Shown piece after piece: positions 1 to 64,000 of a DNA stretch of 64,000 nucleotides. The notes below the pieces were generated by a model. It ran no database searches and was not told the DNA's origin. It saw only the letters and a program-made list of their open reading frames with translations. How positions within the stretch are numbered: position 1 is the stretch's first letter; each line of letters opens with the position of its first letter. Source of the DNA: Styela clava (lineage: Eukaryota > Chordata > Ascidiacea > Stolidobranchia > Styelidae); assembly GCF_964204865.1 (NCBI RefSeq), contig NC_135259.1, positions 13,030,974 through 13,094,973 of the forward strand. Direction: 5' to 3'. The position numbers and the translations under genes were made by a program.

Positions 1-223
1 AAAAACTTGGCTTTTACACTAGTTTTTACAGTAACCTAATTTGCTTTCAAAAGTCCGATATTTGCATATCATAATGCTATAGTTCCACTCCAACAGTAGG
101 GGGAGGGGAGTCTAAATTTTTAAAAGAACTAAGTAGCAAACAGCTAAAACTAATAAACTCTTCGTGATCGGTATAGCAGAGTATTTAATTGGTTAAAATA
201 TATGTGTTTTTTTTGTATTTCAG

Positions 224-261
224 ACGACGAAGCCCTTTTTGATATGGACGTGAAAAATTGA
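224..261 (+). CDS. Last exon of a small secreted-peptide gene (5' part outside window)
   Basis: A splice acceptor (TTTGTATTTCAG, ending at 223) opens a short exon that, read with one base from the previous exon, gives a tail containing DDEALFDMDVKN followed by TGA at 259-261. Its size, phase (1), acidic character and LFD-x-DVK ending match the last exons of the complete peptide genes at 3,701, 6,777, 10,710 and 46,134, especially the LFDVKRD ending of the first. Signal peptide and middle exons lie left of the window. The assignment rests only on this short exon plus its position 3.5 kb before the array. Confidence 0.55.
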
Positions 262-1740
262 CCAATATTTTATTTCCGGACTGGGAAAACAGACTTCCAT
301 TTTATCATCATTATTTCTCACATGTTGACGAATTTAAACAACTTTTGACTGAGAGCTCTTTATTGAAACACAAATTTCATTGACATTGTTTAAGATTAAT
401 CAAGAACATGGCAGGGGCTCCATAATTTAGCTACTAATTCTGAGTTGTACCATATCTGCTTATTACCTTTTTTTGTATAAAACGCATCCATGTTATCATA
501 GAAGAATAAGTTTAAAATTATTTACTTCCGCGATCTAACATATATAAATTTATTATATTTGACTGTTGCTGTAGTGGATTATAATAATTTTGAATTTTGT
601 TTATATTAATTCAGTTAATAAATTACGGATAATTACCGAGATAATTGATGCGAGTAAGTTATTATTCAACTATTTGGCGCCAATAAAGTATATTTATCGT
701 ACAATGTGAATTAATTTTATGATCAATTATTCTTTGTCGATTACACCTCTGCGTACATTAGGTGTAACGTAAATGTGTTGATTGTGTGTGGAAAACGTAG
801 TCATTATAATTTAATAAAATTCAATATTAAGTGAAAACAATAGTATATTTATCCAATTTTTTAAACTGCTGTTACGAATTTTCGTTGTTATTATATCACA
901 GTAATTTCGGATTTCGCTGATCACAAAAATTTCAATTATCTTTAGTGTTTGATAAATCAGAGATTGGTTGATAGTTGCAGGCTTCAACCATTACAGCACT
1001 ATGATGAGCGCGACGGCGCAATTGATTTTGAACTCAAACTAGATCCCTATATTTGAATACCTTTTTTAATTAATATCACTAATCTCCATTTATTTACTTT
1101 TAAAAAATGATGACTTTTAACTATGGCATTATGATACAAATGTTTCGTTTCGATTTGCAGATCTTTATTCCAGACAAAAGCCTGGAAAACAGGCTTTTTC
1201 ATCCCGCCCAAATGAAAATAAATGACAACAAAACTTGTTTCTTTATGGTACATCGACTTTTATGTTTATATATACGGAAATAAGTTAACTCGAGTGAGTC
1301 TACTTTTAAAATGTTGTTTCTAGGTCCTTTATTTGGAGGTTCAGTTCATCGATATAAATAAGACTACAGGAAGTCGCTATCATACTCGGTATTAAGTCGA
1401 AATATCAGAATAAGCGAGGTTGGCCCATGGTTGAAGAATATTCTAGAAAGGTCTTGACTAAGGTTTCAAAAAGAGAATAAACTTTCGACGTGAAATCATT
1501 AAACTACAGAGAGTAATATATTATTTGATAATTATCTTATATGGTAGATACGTATTATTTGGATCCACTGTGACCAAGGGAGAAAATGCTATGTTGGTTG
1601 GTGCTCATTTATGGTCCACCTGAATCAAGCTATAATAAATTCCAAAAAGTATGCGGTTGGGTATACATGCCCAGAGCTATTTTCGGAGTGAAACATGTAA
1701 TAAAAATGTAAATAAAATCGATGACAAATCAAGTTTCGAG
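262..1740. other. No recognised gene; AT-rich spacer
   Basis: This spacer follows the first peptide gene tail. I see no convincing exon: the short open frames have no splice-bounded conserved core. AATAAA signals near 617-622 and 814-819 could end the upstream gene. Confidence 0.5.
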
Positions 1741-1754
1741 TAATGATGAACATA

Positions 1755-1905
1755 AACACAGTCACCCAACTTTCCATCCCTTTCTGCTTGAACAGCCAAA
1801 TCGTACTGTTGATTTCATTGTTACTTTGGTTTCAATCCATTCTTGGAAACTTTGTACATTCATGTAGATTCCCGTTTTCAGTTCCCAACCGCAGTATTCA
1901 GAGCC
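1755..1905 (-). pseudogene. Possible trypsin-like serine protease C-terminal exon or relic
   Basis: On the minus strand, an acceptor-like TTGTTTTAG near 1,905 precedes a frame reading GSEYCGWELKTGIYMNV and then QSFQEWIETKV. This resembles the C-terminal end of chymotrypsin-fold proteases (a Cys, then G-V/I-Y-x-N-V, then F-x-x-W-I). The frame runs a little further and stops. No exon carrying the catalytic His, Asp or Ser motifs was found at higher coordinates, so this is either a relic or a lone last exon. The opposite-strand open frame over 1,743-2,021 is probably its shadow. Short-motif similarity only. Confidence 0.35.
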
Positions 1906-1909
1906 TAAA

Positions 1910-3170
1910 ACAACGGTTACTGCTAAATACCATCCGCAACTCTGGCAACGCTGACAAACGACAGGTTAAATTATTTTCATGTCTTTTTCGTGGACAGAAA
2001 GGAAATTGCAATCAACGATAACACATTCCTATTTATCATTATCAGCGCCAACTAGAAATATCGTAAAGACGAAAAAAGTCTGGCTGTGTTAATTGCTTTA
2101 CAGTGATAACGCACAGAATAATATCGTTTTGACCGTCAAACCACGATGCGCAACCGTAAAAACGACGCTGTTGATTTTCTGTGGAAAAAATTTCGCATCA
2201 AAAAGTTTTCTCAAATCGGGGAGTATTATATCACTCAAACTTGATCCACTAGTGCCAATAAAATTAAATTCTATCACAAATTCAGTTCTAGCAATAAAAT
2301 GTTTGATGTTTGCATGCGTCCGCGTATAGGGTTGAGTACTAAAATAAGATGTGAGATCATTCTCCATTACTTTTTGTAGAACTGATTCAATCAAGAACAT
2401 ACATTACAATATTATATTTTGCAGCAACAAATATTTTTCTCGATGGCAAATTATTGTCTTATTTTACTGTGTCACCATGAGTTGCGTGCGAGTAGACAAA
2501 GTTGATTGTGAAATATAGTCTAATTGCGAGTAATAGCTGTATAAATTACACAGAATTTAAACTAACGTTAGATAGTTTGCGTAAATCAGTTTTACGTAAA
2601 ATGTAATTTCAATATCTTAATAGCTGGGTTCCAGAATTGCAGTGAGATTTAGGTTCACGATATGCCATTTAAAATTGTTGCAATCTTTATAAGAAAATCG
2701 TCTCCCAAAATTTACTAAAATAATCAGTTTCTTCTTGGAATTTGATGGGTTTCACATCTTGTTTTCCCAATTCTAAAATATGAATTGCGTTTTTGAGTGT
2801 CAAAAAACTACCAGTAGCACATGGCTCGCAATTTCTGTATCAAAATATAAAAATAAAAAAAATTCGCGTAATGGCGGATATCAATCAGATTAAACCCAAA
2901 TTCTCGAAATTTAATTCCGACCAAGATAATTGCTCTCAAACGTACGATATTCCGCTATAAATTTCAAGTACGAAAATTGTGCAAACGTGTCGAAAAATTC
3001 TAATTAAAGATATTTTAATAGATTGAGCCCGTGACGCTGCCTTTTAAAAAGTATAAAGCGGCGAAAGAGATAGGATTATGATGAAGACTCTATATGTAGA
3101 AGAACCATGTTAGAATGTTTAAACTGTTTGGATTTGGGATAAATTTTATACTGGCAATGTACGAAGTTTA
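1910..3170. other. No recognised gene
   Basis: Open frames exist on both strands around 2,093-2,400, but neither shows a recognisable domain or a convincing splice structure. Nothing else is supported here. Confidence 0.4.
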
Positions 3171-3245
3171 CAGTGTTTACATCACAACTTCCCGATAGCG
3201 TATTTGGTTTTGTATGTGTATTATCATCGTTGAAACTTCACTACA

Positions 3246-3280
3246 AGGATGGAAAAATAAATTTTGAGGAATATTTGAGG
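3246..3280 (+). pseudogene. EF-hand-like fragment (DGKINFEEYL)
   Basis: Within a longer open frame (3,173-3,544, no proper ATG) the peptide DGKINFEEYLR matches the second half of an EF-hand calcium-binding loop and the start of its exiting helix. It is preceded by an AG and followed by GT (TTGAG/gtacaa), so it could be a micro-exon or the remnant of an EF-hand gene. The first loop ligands are missing and no partner exon was found. Confidence 0.25.
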
Positions 3281-3700
3281 TACAACCTTAAACTTCAACA
3301 CTTTACCATTCCATCCGCGCAGTCAAAGTTTCAACAAGGATATACACATACAAAACCAAATTTGCTTTTGAGAACTTGGGATATAAACAAATTATTCTTG
3401 CAAAGTACTTATCAGCAATATGATGGTTGTCTTTGCGTAAATTCCATAAATATACAGTTGGCGAGTAAAGAGACAACTATATTGTTTTATCAATTTCATC
3501 GAATCAATGAATGCGTATACAAAATACTGTCGGGAGTGAAGTAATAAGCCAGCCACCATCCCCCAACATAAAAACGATCGTGCCGAGTAGGAAAAATATT
3601 GAAAATAATAAATATAAAAATAAATTTACGACAAATGTCATATAGAAAAATTTAACTCGTTTTCAACCCAATTTTTTTTAGTTTCATAATTCTAGTAGTT

Positions 3701-4440
3701 ATGGTATCTGTTAAATTCTGGAGCGTTTTGTTTTTGGTATCCTGGGCTGGTCTTGGATTGTTTCAACCAGCAGAAGGTCTGGACGTCAAACAACTCATCT
3801 CCATAATTAATAAAGCTATTTTCAGTGTTACCAAGATTTTTGAAGCAACGATTAATTCTGATGATAAAGCGAAAAGAAAGGAAAAGAGTAAAAAACAAAG
3901 CAGGTGGAACTATGATTTTCAAGTCATGTTTTTTGTCTACAATTCTTACGAACTTAATTGTATGGATTACTTATCAGATATTGTTTTCTGTATACATTTA
4001 ATTTATGTAATACATGTAAAATTTTGCTTCTGAACTAATTGGACTTTCACAAGCCGTTCCATATTTATGCGCATCAACTTTTATGTAGCGGGGAACTAAG
4101 CTTTGGAAGACACTTAAACATAGTTTATCCATGTATTACGACATGGATAAGATATTACGAGCATGAATTCTCATTTAAATCGCAGTTTATATTCAACGAT
4201 GCCAGTGATTATTTACAAGACTTATGCTTATTATGTTTTTATTGAGTTTTACTTTTCAATAATTTTAGACATTCTCATGACCAAATAAAATGGAGGAAAA
4301 AAAGAAATTTGGACGATTCTTTGGAAAATGAAGGTAAAGAAAAATAGAATTAAATAAAATTTATTTTGAATGTAAATTTACAGAGTTATTATATTTATTT
4401 TTCAGATGTAATCTATCTTTTTGACGTGAAACGTGACTAA
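3701..4440 (+). CDS. Small secreted peptide precursor, array member 1 (100 aa, 3 exons)
   Basis: Exons 3701-3903, 4269-4333 and 4406-4440 join in phases 2 and 1 to a 100-residue precursor. Residues 1-26 form a signal peptide (hydrophobic core, predicted cut after PAEG). Residues 27-50 (starting LDVKQLISIINKAIFSV) form a strongly amphipathic, mildly basic helix, followed by a very basic stretch (KAKRKEKSKKQSR). Exon 2 starts R-H-S and carries a Trp directly before RKKR (77-80), a furin-type site. The remaining 20 residues are acidic and end DVIYLFDVKRD. The order signal - cationic helix - basic cleavage site - anionic tail is typical of host-defence peptide precursors, but also of some hormone precursors; I recognise no named family. 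Exon 1's donor (CAG/gtggaa) is weak. An AATAAA-type signal lies near 4,523. Confidence 0.7.
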
Positions 4441-5439
4441 TAACAAAAGCATAAAAGTGGACAAAGACAGTTTACTAATTGAGAAAAACATTTTTTTGTT
4501 AGTTCAATACATATGAATGATGAGAATAAACTAAAAATTTGACAACCACAGAAATTTCAGTGTTTTTGTTGGCAAATCGAGTATAGCAGCAGAGTCAATT
4601 GATTTTATTCAGTAAGACTTCACCTTTTAGCAGCCTGATTGTGTAGTGCAACGTAGCAAGCGGATCATGTTTTTAATGTATCCGTTATTGAATTACCTCA
4701 ATCACATTACCGAGTTTTCAGAAATTTCTCGAGAAAAAAAAAAATTTAATTAACCGAATTCTTTTTTATCTAGAACGTTAAGATGTCAGATCTCTAGGGG
4801 TTTACGAGTAATCTATATCATTTTGTTTTTACATGAAATATCACAATGTTGAAAATTAATGCCAAATGTGTACTTGTCGAAAATGGGATATTAATAGAAA
4901 ATTATTGCAAAAATAGACAAAGAAATACTTACGGATAAAAATATGGTATTTAAGGGGTAATTAAGCATAATAGTATGTTACAGTTTCTGGCTTCAATACG
5001 GGTTTATTAATATATTTAGGTTAATCACACTGTTTAACACAGTTTTTGTTTCTGGCTTCTATTTATTATTTTCTAAGTGGTTACACCTCAAAACTGAAAA
5101 AAAATGGCAACAATTGTTTTCAAATTTTGGCTTTGTGAAAATTTCGGTATATAAAACAGCGTAACAATTTTATTATGCTGTTGTCCTGTTCCATTTTTAG
5201 TGTATATATTCGATAATCCAGATGTTTGTTTCTTTATTCTATGTAAATCTTGAAGAAACTAATACGAACTCATTTCAAATAACATTTTAGCAAGTAAAAA
5301 TATCATTGATTGATCAAAAATTTTTTTCTTGAATTCCAACTATAGTCCAATTCGATTTCATGAATATGTATATACCATATCCATCATTTATTCACTCATT
5401 ACACTGTCATTGGTAATGATCTCGTACTACTTTCTACTT

Positions 5440-5745
5440 CTTTTTTTCTTCTTGTTGTGAAAAAAGAATTTTTTTTTAAATTCCAGTCGCTAAAGATTGT
5501 ATTTTGCGCTAGGGGGCTGTTAATTTTATTTTTTTCTAACATTTCTGTGGGTTTCACGAGATTCGTTTTTGTGTGCGATGACGGTATTAAAAATTGCGCA
5601 CCTTGTGGCGGTTCCGCGTTCGCTGCTGACTGGTGGCCAAGTCGTGAAGACTGGTACCGGTAGTCTACCGTGACATATTGGATACCGGACTGCTTGGTTT
5701 TAGTCTTTGTGTCCATATATTTGACTATCGCTTTCTTGTTCATGC
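5440..5745 (+). repeat. Interspersed GTACCGGTA repeat, copy 1
   Basis: Shares an ordered set of phrases with copies near 7,840, 16,060, 22,090 and 37,950: a T-rich segment, a GTTTCACGAGATTCGTTTTTGTG-like segment, AAAAATTGCG-CACCTGTGG, GAAGACTGGTACCGGTAGTC and TGTGTCCATATATTTG near the 3' end. No coding capacity; probably a non-autonomous element. Termini not resolved. Confidence 0.5.
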
Positions 5746-6108
5746 TAGCATTTCATGAATCCTCGGGACTTTGAGAATTATTATGTTTACGCCAAATCTG
5801 AATTTATTCAAGATCCTCAAAGACGTTGTGTATGTTAATTAAGGAGAAATTGATAAAGTAAAGTGTTAATGCACCACACGTTTTATTCTAAGGGTATGAT
5901 AACAAGAATATTTTTGTCTATCGACTTATCACGAAATAAGTATGATAATTATATAATTTACCGATTTTCAAATACATAGAAACTGAATTAATTTCAATAA
6001 ATAGCTGCAATTATTTCGCATAGGGTTTCGTGGATACGTAAAACATTTTTAGGAATAAGTTCTAGGGTCATCGGTTCACATGATTCGTTAAACGAATGCT
6101 GATATATA

Positions 6109-6215
6109 ATTATCAATTAATCGCTTTTTCCATATATATCAGGTGCGTATACGGTAAATTGGTCGACAGATGATCTTGTGATATCATGATGAGTAGTCTT
6201 GAAGCTGCTAACTTT
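6109..6215 (+). promoter_or_regulatory. Candidate promoter of array member 2 (conserved TATA-like block)
   Basis: The block with CCATATATATCAGG at 6,130-6,143 and GATGATCTTGTGATATCATGATGAGTAGTCTT just downstream is among the best conserved non-coding stretches shared with the block upstream of member 3 (10,111-10,225). A TATA-like core about 640 bp before an ATG that directly follows a splice acceptor suggests a promoter plus an untranslated first exon. Inferred from conservation only. Confidence 0.3.
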
Positions 6216-6776
6216 TTTCATATAAGAATTAGCGTTGGGAAAGAGAGCGAGAAAGAGAAGGATGTGCTCTGCGAGAAAAACCTATTTTTTTCAACTATTT
6301 TTCAAGGATATTTACGCAATGTAAGGTCACGTGCACTCAGATATTGAGGAATTGATCTCTGAGCGCTTTATTGTCATATTACAAGAAACAGGCATTCTCA
6401 ATTTTAACTACGCTGGATTTCTTTCTCACTTGTTCAATATCCATAATTGCAAAAATCTAAACTTTTTAGGTGCAACTTCAGAACGCCACCAAAGTCCGAA
6501 ATTAATTTTATTAACTTCCGTCTCAAGAAGGCTCAATTCACTAACCTAAGTAGCAATTATCTTTGATAATTGCGATAATCTCTATAAAGATGATTGAATA
6601 CTTAAAAAATATTAGTTTGCCCAAAAAACTTAAGCTCAAACTTACGTAACTTAAAATTCTCATAGTCTTGCAGATCTCAAAGTTTTAAGGGTTTTAAATA
6701 TCTTTTAAAAGTGTTTTGTACCGAAAAATCTTTTTATGTGTTAAATCTAATCTTCTTGTTTTCATTGCAATACCAG

Positions 6777-8472
6777 ATGTCTTTCACTAGAAGTTTTACA
6801 TTCGTACTTACAATATGTATTTTGACAAGCGCTTTGTTTAAGACAACGAATGGCACGAATGATCCAGCTCATTTCGTTTATGAAATTGTAGAAAAATTTC
6901 GACCAAGATTTGAGATAGCCCACATGTCGAGGTACGTTTCTGAAATTCACTTGGACAAATATTTATTTACAAATATTTACTGCTGTATTCATATCAATCC
7001 TGAACTGCGACTTGAACTGGAGAACGAAAAAAAAACATTTTTTATTAAAACGGTAGTTACTGGTGCGAGTTTTTACATGAAAAAAGTCATTTAACATTTT
7101 GATACATAAAGTCCCAATTTAAATTTACATCTAACTGAGATACAGGCTACAAAAATTGCAATGAAGTACATGAAGATATATTTGGGCAATATTATTATGC
7201 AAACCAAAATTTGGCTATAAAGATATATTATGTGATATGTTTTGGTTGTTAAAATATTATTTCCATTTGATTTGAAGGAGTAGCGTACCTAATTTCTGCT
7301 CCATTCTCTTCGTATTTGTGTTGTACATTTCGACTGCAAAAAGAACCGAACCGACTATGATGATTTGGTCAAATTTTTACTCACAACTTTTGTAAACTGT
7401 AGTATGACAGAACTTTGTGAAAGTCGGTTGCAAGACCTTCAAAGCACCCACCCACATATCATATTTATTATTCTATATATAATATTCTACAAGGCAGCAC
7501 CATTGCTACATTTCTTACTAAGTCCTAAATTTGAGCCATTCCAATATTTTTACCCATCAAATTTTCTTTTCTTTTACCTGTATCACTAAAATTAATTTTT
7601 TTTCTTTTCAAAGGCACTCGGTTCGCAGTAATATACTATGGACATTTGCGGGAAGCAATTCAGGTGACAGTAGCGACGACGGTAAGTGTACTGGTGTTAA
7701 ATTATAAAATCGTTATCAAGCGAAAACCTGCAATATCGAAACTTAACAATTATATGCCGTGTGAAACTGAAATATTTTGTATATTCGTAAAATTTGATTT
7801 AACAGGGGATAAATAATGTGAAACATCGATAGCTGGATTGCGTTTCGTCGTCTTTTTTGGACACGGAATGTACATATGGATTGTCCTGTTTTCTCTTATT
7901 GTTATGAAAAAATCGCTTTTTCCAATAACTACTGGACCAAATTGGTTTAAAATTTTCATCGAGGATTATATTTTTACTAGAAGACTATTACTGTTATTTT
8001 TTTCAATTTTTATGGGCTCTACGGAATTCATATTTTGTTTGCGATGATGTCATCAAAAATTGCCTACCTGTGGTAATTAGTTGTGAAGACTGCCGCACCG
8101 GTAGTCCACTGTAAAAGATTGCATACCTGTACTACTTCGTTTTGCTCTTCGTGTTTATATATTTGGTCATCGCTCTTTTGTTTTCAATACAATTACTATA
8201 CAAACCCAATGAATCATAGTTGTATATTGAATAGTACAAGTATAAAAATTATACTTCAACCCTGCTGCGGGTACAAAAGTCAAGTATATTTAACTTATAT
8301 TTAAACTATAATTGTGAAATTGCCTCATTTCATGTCCATACGCATATAATTATATGATAAAGAATGTTTATATTTGTGACGTAGTACGCGCCGGTTTGTG
8401 TTAGTGGTAAAATGTACTGATTTTGCTTATGTTACAGAAGTTGGAGATCTCTTCGATGTCTTTGAGGACTGA
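6777..8472 (+). CDS. Small secreted peptide precursor, array member 2 (85 aa, 3 exons)
   Basis: Exons 6777-6931, 7614-7681 and 8438-8472 join in phases 2 and 1. Residues 1-26 are a signal peptide ending TTNG; residues 27-51 form the middle segment (TNDPAHFVYEIVEKFRPRF...); exon 2 begins R-H-S like its paralogues and keeps the conserved Trp (in ILWTF), but the basic cleavage motif that follows in the other members is replaced by TFAGSNSG. The acidic tail ends EVGDLFDVFED. Intron 1 starts GTACGTTTCTGAAATTC, nearly as in member 3. The ATG immediately follows a strong acceptor (TTGCAATACCAG), so a leader is probably spliced on. Intron 2 is longer than in member 3 because it holds a repeat (7,826-8,185). 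AATAAA signals at about 8,504 and 8,513. Confidence 0.72.
7826..8185 (+). repeat. Interspersed GTACCGGTA-family repeat, copy 2 (in an intron)
   Basis: Lies in intron 2 of array member 2 and is absent from the homologous intron of member 3. That intron is 433 bp instead of 756 bp and passes almost directly to the shared TTGTATATTGAATAG segment. It shares with the other copies the phrases TGGACACGGAATGTACATATGG, ACTAGAAGACTATTACT, GTGAAGACTG-CCGGTAGTC and GTGTTTATATATTTGGTCATCGCTCTT. The paralogous intron acts as an empty site. Confidence 0.55.
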
Positions 8473-8619
8473 TAGCAATGATACTTTATATGCAATTATT
8501 CCAAATAAATCCAATAAAATTATGCATCTTGCTGCTCTGGTATTCATTTATTCTTTCGGCGCACGAGCCACATTGATCAGAAGAAGACATTCAAGATAGA
8601 CATTTATTATTTGTTGCAG

Positions 8620-10225
8620 ATATAGACAGAGAAATACGTGCGGACAAAAATATGATATTTTAGGGAGTGATTATGCGTAATTATATGTTACTGTTTTTGG
8701 CTTAATACGGGTTTATCAGTATGGTTAAGTTAATTACACTATGAAACACAGTTTTTGTTCCTGGCTCCTAATTATTATTTTACACGCTTAAATTGATGAT
8801 GACTGGCATTAATTCTTTTAACATTTTTGTTTTGTTAAAAATTTGGGAGGTGTGCCCCAAATCGGATTTTGTGACATAAACCAGTGTACAATTTCAGTAT
8901 AACATACATAGTCTGGTGACTTTTTTAGTGTTTTCGATATTACAAAAATGTGTTTCTTGTATTCTATTAATGAAATCTTGGAGGAATCAATACAAAACCA
9001 TTTTAAATAATTTTTTAGAAGCTAAAAAGACTAATAAATGATAAAAATTTCCAATCATAGTCCAAGTCAATTTTATGAATACGCACTCATATGTATTCAC
9101 CCATCGTTCACTCATTGAACTGTCGTTAAAACGAACTTTTACAATCCTGCCGCGGTAATGTGTGAAAAGGGCAAGTTTTAAATGTAACATGGACATCAAT
9201 GTTTTGCTTGAGAAGTTGTAGGTTTCGTGATAAATATTTACATAAATCTTATCAAACATAAAAACATTTAAAACTTATTTTTTTGCCATATAGAATCAAT
9301 TTTTATATATTAAGACAAAAAATACGAAAAAATAGAGAACCAAGTTTAATTTCAATGTATTAAAAATGATTTAATAAAAATTCATAAAGAATTATATTAT
9401 TTTTGCGCCACAATCTATCTATCCCAATAGAAGCTAAAATGGACGTTTTACGTCGGTGAGCTTTCTAACACGCAGATTTGCATAATAGCTTGCGCAACTA
9501 AGTATATATCACTAAACTTCATTCAAGAAAAAAGAAATATTTGGGGAAAATGAAGTTGGAATACCCGATCTGCCAGACGGTTAGACAAACACAAAATTGC
9601 TATTTCCGATGATTTGAGAAATATTTGTTAGATATGACAGCATGGCAATGGATGTGGTATTCCATAAAATATGTGCGTGCATGTGCGGGGGGAAATGAAT
9701 ATCAGAATATTTTCTTAAGCTTGTGGAAGAAAAGATAGAAACGATTCGATCATTTGACGTTAAATGTTTTTATACGTATGCTAGCGTTTTTTGAATCTTC
9801 GTGACTATCATGTTCAAGTCTAATCTGAGTTTATTCAAAGTTCCAAAATACCTTGTGTATATTAATTAAGGAGAAATTAATAAACTAAATGTCAATGAAC
9901 CACACGTTTAATTCTGGGTGTATAATAACAAGAATATTTTTGTCTATCGACATTGTAAATATCACGAAATAGTACGATAATTATATAATTTAAAATTTCA
10001 AATACATAGAAACTAAATTAAGTACATTAAATAGCTGCAATTAGAGGAAATTCATGAAGAAGTAAAACAGTTTCAAGAATAAATTCTAAAGTTCGTTAGA
10101 CGGATGCTAATGTATAATTATCTATTAATCGCAGCACATTTTCTCTATATATCAGGCGTGCAGGGTAAATTAATCGTTAGATGATCTTGTGATATCATGT
10201 TGAGTAGTCTTAGCTGGTAACTTCT
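8620..10225. repeat. Duplicated intergenic block upstream of array member 3
   Basis: Counterpart of 4,905-6,215. The middle (about 9,130-9,780) has diverged or holds different inserted sequence, which explains the offset changing from about 3,715 to about 4,020 bp along the block. Confidence 0.7.
10111..10225 (+). promoter_or_regulatory. Candidate promoter of array member 3
   Basis: Counterpart of 6,109-6,215: TCTATATATCAGG at about 10,143 followed by GATGATCTTGTGATATCATG. Conserved between paralogues while flanking sequence has drifted. Confidence 0.3.
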
Positions 10226-10709
10226 TTCAAATGAAGCGGGAGGCAAGAGAGAGTGAAAAGAATTAAAAGTGAGAGCGAAGGAGAGCACTCTACAAGAAAT
10301 AGTCATTTTGTTTTATAACCCCTTCTTACTAAAAACGGGAAATCTCTAAACTATCTACGCAGGACTATTTTATGCTTTGTTTTATTTGCATAGTTGCAAA
10401 CTATCTAAACTTTGAAATTGCCGAATTTTTAAAACGCGACTAAAACGTGAACTACCGGTAACTCAAACGCTATTTTCAATTTAATCCCGGAGATCCAATA
10501 ACATGAGTAGCGATAATTTTTGACGGCGCCCGAATGACTATCTGTAAAGTGTTTATTGAATATTAAAAGCATCGACTTGCTTCGTACAAAATCAAGTCTA
10601 ACGTGACTATAAACGTGCAGTTTACCTTATAGCATTACGTAAGTATTTTGTACTACAAAGTCTTTGATATTTGTTGATTTTAATCTTATTGTTTTTATCA
10701 TAATACCAG

Positions 10710-11922
10710 ATGTCTTCCTATAACTATTTTAAATTAGCATTTATGATATGCTGTTTGACAATTACAATGTTTGAGTCAACGGATGGTACATATCCAACTT
10801 ATTACAGAAAATACATTTATGAAATGGTATCAAGAATGTCACGATATCAGATAGCTTATTCGACAAGGTACGTTTTTGAAATCCAAATGAACAAATATTC
10901 AGACCTTATTATACCAATCCTGAACTACTGCTGCAGTTGCATCAATCACTCTGTAAACTAGAATGAACAATTTTGCGTCTAAAGCAGTATCGATGCAGAT
11001 GCCAACCGAAATTTTACTATAAATATTTGATATGCTTCAGTTGTGCACTCAAATATAATTTATTTGGTCTATTGGGGTAGCGTACCTAGCTAATACTCCT
11101 TTCTCTATGCATCTGAGTGAGTGTCTGTGTTCTGGCTGCTAGGATGCCACAGTAAGACGTGAAACAGCTGTATTGAATGTAGTTCAAATAGGTTGGTTCA
11201 CGCTTTCACACAACATTGCTGTAAAATTTGCTGTAAAAACTTGGATAAATAAAGTGTGATGCAAGATATTTGAACGAGCATTCAATGAATAGTTTGTGTT
11301 ATTCTATATATTTTACAACTCATAGACATCGCTATATGTTGTAACTCTTGAATTTGAGAATAATTTTTAATTACTGTTCGTAGGCACGCCAGTCACAGAT
11401 TTGGGCCTGTGATATGGAGGTACAAAAGAAGCGATCCAGATGAAAACATCGACTATGGTAAGTGTAAGGATGTTGAATCTTCATCTAGCGATAATATATA
11501 TTCAGATATTCAAAAATGCTAAGCCTTACCTACAATATTGAAACTAATCAGTTAGTTATACGCGACATGAAACTGAAATACCTCAAATTTATTTCATTTT
11601 GAATGAACAAATTTAAGAGCAACATAACATTTCGTCGACCGAGTTTTCAAAATTCATTCTAATTTCCAAATCCCAAGCATTACAATTGTATATTGAATAG
11701 AGAAAATATGAAAGATATTTTTACCTAGGATATACAAAAGGCATGAATACTCACCCTATCATTTACTATGGTAAAGTTTTCATATTTCATGTCCGTACAA
11801 ATAAAATTGAATATTAAAGAACGTGCATTACTGACGAAGTATGCGCTGATTGATGTTAGTTATAATCAAATTTATTTTTTGTTGTTACAGATGTTGCTGA
11901 TCTCTTTGACGTCGAAACGTAG
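10710..11922 (+). CDS. Small secreted peptide precursor, array member 3 (87 aa, 3 exons)
   Basis: Exons 10710-10867, 11384-11457 and 11891-11922 join in phases 2 and 1. Residues 1-26 are the signal peptide (ends ESTDG). Residues 27-52 are Tyr- and Arg-rich (TYPTYYRKYIYEMVSRMSRY...). Exon 2 starts R-H-A-S-H and has Trp64 directly before RYKR (65-68), a furin-type site. The last 19 residues (SDPDENIDYDVADLFDVET) are strongly acidic. As in member 2, the ATG follows a pyrimidine-rich acceptor (CATAATACCAG). Introns and 3' UTR align with member 2. AATAAA near 12,138. Likely secreted and processed in the secretory pathway; function unknown. Confidence 0.75.
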
Positions 11923-13429
11923 CAGCAATGGGGGTCATTGCTACATATATTGCATCATTCCAAAGAAATGTACAAAGAAACGTCATTTCCCTGCTGTGGT
12001 AATCATTTATGACTTTGACGCTTGAGCTACGTTGATCAGAAGAAAAGTTTTAAAATATGTTTTTATGTAATTTTTTCAAATTTTGTTGTATTGTGTTCTG
12101 TGGGAATATTTTCTTGTTTTTGTAAATTGCATTTTCAATAAAATCACAAACAAAGAGTTGCGGGGTTTGATCATAGTGGGGTATGCAAGAATATTATAAA
12201 TATATTCATTAAAATTATAGTTTGGTTTTGATTTTAGTGTAAAAATATCAGAAATGAAGAGATAAGCATATATCATTGGATCACATAGTTGCTAAATTGC
12301 TATAAAAGAGTTGCAAAATTGTTACCCGAATCAAGCGCTAGGATTATGATGTATTATGGGTTGTGTGAGTTTTTTTTTTATAAAAACGAAATTTTCAATG
12401 CACCTATAAATCGTTTTTTTCTGAATTGTTGTCTTTCTTGGTAGGTCTATGAACAATTTTAGTTCGTTTTGAAACTGTTCAGTATTTAAATAAGGAAGGA
12501 ATGATTAGAAGGATGTCTAGCGTAATCCCCCCAATTGGACACACCCTCACGCGGCATTCGGGGAAATTATTTTATCTGGCATTTTTCTTCCATTGTGGTG
12601 TACATATTCGTCATTAGATCTTCATGTCCATGTAAGTGTACATTGCTTTCTTATTTGAAAAGCCAGATTTTGTGATAAAATTTGCAAGAGGTTGAAGTAA
12701 AATGGCCTCATAATAGTGCAAAACAAAATCAACAACATTAGCCCGCTTGATTTTTCAACACTGGCAGTTTATATCAGCTAAGCAGATTCACAATTTGACA
12801 TTGTATTTAGAACGAACAAATTTCAAAATAATAGTTCAACCAATACTGCTGGCTTAAGTAATTATTATTTAAAATTAGATGAATTTTCTCATTAATGTGG
12901 TAGTTACAGCTTATTTCAATCTCTATATAATTAATTTATCTCTTACTAAATTGGGCTCACTAATACATCAAATTTGAAAACATGAATGACGCATCACTAA
13001 ATTTACCTTGATATGTAAAATAATTAGCAGTTTGAGGAAATTTTCTTTTAAAAGAGCCGCTTGCGTGAAATGACCATGCACTTTTTAATTACAAACGTGT
13101 TCGAATATTTCTCACAAGATAATATTAAAGAGAAATATATTTAATAAGGGGATGAGGCGGAAAATGGGGAAAAGAGGCCTGTTTACTTCATTTAGCCACT
13201 TCAGAGCGATTATTAATAATTTTTTAACCAATTCTGAATAAGAAACTCACTACTTCTAAGATTGAGCAGGCTCATGTATAATATTAAAATTTATTTGCTG
13301 AATATTAACTCCATTCAGAAGCCTATTTTGAATAGCGAAACTGCACGGTCAATAACGAACGAATAGATGTAGATATTGAAAAACATAAATAGTTAATAAA
13401 TAGAAAAATAGATAAATAAAGAAAATTCA
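11923..13429. other. Spacer without recognised gene
   Basis: Contains the 3' UTR of peptide member 3, then AT-rich sequence. No exon with domain similarity or coherent splicing was found on either strand. Confidence 0.45.
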
Positions 13430-16400
13430 TCAAGTCCAATTGAATCTTTTATTAATAATTTCAAACAATTCTTCGTTATATTTGTTATAAAACTTTTTCA
13501 AAGAATTTAATGTTTCCTTGCTCATCATATCAGAAATTGTTTTGTTTCTTGTTGTGCCTTTTGTGTCCGCTAAACATTGCACAGCATTGTCTTTTCTATG
13601 TACTCTTATACAATGATATCCCTTCGCTTTGTCAAACACAATATCTCTTTCATCAACTTTAATTTCCAATCCCAAAAATTTCTGTGTGTCCTGTACAACC
13701 TTGACTGGATCGGTTAGAAGATCTTCACCATTGATGATGTGAATTTGTTCCAACGGAAAGTATTTCAACCAGTTTTTCAGATAAACAGAATAGATTCCAG
13801 TATTTAGTATTGTAAGATAATATCTCGAAGATGACCAGCTATTTAAGATCTGTTCTTCAATTGATGGGAAATATCGACGTAACACTCTTTCGTTTTCTTT
13901 TATATATTTTAAAACATCTCTCACGAAATCATCAAAGTTAGACGGCGCTGGAATATTTTTCTGTGCAATGATAAAAGAAGGGTTATGCATCCTACCGCGA
14001 ATGTAGCAATTTTGCTACAACTTTACATTGAATGTTTTTGTTTAATGAAATAGTGTTATGTTTATATAAAGAATTTATATTGAAGAGTTAGCTATTTGTA
14101 ATATAAGTAAGATATTTGTGTTAGATATTCGTGAGACTTTTAGACAAAATTGATGATGAAATATTGGAAAAATAGAATATTTCACTTACTCCATTAGAAA
14201 AATTAAAATTATCAATGCGAACTTATTTTCAAACTTTAGATGGGACACATTTGATGGTCAGAAATGATTGTCACAATAGTTGTGAATATTCCATTTTTTT
14301 TTAATAATTGTATCATCAAATGATATCGTTTTATATATGTTTTCAGACTGTATGTTTCTTAAAAGATATTGGTTTATAACAGAATTCCCACTTCAATATA
14401 GTAATCTACAGATATGAAGGTTGAAGTACCTGGATTCTTAGAAGACTCTTCATGGTTCTATGAGATTCAAAATTAAAATCCGAGTACGCTCTTTTGATAG
14501 GATCACAGACAACTAATATTAATTTCATATTTGGATTCATTCGTTTTACATTGAGTGGAACATCTCTCAGCACGAAATATCTTGGCGACTTTTCCATTGT
14601 AATTTCATGTGGAGCAGTATAGGGCATTTTTGATCTTAAAAATGTGTATTTGATTTAGTTTATAGTAAGTTATTCAAAATTGACACAAAACGCATGCGGA
14701 GGACTTTGAGGCATATATATTTCAATAAAAACATAACGATACCGCTTTGATATAATAAATATTCTGTGGTCAGATTAAGATTTATAGGCAATAGCGTGTT
14801 ACGTACTAGAACATTGTTACAATTTTTATTCGATTCATAAATATAATTTATGACATCAAAGAGTGATTTCATAGCTTACCTGTAAAACTCAGTACCTTTT
14901 TTGTAATCACTTGTGTCGAAGAAATGAAGTTCAGGGTTATTAGGTAAAACTATATCAGGATGTAAGTCTAAGAATCTCATTAATGCAGTCGTTCCGCATT
15001 TCTTGACTCCAATTCCTAAGACCTGTTAAAATATGTGAAATAATTTCTGTTCGAACAGCAACGTGCTTTGTTATCCTAATTGAAATCCATAGCTCTGGTG
15101 AGTCAAACCAGATCCGGTAATTCGTTAAAAAAATACATTCGGATGATTCGTTCATGATTTCTCCCCACATTGTAATTAGAATTATATTAATCGGATAAAA
15201 TGTCTATATAGACCAATAAAACTTTTTTCAGGCTCATTGAGGCTTGGTTTTATGATATTGTAATCCCTGTGTGACTGTGACTAAATTACATATAAACAAA
15301 TATGTTCTTGAGTTTTTATATCGTCCTAGAAAACTTCGGAAGAATATTAGTCATTGAACAAAACACGTCAATTTACCAAAAGTTGTACTACAAATTGTAG
15401 ATAATTGAACACGGAATGACCTATCGCTCATTTTGTTTTTATTAGAAGAAGCATTTGTTTATGTATTTTGTCGTTGGGCTCTCTTTTCTTGATCACCTCA
15501 TCCATTTAACCGAATAATAACATCAAAATTGACAAAATGTATCATCCTAATATATCGATGTTGATATTCGTATGTGTAACAAAACATTTCAATTTGTAGG
15601 TAAATGTGAAGGCACAAACACTTGCCCTATAGACTTATCTGGTCTTCTAGTGTGAGAATAAAGCAATTTGGTTATGTTTGGGTTTATCTATTGATGACAA
15701 ACAAAATTGCTTGTTTGAACAACTAGAATGCAGTAGTATAATCTCACTGCTTTTTCATTCGTTCGTAATATCGTATAGTCATTATTCATACCTTTGGTAA
15801 ACGTTTTTCATATTTATATCCCATTTTTCTTATTTGAAGTTTTGATGCTTTTGTAGTGAAGTAATGAACATTTTTATTGGCAACCTGGTAACAAATGACG
15901 GTATGAGACGTGAACAAATTAGAAAAATATATCGCTTGAAAATTTTTGCGATCTTTTAAAACATGTTGGTTGCTGTACGTGCATATTTTGAAGAGCATAT
16001 TCTACCTTCAAGCCAAAACTATATTCAAACTGTTCCAGGTATTTGCGTCTGATTTGTTATTGGACACGTTTAGTGGCCATAACGATCGTTTCAATATTAT
16101 GTTGTTGTTGTTCTTGTTCTTTGACACGTTTTTAAAAAATCGCTTTTCTCTTCGAATACTGGACCAATTGCTTTGAAATTTTCAGTGGTTAAAGATTAAT
16201 TTCTTCGCTAGAAGGCTATTACTTTTATTTATTTCAAAATTTTGCGTGAATTCTATGAAATTTGATATTTCGTCTAAAATTTTGCTGTATTATTTTTTAT
16301 TCATGGGAACACGGATTTTAGTCAGTGTCATGACTGGCTGTACGTTTTGATTCTGCAAAATTCTTGCTACTGGAAATTCAGAACTTATTTGAGGGTACCG

Positions 16401-16901
16401 GTAGCGTCAAAGGTACCGGTAAAGACTGATTCGCTCTGGTCTAACGTGTCCATATATTTGTGCGTAGCTCTCTTGTTTATTTGACTATGGTGGAAGTTAT
16501 CATGAGGGTATGATTCTACTTGACGAGATAGGACTACCTATGTATGCAATTACAGGCTTGTTGTTTGATTGATAGTTATATATGCCATTTATTTGTTTTC
16601 AAATTCATCAGCAAATTAATATGAAAAATGATGGAAGTTGCGATTTCAATACGTTGTAATTGACATTTTTATGAAAATTGATAATTTGCTATTGAAAATA
16701 CATCTATAATAAGTATTACATCCTAGTCTTTTTCCTCACCTCAGCTCCTTCTCCATCTTGATTTGAGAGGTCAATTATACTCCATTTTTCCTCAGGGCTG
16801 TTGAGAAGAACTCTCACAAAGTTGTAAATCAAAAGTAATCCAACTACAACCAGAAGAATAGTCGTCCCTCGAAATCTCATCATGCATTTTAATGAAAACA
16901 A
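13430..16901 (-). CDS. HS3ST-like: Heparan sulfate glucosamine 3-O-sulfotransferase-like (377 aa, 5 exons)
   Basis: Transfers sulfate from PAPS to glucosamine of heparan sulfate in the Golgi, if it acts like its family. Exons (minus strand) 16901-16740, 15884-15792, 15022-14880, 14634-14430 and 13960-13430 join in phases 0, 0, 2 and 0. A short cytoplasmic N-terminus and one membrane segment (TTILLVVVGLLLIYNFV) make a type II Golgi protein. Then follow the 5'-phosphosulfate loop (GVKKCGTTAL, about 90-99), the Glu of PELHFFD (116), ITMEKSPRYF (144-153), the 3'-phosphate site with Arg181 and Ser184 in KRAYSDF, the Cys318/Cys330 pair, and KGTTR. Oddities: the loop has Cys-Gly-Thr-Thr where vertebrate 3-OSTs have Gly-Gly-Thr-Arg, and CDP replaces R-N/D-P. 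The last exon starts at CAG/AAAAAT; the upstream in-frame ATG lies in the intron. The start is the first ATG (16,901); a second start pair lies 6 codons in. Confidence 0.88.
16060..16490 (+). repeat. Interspersed GTACCGGTA-family repeat, copy 3 (in sulfotransferase intron 1)
   Basis: Carries the family phrases in order: GGACACGTTTAGTGG, ACTGGACCAATTG, GCTAGAAGGCTATTACT, two GGTACCGGTA units near 16,394 and 16,412, and GTGTCCATATATTTGTGCGTAGCTCTCTTGTT. It sits in the first intron of the minus-strand sulfotransferase gene. Termini unresolved. Confidence 0.5.
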
Positions 16902-18369
16902 AAACCGTTCATATTACACATACAAACAGTATATACGGAACAATTGTATGTACCGATAATGCATGTTTTGCCCCAGGCATAAAAACGACAGCATATTTAA
17001 AAGAGCTTTCACATTGTTCAGTCAACCGTGACTACTTTTTAAATACAATAGATTTTCATATCAAAGCTGAATAATTCAGAATTATTTTATTATTGCTTTA
17101 TTGAAAAGTGGTCATCACGTTATAATAATTTTTATGAAATATATAACCCTATTAAACTGCATCTGTCGGGTCTTATTTAATCCAAGTCCGATTCAATCAA
17201 TGACTTACAGGAATAAAATGGGATTTTAATTGAATCTACATTCAGAATCGTATATTCAACACATGGAACAGCATATTTCAAATATCTGATTGCCGACGAG
17301 ATACGTATTGTCAAAAAATCGTAGATGCATTTTTGCGTGAGTCACATTGCGCCAAATATAATGTCATAGATAATATATTTAAACTCAGAAGAATCTTATT
17401 CAAAGACCCAAATTAGGACGGAATAGAAGTACTGTCGATGTTACTCTTGCTTAAACGTAGATGTTACATTTTCCAGGATGTTTGAAGTGCTTAAAAATTG
17501 TTTATTCCTTGCTTTCCGCTCCCCTATTCCATATACTAAAATCTTTAATATACAAGTAAATATATATGAAATATTTTAAAGCAAAACAGTATTTTATAAG
17601 TATATTATTACCTTATACAAAATGATTAATTTTACGCATTGTCGCAACCTAACCCTTGTGTAATGCCCAATAGAAAATCAGTTAAAAATTTTAAATATCA
17701 ATACAATTACAATTTTGATATAATATATATATTTGCAAAGTCAAAATGAATACTGAGAGTCAGAGCACGTAGGTGAGTTCGCGTTCGTTTTCCTCAACGC
17801 TCATTCATGACCGAAATTCACTCAGTCGAGAAATGTCTTTGTCGTTTCGGTGTTGTGTCCTCTTGGTTTCCATTCTCGGTCCAACACCTTTATTCCTTCA
17901 AATTAGGCTGTCGCGCACTTGCGTATTGTGTAAGAAACAGACTTTGCTGGTCAAATCCGACGGCGTTCGCTGCGACGACGGCTATTGCGTCGTGGAACGC
18001 CTACATCTCTCCGAGTTTGCGTGAATTTCCCAATGAATTTCATTCGATGGTTGAACGTCAATTGGACATCAATATTTTTGCTCGTGCTCACCTCATCGTC
18101 ATCCTGTCAGATTAAAGATATATATTTTGAAAATATTAACAAGAATTTTGGGAAATCTTGTAATCAGTAATTCATGATTTCGCAAACGCAAACACTGTTG
18201 ATCAAATATATATGTTTCCATAATTCCGATGAAGTTGGAATTTGCATTAACAATGTCGTCAGCAACCCGTGTGCTGTGGAATCGAGATATAGTTTTACGC
18301 AAGAGTTATTTTAATTTACCTTTTTTCTGTGTTGACACTTTCTCCCCCTGCAACCGTAGCAAAAATATC
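16902..18369. other. Mostly unassigned spacer; GC-rich island at 17,770-18,060
   Basis: Sequence to about 17,750 is AT-rich with no supported gene. At 17,770-18,060 base composition changes sharply (GC-rich, several CG dinucleotides) and two plus-strand frames stay open. One, from an ATG near 17,833, encodes about 63 residues with a hydrophobic N-terminus and five later cysteines, but no family is recognised. It could be a CpG-like promoter island, a 5' UTR, or a fragment of a transferred or repeat sequence. Confidence 0.35.
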
Positions 18370-20488
18370 TTATAAAAATATTTTTACATTTGTTTGATTC
18401 GATTTCATGTCCGTTTTCCGTTTTTTCTCATCAACCTTTGAATCCATCTGAAAATAGTAATAAACATTAAATTTTATATTCTACAAAAAACGCATATGTA
18501 AGTGACACAAGTCACTTACGAAAATTTCAGTTTATTTCAAAAGTTATTGGTTACCTTATCCCACCAGTCCAACGACAGTCTTTGTTCTGCATACTTGGCA
18601 AAAGGAATTTCGATTTCCAGAGGTGGTGTCTCCTTTGAAAAGTGAAATAATTAGTCTGCTTTATCAAATGTTCATTGATTTAAAATATTAAATATGAATG
18701 CTAAAATGCTTGATTAGAATTAAAAATACAGAATCGAATCTTCGTGCAACACAGTGGAGAGATTAAAAAATTGTGTACAATCAGATAAAACATCTGGTGA
18801 ATTTGATTATTTTGACTAAATGCTAAAATGCGAAAAATATACTGACGTCATCTAAGGAGATGCCATCTTGTCCAAAAAGGTTGGGATGTCGTCCCGGTGA
18901 CCCGAAATCAGGTATGAATACTCCATCCTTGTCAATAATGCCTTTGTAAACAGAAGGTCCAGGAACATTCGGACCTTTCAATGCCAAAAGAAGACCAACA
19001 TCTATCTCGTATGGTAAGAAGCAAAGAAAAATCTGAATAAAAAGTAGTAAGAAGCTTATATGGTGAGAATTATGGATATTGAGAACACAATTAATAAATA
19101 ACTACAAATAGTGTTATATAGTTTAAATGCAAAAACTACACTAACGTCATCGAGGGAGATGCCATCTTTTCCAACAGATTTTGAATGTCGTCTCGGTGAC
19201 CCGAAATCAGAAATGGATACTTCGTCCTTGTCGATAATGACACTGCGGGCAGAAGGTCCAGGAACATTTGGACCGTTCAATGTCGAAAGAAAGTCGTCAT
19301 CTAGCTCGTCCGATGAGCAGCAAAGAAAAATCTGAATGAAATGTAGTAATGTAATATTGGTATTGCAACTATTGTATAATCATCTCACCAATATCTATAT
19401 CATCTTACCTTTCGTAGTAGTCTTCCACACCGATGTGAAAAATGTTTTGTCTTCGACTTGGCCTGAAGAAGTAGTGAAGCAATCTGTACAATTTAGAAAG
19501 CATGTATATATAGTTTATATGCCTTGTGGTCATATTCATATTACACACACGGGGAAAACTAGAGAAAAATGATTATTAGGTCGTTCCATCAATAACTAAA
19601 TTATGTTGTAAGGAATTCAATTTGGCATTCGGGTTCCTTTTAAGATCTGATTAAAAGTATTTACTCAATTGGTTCCTGCACGAACCGGGCACCATAAACA
19701 GGGTGTCCAGAAAGTTGCGGCCGATTTCATAACATTACCAATTGCAAATTTGAATAAATTTTGTTGTATGATAAATGGGGACTACAGAATTCAACATCTA
19801 TAACATCCAATTAGAAACAGGTTGACTATAGATCTTTTTTGAAATTAAAAAAAAGAACATTTGATAATAAAGTTTTTATGATAGGGCGAAACTTTTTGGA
19901 CACCCTGTTTATATATTGATAAATATAGTAGTTCGTATTGCGCGATAATGAATCGTTACCGGTGGATGAAAACTATTATACATACGTACAATAACATTAA
20001 AAGTCTATAACGAGAAACGAGATCACCAAAGCAGAATATATACCACCGAAATCTTTTTTTTTGACGACGCTAATTTGAAGGAGGCATTAGGAGACAAAGT
20101 GGTAATTGTCGAAGTGTAAATAACAATGAAATTTAATGGTATCGGGCATTGGTAATAAACGCACTGATAGTTGCAACCAACCATAATACTTTATCACAAC
20201 GTTTAAAAACTTTTGCCTAAAAACAATGCTTGGAGTAATATAATTAATTCTAACCTTCCGATTTTCACGAGCGCGGACTTTGCTGAAAAACTTCGCAATC
20301 TTTTTCAATGAGCCATTTTCTCGACGGCGACTCTCCTGCTTCTCCTGGAGGCAGGCTCTCATCTTGTTTTTATTGTTGTTTTCCATATTCATAAGCAATA
20401 TAAACCCGAAAGATACAAGTTCCAAAATGATTTGGTTGCTTGCGATTCTCAAATAGGAATGATTTTCCTTAAATTGCAATTTTGTCAA
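18370..20488 (-). CDS. Unknown protein with tandemly duplicated 62-residue exon (about 278 aa, 6 exons)
   Basis: Exons (minus strand) 20488-20255, 19483-19409, 19331-19146, 19032-18847, 18632-18555 and 18447-18370 all join in phase 0, with good GT/AG sites. Exons 3 and 4 are both 186 nt and paralogous: each begins IFLC, contains GPNVPGPS, then IIDKDx-V and DFGSP-x-RH, and ends DGISLDD. Exon 1 encodes a hydrophobic stretch followed by a basic Lys/Arg/Glu-rich segment (KIAKFFSKVRAREN); exon 5 is ETPPLEIEIPFAKYAEQRL...; exon 6 is a Lys-rich tail ending in TAA at 18,370-18,372. I do not recognise the family. The start is uncertain: the first ATG of the frame is used, and MENNNKNKM further in is possible. 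Further upstream exons cannot be excluded. Confidence 0.6.
19697..19909. mobile_element. Mariner/Tc1-type MITE (213 bp)
   Basis: Ends in 12-bp perfect inverted repeats (AACAGGGTGTCC ... GGACACCCTGTT) flanked by TA on both sides, the target duplication of Tc1/mariner elements. Inner terminal sequence is also nearly complementary (AGAAAGTTGCGG / GCGAAACTTTTT). No ORF. It lies in the first intron of the minus-strand unknown gene. Confidence 0.75.
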
Positions 20489-21324
20489 TTAATTGCGTCT
20501 ATTGTTTTGTCACAGCTGAGATAATGTGCTTGTTACGTCATAGATAAATATTCCCGTAGTAACCGAAGTACAGTTCCTTCAGAAACTGGGTTAGGATAGA
20601 TGTCTTTCATTTTTTTGAATTTATTATCGTCAGAGCATTCAGATCGTATATCCTTCATATATGAGTAACAATAGTCTGAAGTAAATGCATTCCACATTCA
20701 ATCATTTCATAGGGTTGCTCAAATTGAGATATATATTCCATTACATTTTACTCTACTGCATAGTACCGGTAACCAACTTTCCACTGTATTGTTTGCGATA
20801 AATCATTCGGCTTGGGCATGCCAATACCCAATTTAAAAAAAAATACTTATTTATGAAGCCATGGATAAATATATCGAGGTTGGTTACCGAGTGAGAAATT
20901 ACGATAGTGTCATTGTGTAAAATCTTGCGAGGCTAATACTGATTGTTCGCTGAAGCTTTCAGTTTCATGAAGATCGTGTTTCACATAGATTTCTCAGCTT
21001 TAGATTATTCACATAACCGGCAGTCTACGCACATCTTTTACATGTATTCGGCACAATGTAATGGTCAAAAAGAGAAGACCCAATCACAAACACTGCGCCC
21101 ATCAAAGTTTCCTAAAAAAAACTGTTTTTTTTGGAAAATTTTCAGATTAATCAAAAGGATAACTCGAATATTACAAAAAAGCAAACGGAAGAGAAGAATC
21201 GTATTTGTATCACATTCCAGATTCAACTTGTGTTTATTGCAAACTTTAAAATTCAATGAGGGGTTTTAACCCCATAGTCGCCAAAGTAAGTTTGAGCTCG
21301 GAGGACACATATTTTTGTCTAGGC

Positions 21325-21420
21325 CAGTGGTTCTTAAACTTTTAGAGCCGCGCCCCCCTTTAAAAATTTTTAGAAACTCCGCGCCCCCCCTCTTTTTGCT
21401 TCGAAAAAATGCTTTTTTGT
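21325..21420 (+). mobile_element. hAT-type terminal fragment
   Basis: Starts CAGTGGTTCTTAAACTTTTA followed by a GCGCCCCCC-rich subterminal part, the typical left end of animal hAT elements. The matching right terminus is not visible within 1 kb, so this is a fragment or a strongly decayed copy. Confidence 0.45.
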
Positions 21421-22089
21421 GATGGACAGGTTGTTATATATTAAGATGGCGCTATAGGAGTGTTGGTCTCATAGCGTCATTGCTCAGATTGTTTAGGCAT
21501 AAAGATAAAACACTTCGGAGTACAACTTCGCTGTTCACTGTCGTATGTATAAAGCCAAATGAGGGTTGGTCATTATACATTCTAGTTTTTCCGCCTAGTT
21601 TGCAATACCTGGCAAAATCAAACTAATTATTAGGTAAAACTAAACAAGCAATAAACCTATGCTTTAATGTATTTTCTGTAACGTTTACATAAGACACGTA
21701 AATTTTCAATCAATTGTTTACTTCATCACTATTGAGCAATGCAAAAATTTTTACTGTGTGTTAAAAATAAGCAACAATTACAGACTTCTTGGCTTGACTA
21801 ACGTTTCAAACAAAGTGGAAAAGTGCAAATGAATTTATGTAAATTTAAAAGCAGTTCATTTTTAATAGTCATTATGCATGTGGACGTTTCCCCGGCCCTT
21901 GACCGCTGAAAAATAAAGTCGCTAAGGCGTTTGCGATTGCATTTTGTTTTTTGTTTAAATCTTCATTGTTTACGTCAGCGGGGCGTGTTATTTAAGCCCT
22001 AAAAATCTCGATTTTGGTGTTTATTCTCCCTAAATCCGAAATTTTCCTCGACATATTCTTGTGCCCTGAAGACTATTATAATTAGTTTT

Positions 22090-22265
22090 TTCGTTTTTGA
22101 ATGGAACCATGACACCTCTGAGGAAAACGAGTTTTTATTATATAATCATCATCAGCGACGAGATGCATTCATTACTGTGGACTTCAAGAGATTCGTTTTT
22201 TATGTGTCAGAATAAAAATAGCGACACCTGTGACGTGTCCATATATTTGAGCATAGCTCTCTCGT
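22090..22265 (+). repeat. Interspersed GTACCGGTA-family repeat, copy 4 (partial)
   Basis: Contains TTCAAGAGATTCGTTTTTTATGTG, a remnant of the ACACCTGTG segment, and GTGTCCATATATTTGAGCATAGCTCTCTCGT, the shared 3' part of the family. The GGTACCGG core itself is deleted. Confidence 0.4.
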
Positions 22266-22582
22266 CTTTGTATCAGATTGTATCGTTATTAGCTTGAGTG
22301 TTGTAGAAGTACAACAGCCCGAAAGTCAATTCATTCGCGTTTTTTTCCTTACATATTTCCAGCAGCTTTCCTGTGCTTGATGTAAGCCACGAAACAGTAT
22401 GATGTGAATAGAATGCAGAAATCAGTGCTTTGCCCAGTCTAGTTTACTTTTGATACTTTTCACGTGTATTTTATTCATTTATTTTGAATAATATATACAT
22501 TCAAGCGAGCTTTGAAAATGAACCAAAACTGAAATACAAGCAATGTATATGTTTATCTCTCTGCGCAATACATACTGTACAG

Positions 22583-23922
22583 CAGGGATCACCAACGCGT
22601 TGCCCGCGGGCACCAAGTCGCGAAGACCATATGAGTCGCCCGCAGGTCTGTTCCAAACTAAGCTTAATAACGGCTCTTATAAGTAAGCTACATCAATTGA
22701 ATTTTGTCCTGCTATATTAGTATAAATCACACTTATATTGGAACTAGAAATTATTGTAACCATCAACCTTATTTTTATTTGACCTCAGTAATGTGACGGG
22801 TCAATTAACACTCTTCCAATTATGACATCACACTGAGATCACTTTCCACGAACCCGCGCATTGTCTTGTCCGTTAGTTAGCGGAGCAGTAATAATACAAT
22901 TATTGATTCCAAAGAAAAATCCATCATTTTCGCGATGAATGGGAGGTGGATATATTTATACCACCACGAAAACAGCCTGCGTGTGTCTCATTAGTGGGGC
23001 GATTTTAACGACGGCAAAGCGGAGAGATATTTCACATCTTGTCACGTAATCTTCCGCGCTAACTACCCACTGGTCAGCACAGTACGGACAGAAAAAGCTT
23101 GCGATTCAAACCATACAGCAATCCTATTTTACGAGACCATCGTTTGTTTCAACCTATCCTTTCGAATCAACATTTTTGACATAAACTCAGGATAGGAGGA
23201 GATATACATATTTATCCCGGGGAGAAGATAGCCGATAGGACGGCTTAATCATATGACAAACCACGGCTTCTCGCCGGTTACCATTCGATGTCGGGTATTG
23301 AATTAGTTAGTTATTTGTTTCCATAAGCCTGCACTTGATGGCGAAGGAAGCCTTAACCGACCAGCGGTTACGTGAACCACCCTACAGCGGCGAGGAGTCC
23401 AGCAATCCTTTCGCACATATCTATCCCCGCATAGGATTCTAACCTGCGAACCTAACGCCTAACACGATGGGCCATAGCGCCGCGACTCGCTCCACCAGGA
23501 ACAAACATGGAACACGCTTCACTGATGAAAATCTGCAAGACTTGCTCAGAGTTATAGTGTCAAGTTACACGTCGGAGTATAATACTCAGCAACATTTGAT
23601 TGTACAACTGTTAAGTCAATTTTATCTTAGACATGTGCAGAGTGTTGAAAATCAGTTTGAAAACACTCAGTTTTGAAATACAAGTGTTATTGATAGAAAT
23701 TTATTTGCAACGTTGTGATAATCGTTTGATTTCCTGAAGAATCCTAAAGTTTATTAATGTCTATACTTCACTAAATACCAGTAATTATATCAATAATTGA
23801 AGCTTAATCGAGCAACTGATTTTTTTAGATGTACATTTTTTAGTGTACATTGAACTGGTAGCCCGTAGCTTAATCTGTACCCAAAAAGTAGCTCTCGGCT
23901 TCGAAAAGGTTGGGGACCCCTG
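22583..23922. mobile_element. hAT element relic with decayed BED-finger transposase (1,340 bp)
   Basis: Flanked by an exact 8-bp direct repeat CTGTACAG (22,575-22,582 and 23,923-23,930), with inverted ends CAGGGATCACCAAC and GGTTGGGGACCCCTG. Internal pieces read like a hAT transposase: EWEVDIFI and CVCLISGAILTTAKRRD (BED-type finger region), QQSYFTRPSFV, and near the 3' end RFTDENLQDLLRVIVSSYT (the transposase C-terminus). Frames are broken and most of the catalytic core is missing. A tRNA-derived SINE sits inside. The right-hand portion from 22,917 is copied again at 25,940-26,945. Confidence 0.78.
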
Positions 23923-25939
23923 CTGTACAGCGTACACACATTTCAAATTATCATCAGCAAAAAAATATATATGTTTTGTTTTAATCCGTTCTTTACATCT
24001 CACAATTCAGATAGAATTGTTGTGATAAAGTCTGCATATTCTGCAAGAAGCACGCGCTTCTCTCCATTATGTTTCCGTTTCTGACTGAAACCGAAATCTC
24101 ATTTTCATTGATTGATCTTACTTGCCCTGGGCTGCTACATAAATTCTGAGATAAATTATAATGCGACGGGTTGTTTTTGCCTTTGAGACAGACTTTGATG
24201 TGCTGTAAAACATGTACAGTTTTTCGAATATACTTTTCAAAAAGACCAAGGGACTGATATTGAGTAATTTGTATGGCAAAAAATCAGATATTATAGTTGG
24301 AGCGCGTTATAGAACGAGGTTGTAGAAAATCGGAAATTGGATAAGATTCCAAAAATTATTTAACATATGTTTTCACCTTATCCAATATTAAGCGATGTGC
24401 AAACGCTTATTACCACCTTTGAATGTTTGAGGGTTCAATCAAATTTCATTCAACGATATCGTTACCTCACAAATTACGTCCCATGGTTGATTCATAAACC
24501 ACGGACATTACATTTCATTTCATATTCCAAGGTAGCTTTTCACAAAAGTTAGTAGTAATGTATTGTTTATTCATCCACAAGTCTTATAAAAGGCAATATA
24601 ACAAGGGACTAAACATCATTTGAAGTTAACGTTTGGTCTATGTTTATGGTATACTACTTGATTTTAGACAGGCTAAAATTGTTATGTCTGAGGTTTGTTT
24701 AACAATGTAATTGCAGCAGGCTGTAGTTCAAAGACGAAGCAGCGTTGGATAATCGATGAAAGGAAATAAGTATCCGGAATGTGATAACTGTAGTACTTCG
24801 ACTTGATGTTTTGTTTTTCAGTCGTGCATAAGATTTTGATTTTCAGTCTTGCATACAACTATTTTGCGATGTTATATATATAAAGATATTCAGTTACATT
24901 TCGTGTAAGACGCATTTCCCAACTCAAGCACGATAATAAGGTTAAGATGATATATCACAGATTCACACTCAGAAGATATAGAAAGAGGTTACTTCAACAA
25001 GTTAAATTTTTGCTTTAGTTACTCTAGTATATATATATATTTTCTATGTATGTCAGAAATAGAGGTTAACACGCTAGCAAAATATAATCAATCGATTATA
25101 GATTATTAGACATTAAAACTGAATTTAATAATGAAACTTGAAGATTATCTGAGTCAGGTGGGATCGTTTGGACTCTATCACAAACGTATCTATGCAATAA
25201 CATTCATTGCTGCTATACCAAACATCTTTTTCACTCTTCATTTTCTATTCGCAAATTTTCAACCGGATTTTCGTTGTGATTCTTCTCATCATTTGAATGG
25301 ATTATTTCCAAACGTAAGCGATTTTATAGTTCAATACTTCATTATCTTACAGATAAGGGGTCTTTCTAATATTATATGAGAAGGAGGTCATTCAATCGGT
25401 GCCATATATCCACCGGTGTTTCAAATTGTTCTATCGCTCAAAAAATTAAAATTTGAATATTTTATTATTTATGGCATTAGATGCTTATAAACTGTTTATC
25501 ATAGAAATAAAAAAAGGGATTATAAATAATAAACTATTCAAAATCTCATATAATTCGATTACTGGAAATGGCCTTGACAACTTCAACTTTCCTGTCCCAT
25601 ATTTCAATCCCACTGCATGTAATGTTTCTAACTAAAAGAGAATGGAAGCGTTTCTGTGGTTGATCTCGTTTAGTTGAGTCATGCTCTGAGTAGAATTTAG
25701 TAAAATAAAACTACATGAAACAATATTACTACTTGACTCTTGATTCGTAAAGATAAAACTGCTTTTTAATATTTTGTATTTAGATTACCAGCGAGCACAA
25801 CTTCGCCATTGTCAATTCCACGGCATACCTTGAACAAAACGTTACTGGACTTAATCAGTGCTACACACCGTTACTCGCAACTAGTGATGGAAACAAAACA
25901 AATAGTAACGCTTCCACAATATTTGTTAAATGTCAAAAC
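22917..25939. repeat. 3,023-bp tandem duplication, unit 1
   Basis: All landmarks recur at a constant offset of 3,023 bp (for example 23,467/26,490, 25,131/28,154, 25,453/28,476). I saw no substitution or indel between units, even across the TA microsatellite near 25,030. The unit spans the right three quarters of the hAT relic, the SLC22 upstream region, SLC22 exon 1 and most of exon 2. The junction near 25,939 lies in a short A run, with one base (C) fitting neither parent sequence. Confidence 0.92.
23195..23490 (-). mobile_element. tRNA-derived SINE nested in the hAT relic (copy 1)
   Basis: Read on the minus strand from about 23,490, the element has a tRNA-like head: GGCGCTATGGCCCATCG-TGTTAGGCG resembling an A box, then GGTTAGAATCC resembling the RNA polymerase III B box (GGTTCGAATCC). 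A GC-rich body follows (GGATTGCTGGACTCCTCGCC, GGTGGTTCACGTAACCGC). It separates two pieces of the hAT transposase, so it inserted later. Exact ends and target duplication were not resolved. Confidence 0.6.
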
Positions 25940-25940
25940 A
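25131..25940 (+). pseudogene. Truncated SLC22 5' end (exon 1 and partial exon 2)
   Basis: Exon 1 (25131-25313) and the first 156 nt of exon 2 (from 25,784) repeat, base for base as far as I can see, the start of the transporter gene at 28,154. At about 25,939 exon 2 is cut off and continues into a copy of the hAT relic, so no donor or downstream exon follows. It retains the same upstream sequence and could still be transcribed, giving a chimeric RNA that might splice to the intact copy's exons. Confidence 0.85.
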
Positions 25941-28900
25941 AATCCATCATTTTCGCGATGAATGGGAGGTGGATATATTTATACCACCACGAAAACAGCC
26001 TGCGTGTGTCTCATTAGTGGGGCGATTTTAACGACGGCAAAGCGGAGAGATATTTCACATCTTGTCACGTAATCTTCCGCGCTAACTACCCACTGGTCAG
26101 CACAGTACGGACAGAAAAAGCTTGCGATTCAAACCATACAGCAATCCTATTTTACGAGACCATCGTTTGTTTCAACCTATCCTTTCGAATCAACATTTTT
26201 GACATAAACTCAGGATAGGAGGAGATATACATATTTATCCCGGGGAGAAGATAGCCGATAGGACGGCTTAATCATATGACAAACCACGGCTTCTCGCCGG
26301 TTACCATTCGATGTCGGGTATTGAATTAGTTAGTTATTTGTTTCCATAAGCCTGCACTTGATGGCGAAGGAAGCCTTAACCGACCAGCGGTTACGTGAAC
26401 CACCCTACAGCGGCGAGGAGTCCAGCAATCCTTTCGCACATATCTATCCCCGCATAGGATTCTAACCTGCGAACCTAACGCCTAACACGATGGGCCATAG
26501 CGCCGCGACTCGCTCCACCAGGAACAAACATGGAACACGCTTCACTGATGAAAATCTGCAAGACTTGCTCAGAGTTATAGTGTCAAGTTACACGTCGGAG
26601 TATAATACTCAGCAACATTTGATTGTACAACTGTTAAGTCAATTTTATCTTAGACATGTGCAGAGTGTTGAAAATCAGTTTGAAAACACTCAGTTTTGAA
26701 ATACAAGTGTTATTGATAGAAATTTATTTGCAACGTTGTGATAATCGTTTGATTTCCTGAAGAATCCTAAAGTTTATTAATGTCTATACTTCACTAAATA
26801 CCAGTAATTATATCAATAATTGAAGCTTAATCGAGCAACTGATTTTTTTAGATGTACATTTTTTAGTGTACATTGAACTGGTAGCCCGTAGCTTAATCTG
26901 TACCCAAAAAGTAGCTCTCGGCTTCGAAAAGGTTGGGGACCCCTGCTGTACAGCGTACACACATTTCAAATTATCATCAGCAAAAAAATATATATGTTTT
27001 GTTTTAATCCGTTCTTTACATCTCACAATTCAGATAGAATTGTTGTGATAAAGTCTGCATATTCTGCAAGAAGCACGCGCTTCTCTCCATTATGTTTCCG
27101 TTTCTGACTGAAACCGAAATCTCATTTTCATTGATTGATCTTACTTGCCCTGGGCTGCTACATAAATTCTGAGATAAATTATAATGCGACGGGTTGTTTT
27201 TGCCTTTGAGACAGACTTTGATGTGCTGTAAAACATGTACAGTTTTTCGAATATACTTTTCAAAAAGACCAAGGGACTGATATTGAGTAATTTGTATGGC
27301 AAAAAATCAGATATTATAGTTGGAGCGCGTTATAGAACGAGGTTGTAGAAAATCGGAAATTGGATAAGATTCCAAAAATTATTTAACATATGTTTTCACC
27401 TTATCCAATATTAAGCGATGTGCAAACGCTTATTACCACCTTTGAATGTTTGAGGGTTCAATCAAATTTCATTCAACGATATCGTTACCTCACAAATTAC
27501 GTCCCATGGTTGATTCATAAACCACGGACATTACATTTCATTTCATATTCCAAGGTAGCTTTTCACAAAAGTTAGTAGTAATGTATTGTTTATTCATCCA
27601 CAAGTCTTATAAAAGGCAATATAACAAGGGACTAAACATCATTTGAAGTTAACGTTTGGTCTATGTTTATGGTATACTACTTGATTTTAGACAGGCTAAA
27701 ATTGTTATGTCTGAGGTTTGTTTAACAATGTAATTGCAGCAGGCTGTAGTTCAAAGACGAAGCAGCGTTGGATAATCGATGAAAGGAAATAAGTATCCGG
27801 AATGTGATAACTGTAGTACTTCGACTTGATGTTTTGTTTTTCAGTCGTGCATAAGATTTTGATTTTCAGTCTTGCATACAACTATTTTGCGATGTTATAT
27901 ATATAAAGATATTCAGTTACATTTCGTGTAAGACGCATTTCCCAACTCAAGCACGATAATAAGGTTAAGATGATATATCACAGATTCACACTCAGAAGAT
28001 ATAGAAAGAGGTTACTTCAACAAGTTAAATTTTTGCTTTAGTTACTCTAGTATATATATATATTTTCTATGTATGTCAGAAATAGAGGTTAACACGCTAG
28101 CAAAATATAATCAATCGATTATAGATTATTAGACATTAAAACTGAATTTAATAATGAAACTTGAAGATTATCTGAGTCAGGTGGGATCGTTTGGACTCTA
28201 TCACAAACGTATCTATGCAATAACATTCATTGCTGCTATACCAAACATCTTTTTCACTCTTCATTTTCTATTCGCAAATTTTCAACCGGATTTTCGTTGT
28301 GATTCTTCTCATCATTTGAATGGATTATTTCCAAACGTAAGCGATTTTATAGTTCAATACTTCATTATCTTACAGATAAGGGGTCTTTCTAATATTATAT
28401 GAGAAGGAGGTCATTCAATCGGTGCCATATATCCACCGGTGTTTCAAATTGTTCTATCGCTCAAAAAATTAAAATTTGAATATTTTATTATTTATGGCAT
28501 TAGATGCTTATAAACTGTTTATCATAGAAATAAAAAAAGGGATTATAAATAATAAACTATTCAAAATCTCATATAATTCGATTACTGGAAATGGCCTTGA
28601 CAACTTCAACTTTCCTGTCCCATATTTCAATCCCACTGCATGTAATGTTTCTAACTAAAAGAGAATGGAAGCGTTTCTGTGGTTGATCTCGTTTAGTTGA
28701 GTCATGCTCTGAGTAGAATTTAGTAAAATAAAACTACATGAAACAATATTACTACTTGACTCTTGATTCGTAAAGATAAAACTGCTTTTTAATATTTTGT
28801 ATTTAGATTACCAGCGAGCACAACTTCGCCATTGTCAATTCCACGGCATACCTTGAACAAAACGTTACTGGACTTAATCAGTGCTACACACCGTTACTCG

Positions 28901-28962
28901 CAACTAGTGATGGAAACAAAACAAATAGTAACGCTTCCACAATATTTGTTAAATGTCAAAAT
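25940..28962. repeat. 3,023-bp tandem duplication, unit 2
   Basis: Second unit, continuous with the rest of the SLC22 gene. Its hAT fragment ends at 26,945 followed by CTGTACAG, and the nested SINE copy lies at about 26,218-26,513. Unit 2 ends in exon 2 at the AATGTCAAAA run, where the true exon continues with TAAATGG. Confidence 0.92.
26218..26513 (-). mobile_element. tRNA-derived SINE, duplicated copy
   Basis: Same element as at 23,195-23,490, shifted by 3,023 bp; it arose by the segmental duplication and not by a second insertion. Confidence 0.6.
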
Positions 28963-31900
28963 AAATGGATTTTTGACCTAAAACCTTATCAAAAAAGTGC
29001 AGTAACAGAGGTAAATATGATTATGCTAATTAAGTTGTATTTTTAGGATGAAGTGTTTGAGATTCACATATATCAAAATTTCTGATTAAAAGTGTATGAT
29101 TATTCTTGATGTTGTTTTTTTGCTTCCAAATATATATAAACGGTATTTATATCCGTTTAAACCATATAAAACTGAATACCCACTCCACCAGAGTACACAA
29201 AACTGCTCAAAATGACAAAAACTACAAACATCCAATAAGTTAATTTTCAATAAATATAATTATTGTTAGTGAATTTAAAATTATACGTGTTCAGTTTGGA
29301 CTTATATGCGATCTGTCGTGGAAAGCGCCTCTAGTGATATTTATATTCCAAATTGGAAAACTTCTTGGTGGAATCAGCAACGCGTTTGGAGACAGGTTTT
29401 TTTGAAAGTTGTTATATTTTGCCTCGATTATATATATATACTTGTTTTTATGCAATTAACTATTATATTAAATGTATTTTTAGTTATTCTTCATAGTATA
29501 ATGAATACTGTCGTTCGTTAAAGATGGGAGACATATATAATATGGTCCCGTTTTGTGAAGCTTTTTAAGGGCAATCACTTATGTAAACTGTGCAATTTAA
29601 ATCAGTTTTTTTACCTGATGTATTAAAGCAAAAATATTTGTAATTTTACTGGAAATATTGAGCAAACCTCTAGAATTGCGGAAAATAAATCTGTGATTTA
29701 TTAATCGTGTGAAATCAGATATCAAAAGTCTGTAAAATCTCGACGTAAAATTTGTATCAATCGCAATTTAGGTCAAAAATATATCGTATATTAAACCTTC
29801 ACAGGTTTGGTCGAAAACCCCTTTTCGTCTTTTCATGTGTATTACAAACACTAGGAAATGCCATGGCAGCGATATCTTGGAATTACGTTATTTACATCAT
29901 TTCTGCGTGGATCGTGGGAGTTGGAATGACTATAAATTATTGCATTTGTTTTGTTATAGGTAATGAAATATAATAGTAATATCAGTGAACAAATATTTCG
30001 TTTACCAATTTTCAAATCTAGAAGATTTTTCTGCAGTATTTTCTATTGATTTCGGAACAGAAATCCCACTTGGGTTGATTAGAAAATGCAACACAACAAT
30101 GATTTGAGTAGCGTGTACCATGATACAGCTTTTTTCTTCTTGCTGCCATTATGTTAATGTCAAAGGTCTGGTAATTCAATGGTCATATATTACACTTCCA
30201 CAAACTTTATTTATTAATGTTTCATCTGAAAAAATTAGGATTTTCTCATACAGTATACACTCATAAAAAACGGTCGTATCAACGTTCTGTTTTGTGAATG
30301 TTCATAATAATGTTCTTTTTACCCCCGTTAAGGTCTGATTCTCCTAGCAAGTCTGACTTTGGCCAAACGAAACGTTATACCACAACAGGTGTTGAAGTAG
30401 GAGCAAAACTTTTGAAACACGCAAAAAAATACTCATTTAACAACATAAAAATCTAGATAAAATTGTATTTTCAGCCACTGAAACCATCGGTGTTAAAAAG
30501 CGAAACTTCGTGGCTCTAGGATCGTTTATATCGTCAGCAGTAGCCTACATCGCCGTACCTGGTTTAGCATACTTCTTGCAAGATTGGAAGAAATATCTTT
30601 GGGCAGCAACAGGACTTACTGTGGTGTGTTACGCGCCCTGTTGCTGGTAACTTTTTACACAGTATCTGATAATTCCAACATTTTTGCTATCTAGATCCGT
30701 CTCTGTGGTCTCTTGGACACGAATTTATTACGTTTTCATTGTATTTAGCTCCGACAACATTGTGATTCTTTACAAATCCATTTAGAATTTTTTTTGTCAT
30801 TAGGTTGTTTCCCGAGTCGGCTCGATGGTTGCTGAAAAAGGGTAGAATGCAAGAAGCAAAAAAAGAACTAGAAACCATAGCAAAACTGAATGGTACAAAA
30901 GCAAATTATCAACAAATATTGAAGGCAAGTATACTCATATATATATAGAAAATCTACTTGATTCATCACGCTCATTTTTGTTACAAAAAAACATTCCGGG
31001 AAACATCTTGAATGTGTTCAAGCATGAATGTTTTATTTTGATATTTCAAGGATAACGTTATTGAACTTGATTCTACGATTCACCAAATGAAGACCACTGG
31101 ATTGATAGAAACTGCTCGTATACTTTTACGTTCCCGTATCAGATGGAGGTTTTTTACTTGTTTTTATGGATGGTAAATATTTTATTTGGGCACGAAATGT
31201 ACATGTGGATTGTTTTGCTGAATTCTATTTGTTGCTGGATTTATATTATAGGCTTCTGTTGATGTTGTTATTTGCATTTTCCTGACAAGTAATTGACCAA
31301 TCGATTTGGGATGAGTACTCAGAGTCGTCGCTAGAATGCCGGTACTTTAATATTTTTTCAAATTTTTGTTATCAGCGTTTTTTATTTTGTAATATTTCAG
31401 GTTGGTTACCTGCATGGTGTATTATGGTATAATTCTTCATTCGACACGTTTTAGCAAGGATCGATTTCTGAATTGCTTCATCGCGGGAATAGTGGAATTT
31501 CCGGCCTACAGTGCGGCATTTTTTGCGATCAAATATATAGGAAGACCCCGAACGTTTTCTTTCTGCATGTTCTTGTGTGGATTTTCTTGCTCGTTATTGC
31601 CATTCATGCCAGGTTTGTGTCGTAAAGTTTCTTGTACGCGAACATAACATACATCTACATGTTAGTAGCACAATATACTGTAGATCAAAATGTACATTGA
31701 TGTTGTCCACACATATTTTGTCATATAAAGTCAGTCAATCAATCACTATAGAAAAGAACATTCATTGTTTTTTCACAGCCATGTTTCATCTATAACAGAT
31801 TTTCGTGCATAAACGTTTGTGACATTCATGTTTGTTATTGTTTCTAGAAAACTCCAGTCTCACCACTGCGGTTGCAATATTATCAAAAGCGGGAGTAACA

Positions 31901-32946
31901 ACAGCATTTTTTGCCATATACACAATCTCTTCTGAAATTTCCCCCACGCTACAGAGAAGTTCGCTGCTTGGCATGGGTTCTGGTCTGGGTCGCATTGGAT
32001 CGTGCTTAGCTCCGTTCCTTATGTTCATGGGTAGACGAAGGCTCAACTACTTTTTTCACTTTATCTTTTACGCACAGAAACTATCATTTTATAGATAAAA
32101 AATGTTGACATCTACTAAAATTGTATAGAAAATTACTTTAGAATATCAAACGGCACAAAACTGTGAACATTCCAATTCATTCATTGATTAAATATTTACC
32201 ACGGAATTAACAAAATTATGTTAATCTGTATCATTTATAATAAAATTTAATATGTATGAAACCGTATAGGCGTTTGTGTAGACCTTTGAGGGGAGTGACG
32301 GCCTTGCTACATACACTTCATAAAGGATTAATTGTAAAATATGTTTTTATTTCAGGAAAATTTTATCATTTTTTACCAAATATTACAATGGGAGCATTGG
32401 CCATTTTTTGTGGAGTAATAACATTGATATTCATACCTGAGACGAAAGGACAACCCATGCCAGACACCGTCGAAGAAGCATTGAATAATACTCGGTAATA
32501 TGATCTACAATCTATTTTTAATACCTCAATTAATACATGCGTTAAACAATTACAGAATTGTTGATAAGACATCCCCGATAAGTTTAAAATATTTACTCCA
32601 AAATTTATACATATTAATTCAATTAGGATTAAAATAACAGATCACCGTATTTGAATATTTTGTAGTTTTTATTTCTAAATTGGGTTCTTACAAATTCAAT
32701 TTTCCTCTAACTTTATTTGAGATCATTAAGACTAGCCGAGTTGGCCAAGTAATGTTTCGAAATTATATTAAAGTTTAGTTGCTGGTCAATGTTCGTGAAA
32801 AAATGTAGCTGTAATAAAATATAGAAGTGTTTAATTTGCGATCAAATTCTTGCTTTAGAATTTACGGTTGGAGAATATGTAGAAGTCTTGCTTCACAGAT
32901 AGAAGATGTGACGACAAATGCAAACAAGAAAGTTCATGAAGTTTGA
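28154..32946 (+). CDS. SLC22-type organic ion transporter, copy A (559 aa, 11 exons)
   Basis: Plasma-membrane major-facilitator carrier of the SLC22 (organic cation/anion/carnitine) family; substrate not predictable. Exons 28154-28336, 28807-29010, 29295-29395, 29805-29959, 30475-30646, 30804-30924, 31051-31172, 31401-31612, 31848-32030, 32356-32494 and 32859-32946 join in frame. After membrane segment 1 comes the long extracellular loop (about 45-128) with sequons NST, NVT, NKT and NAS, then ICDLSWKAPL, the signature GDRFGRK (161-167), FPESARWLLKKGR (about 273-285) and PETKGQPMPDTVEEAL near the C-terminus. Length is normal for the family (about 550). Intron 6 has a GC donor (GAAG/gcaagt) also present in copy B. 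The start is the first ATG in exon 1, duplicated at 25,131. Confidence 0.9.
31195..31400 (+). repeat. GTACCGGTA-family repeat remnant in SLC22 copy A intron 7
   Basis: Carries GGGCACGAAATGTACATGTGG, TTGACCAATCGATTTGGGA and GTCGCTAGAATGCCGGTACTTTAA. Its longer counterpart lies in the same intron of copy B (37,950-38,335), so the insertion predates the gene duplication and copy A has since lost its 3' part. Confidence 0.45.
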
Positions 32947-33049
32947 GTGTTGATAACTCCACGAAAAAAAAACTACTTGTATTCATTATTGTTACATTTG
33001 ATAATAAATGCAAATGATTTGTCTATTTTAACATTTTATGCTAATCACT

Positions 33050-33530
33050 ATTTAAACAAGATGGAACGACTGGATATCTCATCAAGAAACTGCTTAGAAG
33101 TATGAGGAAAAATAAAATTACAAAAACGTTTCACCGGTTTGGGTTTGCACATCTCATATATACAAAAAGGTGAAAGTCTAAGCGAACTCGCCAGAAAAAA
33201 TTCGTTTTGGGAAGTGCTCAAAACTTGAAGGAGTACTTAATGCTAATAGTTGTCAGGCTCGAACGTAATCGACCAAAATCAATTTCGTAATTACGGCATA
33301 ATCGCTTACTCAAAGACGCCGTAATTGCGATAGTTTTACTCATATTCAGAATTTGAATATCCTATGAAACATCTTCCGCAAATCTAAAAAGGGATGGCTT
33401 CAAAATTATTTTCATCCCGACCGATGTGATTGCAAATTCTCACGCAAAAGATCGAATCCTTGCCCTATTCCGGTGACGGCGGGCCTCAGTACTGGTGCTC
33501 GGGATACCCAGTTTAAAGAGCCCTGATCTA
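33050..33530. repeat. 3' flank shared with SLC22 copy B
   Basis: Sequence from GATGGAACGACTGGATATCTC onwards is repeated in diverged form at about 41,430-41,760, showing that the SLC22 duplication includes about 0.5 kb of 3' flank. At 33,490-33,525 an ACCCAGTTTAAAGAGCCCTG end resembles a hAT right terminus without a visible partner. Confidence 0.55.
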
Positions 33531-34144
33531 GAGCATGAAAATGAAAATTATTGTCTTGAGTCTTGACTCGCTCCTATTTATCATTTCAATATTTCCAAAT
33601 TGTGATGGCCAATGCTATTTTTCCTTTTGTTAATGGCCATGAACTCAACTGAAAGAGACCCTCGCCGAGTATATTTTAGGTGGGTATAGGTGTATGCCAA
33701 AGCTGAATTGGTTATCTTTGAAATTCGTTTATAATTATAATTGCCGCAGACTGCAGTTCGCAAACAAAGTATAAGATAATCGACAAAAGCAAATAGGTAT
33801 CCGGAATGTGACAAATATATTACTTCTACTTGATGATTTTGTTCAATTTTTCAGCATAAGATTATTTTTACTTTCAGTCTTGCATACAGCTATTTTGCGA
33901 TGTTATATATGTAAAGACGTTCAGTTACATTTAGTATATGAAGCATTCACCAACCTAAGCAGGATAATAAGGTTAAGATGATATATCACAGACTCAAACT
34001 CAGAAGATATAGGAACAGGTTACCCCAAAAAAAATTTTTTTTTGCTTTAGTATATTATCTGTATACGATATAAATAGAGGTTAACACGATAGTAATCAAT
34101 TGAATATAAATTCTTCAATTGAGACATTGAGACTAAATTTAATT

Positions 34145-37100
34145 AAGAAACTTGAAGATTATCTGAGTCAGGTGGGATCGTTTGGACTCTATCACAAACG
34201 TATCTATGCAATAACATTCATTGCTATACCAAACACTTTATTCACTCTTCATTTTCTATTCGCAACATTTCAACCGGATCTTCGTTGTGATGTTTCTGAT
34301 CATTTGAATGGGTTATTTCAAAACGTTAGTAAGTTTTTATTTCAATACTACATTACAAATAAAGAGTCTCTGCTGAGGAAGTCATTCAAATGGGGAGATA
34401 TATCCACCCGTGTTCCTAACAACTCGATAGGCAATGTATTGCAAGAAGTTTTAAATATACTGTACATAGAAAGAAATTTTGAATAATGAAATAATCCGAT
34501 TATTGGAAATCTTTTATAATTTCTACTCTGGTAAATGACATTATCCTCGATAGAATGTACTGAATACTAATCTTATACTGCCATAAAAGTTGCATGTAAT
34601 TTTTCTATCTAGAAAAGGAAGGCGCTTTTCCGTCGTTGATTTCTCTCTCTTTTAGTTTCGTACTTGAGTAAACTAGAAAAAACGACATGCAACAATATTA
34701 TTAAACTTATAGATTAGTAAAAGTACAATTTCTTCTTATTGATATATTTCAATCTAGATTACCAGTGAGCAGAACTTCGCCCCTCACAATACCATAATAA
34801 ACCCGGAACGTAATTTTACTGATGTTGATCGATGCTACATGCCATTACTTGCAACCCTAGAGGGAAACAAAACAAATACTAACACTTCAACAATAAATGT
34901 TGAATGTCAAAATAAATGGATTTTCGATATGAAACCGTATCAAAAAAGTGCAGTAACGGAGGTAAAAAATATATATGAAAATTTAGTTGCATTTTGTTTA
35001 GTATCGAGTGTTTGGGATGCACTAATATTATCATTTTTTATTAAAATGTATGGTCATTTTTGATGTTGCTTTTTTGGTTCCAAATATGTTACCAATGCTA
35101 ATCAGTATTTGTTTAACTAATACTGGATACCCACCGCACCAGATTACACGACCCTGTTTTAAAATGATGAAAACGTCAAATATCCAATAATTGATTTTTC
35201 AACAAATACAATTATTATTAATAAATTTTAAATCACACCTGTTCAGTTCGGACTTGTATGCGATCTGTCGTGGAAGGCGCCTCTAGTGATATCTATATTC
35301 CAAATCGGAAAACTTCTTGGTGGATTCAGCAGCGCCTTTGGGGACAGGTTTTTATAAAAGTTCTGATATTTTGTCTCAGTTATATACTTGTTCTTATGTA
35401 GTTTTTTTCTACATTTTTATTTATTTTTCATATTATGGATATTGTTGTTTGGTATTAGGGATGTAATACATATATAATATGATCCCGTTACTTTAAAAAA
35501 GTAATCACTTATGTGAACTGTAACTAAATTTTATTTACCCGGGCCTGAAAACAATGTATTGAAGCAAAAATATTTGTAAACATATAGAATTGCGTAAAAT
35601 AAAATAGTGATTTAAATCAGATATCGAATGTCTGTGAAATCTCGAGGTAAAATTTGTATCAATCGCCATTCTAGGCCAAAAATAACTTATTTAATGAGCT
35701 ACCCTAATGCGTCTTTCATTAATCTTTTACAGGTTTGGTCGCAAAACCCTTTTCGTCTTTTCATGTGTGTTACAAACACTAGGAACTGCCATTGCAGCGG
35801 TTTCTTGGAACTACGATATTTACATCATTTTTGCGTTCATCGTAGGAATTGCAATGAATATAAATTACTGCATTTGTTTTGTTATAGGTAATAAAATTAA
35901 GGTACTATTATCCCGTAATCATGTAATCGTAATATCAGTAAACAATGTCTTTTCAATCTCCAACTTTTAAAATCTGGAAGATATTTCTGCAGTATTTTTC
36001 CTGATTTTGGAACAGAAATCTCACGTGCCCGGGGTGATAAGAGGAAAATGCAACACGTATTTAAGGTTGACGGAATTTAGCAAAAAATATGAAGCTTAAA
36101 AATACAGGTTGATTTGAGTAGCGTCTACCATAATACAGCTTCATTCTAACTGTTATTATGTTAGTGCCAAATGTCTGTGTAGTTCAAGGTGATGTATTAC
36201 ACTTTCATTCCTTAATGTTCCATTGACAAAATTGGGACTTCCTAATACACTTAGACTACTACACTATTGATGCACATTGGTATACCACAACAAGTGTTGC
36301 AGCTTAATGCAAATCATTTGAAACACACGGAAAATACCTATTTAACAACATGAAAATCTAGATAAAATTGTATTTTCAGCCACTGAAACCATCGGTGTAA
36401 AAAAGCGGAACTTCGTGGCTGTAGGATCGTTTATAGCCTCATCAGTAGCCTACATCGCAGTACCTGGATTAGCATACTTCCTGCAAGACTGGAAAAAATT
36501 TCTTTGGGCAGTAACAGGATTTACTGCGGTGTGTTACGCGCCCTGTTCATGGTAACTTTTTACAACAAGTATCTGATGATTTCAATATTTTTGCTATCTA
36601 GATCCGTGATTATGGATGTAAGTTTCGAATATTTTTTTTTCGAATCGAATTTCGAATCACAATAAATCCGATTTCAATTCTATTTAGTATATCATCATAA
36701 TACCGTTCGATTTCTTCAAATTTGAAAGAAATATAGTATAAATTTTGATAAAATAACAATAATGAGCTTAAACAATTAAGAAAGTTACTAGAAAAGCACA
36801 CTACCAAATATATAAACAACTACCAAATATATTACGGCTGAGATTTATTTTTTGTTACATCAAGGTATACTCAGTTACATATTTACTTACATACAATTAT
36901 GTTTGCAAATAATACCGGGTGTAAAGCGATTGTTTCTTCTAAAATTGATCTTCAAAATTCATTCAAATGGTAAACGCTAGTTAGTATATATACCGTATGC
37001 GCCATGATTTTGAAAGAATCGATGATAACGAGGGAAGCATCGCAGACATGTTTTTAATAAGGTATAAAGCGATGATGTTTTATTATAATAATATTGTCTA

Positions 37101-40100
37101 GATAATTTGAAGAAACGTTCAAAATATTTGTGAAACTTTGTTACATTTTAGGTAGTCGGACAAAATTGAGCAAAACCATTGGTCCCTCGAAAGCTGCCAC
37201 CAATATGAAATATAACGACTCTGGGAGTGTCACGGCTTGGGAAAGCTGTGATCGTGAGGATCATAAACGCTTTTGGTCGCTATAAGGGCAGCGCCGTTGT
37301 GTCGTGCAATTGCCTTGTGTTATCTATTGATTTTTTTTAAATAGAATCAAGCCCCCTTTTCCTAAATTGTTTCGAATCGATTCGAATTGACGTTGATTCG
37401 AATCGCTTCGATTCGAAAACTTACATCCCTATCCGTGATATATTCGGACTCTTGGACACGAAATTAATACCCACTCAGTGTATTTAGCTTTCTCAACAAT
37501 TTTATGTTGCGCTTTGTGAAACTCGATTCTTTACAAATCAACCGAGGTCTTTTTTGTCATCAGGTTGTTTCCCGAGTCGGCTCGATGGTTGCTGAAAAAA
37601 GGTAGAGTGAAAGAAGCAAAAAGAGAACTAGAAACCATAGCAAGACTAAATGGTACAAAAGCAAATTATCAACAAATATTGAAGGCGAGTACTTAAAGCC
37701 ATGGTGTAAATATAGAAAAAATACTTGATTCATCATGCCCATTTTTGTTACGAAAAAACATTCAGAGAAATATCTTGAATGAGCATGAATGTTCTATTTT
37801 GATATTTCAAGGATAACGTTATTGAACTTGATTCTACGATACACCAAATGAAGACCACTGGTTTAATAGAAACTACTCGTATACTTTTACGTTCTCGTAT
37901 CAAATGGAGGATTTTTACCTGTTTTTATGGATGGTAAATATTTATATTTGGGCATGAAATGTACATGTAGATTTTTAGCCTAATTCTAGTTCTTGCCTAG
38001 GTTTATATTACTGCTGATGTAGTTATTGGGATTTTCCTGGCAACCAACAGACCAATTGATTTCAGTTCGGTATTCAGAGTACTCATGGGAGTCGCCGCTA
38101 GAATGCTATTACTTTAACTTTTTTGCAAAGTCCTACGGGGCCCAATATTCCATCAAACAATTTTGCTATTTTACTTTATTTGAAGGAAAGCATTTTCCAT
38201 TAGCCATTTCTTGAACGCATCCGTGTTGCTTGCCCACTAATCTTTTCCGCAAACTCGATGCTTCTGTCTCACCTTACCGGTACCCATGAGTGACCTACAT
38301 GTTCATATGTCTTAGCATTGCTCTCCTGTCATCTCATACCAATATTATTCAACTTGACGAAACGAGAAGTATTAGTGTTCCATATCTTGAAACATTTCAG
38401 GTTTGTTTCCTGCATGGTGTATTATGGCATAATTCTTCATTCGACACGTTTCAACAAGGATCGATTTCTGAATTGCTTCATCGCGGGAATAGCAGAAGTT
38501 CCAGGCTATATTGTGGCATATTTTGCAATTAAATATATAGGAAGACCCCGAACGTTTGCATTGTGCATGTTTTTGTGTGGATTTTCTTGCTCGTTATTAC
38601 CGTTCATGCCAGGTTTGTGTTATAAAATTTTTTGTACGCGAACATAACATGTATATACATAGTATATAGATAGAAGCACAATATGGATCAAAATGTACGA
38701 TGAGTATATAAATAGAAACACAATATATCAAAATATACTATGATGTTGTCTACACAAATTGTATCATATAAAGTCAGTCAATCAAACGCTATAAAAAAAG
38801 TACATTCAATGTTTTTTCACAGGCATGTTTCAATTTTCACAGATTTTCTTGCATAGACTTTTTATGACATTTTGTTTGTTATTGTTTCTAGAAAATTCTA
38901 GTCTCACCACTGCGGTTGCAATGTTAGCAAAGGCGGGAGTAGCAACAGCATTTTTTGCAGTATACACAATCTCTTCTGAAATTTCTCCCACGCTACAGAG
39001 AAGTTCACTGCTTGGCATTGGTTCTGGCCTTGGTCGCATTGGATCATGCTTGGCCCCTTTCCTTATGTTTATGGGTGGATGAAGGCTAATCTATTTTTTT
39101 TACCTTAACCTTTATGCATTAGAGAACCATTGTATTTTATGTACTAAAAATCATGACAACTACAGAAATTCCTGGATTGTTATAAAAACTTACTTTATGA
39201 TATATATAAAGCGGCACAAAACCGTGAACATTCCAGTTAAATTTATAATTACCACGAAATTAACAAAATGATGTTAACTGTTATCATTTGAAACCAAGGT
39301 TCGTATAGAGCAGCGTTTCCCAACCTTTTTTGGTCGCGGACTATTTTATCACAGGCGAAAACCTTTGCGGACTCAAGCTGCGTTTATTGCAACCGTACTC
39401 TCTGTGAAGAAGCAATAAAACCAAACATAACAGAATTTTAACAAATTTCAAAATCGGAAATTCGCCGCAATTTACGCGTTCATTAAAATAGCCGACTTTT
39501 TTAGTGTATATATAATGGCCTTTTCTGTCGCACAATATTCAATCCATGACAACGACGAGCATTTAACAAGTCTCTCTATTTTAATTTAATTGTGTTCTTG
39601 GTAACTCGCGGTTGCGTCGACTTTCGACAAAATGAAAGCATTACTTCTTTAAAATGCCACGGCAATCTGCGAACATAATAATATGAGAATATATTGCCCG
39701 ATTATAATTAGTTTTGATACTTTTTTTTGCGATGTTGCGAATTTGTTATCGCCGTTAGAAAAATCCTACTATCTGCTATAAATGTCCAGAAAGTACAACT
39801 TGATATAGTACTTAAAAATATATTTAAATTATATTAGTAAATCAAAAATACATCTTCATCTCCTTGCTTTATTACTAATTTAATTCTGATAAATTTAATC
39901 TGCGGTTGTGTTGAGGAAATAAAAGAAAAACTTTCAGAAAATACCATGACAATCCGTGGACACAAGAATGCGTAGTAAAGTGCCCGATTATATTTTGTTT
40001 TAATTCGTATTTTTGTGAATTCGACAAATCTGAACACTTACGGCGCTCCAGTACTGTACGTACCGATGCGGAGGCAGTAAAACAAAGAATCATAAGGGAA

Positions 40101-41311
40101 AATGCCCCCCTGGTACGTATACTACGGTAGCCCCCAAAATATTGCGATTTGCAATGTCTAAAAAAGCGTTTTTAGACTATCATAAAACAAAACTTATGGT
40201 GTTATCCGTTATATTTTTAGTTTTTTGTATTGCCGCTTTTCAATTCAGAAAATTAGGGTTGCCACCATTGACACCTACCAGAAAATTTTTTTATTCCTCG
40301 TTGTTCGAACTCGCGAGAAACACCCCTTAGGTATCTATCGAAGCGTGTACAGACTCGTGTTTTCGTCGAAAATCCGCAAGCGAGTTGTGAAATCCAATCG
40401 TTTGATTAAGCGACGCACAAGTGACCTGTCGCGTCACGTGTTACCAAATTTTCGAATAGTGAATTGCTATTCTAATAGTTGAATATATTCCCAGCCCTAT
40501 ACTCAGTAACCAGTAATTACTGACTCGATTAATGTTATGCGAATAAACCTGCTTTTTGTGTGTTATGTAAATTCTAACGTTGATCGAAACTTGGCTGATA
40601 GTTAAGTTTCGCAAAAATGGCCCGCAGTGAATTTCTGACTCGTTGCGGACTCATTCCAACGCTCGGGTTGGGAAACACTCGTATAGAGCCTTCAGTGGGG
40701 TGACGGCATTGGTGCACTTCATAAAAGACAAATTAAAAAATGTTTTTATTCAGAAAAATTCAATCATGCGTTACCAAATATTACAATGGGAGCATTGACC
40801 ATTTTTTGTGGGGTAATTACATTGATATTCATACCTGAGACGAAAGGACAACCCATGCCAGACACAGTGGAAGAAGCATTGGATAATAATCGGTAATTAT
40901 CTACAATCTATTTTAATAGCTTAATACCTGCGATAAACAATTACAGAATTGTTGATAAGACGTTTACGATAAGTTTAAAATATTTAATCAAAGATATATA
41001 CATAATATTTCAATAAGGATTAAAATAATAGATCACCGCATTTAATATTTTTCAGTTTCTTGTAAATTGTGTTCTTACAAATTCAATTTTTTTTTCAACT
41101 TTATTTGAGTGCATTTAGACTAGCCTAGTTGGCTAAGTAAGTTTTGTTGTTGGTCAATGTTCGTGAAAAAAATATGGTAGCTGTAATAAAACACAGATGT
41201 GTTTAATTCACGATCAAATTTAGAATTTACGGTTGGAGAATATGTAGAAGTCTTGCTCCACAAAGTGAAGATGTATCAACAGATGCAAACAAGAAAGTTC
41301 ATAAAATTTGA
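34145..41311 (+). CDS. SLC22-type organic ion transporter, copy B (about 558 aa, 11 exons; no ATG at the ancestral start)
   Basis: Paralogue of the gene at 28,154. Exons 34145-34324 (coding frame), 34758-34961, 35247-35347, 35733-35887, 36380-36551, 37564-37684, 37812-37933, 38401-38612, 38892-39074, 40754-40892 and 41224-41311 have the same lengths and phases as in copy A (exon 1 is one codon shorter), and no exon has a stop or frameshift. It keeps GDRFGRK, PESARWLLKKGR, GRPRTF and PETKGQPMP. The ATG of copy A is AAG here (34,145-34,147). The frame is open back to a TAA at 34,082-34,084 without any ATG, and the first later Met is well beyond membrane segment 1. It may use an upstream spliced start exon or a near-cognate TTG at 34,100, or be a start-loss pseudogene; the clean frame argues for recent or continuing function. 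The GC donor of intron 6 is kept (GAAG/gcgagt). Introns 5 and 9 carry hAT insertions. Confidence 0.82.
36611..37431. mobile_element. hAT-like insertion in SLC22 copy B intron 5 (821 bp)
   Basis: Bounded by exact 8-bp direct repeats TCCGTGAT (36,603-36,610 and 37,432-37,439). Ends TATGGATGTAAGTTTCGAAT and GATTCGAAAACTTACATCCCTA are inverted repeats. Inner subterminal sequence is rich in TTCGAATCGA-type palindromes. Intron 5 of copy A reads through the site (CTAGATCCGTCTCTG) without the element. No transposase frame; non-autonomous. Confidence 0.82.
37950..38335 (+). repeat. GTACCGGTA-family repeat in SLC22 copy B intron 7
   Basis: Fuller counterpart of the remnant at 31,195. It includes GGGCATGAAATGTACATGTAG, CAGACCAATTGATTT, CGCCGCTAGAATGCTATTACTTTAA, CTTACCGGTACCCATGAGTG and the terminal GTTCATATGTCTTAGCATTGCTCTCCTGT. 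Confidence 0.5.
39311..40680. mobile_element. hAT element, non-autonomous, in SLC22 copy B intron 9 (1,370 bp)
   Basis: Exact 8-bp target duplication GTATAGAG (39,303-39,310 and 40,681-40,688); ends CAGCGTTTCCCAACC and GGTTGGGAAACACTC match at 13 of 15 positions as inverted repeats. The matching intron of copy A lacks it (CCGTATAGGCG...TTGAGGGGAGTGACGG). Inside, a block of about 100 bp is repeated in diverged form (CCACGGCAATCTGCG near 39,657 and CCATGACAATCCGTGG near 39,944). Open frames inside do not resemble a transposase. Confidence 0.85.
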
Positions 41312-42861
41312 GTGTTGAGAACTCCACGAAAAAAACATTATTTGTATTTATTAATATTACATTTGATAATAATTGAAAGTGCTTTAAACTTATCTAACAT
41401 TTAACATTTTATGTTAATTAATATTTAAACAAGATGGAAAGACTGGATATCTCATCAAGAAACTGCTTGGAAGCATGAGGAGAAATAAAATTACAAAAAC
41501 GTTTCACCGGTTTGGATTTGCACATCTCGTGTATATGAAAAAGGGTAAAAGACTAAGCAAGCTCTCCAGAAAAATTCGTTTTGATAAGTGTTCAAAACTT
41601 GAAGGAGTACTTGATATCTATAGATGTCAGGCTCGCGAGTAATTGACCACAACCAAGTCCGCAATTACGGCATAGTCGCTTACGCAATGACGCCGTAATC
41701 GCGATTATTTTACTCAAAGTCGGAATCTTAAATTCCTATGCAACGTCTTCCGAAAATTTAACCGTGAGTGATAGGGTTCGACTTCAAAATCCCTCTGGCT
41801 GCGCCACCGGTTTGAAGCCAATCAGCGGCTAAGTAAATTCCGCAAAAATAGAATAGGAGGCAGAGATGGAGCAAAATCAACACAGCATTTGACCGATGCA
41901 GTAAATTACACACTATTGACTGAAGGTGCACGAATTCAATCTAAAGAAAATTATCATTTCTGCGTTTATGTTCATTCCCGAGGTGAAGAGAATAATTTTG
42001 CAGAACGGAACAGGCGGGAGTAAACGTTTGGTCCAAAATTGCGACTCCGGGTAATTCAAAATTTGTCGATGCAACTGAAAATAAATTCTGTACAACCCTA
42101 TTAGATGGCATAATATTTTAAAACACCCTGATTAGTACATAACGAAAGCAACATCTCCGTTAGGAGACTTTGATCTGTGTTGTCAAAAGTGTTATGACAA
42201 AATATTCTAATTGTAGTTTGCTTGTGGGAAGTTATATATTTTGTATGTATTGTGTGAGTTAATGAAGATAGAAAGCTGTATGGAAATGTATTACGACATG
42301 AAGATCAGGACGGGCCACTTTCACTTGGTATATTAGCTTCATTTGTTCATGTATATAACTAATCAAAGTTTGTAGTAGTTGGGATAGATTGACTACGTAA
42401 TTCAGTAATCAAGAACTGAGAAACAGATGAGCTATGCTAAAATATATTGACACGAAAGGTGCACATCGGTACCATCGAGTTTGTTGAAAATATCGGCGGA
42501 CGATAAGTAATACGGATGCGGTCGGAAAAAACGTAATAAAAAGTGTTAGAATAAAGCAGCAAAATTTCTGAAATATCGGTTCTCTGATACATTTAAAAAA
42601 AAGATTACAGGTAATAACAGCTTCTTCCATTTTTGAGTTATGAAAATGTGAAATCGATTGACCCATCACTTACACAAGAAAGCAATTTATTTCAACCAAA
42701 CAGTCACCAAACAACAACAAGAATTTTACAAACGATCAAAATGCATGCTCGATTTCCAGTAAATCATTAGAATGGTAAGCTTTTTCAACTCAAAATACGA
42801 AATTGAATTGATCGATGGAAATCTTAAATATGTTATGAAGTAAAATATGATTGGTTCAAAG
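41312..42861. other. SLC22 copy B 3' flank, then spacer
   Basis: To about 41,760 the sequence is homologous to 32,947-33,420 downstream of copy A. Beyond that no gene is supported; minus-strand frames at 42,409-42,669 and 42,726-42,989 contain hydrophobic stretches but no recognisable domain. Confidence 0.4.
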
Positions 42862-43146
42862 CGGTGGCTCTCAAACTTTTTTACCCTCGCCTCCTTTTTA
42901 GAATTTGTCGAGTTTCGCGCCCCACCCCAAAAATAACTAGCTAACAATAAGCTGCAAATAACAGATAATAAGGCAAAAGTATATTTCATTTACGTTGAAA
43001 ATACGTGAATGAAACGTAAATAATGAAATAAATAAAAAGTTTTGAAATGTAAACATGAAAAATAGGGCGGGCAGGATCAAATCTAACAAGAACTTTTATT
43101 TTTAATTAGCTACAAGCCCCATCAAAAATTGTCTTGAGAATCACTG
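42862..43146. mobile_element. Short hAT-type MITE (285 bp)
   Basis: Left end CGGTGGCTCTCAAACTTTTTTACCC followed by GCGCCCCACCCC; right end TTGTCTTGAGAATCACTG is its imperfect inverted repeat. Flanks GTTCAAAG and ATTTAAAG match at 6 of 8 positions, consistent with an old target duplication. Confidence 0.6.
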
Positions 43147-43804
43147 ATTTAAAGGGTTAGAAAGTGCACATAGAAGTAAACATATATTACTTAAGTTTGA
43201 ACCTCAACGTTGAACTCAACGAATATCTATAAAGTTTATCACAATCGATCTAATGCACCCTTCTCTAAGAAACCCGACAAAGATATCAATTAGAAACCAT
43301 TGTTACGGATTATCTTATATCAAAACTTTCTCAATTGACAACGCCTAGAAATTATTTAGATAATTTTTGCCGTAAGAATTATTTGTTTTGGATTTTTCCA
43401 GAAAAATGTGGCTTTACCTAATCGGCGAAATAAAATATAAAAATGAACTCAAGAGTTACATGAAAGGATTTTAACTAAGATAAGGCCAATTACATATTTT
43501 GATAACCTAATTGTATAGATCAACCCACGCGTGCCCATATACATTGTTACAAATTATATATCATTGTATGGATAAATAAACTTACGGAGAAGCTAAAAAC
43601 TTGGTTTCTATGTTTTGGTATATATCTACATCAAGGGTACAAAGAGCAGATAAATACATCTTGAAACGCTATCTATTAAAGAAGATTTCAAAGATACTAT
43701 AAACCTGTTAGCATCGATATTATAAAAGCTAGGTTTAAGTATTATATTTTGATACGCCACTCTTTCTTAACGCAAACCGTGACTATCACCATATTAGGCA
43801 GAAG

Positions 43805-43888
43805 ATGTCTGGAACAGATAACGCTGTCAGTCAAAATAATTTACGTCTCTGTAAACGGAAATTTCGAGAGATCAAGGGTGTAGCTAAG
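43805..43888 (+). CDS. Possible orphan first exon (28 codons)
   Basis: An ATG at 43,805 opens a basic, Met-Ser-Gly-starting peptide with LRLCKRKFREIKGVAK, ending at a plausible donor (GCTAAG/gttaac). Composition resembles coding sequence, but I found no partner exon within the following 2 kb and recognise no family. Confidence 0.2.
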
Positions 43889-43889
43889 G

Positions 43890-46133
43890 TTAACAAGAAT
43901 TCATCATTTTTTTTTTACTTCAAATTTTCGAAAAGGGAGTTTCTTGTATTTACCAAATATAAGTATTATTTCAATAATTTTCCTCATTAACAAATACATA
44001 AAATTTAGATATAATTCAAAATTATTTGATTTCATACAAGGTTTTCTGAATAAAAGATAGGTACAACTTTTTCTTGATCTAAAATACCAATTTATGTTGA
44101 AAAATGCTGTTTTCAAATATGATTACAGTAAAAAAGAGAAAAATTCTCCAATTAGTCACACATTAAAAATTTCAAGTTATGATCTGGCGACAACATCATA
44201 ATTTATGATTTGCGAGGAGCGACAAAAAGAGAATTTTGGTATTTCTTGACAACTTTAATGCATCGAAATACACTTAAAATATTCAATGAGTCAATATTTA
44301 TCAGACTTTAGGGGACCGAATTAAGGTTTATGAAAAACCGTTGAAATAGACCCCTTTTGATAAATTGTGTTCAATCAAAATATTTAGCTCAAAAAAATTG
44401 ATCGCAAACATAGAAATAACTAGTTTCTTTAAATTCAAGCAATCCAATTAGCTTTGAGAATTTTTTAACGAAATAAATGCTAAAATTGGCAACGCTGTGG
44501 TTTGGTATATATGTATTTGTTTATTGGTACAATGACCATAGTTTTTCGTAAAGAATTTAACTTTTTCAGAAATGTATTTTTCTGCACAATCATGTAAAGT
44601 CGAGTGCCGCCATTTGAAAAAATACAGACCAATGCAATATCCCCTCGATGCGTATTTATTTGAATGAGAATAACTGGAAATAAATGAATATATTTTTGTT
44701 TACTTAATTTATAACGGAAATCTGACGTCAAATACCCCACCCATCCATACATTTCGCTTTTTGTGGTAAACAAAATTGGCGAAAATTGCAACATGATGCA
44801 GTTATATTTTAAGATATAATAGGTTAAAAATATCACAATGGTTTCGGAGAAATTCATTAAACGAATAAACATTTTTTAACTGGCAGATAGATATTTTAAC
44901 AGATTTTTTCTAAAATTGATATTATGAAATAGCAAACTTCAAACTAAGTAACCTATTCATTTTTGAGAATTTTTTGGAGATTGAAAGTGAGGCAAAAAAA
45001 TAGGTTATTAAACCAAAAAAAGTCTACAAATTAAATTTACGTGGTTTGGGAATATCAAAAAAATTACTGATTATCCTGCGTTGCCTTAATCAGTGTTAAC
45101 TAAATACAATTGTAGGACAGATTCCAATATATTTTATTTGCATTTACTCAGAATTATTTATTGGACGTTTACAAGTAACCAAATTATCATATATATGATA
45201 AGAATTTCAGCCCAAACTGTCGGTTCTTGGACGGTTTCGGGAAATTCGATTTTTGCCTATCTACGAAGAGTTTCCATATTTGTATTGTTATTTTTCTGCC
45301 AAAGTGACTATAAGTATATATAAACGGAATGAACGAAATATTGTGATTTCCCATCTTTGTTACGTAATACCGGAACAATATACTAGCGGCAGAGTTATGC
45401 AAAAACTTCTTACGCGATGTGTCTGGAAAATGCGGGACGACGGGTTTGTTATTGGATATAATTATTTTGTCAATCTTTCAACGTATCATCAATAAAAAGG
45501 TTTCGTGAAAAATAATAAAAAAAAATAATGTTTCAATTTCGTGAAAAAATACGGATATCTTTTTGAAAAATAAATTGAAAGCAATGCACGTGAAAAAGTA
45601 TTACGCAACGCCTTTTTTCCGTATTCATGGGTTCGAAAAGCTATAAATAGTCTTGGATAGCGAACGATATCTCATATACGAATTTTGCTGAGTATCACAG
45701 TATGATCTGTGTTGATCTTTTCGTGGTCTTTGCAAAATATTGTCTGGTATGCATTTAACTATGTATATAGCTGTATTCGAAATGTGTGGCTGTCGCCTCA
45801 GCGTATTTGAACGTCCGATGTTACTTCAGATTTTTAGTATCACCATTATAGATACTACCAAACCTTTTTATATAAAATTCATCATCAACAATTAAGAGCC
45901 ACGTTGGCCAAATATCATTTGTTGTTCATAAAACAAATAATTTTGAAATTGTTGAATCGTTTGACCATTCTTATAGAATAATATGAAACGATGTGGTTCG
46001 TTAACACGTATAATACTAAAATAGTTGAACCACAATAAAAAGGAAAAAATATTACAGCATTATTTCTCTAAATCTTTTCATTTTACAGTTTATTTAAAAT
46101 ACCAATTTCTGTGTAACAAAAATTGATCACAAA
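43890..46133. other. Spacer without recognised gene
   Basis: AT-rich. Open frames at 44,480-44,872 (minus) and 45,093-45,495 (plus) have no domain signature or exon structure that I can support. Confidence 0.4.
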
Positions 46134-46885
46134 ATGAATAAGTGCACACAGCTAGCTCTTTTGTTGTTGGTATGCTGCATTCTTACGCTGACAACAACTG
46201 TCGAGTGTGCCCAAACACAGGGCGAAAATTTGGCAAGAAGGTATATAAACAAATAATCTTATTTCTTAATTGAGTGTAATTTTTCGATGAAGTTGATGTT
46301 CAAATCAACAGCATCATTTTACAAAAATGAATTGAATAAAACTTCTTCGGATTCATTTTGTCAATAGAAGCATAGAATAAAATGCTGATTACACAAATTT
46401 TAAATAGTTAATTCATAAAGATTATTTACCTATTTCAATTCGGGTATTTAAGCCACATTTGAAAAATTGAGATGAATTTCTAGTTATGATTATTCATTAT
46501 ATCATTACTGTTTATTGTTTTTATTATTATGCACTCTTTTTTTTAATAAAGACATCGTACTAGTGGCACCTGGAGTGGGCTAGTAAAACGTGATCTCCGA
46601 CGTCAAGAAGAACTGGAAACGCTTGATGGTAAATACTTTAAGATTCCATATATAGTTATATAAGTTTCATTGAACAAAGAAATTGGTTCAGCAGAAATAT
46701 TATATTCAAGATGTGATCGTAAAACCAATTAATACAAGTTTTTGTATTGGTCTGCGCGATCTAAATAAATATTTTGTAACATAACAATACGAGTAGACGA
46801 ATTTACTTTTATCTAATTTTGAAATAATCCCTAAAATTCCACAATGAAACTTTTTGTTTCAGATATCGTCGACTTATTTGAATAG
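46134..46885 (+). CDS. Small secreted peptide precursor, dispersed member (68 aa, 3 exons)
   Basis: Exons 46134-46240, 46552-46628 and 46863-46885 join in phases 2 and 1, the same structure as the array genes 35 kb upstream. Residues 1-25 are a signal peptide (LLLLVCCILTL core, ends VEC). The middle segment is short and basic (AQTQGENLARRHRTSGTW...). Exon 2 again starts R-H and has a Trp shortly before LVKR (46-49), with RR at 53-54. The acidic tail ELETLDDIVDLFE ends in TAG at 46,883-46,885. The last exon encodes only six full codons plus a split one. AATAAA at about 46,963. It is the most divergent member: the region between signal and Trp is about half as long. Confidence 0.68.
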
Positions 46886-49664
46886 CAGAAACACATTTTG
46901 TGCGTGGAAATGGTTGTAAATCGAAATGGTTCTTATAGATTGGATTCACTGTGCTGATGCTGAATAAACTATTCCTACAAAAAAATTTGGGGGAAATTTT
47001 ATTTCAATATCCATTTTACATAAAACAAACATATAACGTAGCATGGATATTAGTTATTTCAAATGTAGTATATTCTTAACAAAATATAAATAAACTCATA
47101 TGATATATTATTTTAGTTGTTTACTGTCGTTTATACTTGTTTTGAATGTTTGTTTCAAATTATTGGAAAAACAGATACAATGTTTGTATTATAAAGTTCT
47201 GCTCCGACTATAGACTACTAACTACATTGTTTTCCATAATATCCTTTAACTTTGAAGTGTTGTAAATTATAAAAATGTACATGACACATCAGTACTCTGT
47301 GATTTTGTAAATATTGGCAAAATAAAAGAGCTTGAGTAACCGTCTTTGTTGTTGAAATTGAAAGTTCTATGATAAATTGAACACAACAACTTATGATTTA
47401 TAAAACGTAGAATTTTGGAAGATTTATCGTCTGAAATGACGAGGGGACGCGCATCAAGAAAATAGCAAAAATATCTCTACTTGAAGGAATGATTCAATGA
47501 ATAATTGTTATTTAATGAAATATACGTTAAGTTGATGAAAAAAAATCGAAAATATAATTGATTTAACCAACCGAACTGAATTGACATGCTGTTTGAAATT
47601 TACAAATTGATCTGTCAATATTTTTTTGAAAAATGGAAAATAACAGCGAAGGCGAGTCTGATGGTTTTTATAAATAAATGAAAAAACTCAAAAATGTCCA
47701 ACTATCACATAAATCCAAATTAAAAAAATTTCATATCCGATATGAAAAACAAAATTTTTCCGACTCTTTTTCATCCCATTGCGTCAAAACAGAAAAAAAC
47801 GTGGCAGAAATATAGTACTATCTTATCATCAGTTTCTGCTTGCTAGAGGTTTGTTCGGAGTGAACGTGTGGAAAAAAATCCTCAGGGAACTCCGTTACCC
47901 TTTCTGGTAGTACATTAGGTTGAGTACCAAGATTTCCAACCTTTTTCTTTTTTTCCTTCGCATCTACGTATATAGTATACACAAATTTCACAAAAGTAGC
48001 ACGTAATTGGAATAATAGTAGATTACCGGTTGTTTTAATTCGCCGCCATTCAATATTTGTCATTAACTGACATGATCATTGCTTTTGCTATTCACACTCT
48101 AATATTTTATGCATAGACCGACTATATATATGACTAATAAACATTAGTATTGTTTACTGGATTTATTTGCACATCGTACATGTAGCGCGTAGGTTGTTCT
48201 TACGTAACAATTGTTCCCTCGGGTGTATCAAGTTAATCAGTCATCGGCATTTAAAACCTAGTTATATCAATACAATTAAGCTTGGCGTGATTTAGGAACA
48301 AGGAAGTAAATGGTGAAAAAGTATTTATATCGAAGCTTCTGGTCATTAATTCGAAGAGATTTTGATTATCAGTGGTCAGCGATGTTTAAGTGAATGCACT
48401 GTTTTTGCAACTTCTGCGCTTTGCAGTCATTATTTAGCTGTTTCTTGTCCTACTTAAGTATGGCGCATTGATAAACAGCGCTACACGAGGTATTTATCAT
48501 ATGTTTACATTTGACCCACTTTCTCTCATCTAAGCAAACAATGTAACAAAGTGCTAATGCTGATACAAGTACTGATTATAATGATTTAATATAAAAATAC
48601 AAATGTACTGCTGCGCATAGCCAACCCGATGCTTGGCCACAGTCGAGGTCTCAATGTCCGGCGTACGATATCGCTGAGAGACTTCATTGTCCATATATTT
48701 AAGCATTTCAAATGCAACAATCTAGAAGAAAGCCATAACCATAAAAGACCTCATTTTACGAGCAGTTAGCCCATGTTTGCTTTTGTTGAATATTACATGG
48801 CATATTCAAGGATTCTTTCATGCTGAGATAATTAACGACCATGACGTGAATCAACGAACATTTAGTTATAGGATATGGTAAACTATTTGAACAAATATGA
48901 ACAAAGAGAGTGGCACGATATCGCATAACAAAGGTATTTTCACAAGAAGTCAAGAGGGCGCTCAATCGACTTGTAACAATTGTTTAACTTTTCAGCAAAC
49001 CCCGGAGTGATATGGAGAGACCCCGGAGAGATAACAATGCTTAAATAGTTTACCTGTAGCGATATGGAATAGATATATTTTATTAGTATCGATATGAAAT
49101 TACCAACATGGCACAATCGTCTGTTAAGTATTTCGACATATAAGGGGAAAAAGTTTATCGCATGCTAAATTAATTTAAAAAAATAAAAACAGTAGAGATA
49201 AAAATTGTAATTGAGTGTTCTTTGTAAACAAAATAACAAATGAGGCTGGTTTTTGTATTTACATCGGATAGTAATTAGCGGGTGTATCACAGAACCTACA
49301 GTTGGTAAATCAGCTGCATTCAGCAGATGTCGGTCTATATTCGTTTAGTGCGGGCTAGCGACTAGTACTCTGGCAATACTGTTCAGTCGGTAATTGTACA
49401 GATCTATCTGAAACGCGATAAACCATCACATTACCACAACTACAGCAATAGTTCTTGCAACATTTCAATTCTGAGTGAGTGTGAACTCGTTACATTCCTC
49501 CAATAAACAAATCTCCTTAGTACATGGCGGTAACTAACACTGGTTGTGTGCATAAACGCCATGAATATGTGAATTTATCGAACATATATACTCAGTGATT
49601 GTCATTGCAGAATACAGGCAAACTTAGATAGTTGAACTGTTAAAGTTTGGATAAATATACTAGA
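46886..49664. other. 3' UTR and spacer; one small minus-strand ORF
   Basis: After the peptide gene's 3' UTR no gene is well supported. A minus-strand ORF at 47,818-48,063 (81 aa, true ATG) has a hydrophobic stretch, then a Lys-rich and an acidic, Pro/Phe-containing tail; it could be a small single-pass membrane protein but matches nothing I recognise. At 48,650-48,710 a TTGTCCATATATTTAAGC phrase marks another fragment of the GTACCGGTA family. The stretch 49,380-49,664 should hold the SLCO promoter and 5' UTR. Confidence 0.35.
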
Positions 49665-52600
49665 ATGGGTAAAGAGCTAGAAATTGACGATAAAAACCAG
49701 TCTTATCCTAATGGGGATAGTTCTGGTAATACTGAAAGACGCACAAGCAAGTCTAGTAAAGCATCTAGCGATTATCATTGCAAAGAAGAAGGAAAATATG
49801 GTTGGTTTAATTTCACTCCAGATTGGCTTCAAAGATTTAACAATCCTAAAGGATTTTTAGCGGCTTTCGGATTCTTCTCAATAACTCAAGGTAACTGAAA
49901 CTTTGTGGAAATTTAGAGAATGATGAAGTAATAAGTTTTATTGTGATTCATACATTTAATAATGCGTACTTGATATGCGGATGTTCTGTGATGGTAATGA
50001 TGTTATTCCTATTTCCGACCAACCACATTAACACACGAGCCATTACTGCTCGAAACCTTAAAGTGGACCTAATAATGCTAAATGTCACTATGTAAAGCGA
50101 AAACCAAGTACAAGAAATATTACACTTTAATATAATTAATACATGCCCTTGCAAAATTAGCATTAGTTTACAAGGCCCTATAATCGCGTTGATGATTTTT
50201 AAAACAAGGTGGGAATATTAGCAAATAGACATAAAAACGTCACAATGAAAACTCCTCTGTACACGAATGCTTTTATATGAATGTCGTAAATTGTTTAACA
50301 ATCTGTACAATATAAATGTAAAATAAAGGTGTGCTCGCGTGCGAAGTATGCTAGAAATATTGAAAAACGATCAGGAAATAATCCACTTTTATTTAAATTG
50401 GTTAATCGGCAAATCACGTTTCTTACCACTTCTAATTCCTAAACACCACACTTTTATAACAAGATATGTTGGTAACACAGCTACGACAACACATTTATAT
50501 AAACTATTAAGCACATTTCAACTTTATGTTATTTTTTCCCAAATGAGCATAGTCAAAAAATGTGATCAGGACCGGCCTACTTATATATTCGTGCCCTATG
50601 CACAACTGATTGTGTTTATTATCTTTCAACAGGTACCAAATGGCAGCAAGAGCGACTTTACTTTACAAGTCTGGTGTATATAAAATGGCCAAGCTGACAA
50701 TGAACACGATTCTAATTTATAATGGTTAAATTCAATAATTTACCATCATTAACTACTGACATTAGCATGTCAGAAGGCGGCCTTGAATTTGTGTATGTTA
50801 GGTTTGGCAATTTTTTCTATTCTTCATCACAATATCTAACAAATTGTTATTTCAGGTATGCTGGTGAATGGTCTTGTCAACGTTAGCATCACAACTCTCG
50901 AAAGAAGATTTCAACTCACCAGCTTTGAATTGGGAATTGTTGGATGCAGTTACGACATTGCATTTTGTCTTCTGTGTTTATTTGTTACTTATTACGGCAA
51001 CCACGCCCACAGGCCTCGGTTATTGGCAATTGGATCAGTAATTATGGGAACAGGAGCTATAGTATTTGCTTTACCACACTATATCACTGGAAATTATAAA
51101 TACGAAACTGAGTTTTCAGGTAAAAACAGGAGATTGCTTGTTACAGTTTTATCTCGATTTATAACATAAGGACTATTACTTTGTTAGGCTAACTGGTACT
51201 GGCATGTGGACTTTAATATTCATTAAGAACAGTAATTTAAAGTGAACTCGTTTATGTGTTTCAAATCATCATTTTAATTCAAAACATTCAACACTCTGTC
51301 ATCTAAAAGTAGGTACCGGTAGAAACGTTTGACCTAGTCTATCACGGCTATTTCTAGTCTAAAACTAAAACTACTAGGAATGCCAACCTAAATTCTAAAA
51401 CATAACCAAAAACTAACATACAGAAAGCAAACACTGTATCTTGCTGATTTGCCACTACGAAAGTAAACGAGGATTCATGTTCTGGAAAACATCTCTATCT
51501 TGCCAAAGCATAAAGCGTTAGCTATGAATCCCATTTCAGGCGACTGATAGAATATAACTAATCCAAAAATACTATATTTTAAAGTTCCTTTTGTTTTAAT
51601 CTGCTGGATATATGTGCAATTTTTCAACATTATTACCGTACTATGAATCTGTTGAATATTTTTTAATTTGAAATGCTACTACAAATACTATTTATTTCTC
51701 AGATAGCTGCATTAGAGATGGGCCAACAAGCAGTTGTTCAAGTGATGGAGACGAAGAAAATCTCCATGCATTTTTATACGTTCTAATATTGGGCCAGCTA
51801 CTTCATGGAACTGGGGCCACTCCGCTTTATACGCTTGGTTATGCGTTTATGGAAGACAGTGTCAAGAAGGAAGAAGCTTCAATGTATTTAGGTGAACCAT
51901 ACTTATGTTTTGTCGATTTGAAATTCCATGAAACATGGGCCATTGATTTTGTTTTCATTCTCTTAGCGTTGTGAAGAGAAGTTAGTAAAGATATAAATTA
52001 TACAGTTTTAAATATTGACGATGCTAGTGTCACAGGTTAAAGGTCACGGTTTAAAAACATCTTCCAGAAGGTGTAGTAAATTCTGTCGAGTGTATGCCGA
52101 CCAAGAAAGATTCCGTGCCTTCCAAACTACCAGTAACTCCTTATCTAAAAGTAGATACCTATAACGATATTTGTTTGCGAAGTTAGAGAACTTAAATGAA
52201 GTGTGTTACTTGATTTTCAGGTCTTGCAAATGCTCTATCAATTTTCGGTCCCGTTCTTGGATATATTATTGGAGGTTATCTCTTATCAATATATGTTGAC
52301 TTTGATTCCCCAGAGGCTATGGCTAGGTAAGAAAAATGTGTATATTTATATTACTGTATTGTATACAGAGGATTGGCAATGAATTTTGTAGTATTAATCA
52401 AGAGAGGTCGGCTACAATGATACGGTGTGAGACGGTAGTAGAATTTATAGGACATAGCTATATGTTTTTGATCATTAAATTCAAATAAAAATTTCAATAA
52501 TGGAAACACTTGTACATTTGGCTTTGATGTAATCTATACTCTTATAATACCGTTAAAATGATTTCAAATGAAATATTGCTCGCTTGAATTGACTCATTTT

Positions 52601-55600
52601 ATATAAAAAAAAGCCTGATACAATTGTCTGGAACATTTGGAAAATTTACTACAACTAGACTAGCTGAATAAAATTATTCAACAGTCTCACCTTGGAACCG
52701 AGTGATCCCAGATGGGTTGGGGCTTGGTGGGTTGGAATGCTACTTGCAGCTGGAATGGCTTATGGACTTGTCACTGGACCAATGTCTGGATTTCCGAAGC
52801 AATTGCCTGGTATGAAAGATAGTTTGTATTTGCATAAATGATCTTTACAACGTTGTCGTAGATACAAATTATGTAATAGAAATTCAGTTTTAATAAATTT
52901 ACCCAAAATTATGGCCTTATTGTTAACAATCACTTCTATTTCACCTTCGTGGATTCGTATTTCCCACAGGCACAGCTAGAAATCGAGCAATGCGCGAATC
53001 GGAAGTACATGCAAGTGCCGGAGCAGAAGTAACAGAACAACAAGGGTTTGGAAGAGGCATCAAAGATTTTCCGATCGCATTAATGAAAATGTTGAGCAAT
53101 CCTACTTTTATGTTGACGACGCTTGCAGGTTGTACAGAGACTCTTGTTATTAGTGGCTTCGCTACTTTTCTACCAAAGTTAATCGAGAATGAGTTCAGAC
53201 AAACGGCTGGAGCAGCGGCATTGCTCGCGGGTAAGCGAACTTTGTGATTCAATCTTGATATATTTTTATCAAAATGGAATCAAAAAAATTTCAGTTAAGG
53301 ATATAAATGCAACGCTATTTACTAAAATCAAGAAATATCAATCCACGAAATTGCAATATATTGACAAGAGTTACACAAAGCAAAATTTGGTATTGAAAGA
53401 ACAAATGCGCCAATCCACCACGGCGGATAATATCAATTGATATAAAAGTATAGTGAAAACTTACTTGCGATTGACCTAGACCAGTGGTCGGCTATTTTTT
53501 TTTAAGTGGCGGACCGGTAAAGCCTGACCAAAATTTTGGCGGATTACTTTTATACAAACGAACTTAGATACAGTTATGGGAATATGTAATAAATATTACG
53601 AGTTGTAAAATTTATTTGGCATATTCGAAAACGAAAGTGATGCTATTCAATTGAGATCTGCATTTGTTTGCTGCCCCTTAACTGTTCCCAATTTGGAGAC
53701 ATGGTCGATAGTTATATACGTAACATGTTGCTTACGCCCAGCCTATTTTGGTATTTCGTCGTTGACACGGCCATGTCATCGTTCAAAGAAGTTTGTAAGG
53801 ATTCATTGCCTCATTTGAGAGCTTAGTATGACAAAAGTCGCAAACTGGACAAATTTAGTTGCTGTCACGTACGATTATAAATCCAACAGTCACGTTGTTA
53901 GCGAAGATCATTTTGTTCAAGGCTTCTTATTTGGACTGATGTGGAACATTCTTACGCAGAGAAAAAATTGATGCAGCATTCCTGCGACATGTTAACGTGA
54001 AAATTATTTATGAAGTCAGACATGCTGCCGAAATGCGCTGTATTTGTCTGCTTTGCTATTGGGTGATGTTTTTAGTTGTAGCCTCGTGGTTGTTAGATTG
54101 TAGAGGTGTTATTTGGGCCGTGTGTCACACTTCTGCGGACCGGTAGTAACCTTTCCGCGGATCGGTGGTTGCCGACCACTGACCTAGACAATGCATGAAA
54201 ATCGGAAATAGCAACCTGTTTTAATCACCGCTTTGTTTTTGGTTTTCTGAATGCATCGTCATGATGATAGGGTAATCAAATCTTGTCAACTATTATACTT
54301 TTCAAATAACCCAGTTTCCAATTCTTGCCTCGTTTTTACAGGAGTTATCAGTGTTCCAGGTGGAGTAGTTGGACACGTTCTGGCAGGATATTTGGTGAAA
54401 CGTTTCAATATGTCGACGACAGATATCCTAAAATATTGTGTTGTCTGCTGCATTAGTGTAATTGCGTTATCACCAATTCTACTTCTGCATTGCGATGCGT
54501 CTGCAGTGGCTGGAGTAAATGTTCCTTACGGGTAGGGTACATTTTCTTTATACGTATTTGCTCTGATTGATTAGAGTTGGTGCATTCTTACTAATTAATC
54601 GATGAGCGATAAAATGGGAAATGGGAAAATTACAAAACCTTCAAATTCAGTTATTTTTGACATGATCGCTGCGTCGTCGTATGTAGAACATTACGTTCAG
54701 CATATCCGCGAAACACCTCATAGGCATTATTTTTGATGCATAATTTTATGCATTTTTTGCTGAGGTCTCAAATTGTTCTTCATTCCAGCAATTCCAGCAA
54801 TGTTCCTGATCCTGCAGATCTCAACAATCCGTGTAACGCTGGTTGTGATTGTCAAGAAGCATATTTTATGCCAGTATGTGGTGAAGATGGCAAAGGATAT
54901 TTTTCTGCTTGCCAAGCTGGCTGTGATGTTATCGAAAACACAACGATGGTATGAGTTTTAAAGCACACGTTTAACTAAACAAAGTGTATCATGCATGACT
55001 TTATATAATGCTGACCTGACGCAATATGACTAGGTAATAAAAAAAAACTAACCTATAATAGTTATGATATCAACAGCAGTCTTCCGCAGAAGCAGCACAG
55101 TAGAATCATATGAAAAATCGGCTCCGACTTTGGATTGAAAAAATTCTGACGCCGAATTCAAGTAAATCAAATTTTGACAACAGAAACTTTGGCATAATAT
55201 GCAAGTCTTCTATAATTGACTTACTAAAACGCGTTGTGAACTCAATTTTTGAGTCCAATCATCACCACGAAAAGTCTGAATTTCGGACTCCAATAAACTC
55301 AAAATGCCTAATCCAAGTTCCGAAAAAACGAGCTGAACTAAGACCTCCTACTCTGCAGCCTTACACAGAAGTGCTCGCCATGCACCCTATTGAGAAAACA
55401 ACTTAAATGAATTGGAAGATAATGATTGACGTTTAAATAAAACTTTTGCCCTTTGATGGCGTGGAGGTATTGCTAACAATACTTGATTTACTTAATAATG
55501 AACGAAAGAATGCATTTTCTATTAGTAATATTAGCTAGCTATTAGCTATTACCTCGAAGCATTAACAACAAAAGATAAAATATTTTCATTTTGTTCCCAA

Positions 55601-56838
55601 AGCCGATGCAACGGTGTAAATACATGACGACCCATAGCACATTGTGGTTACGTTAGACATGTATAAAATAATAGCACTATTGTTCAATTAATTGTCGCTA
55701 ATGCAATATAACTTTGCCATATCATTTCTCCATTTAGTATTTCGACTGTACTTGCATCACGACGGGAAATAACACTGCAACAGAAGGCTTGTGTGAAGAA
55801 CAATGTAACTTAGTTGCTCCATTTTTAGTTGTTTTCTTTCTTGTAGTCATGATTTGTTTTATGTCCACTGCACCCGCTCTAGTCGTCACATTCAGGTAAG
55901 AAAATTTGATATAATGGGCAACAATTTCTACTAACGTTTCGTAACGTTTAGGTAAAAAAAGAAATTCATTTAATGATGATGTTTATTTAGATGCGTTCCT
56001 GATTCTCAACGTTCATTTGCTATTGGTGTACAATGGTTGTTTATGCGAGCGTTTGGAAGTATTCCTGGTCCTATAATTTTTGGTGCCGTTATTGACACGA
56101 CATGTATTCTCTGGCAAGAAAAGTTGTGTAATCGCGGGAGAGGTTCTTGCTGGATATATGACAACAATAATATGGGATTGTATATGCTGCTTATAGGTAT
56201 GGTTATTTGTATCAAATACAACAACAAAAAGTGACCGGTAATGAAGTTCAATTCTATGTGCCTTGGCAAATAAATGATATTATTCTGCCTATTGCCGGAA
56301 ATGTTTCAACGTTTATTATTTATAACTTCGAGGCTGATATTACATCTGCACCTGCACAGATTTGCGCAGGATGAAAACTTAAGTTATTAATAGCGGTATA
56401 TGTTAAGTGACCTATTTTGGAACTCATTATTTCTCTCGTCACTGTTCATAAAACCACTTTATTCTATAATTGACAAAATTACGACTGTATCACTTGGTAC
56501 ATTCTAAACTTTATATATATATGGATCAAAATTAGCGATTAAATTGACAAAGAACTAAAATCTATTTTATTCTATTACATTAAAATTTCAAACAAATTTT
56601 GTTTTCAGGGCTTTGTGGGAAACTGCTCTCCGTGGTTTTATTTGGATCCGCGGCTTATTTTTATAAACCAATGAAATCGGACGAAGACAAAGACGATATT
56701 TCAATGGATGACCCTCAAAAAGAAAATGGCATAAAATTTGATTACGATAATGAAGGGTTCACGGCCAACGATGATGAGCAATCAATTGACAATGACCCTA
56801 TTTCAAACGGGAAGGATATTCCAGTCACAAGCCTATGA
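49665..56838 (+). CDS. SLCO4-like: SLCO4-like organic anion transporting polypeptide (704 aa, 11 exons)
   Basis: Twelve-pass plasma-membrane carrier for amphipathic organic anions (thyroid hormone, prostaglandins or bile acids in known relatives; substrate here unknown). Exons 49665-49890, 50856-51119, 51703-51891, 52221-52326, 52685-52809, 52970-53230, 54342-54531, 54789-54948, 55738-55895, 55991-56196 and 56609-56838 join in frame. Landmarks: LQRFNNPKGF, NGLVNVSITTLERRF, LGQLLHGTGATPLYTLG, the family signature DPRWVGAWWVG (269-279), SNPTFMLTTLAG, and the Kazal-like extracellular loop with its Cys-rich core (NPCNAGCDCQ, PVCGEDGKGYFSAC, YFDCTC). The tail is acidic and ends VTSL, a class I PDZ-binding pattern. 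The N-terminal and first-loop sequence is closest to SLCO4A1. The start is the ATG at 49,665. A hAT element lies in intron 6. Confidence 0.92.
53482..54181. mobile_element. hAT element, non-autonomous, in SLCO intron 6 (700 bp)
   Basis: Exact 8-bp target duplication ACCTAGAC (53,474-53,481 and 54,182-54,189); ends CAGTGGTCGGCTA and TTGCCGACCACTG are inverted repeats, with GCGGACCGGTA / GCGGATCGGTGG subterminal. Entirely within the intron between exons 6 and 7; no intact transposase frame. Confidence 0.88.
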
Positions 56839-59800
56839 TGCAGATAGTTGAAACATACCAATTTTTTTTAACATTTATGGAGCAAAACTTGACCACCAAA
56901 TGTAATGAATACCAAAAAGTTACAATGAGATAAACAATTCCTACCTTCGATGGTAATTTAAAATTCTCTGTTCTTATAAACACATGGAGAATGTAATATA
57001 ATAGATACCTTTTCTTAGGTCAAGACTTCCAGCACGGCTAGAGTTTTAGGCAGGGTGATGAATAGCTAGCGTACTGAACATCGCACTATGCTTAACTTGT
57101 AATTATCCCCAAAAATTATTATTAAAAATTATAATTAAAGATTATAATTGAGGCTCTTTCTATGATGCAACGTTTGTAAGGAAATATCCCAACTACTGTT
57201 TTGTTCAAATGCAATTTTTAATCTTATTCTATGCAATTTTTAACTTGTAAATATTTTCAATCGAGATATCTCGTTATAATAATGTAAGTTTTATGCTTTT
57301 GAATTTAATTAATGCAAAATATTGCACCGTGGTAAAACTTCTCTCATCCGAACCTCGAAAGACAATGTCAGTCAATCAGAAGCGGCTAGCGCTAACGGGA
57401 ATTCAAATTCGGAAGTGAGCGTAAGATGAAGAGTTTGGAAGGAAGTTATGTTGTACAAGTCATTCTGATACAATCAAGTCCGAACGCTTTGAGACACATG
57501 GTGGTATTTCAAGTCCTTCCTTTACAGTGCCTTCATTTTTAGAAATACATATATATATATATATAATGAATTAAATGTCCCATGTTATCTAAAATCGAAA
57601 TTCAGTTTCAGTTTTCATAATTGATTAAAGGCCACAAACGATTAATTTACATGATATTTTGTGGACATAGTACTCATGCCTACAAACATTTATAGAGACG
57701 TGTGAGATAAACCTGAGAAAGAAATATAAGCAAACATTTATTTCAACCAAGCTCTTATCTGAAATGTCTGACCAACGCGGATCATTTCATTAGACATTGA
57801 GGTGTTATTGAAAATTCCTTCATGGAAATATATGTGGTGCCCCCTTTTCTTTGGTGCCTTGATCATGTCTCATTTTGCTTAATAATGATAAATCCAGCCC
57901 TGATTACTCATCTTCAGTTTTAACAAGACTCTAATTACCTGCTTGATATACTCAGACTAATAAACTTTCTATGGCTAAGTTATATGTAAAGTGAACTATG
58001 AGGTGTTATCGTGTATATTCCATATATATGTACTATTAGAAATGTGGATGTTTATGTTTTTCGTGAATATATTGAAATTTATATAATACATAATAAAAAA
58101 GCATTGAGTACCAAATACTTGAATAACAAATCAGAAACAGAATAAAAAAGAAATATCATCAAACAAGCAATAACATATGTTGGAAAATATCAAGGAAAAC
58201 AAAGTGTAAACAGAAACAATTTTATGACAATTATCTGTATGTTTGATATTGCATCTTTCAATATTTGTCAAGGATTCGATAGTCGTGAAAAGCAATCAAT
58301 TATTTTGACACTTTAAAGTGAATAGCCAAAATTTGCATGTCGTCATATCGTCTTTAAAATAAGATAGGCGCCTATACGCTGTGTTTTCTATATGCTGATA
58401 TACTGCACAATGGTGGTGTTTGTGAACATATGGGGCCATCAGCTCAACAGATAGCAGCCGTGTAGTATTACATGCATTCATTGTATAGACTACATTGAGT
58501 ATAATCTCATACGGCCGGGCTATGAAATGCTTTTTTTATTACATCTAAACTTGAGTACTGTTTCATTTGCCCAAATTCCCTACAATAACTACGATTCTTT
58601 TAACGCTAAAGATTGAACCATTTTTCTGTGATATGTTGTCTCTTATTGCTATCCCATTTGCCAAAACAATAATTGTAACTGGGGGATATATCAAACAATA
58701 ATACAAACTGTGTTTTTCATTCTTTCTTTCATATATACTCTACTATATATGGGCAAAGGGCGTTTCAGAGTTTTCTGGAGCGCGATAGGACTCCATAGAC
58801 AAGTCCTAACGAGTGGTTGAACCGACACCCCCTGGTCCACATGAAAGCTCGGTAAAATATTCAGACAAGAATTTGATTACCCACAAATTCGTTTTGGTTG
58901 CTTAAATATGCAATGTGAGTATTCTATTTATTTTGCAATGTATCATATGACTTAATAAATCTTATATCAAAAATAGTATGTTTATGACTTCTGTTTTTGA
59001 TGATAGTTAGATGATAGAGTATGCTTATATACATCATAATTATCTTTTTTCCATTTTGCATTGAACTCGCTATTAGCAAAATTATCAAATTTATTGCCAT
59101 TTTCTCTTGTATTGACAATGTGATGTGTATTTGCCAGAATCGATGAAATATCTTACATATTTTGATGTATATATGGCTATTTATATATTTATAAGTCCGT
59201 TCAAAGCAATTACGAGACATGTACATATTATTATTGCAGGTATATAAAAATTTTCTTGAACGCCAAAACTAAGCATAACATTGCACTTTTATCTAAATTC
59301 TGCGTTTCGATTCACAGTGTAACTGTCCACTTGTATACTTGTGAAATGAATGTATCGAGATACTTATCTAGATGTTGTCATGCGTTTAGCGATTCGTTAT
59401 ATAGTTTTCAACAACTCTGTTCTTTGCCAAAAGTTTTAGAGTGTTGGGGGTATCGGCTAGTTGAAAATATTCTCATGCAAATATATTTTCGAAATGAAAT
59501 TTTGGAAGTTTTGTCCGGTTGCATAATAATAAGCTAATTAGATAATTTTGCCAATGTGAAAAACCTGATTTTTCAAGTCCAGCAGTTTGATTAATCACAG
59601 GGCCGGATCGTGTCTTTTCTGGGCTCCAAGCACATAAGACCTGTGTGCCTATATATAAGAAGTGTATATTACGCTGAGTCCAACTCGGGAGGCAAAAACC
59701 TAATTACTTGTTGTTTTATGCAAGACAGTTGAGTGGAAATTAGACCTTCGGTGTAATTATTGCTGTTTTTGTTTTGGTATTTTCTCGGCTTAGCTCCTCG

Positions 59801-59922
59801 TTGTTGACAATTGGAATCTCTTGTTTGAGTTGCATGTGCTACAGTCACGAATCCGTATGCTTTTTGTTTCAATTCTATTTAGATATTCGAATATATTCTC
59901 GGAATATTCCTGAAAAGAAAAT
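56839..59922. other. SLCO 3' UTR and spacer
   Basis: No gene supported. A short (TA)n run lies near 57,547-57,567. At 57,880-57,901 TAAATCCAGCCCTG looks like the right terminus of a hAT-like element, and at 59,599 CAGGGCCGGATCG looks like the left terminus of a related one; neither has a visible partner. Confidence 0.4.
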
Positions 59923-62900
59923 ATGAAGCTAATATTTCTTGTTGCTTTTGGACTAGCAATTGGTATGTACATACGTATATTATACATATTACATATATGT
60001 GTTTAATGGATCATCTTGTGGATCATTGATGTTACCTAAAGAGCAAAGTGGTTTTCAAACGTGGTTTCGCAGCGCCTTAGGGTTCCCCAATACAGTCATG
60101 GGTTTCCGTACGTTTCACTTTTAAATCAGAGAGTGTTATTACAAATAAATATTTCGTTTGGATATAATAAAATACCCATCAAGTTTCTTCTTATTATTAA
60201 ACTTGCTACACATTACAGTTCATTTTATTTTGCCAAAATTTGCCATGTCGCTTATAAAATTAAGATTGTTAGTTATCGATCTTAAGATCGGTAAGTATGT
60301 TGATGGGTATTTGTCTTTTTTTTGTCTGTCTGTTAGATACACGCGATATCTCACGAAAGCGAGGTTGAATCTGCTCCAAATTTTGCATGTGCATTCATCA
60401 TATCTCAGGTCAGAAGCCTATAGATTTTGGATGAATTATGTCGTATAATTAGCGAGCTATTGATTAATTAGTGACGAGACACACGGTGTAGCTATGGAGT
60501 AAGAGAGCTGTTTTGGGGGATCCCCTAATTTCGATCGATAAGTCTTCGGTTTCCGACCGATATTCTCGTTAAATTATTGTACAGGAGTTCACGACCCTCT
60601 GGAATGCTTCTTTAGGGTTGGGTTATGCAAGAAGGGGTGAAAACCACTACAGTAGTACTTAATCCCAACTCATCTCGAAATGTCAAAGTACAAATATCAA
60701 AATATAGCGTCCATCGTTTCCGATGACATACTTATAAACAAGGGGCTAAAATATTTGTACTGTATAGGTTCTGCTTGATTGCAAAGTATGTTTTCCCTTG
60801 GCAACATTTCCAGTCGATAGTTCTTCAGAACCCTCAAAAGAATGGCTTTAAAGGACAGACCTCCGTCTGACTTTGAGTGGGCTTGAAAGGATTGGTATAA
60901 TATTTAGGGTGTCCGAGTCAGGAAGCAGTCAGTAATATAAATTTTTGCCTTGGATGCGTTACTGTGTTTGGGCCCCATCTTTTTTCCCGTTGCTGTTCCA
61001 TTGATTCGGCGGCAATGTTGGTCATTAAATACAATTTTTTTTGTATTTTCGATAACCCCTGCAGTTGCATTTTTTGTGGAATATTATATTTGTATATTTG
61101 GAAGGCATGTGCGTGCTTGCTAGAAGGCTAGGGCGGAATAGTGTCGACTTTTTCAATTAATTTCAAAGTTCATATCCGTCTCTGACATACGACAATTCAT
61201 CTGCTGATATGATCGGGCGACTGTGGTGAGATTCCTTATGTACGTTTGACTGTAAGCGTAGGTTCCTGGTTGTTAATTAGAAATATATTGATCATCAATG
61301 ATTCAAGTTTCTCGTATATATTCCAATTTCCAGCATAATTTTCTGCTTATTTTCATGAATATGTTTCGGAATGCACCTTCAAACCAAACTCTTTTCACGA
61401 GGCAGAAAAGGAACAAAAACCTACTGACAGTTATGTTCATTTGACGTTGATTTTTCTTCGATCCTTCAGTGACAGCAGTATACCAAGTTGTTTTCCTTCG
61501 TCATTCGCTTTGTTTTTTCCTTATATTTCGGTTTTTCATTAATTTTTGCGACGTTCACAATAGATTTGTGTGGGCCATTGGAACCGCAGTGAAGGTTATT
61601 AGGCATCAACAATCAATCAAATTGTTCCCCAATAACGATTTCAGATATTTTGAGTGCAGTTCGTGGTTCCATATTGTGCAGCGAAGTAACGGATATCATA
61701 ATTCTAATCGAAAGCCGGAAATCAGCTGACCACGCTCCTCATCCAAATGACAGACGTACGCCGTTCAAACGACACAAGGACACGGCTTTGTCTGTTATAC
61801 ACCGACTTCCAATGGACAGAGGTAATTTTTGAACTCTTCTTACCCCAAAGATTTTGTTAAAACCATCAAAGTCTCATAATAAGAAAGTACTTTTTTATCA
61901 GATTGACTATGAATATATTTTGAATGTAATTTTCAAGCTCACTTCAACTTCACAATCTACGCTTTTTATTGGCATGCCTTTTTGTAAATTATATTTTTCA
62001 TTGTGAACAGGTAACGTAAGAGTGACTGTTGCGCAATTCAATAGCAAACAATCTAAAATAGAGGTGATATTTGACAAACCAAAAAATAGTCAAACTCAAG
62101 GATCGACAATCCGGAAACAAAAAAAGTCTGAAGTTTTGCTCAAAATCGACAAAATGATTCCTCTAGAAACTGGAGAAACTCACCAGGGAGGAAATATTCT
62201 TGGTGCCTTTGAACTGGTATCGCATATGATTATTCCGAAGATACTTGGAAACGACAAAATTGGAGATAATCCGAGAAATTTGAAGACCAAGATAATTCTT
62301 GTAACCATTGTGTCATCATATTGGGAAAAACCGGTGAGTCCGAGTTTATTATATGTGTAAACTGTTACCAAATATTGAATCTAAAATTTTACAAATATTC
62401 TGTTTTATCATGCCAGAAAATAAGGGATTGGGTTCGATCTTTCGAGGTCAAATTTGAGAGTGTACAATTCTTTAGCCCCCGTGGTTTCTTAGATATTGTT
62501 TCATACAAAAATTATTAAGGAGTTTGACGCTGTTAATGGTGCAAACATGCGACGTACAATTCTGTTTCTTACTCCCAACCCATGCAGGAATCAACCGAAC
62601 AAGTATATATTGCTGCTACTTTTGTTGGGAAAGAATGAAATAATGCTGGCGACACTGACACGCCCAACTCTATTTTACATTTCTGGAAGTCTTAGTAATT
62701 AAATACAAAGTGACGATGTTCCTATTCATTGTTTCTTTGGAATTCTTACATCTTTGAACATTGATTCAATATTTTTAGAACATAAATAAACTCGCCACAG
62801 TATTTGTACAATTAAGCAAGCAAGGTGTATTGTCGTATATTGCTGCATATGAGATGAAAGATCGTCCAAGTCAATCAGTTCTTCCGCTAATAGTCTCGAA

Positions 62901-63949
62901 ACAGCAGTTCCTAATGTTACCAAAACTCTACCAAATCGACGCTGTTGCTGGGCATTTAGCAGATGTGAGTACTACAGGTTTACCTTCTGTAGAAGAGGTC
63001 GCAAATAGCACTGATGCATGCTTGCAGAAACATGATTTTTTGTATTTTCTCTGAGGCATACTAAAATATATTATGCAATTCCTATGATTCCCATATTTCA
63101 CATGGTATTTTCTCAAACCATACATATATACACCGATTGTTACTGGAACTCCAATTATCTAAATATATGTCCATTTGTTCCTGCTCACTTTTTTCTTTGG
63201 GTCGATTTTGTAACACTTCATAGAAATAATTTCCTTTTTAAATGAGGCTTTTCAAGTGTGTTGGAAAGATGGGCCTTGTTGGCCTTATAACCCATGTCTG
63301 TTCGGATGTGACTGCGTTGAAAATTCAAAGATGTCTAATGGGTACAAATGCATAAGTCAAAGCCCTTATTGGTTGGATAAAGAATGTACTAAACGTGAGT
63401 AACAGTGTCATTATTGGAATGTTTTTTTATCAGTTGCTGTGGAGTTTAGTTTATTGACTTTGCTGCAAAAATCAAAATAATGTATAGGTGTAGTAATGAA
63501 CACCTTACTTTAACTTGACATTTGTCATATTTACTCTTGCCCCTTCAATAAGCTAATGCCGCCTTTACTAAATATTGTTGAAACTAGATTTTCTGGTTTG
63601 CTACAATATTTGAAACTCTGATCTTTAACATTAGTTGCATTAAAAACATTAGTTGCATTAATTAATAATAATCACTTGAGTGAGAATATCCAACTAAATA
63701 AAACTGTGTTCCTCCTTTTTTTTTTATCTATAAATGTATGCGAGTGCAACCATCTATTATTTAAATTGGATTCCGCGTTTAAATATTTATAAAATTTCCG
63801 ATGAAATTGTTTTTAAATATTTTTCAGCATCAGCGATGTTGACATGCTTGCCAGATCGTATGGAACTTAGATTACCAAAACATTACGTAACAGAATCCAA
63901 AACCCATTCAAAAGAAACACTTGTGTACATTGGTCTCATCGACATGTGG
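59923..63949 (+). CDS. Secreted vWA / Cys-rich (EGF-like) / possible ZP-domain protein, 5' part
   Basis: Exons 59923-59962, 61645-61821, 62011-62333, 62779-62977, 63257-63394 and 63828-63949, with the gene continuing beyond the window. Exon 1 is a signal peptide (MKLIFLVAFGLAI). Exons 2-4 follow the von Willebrand factor A pattern: TDIIILIES (strand 1), the GNVRVTVAQFNS strand, VLLKIDKMIPL, the GG-containing loop before GAFELVSHM, KTKIILVTIVSS, then LSKQGVLSYIAAYEM. The metal-binding DxSxS motif is degenerate (ESRKS). Exon 5 encodes about eight cysteines (CWKDGPCWPYNPCLFGCDC...), EGF-like in spacing. Exon 6 starts MLTCLPDRMELRLPKHYV, which resembles the start of a ZP domain. The exon 4 donor is ambiguous: GAT/gtgagt at 62,964 is stronger, but only CAG/gtttac at 62,977 keeps the Cys-rich frame. 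Intron 1 holds a hAT-like repeat. Confidence 0.62.
60050..60640. mobile_element. Possible hAT-like element with hairpin-rich interior
   Basis: Left part AGTGGTTTTCAAACGTGGTTTCGC...AGGGTTCCCC and right part AAGAAGGGGTGAAAACCACT form inverted ends of a common hAT type; a clear target duplication was not found. Inside are a perfect palindrome around 60,276 (CGATCTTAAGATCG) and a CTGTCTGTTAGATACACGCG-type repeat, probably another element nested within. Lies in intron 1 of the vWA gene. Confidence 0.4.
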
Positions 63950-64000
63950 GTGATTTGTTTATTTTTTCGCAAAATTGCAAACAATTGCACGATTTAATTT

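What the first reader, a model, noticed from the sequence alone, without database searches (positions are those of the whole stretch)
224..46885. An unrecognised family of small secreted peptide genes with a fixed three-exon design
Four complete genes (3,701; 6,777; 10,710; 46,134) and one terminal exon (224) share: signal peptide on exon 1; phase-2 intron at a conserved Arg; exon 2 starting R-H with a Trp and usually a basic cleavage site; phase-1 intron; and a tiny last exon for an acidic tail with D-V/I-x-x-L-F-D/E. Exon architecture and tail are conserved while the middle segment varies freely (different length, charge and residues). That is the pattern of rapidly evolving defence, venom-like or signalling peptides whose acidic tail keeps the cationic part inactive. 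I recognise no named family; the functional reading is inference.
Basis: partly seen in the sequence, partly recalled or inferred. Interest (0 to 1): 0.88.

Follow-up and report, generated by a model that had tools for sequence, protein, structure and literature searches.

The report
Sea squirt antimicrobial-type peptide gene family
A sea squirt carries a small, mostly unannotated family of genes for secreted peptides that keep the same short acidic tail while the active-looking part changes freely, and its gene layout most resembles that of the animal's known antimicrobial peptides.

Summary
The window is Styela clava, C13. The four complete three-exon genes and the tail exon lie where stated. 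The tail at 224 belongs to a fifth gene, E, whose first two exons lie just upstream of the window; gene F lies 4 kb upstream, on the other strand. Two more genes with the same tail exon and intron phases, G and K, lie 1.8 kb apart on C3. In 134 kb of C13, 6 of 6 such tails sit on complete genes; 700 random sequences gave none. Gene A is NCBI LOC120338467, 'uncharacterized'; B-G were not found among 5.8 billion proteins (K not searched). Best reading: precursors of antimicrobial-type defence peptides with a removable acidic tail. The styelin gene in this genome shares the phase-2 first intron in a basic codon followed by His, but has a different second intron and no detectable similarity; clavanin differs more. 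Activity, expression and cleavage are inferred, not shown. A new variant of a known kind.

The parts
224..261 (+). Gene E, terminal coding exon (DDEALFDMDVKN*); exons 1 and 2 lie upstream of the window at C13:13030377-13030522 and 13030684-13030751
3701..3903 (+). Gene A exon 1: signal peptide and first part of cationic region; ends in phase 2 (AG|gtggaa)
   Evidence: protein identical to NCBI LOC120338467
4269..4333 (+). Gene A exon 2: R-HSHDQIKWRKKR basic site, then acidic stretch; ends in phase 1
4406..4440 (+). Gene A exon 3: acidic tail DVIYLFDVKRD*
6777..6931 (+). Gene B exon 1: signal peptide and first part of the peptide; phase 2
7614..7681 (+). Gene B exon 2: R-HSVRSNILW..., no basic site; phase 1
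8438..8472 (+). Gene B exon 3: EVGDLFDVFED*
10710..10867 (+). Gene C exon 1: signal peptide and first part of cationic region; phase 2
11384..11457 (+). Gene C exon 2: R-HASHRFGPVIWRYKR, then acidic; phase 1
11891..11922 (+). Gene C exon 3: DVADLFDVET*
46134..46240 (+). Gene D exon 1: signal peptide and short pro-part; phase 2
46552..46628 (+). Gene D exon 2: R-HRTSGTWSGLVKR, then acidic; phase 1
46863..46885 (+). Gene D exon 3: DIVDLFE*

Best explanation
These are precursors of antimicrobial-type host-defence peptides of the sea squirt Styela clava. Each gene makes a short secreted precursor: a signal peptide, then a usually cationic segment of about 24-54 residues that carries a Trp and no Cys (A-G, hand-placed cuts), then an acidic tail, 17-20 residues in A-F and 42-45 in G and K. 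A proprotein convertase of the furin kind would cut at the basic site in front of the tail (RKKR, RYKR, RSKR, KRKRR, RKRR; KR in D) and free the cationic peptide, which would act on microbial membranes. Until then the acidic tail, whose end is fixed on its own tiny exon (mostly D-V/I-x-x-L-F-D/E), would neutralise or chaperone the cationic part during storage. Shown: exon structure, shared tail exon, charge pattern, local gene duplication. Inferred: secretion, cleavage, tail function, antimicrobial activity, blood-cell expression.
For: Eight genes with one exon grammar. Net charge of the part before the tail +10, +1, +8, +4, +7, +11, +11 for A-G and of the tail -5, -8, -8, -6, -6, -11, -12 (hand-placed cuts); K +18 and -17. 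The same tail exon sits on K, whose middle is Arg-rich (PHPPILRRRFFRRRIIVPWRRRIFRRRFFRRRIFRGR), and on G, which is Pro/Trp/Arg-rich. K resembles in composition the Ciona peptide KH.C7.94 (SRRRFDFSRRRIYVARRRSLAFAHRRR; MIC 6.25 uM on E. coli, S. aureus and yeast, negative on P. aeruginosa; PMC7387483, parts 1-3 of 5 of the text read). Signal / cationic / anionic is the usual precursor order of the Ciona candidates there. The styelin gene in this genome has its first intron in phase 2 inside the mature peptide, in a Lys codon followed by His, like the Arg-His boundary of A-D. Styelin-like genes on C4 also show a phase-2 donor candidate after exon 1. B and C are a local duplication.
Against: No expression, peptide or activity data. 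B is only +1 and has no basic site. The hydrophobic moment is above 0.4 only in A, B and C; D, E, F and G are at 0.25-0.33, so an amphipathic helix is not a shared trait. Arg-richness is no guarantee: four Ciona segments, among them Arg-rich KH.C1.365, KH.L63.9 and KH.S1007.2, had no or weak activity (PMC7387483). Ciona, styelin and clavanin precursors are said there to be cut before acidic residues, not at basic motifs, so processing here would differ from the known ascidian kind. No similarity to styelin was detected: none of the 18 hits is in the C13 cluster or near G and K. The second intron of styelin is phase 0, not 1. The gene A model is a single-sequence fold of weak overall confidence (pTM 0.29).
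Confidence: 0.65

Rival explanations
1. Signalling peptides: precursors of short peptides cut out between basic residues (for instance HSHDQIKW, HASHRFGPVIWRY, THKIPIIW), acting as cytokine- or neuropeptide-like messengers.
For: In A-F exon 2 encodes a short segment from the boundary Arg to a Trp, followed in A, C, D, E, F by a basic site; Arg and Trp are the only invariant residues between the start Met and the tail's L-F in the 6-gene alignment. Ciona blood cells release such a peptide, CiEMa (PMC10888236, passages read).
Against: No C-terminal Gly for amidation before the basic sites, no repeated copies in a precursor, segment sequence not conserved between paralogs, and G and K have Arg-rich middles without that short segment.
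Confidence: 0.17
2. Secreted peptides with another job, such as tunic or egg-coat components, metal or DOPA chemistry, whose charge pattern is for packing in granules.
For: Signal peptide-like start and charge complementarity would fit any granule cargo; expression is unknown.
Against: Arg/Trp-rich composition of G and K and the first-intron setting shared with styelin.
Confidence: 0.1
3. Some copies are decaying duplicates; B in particular, with no cleavage site and low charge, is no longer functional.
For: B versus C omega about 1.0 in the middle segment; B, C, D, E, F and G not found as annotated proteins (K not searched).
Against: All 8 genes keep open frames, splice sites and intron phases; the part after the Trp differs little at the protein level between B and C (omega 0.33, few sites).
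Confidence: 0.06

Closest known systems
Styelins (Styela clava)
   Same: Signal peptide, linear cationic part, acidic C-terminal pro-piece (PMC8659048, passages read); first intron phase 2 inside the mature peptide in a basic codon followed by His; acidic pro-piece split off by a later intron.
   Different: Second intron phase 0 instead of 1; Gly amidation signal instead of a basic site before the pro-piece (PMC8659048); tail TDEEFQEFMQDIEQAREEE without D-V/I-x-x-L-F-D/E; no similarity detected.
Clavanins (Styela clava, PF05452)
   Same: Cationic peptide followed by an acidic tail; signal peptide before it (PMC8719109, passages read).
   Different: Mature peptide and tail on one terminal exon; PF05452 matches clavanin at 3e-35 but none of A-G or K.
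Ciona LCAMPs (Ci-MAM, Ci-PAP and the 'novel family'; KH.C7.94)
   Same: Signal / cationic / anionic order; K and D signal peptides fit the published consensus better than nearly all shuffles (2 and 1 of 2000 reach it); Arg-rich middle of K like KH.C7.94.
   Different: No basic processing motif reported in Ciona (PMC7387483); the consensus test is not specific (a styelin-like C4 signal also gave 1 of 2000); Ciona exon structure not available here.
CiEMa (Ciona blood-cell peptide)
   Same: Short peptide from a blood-cell precursor.
   Different: Cut at Trp-Asn and Gly-Asp and amidated (PMC10888236, passages read).

Membership tests
Styelin | First intron phase 2, inside the mature peptide, basic residue then His | tested here: met
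   Styelin locus L047: K split AA|A then CAT. Window genes A-D: R split AG|R then CAY. Over the 8 genes: phase 2 in 8, basic residue at the split in 7 (not G), His after it in 4.
Styelin | Second intron phase 0 before the acidic pro-piece | tested here: not met
   Phase 1 in 8 of 8; styelin exon 2 ends at a codon boundary and the next exon starts in frame after ...ttaacag (read by eye, the acceptor filter had not listed it).
Styelin | Sequence similarity of signal or mature peptide | tested here: not met
   Styelin exon 1 against the genome: 18 hits at E up to 1, none in the C13 cluster or near G and K.
Styelin | Gly amidation signal before the pro-piece | tested here: not met
   Basic residues precede the tail in A, C, D, E, F, G; no Gly at the cut; the defining feature is from PMC8659048.
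Clavanin (PF05452) | Pfam Clavanin match | tested here: not met
   None of A-G nor K; clavanin locus control 3e-35.
Clavanin (PF05452) | Mature peptide and acidic tail on one terminal exon | tested here: not met
Ascidian antimicrobial precursors (layout class) | Signal, cationic region, anionic tail in that order | tested here: met
   Charges; B is borderline (+1).
Ascidian antimicrobial precursors (layout class) | Amphipathic cationic helix | tested here: inconclusive
   Best 18-residue helical moment 0.58 (A), 0.41 (B), 0.48 (C), 0.33 (D), 0.30 (E), 0.25 (F), 0.29 (G).
Ascidian antimicrobial precursors (layout class) | Antimicrobial activity of the released peptide | not testable with these tools
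   No assay data.
Ciona 'novel LCAMP family' | Signal peptide consensus | tested here: inconclusive
   K 2 of 2000 and D 1 of 2000 shuffles reach the score, but a styelin-like C4 signal also 1 of 2000; G 143, C 302, A 236, B 684, E 1750, F 1610 of 2000.

The most novel reading that the evidence does not exclude
The terminal exon is a modular, conserved 'safety' cassette: one short acidic tail end (D-V/I-x-x-L-F-D/E) kept on its own exon in fixed phase, behind which unlike cationic peptides (helical, Trp-rich, Pro/Trp/Arg-rich, Arg-rich) have been built or swapped on two chromosomes, with the tail as the common silencer or granule-sorting signal. That would make the pro-piece, not the active peptide, the thing that defines and moves an antimicrobial family.
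Probability: 0.35. Interest if true: 0.72.

Novelty: new variant of a known kind. Interest (0 to 1): 0.56.

Why it matters
Linear antimicrobial peptides diverge so fast that homology searches miss them; here the constant part is a 7-12 residue tail exon, so exon grammar plus tail can find them. It yielded four more genes from one window (E completed, F, G, K), of which E, F and G were not found as annotated proteins and K was not searched. If the tail is the conserved silencer, it gives a direct test of how a sea squirt stores cationic peptides safely, and a list of new peptide candidates to assay.

Tried and rejected
Genome-wide tail patterns: CAGANRTNNNNKAYYTNTTYGA gave 16 hits against 12 for the reversed control; TTNYAGANRTNNNNKMNYTNTTYGA 16 against 7; TTNYAGANRTNNNNGANYTNTTYSA 10 against 3. 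Of the 16 hits, 5 are family genes (A-D, G); of the other 11, exons were sought for 3 (on C4, C16, C18) without a convincing gene, and the other 8 were set aside on their tail reading alone. The hits outside the clusters were read for tails and, where the stop came early, scanned for exons, none convincing by eye. The C16 tail DVVYLFDSLLMRRS had no exon 1 candidate and no convincing exon 2. A C13 candidate with exon 2 ANDKDDGLWPKRKRSLTKNDLE and tail ENTIFDFE at 13017114-13017981 was dropped because the likely signal frame upstream showed no phase-2 donor. A secreted-looking frame near C13:13014172 (minus) was dropped: no exon 2 was listed with it. The relaxed scan listed 3 of the 6 C13 genes (E, C, F), no new one there, plus G and K. 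Styelin by the published 20-residue N-terminus found nothing; a DNA pattern gave 1 hit against 1 in its control, and its identity as styelin rests on the decoded protein. The script ended in an error before two styelin loci (L048, L049). PDB profile search of the 6-gene alignment: best E 2. Pfam hits of B, C and E were below cut-off, A, D, F, G none, K none. Papers: 9 of 10 searches used; LOC120338467 is in none; the others listed no paper on this family, judged by titles and abstract beginnings. AATAAA lies within 90 nt of the stop in 6 of 8 genes (not C, E), against 9% of 60-nt and 19% of 130-nt background windows.
Full report
WHERE IT IS. The SLCO gene at 49665-56837, spliced by hand from the variants, is 100% identical over 704 residues to an NCBI Styela clava protein. 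The window lies at C13:13030974-13094973 of a 376.6-Mb genome held here. The host is therefore the solitary sea squirt Styela clava, source of the clavanin and styelin antimicrobial peptides (PMC8719109, passages read).

THE OBSERVATION. The four complete genes have the stated coordinates, GT-AG introns, a phase-2 then a phase-1 intron, and open frames. Gene A is stored at NCBI as one 100-residue uncharacterized protein, LOC120338467, identical to the three-exon model. A profile of A-D (118 candidates scored) and one of A-G (520 candidates, E up to 10) found nothing else among 5.8 billion proteins; B, C, D, E, F and G are thus not there as annotated proteins, within the limits of a search that needs shared five-residue words. 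K was not searched there.

OUTSIDE THE WINDOW. The orphan tail at 224-261 is the last exon of gene E: exon 1 C13:13030377-13030522, exon 2 13030684-13030751. Gene F is on the minus strand at 13026992-13026005, 4 kb upstream of the window. A genome-wide tail pattern led to gene G on C3 (minus, 18328560-18327841), read by eye after the automatic exon finder missed its first exon. A relaxed scan gave gene K in the 10 kb fetched around G (plus, 18325242-18326038), 1.8 kb from G. All eight have phase 2 and phase 1. The first 19 bases of the K and C tail exons differ at three positions. K's exon 2 is single in the genome by protein search.

CHANCE. In 133.9 kb of C13, both strands, 6 tails fitted the tail rule and 6 of 6 had fitting exons 2 and 1; 700 first-order random sequences of the same length gave 14 tails, 1 tail with exon 2, 0 complete genes. 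The rule was drawn partly from these genes. MAFFT, given the six C13 proteins unaligned, put the boundary Arg, the Trp and the tail L-F in invariant columns. In the whole genome the tail pattern alone is not rare (16 hits against 12 in the control), so the tail counts only with its exons.

ANATOMY. By hand-placed cuts the part between signal and tail has charge +10 (A), +1 (B), +8 (C), +4 (D), +7 (E), +11 (F), +11 (G), and tails -5 to -12; K +18 and -17. A basic site [KR]x[KR]R precedes the tail in A, C, E, F, G; D has KR; B none; K ends in Arg-rich repeats with no single clear site. Helical moments are moderate in A-C (0.41-0.58) and low in D-G (0.25-0.33). A model of gene A from one sequence is mostly helix (29-98; mean pLDDT 72, pTM 0.29), weak evidence.

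EVOLUTION. B and C are a local duplication with aligned flanks: 5' flank 71% identical, 3' flank 58%, exon 1 68%, exon 2 59%, exon 3 66%, introns 56-62%; the exons are not better kept than the 5' flank. Codon counts between them give omega 1.02 in the middle, 1.22 in the signal and 0.33 after the Trp.

COMPARISON. Two clavanin loci were found by the published clavanin A sequence: mature peptide and acidic tail share one terminal exon and Pfam Clavanin matches at 3e-35, while A-G and K match no Pfam model at its cut-off. A styelin gene was found by a DNA pattern (1 hit against 1 in the control) and recognised by its decoded protein: exon 1 ends ...SVSNFYK in phase 2, exon 2 starts K-H-K-T-Y and ends at a codon boundary, and an acidic TDEEFQEFMQDIEQAREEE follows in frame after ...aatattaacag (acceptor inferred). 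So the window genes share the first intron's phase and, in A-D, its basic-His setting, but not the second intron's phase nor any detectable sequence. AG|G at a donor makes Arg at a phase-2 split common, so the His and the position inside the cationic part carry the weight. Of 18 hits with styelin exon 1, 12 gave loci and 10 were printed (9 on C4, 1 styelin on C10); all 10 show a phase-2 donor candidate after exon 1, among other candidate donors. Four C4 loci (L054, L056, L058, L059) show a candidate acidic terminal exon EFNDFENAQSVEDLE in phase 1, not tied to the upstream exons here. I therefore say 'works like, and may be distantly related to, styelins', not 'is a styelin'. In Ciona the same signal / cationic / anionic order is usual (17 of 22 candidates had an anionic helix), five tested candidates killed microbes and four others, some Arg-rich, had no or weak activity (PMC7387483, parts 1-3 of 5 read). 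That paper reports no basic processing motif in the Ciona candidates and cuts before acidic residues in styelins and clavanins; the furin-type site here is a real difference. Furin in Botryllus blood-cell granules, and conversion of the pro-form outside the cell, are put forward by PMC9966394 (passages read); a chaperone-like role of pro-parts is stated by PMC10608444 (passages read).

VERDICT. A real, small, mostly unannotated family; host-defence peptides of the ascidian kind are the best reading (0.65), signalling peptides next (0.17). Novel in its tail exon, its intron phases and its basic cleavage site.

Noticed in passing
C4:4844732-4970136 (9 hits), C4:7117238-7125128 (3 hits), C10:16312433-16341875 (3 hits); loci L048-L059: Clusters of styelin-like genes found with styelin exon 1 (E from 2e-18 on C10 to 0.2 on C4); C4 ones begin for example GWLGK... 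or GWFRRGWRKIKRG... and show a phase-2 donor candidate. Possibly a large, undescribed set of antimicrobial genes; not searched in protein databases.
   Followed up: partly
window 22941-25915 and 25964-28938: Tandem duplication of period 3023, 100% identical over 2975 bases, within what reads like SLC22-type transporter exons (by recall, not tested); very recent duplication or assembly artefact.
   Followed up: partly
window 13433-14014, minus strand: Exon with a sulfotransferase domain (PF00685, 3e-11) between peptide genes C and D.
   Followed up: partly
window 18823-19379, minus strand: Two similar neighbouring exon-like frames (GPNVPGPS...DFGSP.RH...GISLDDVS) that look like a duplicated exon of an unknown gene; no Pfam match for the one scanned.
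   Followed up: partly
B 6777, C 10710; G and K on C3: The start codon directly follows a splice-acceptor-like CAG in 4 of 8 genes, B, C, G and K, not in A, D, E, F; it would fit a 5' UTR intron or spliced-leader trans-splicing as known from other tunicates (the latter recalled).
   Followed up: no
C13:13017114-13017981: Exon-2-like and tail-like pieces (ANDKDDGLWPKRKRSLTKNDLE, ENTIFDFE) with a secreted-looking frame upstream but no phase-2 donor found: perhaps a broken or differently spliced relative.
   Followed up: partly
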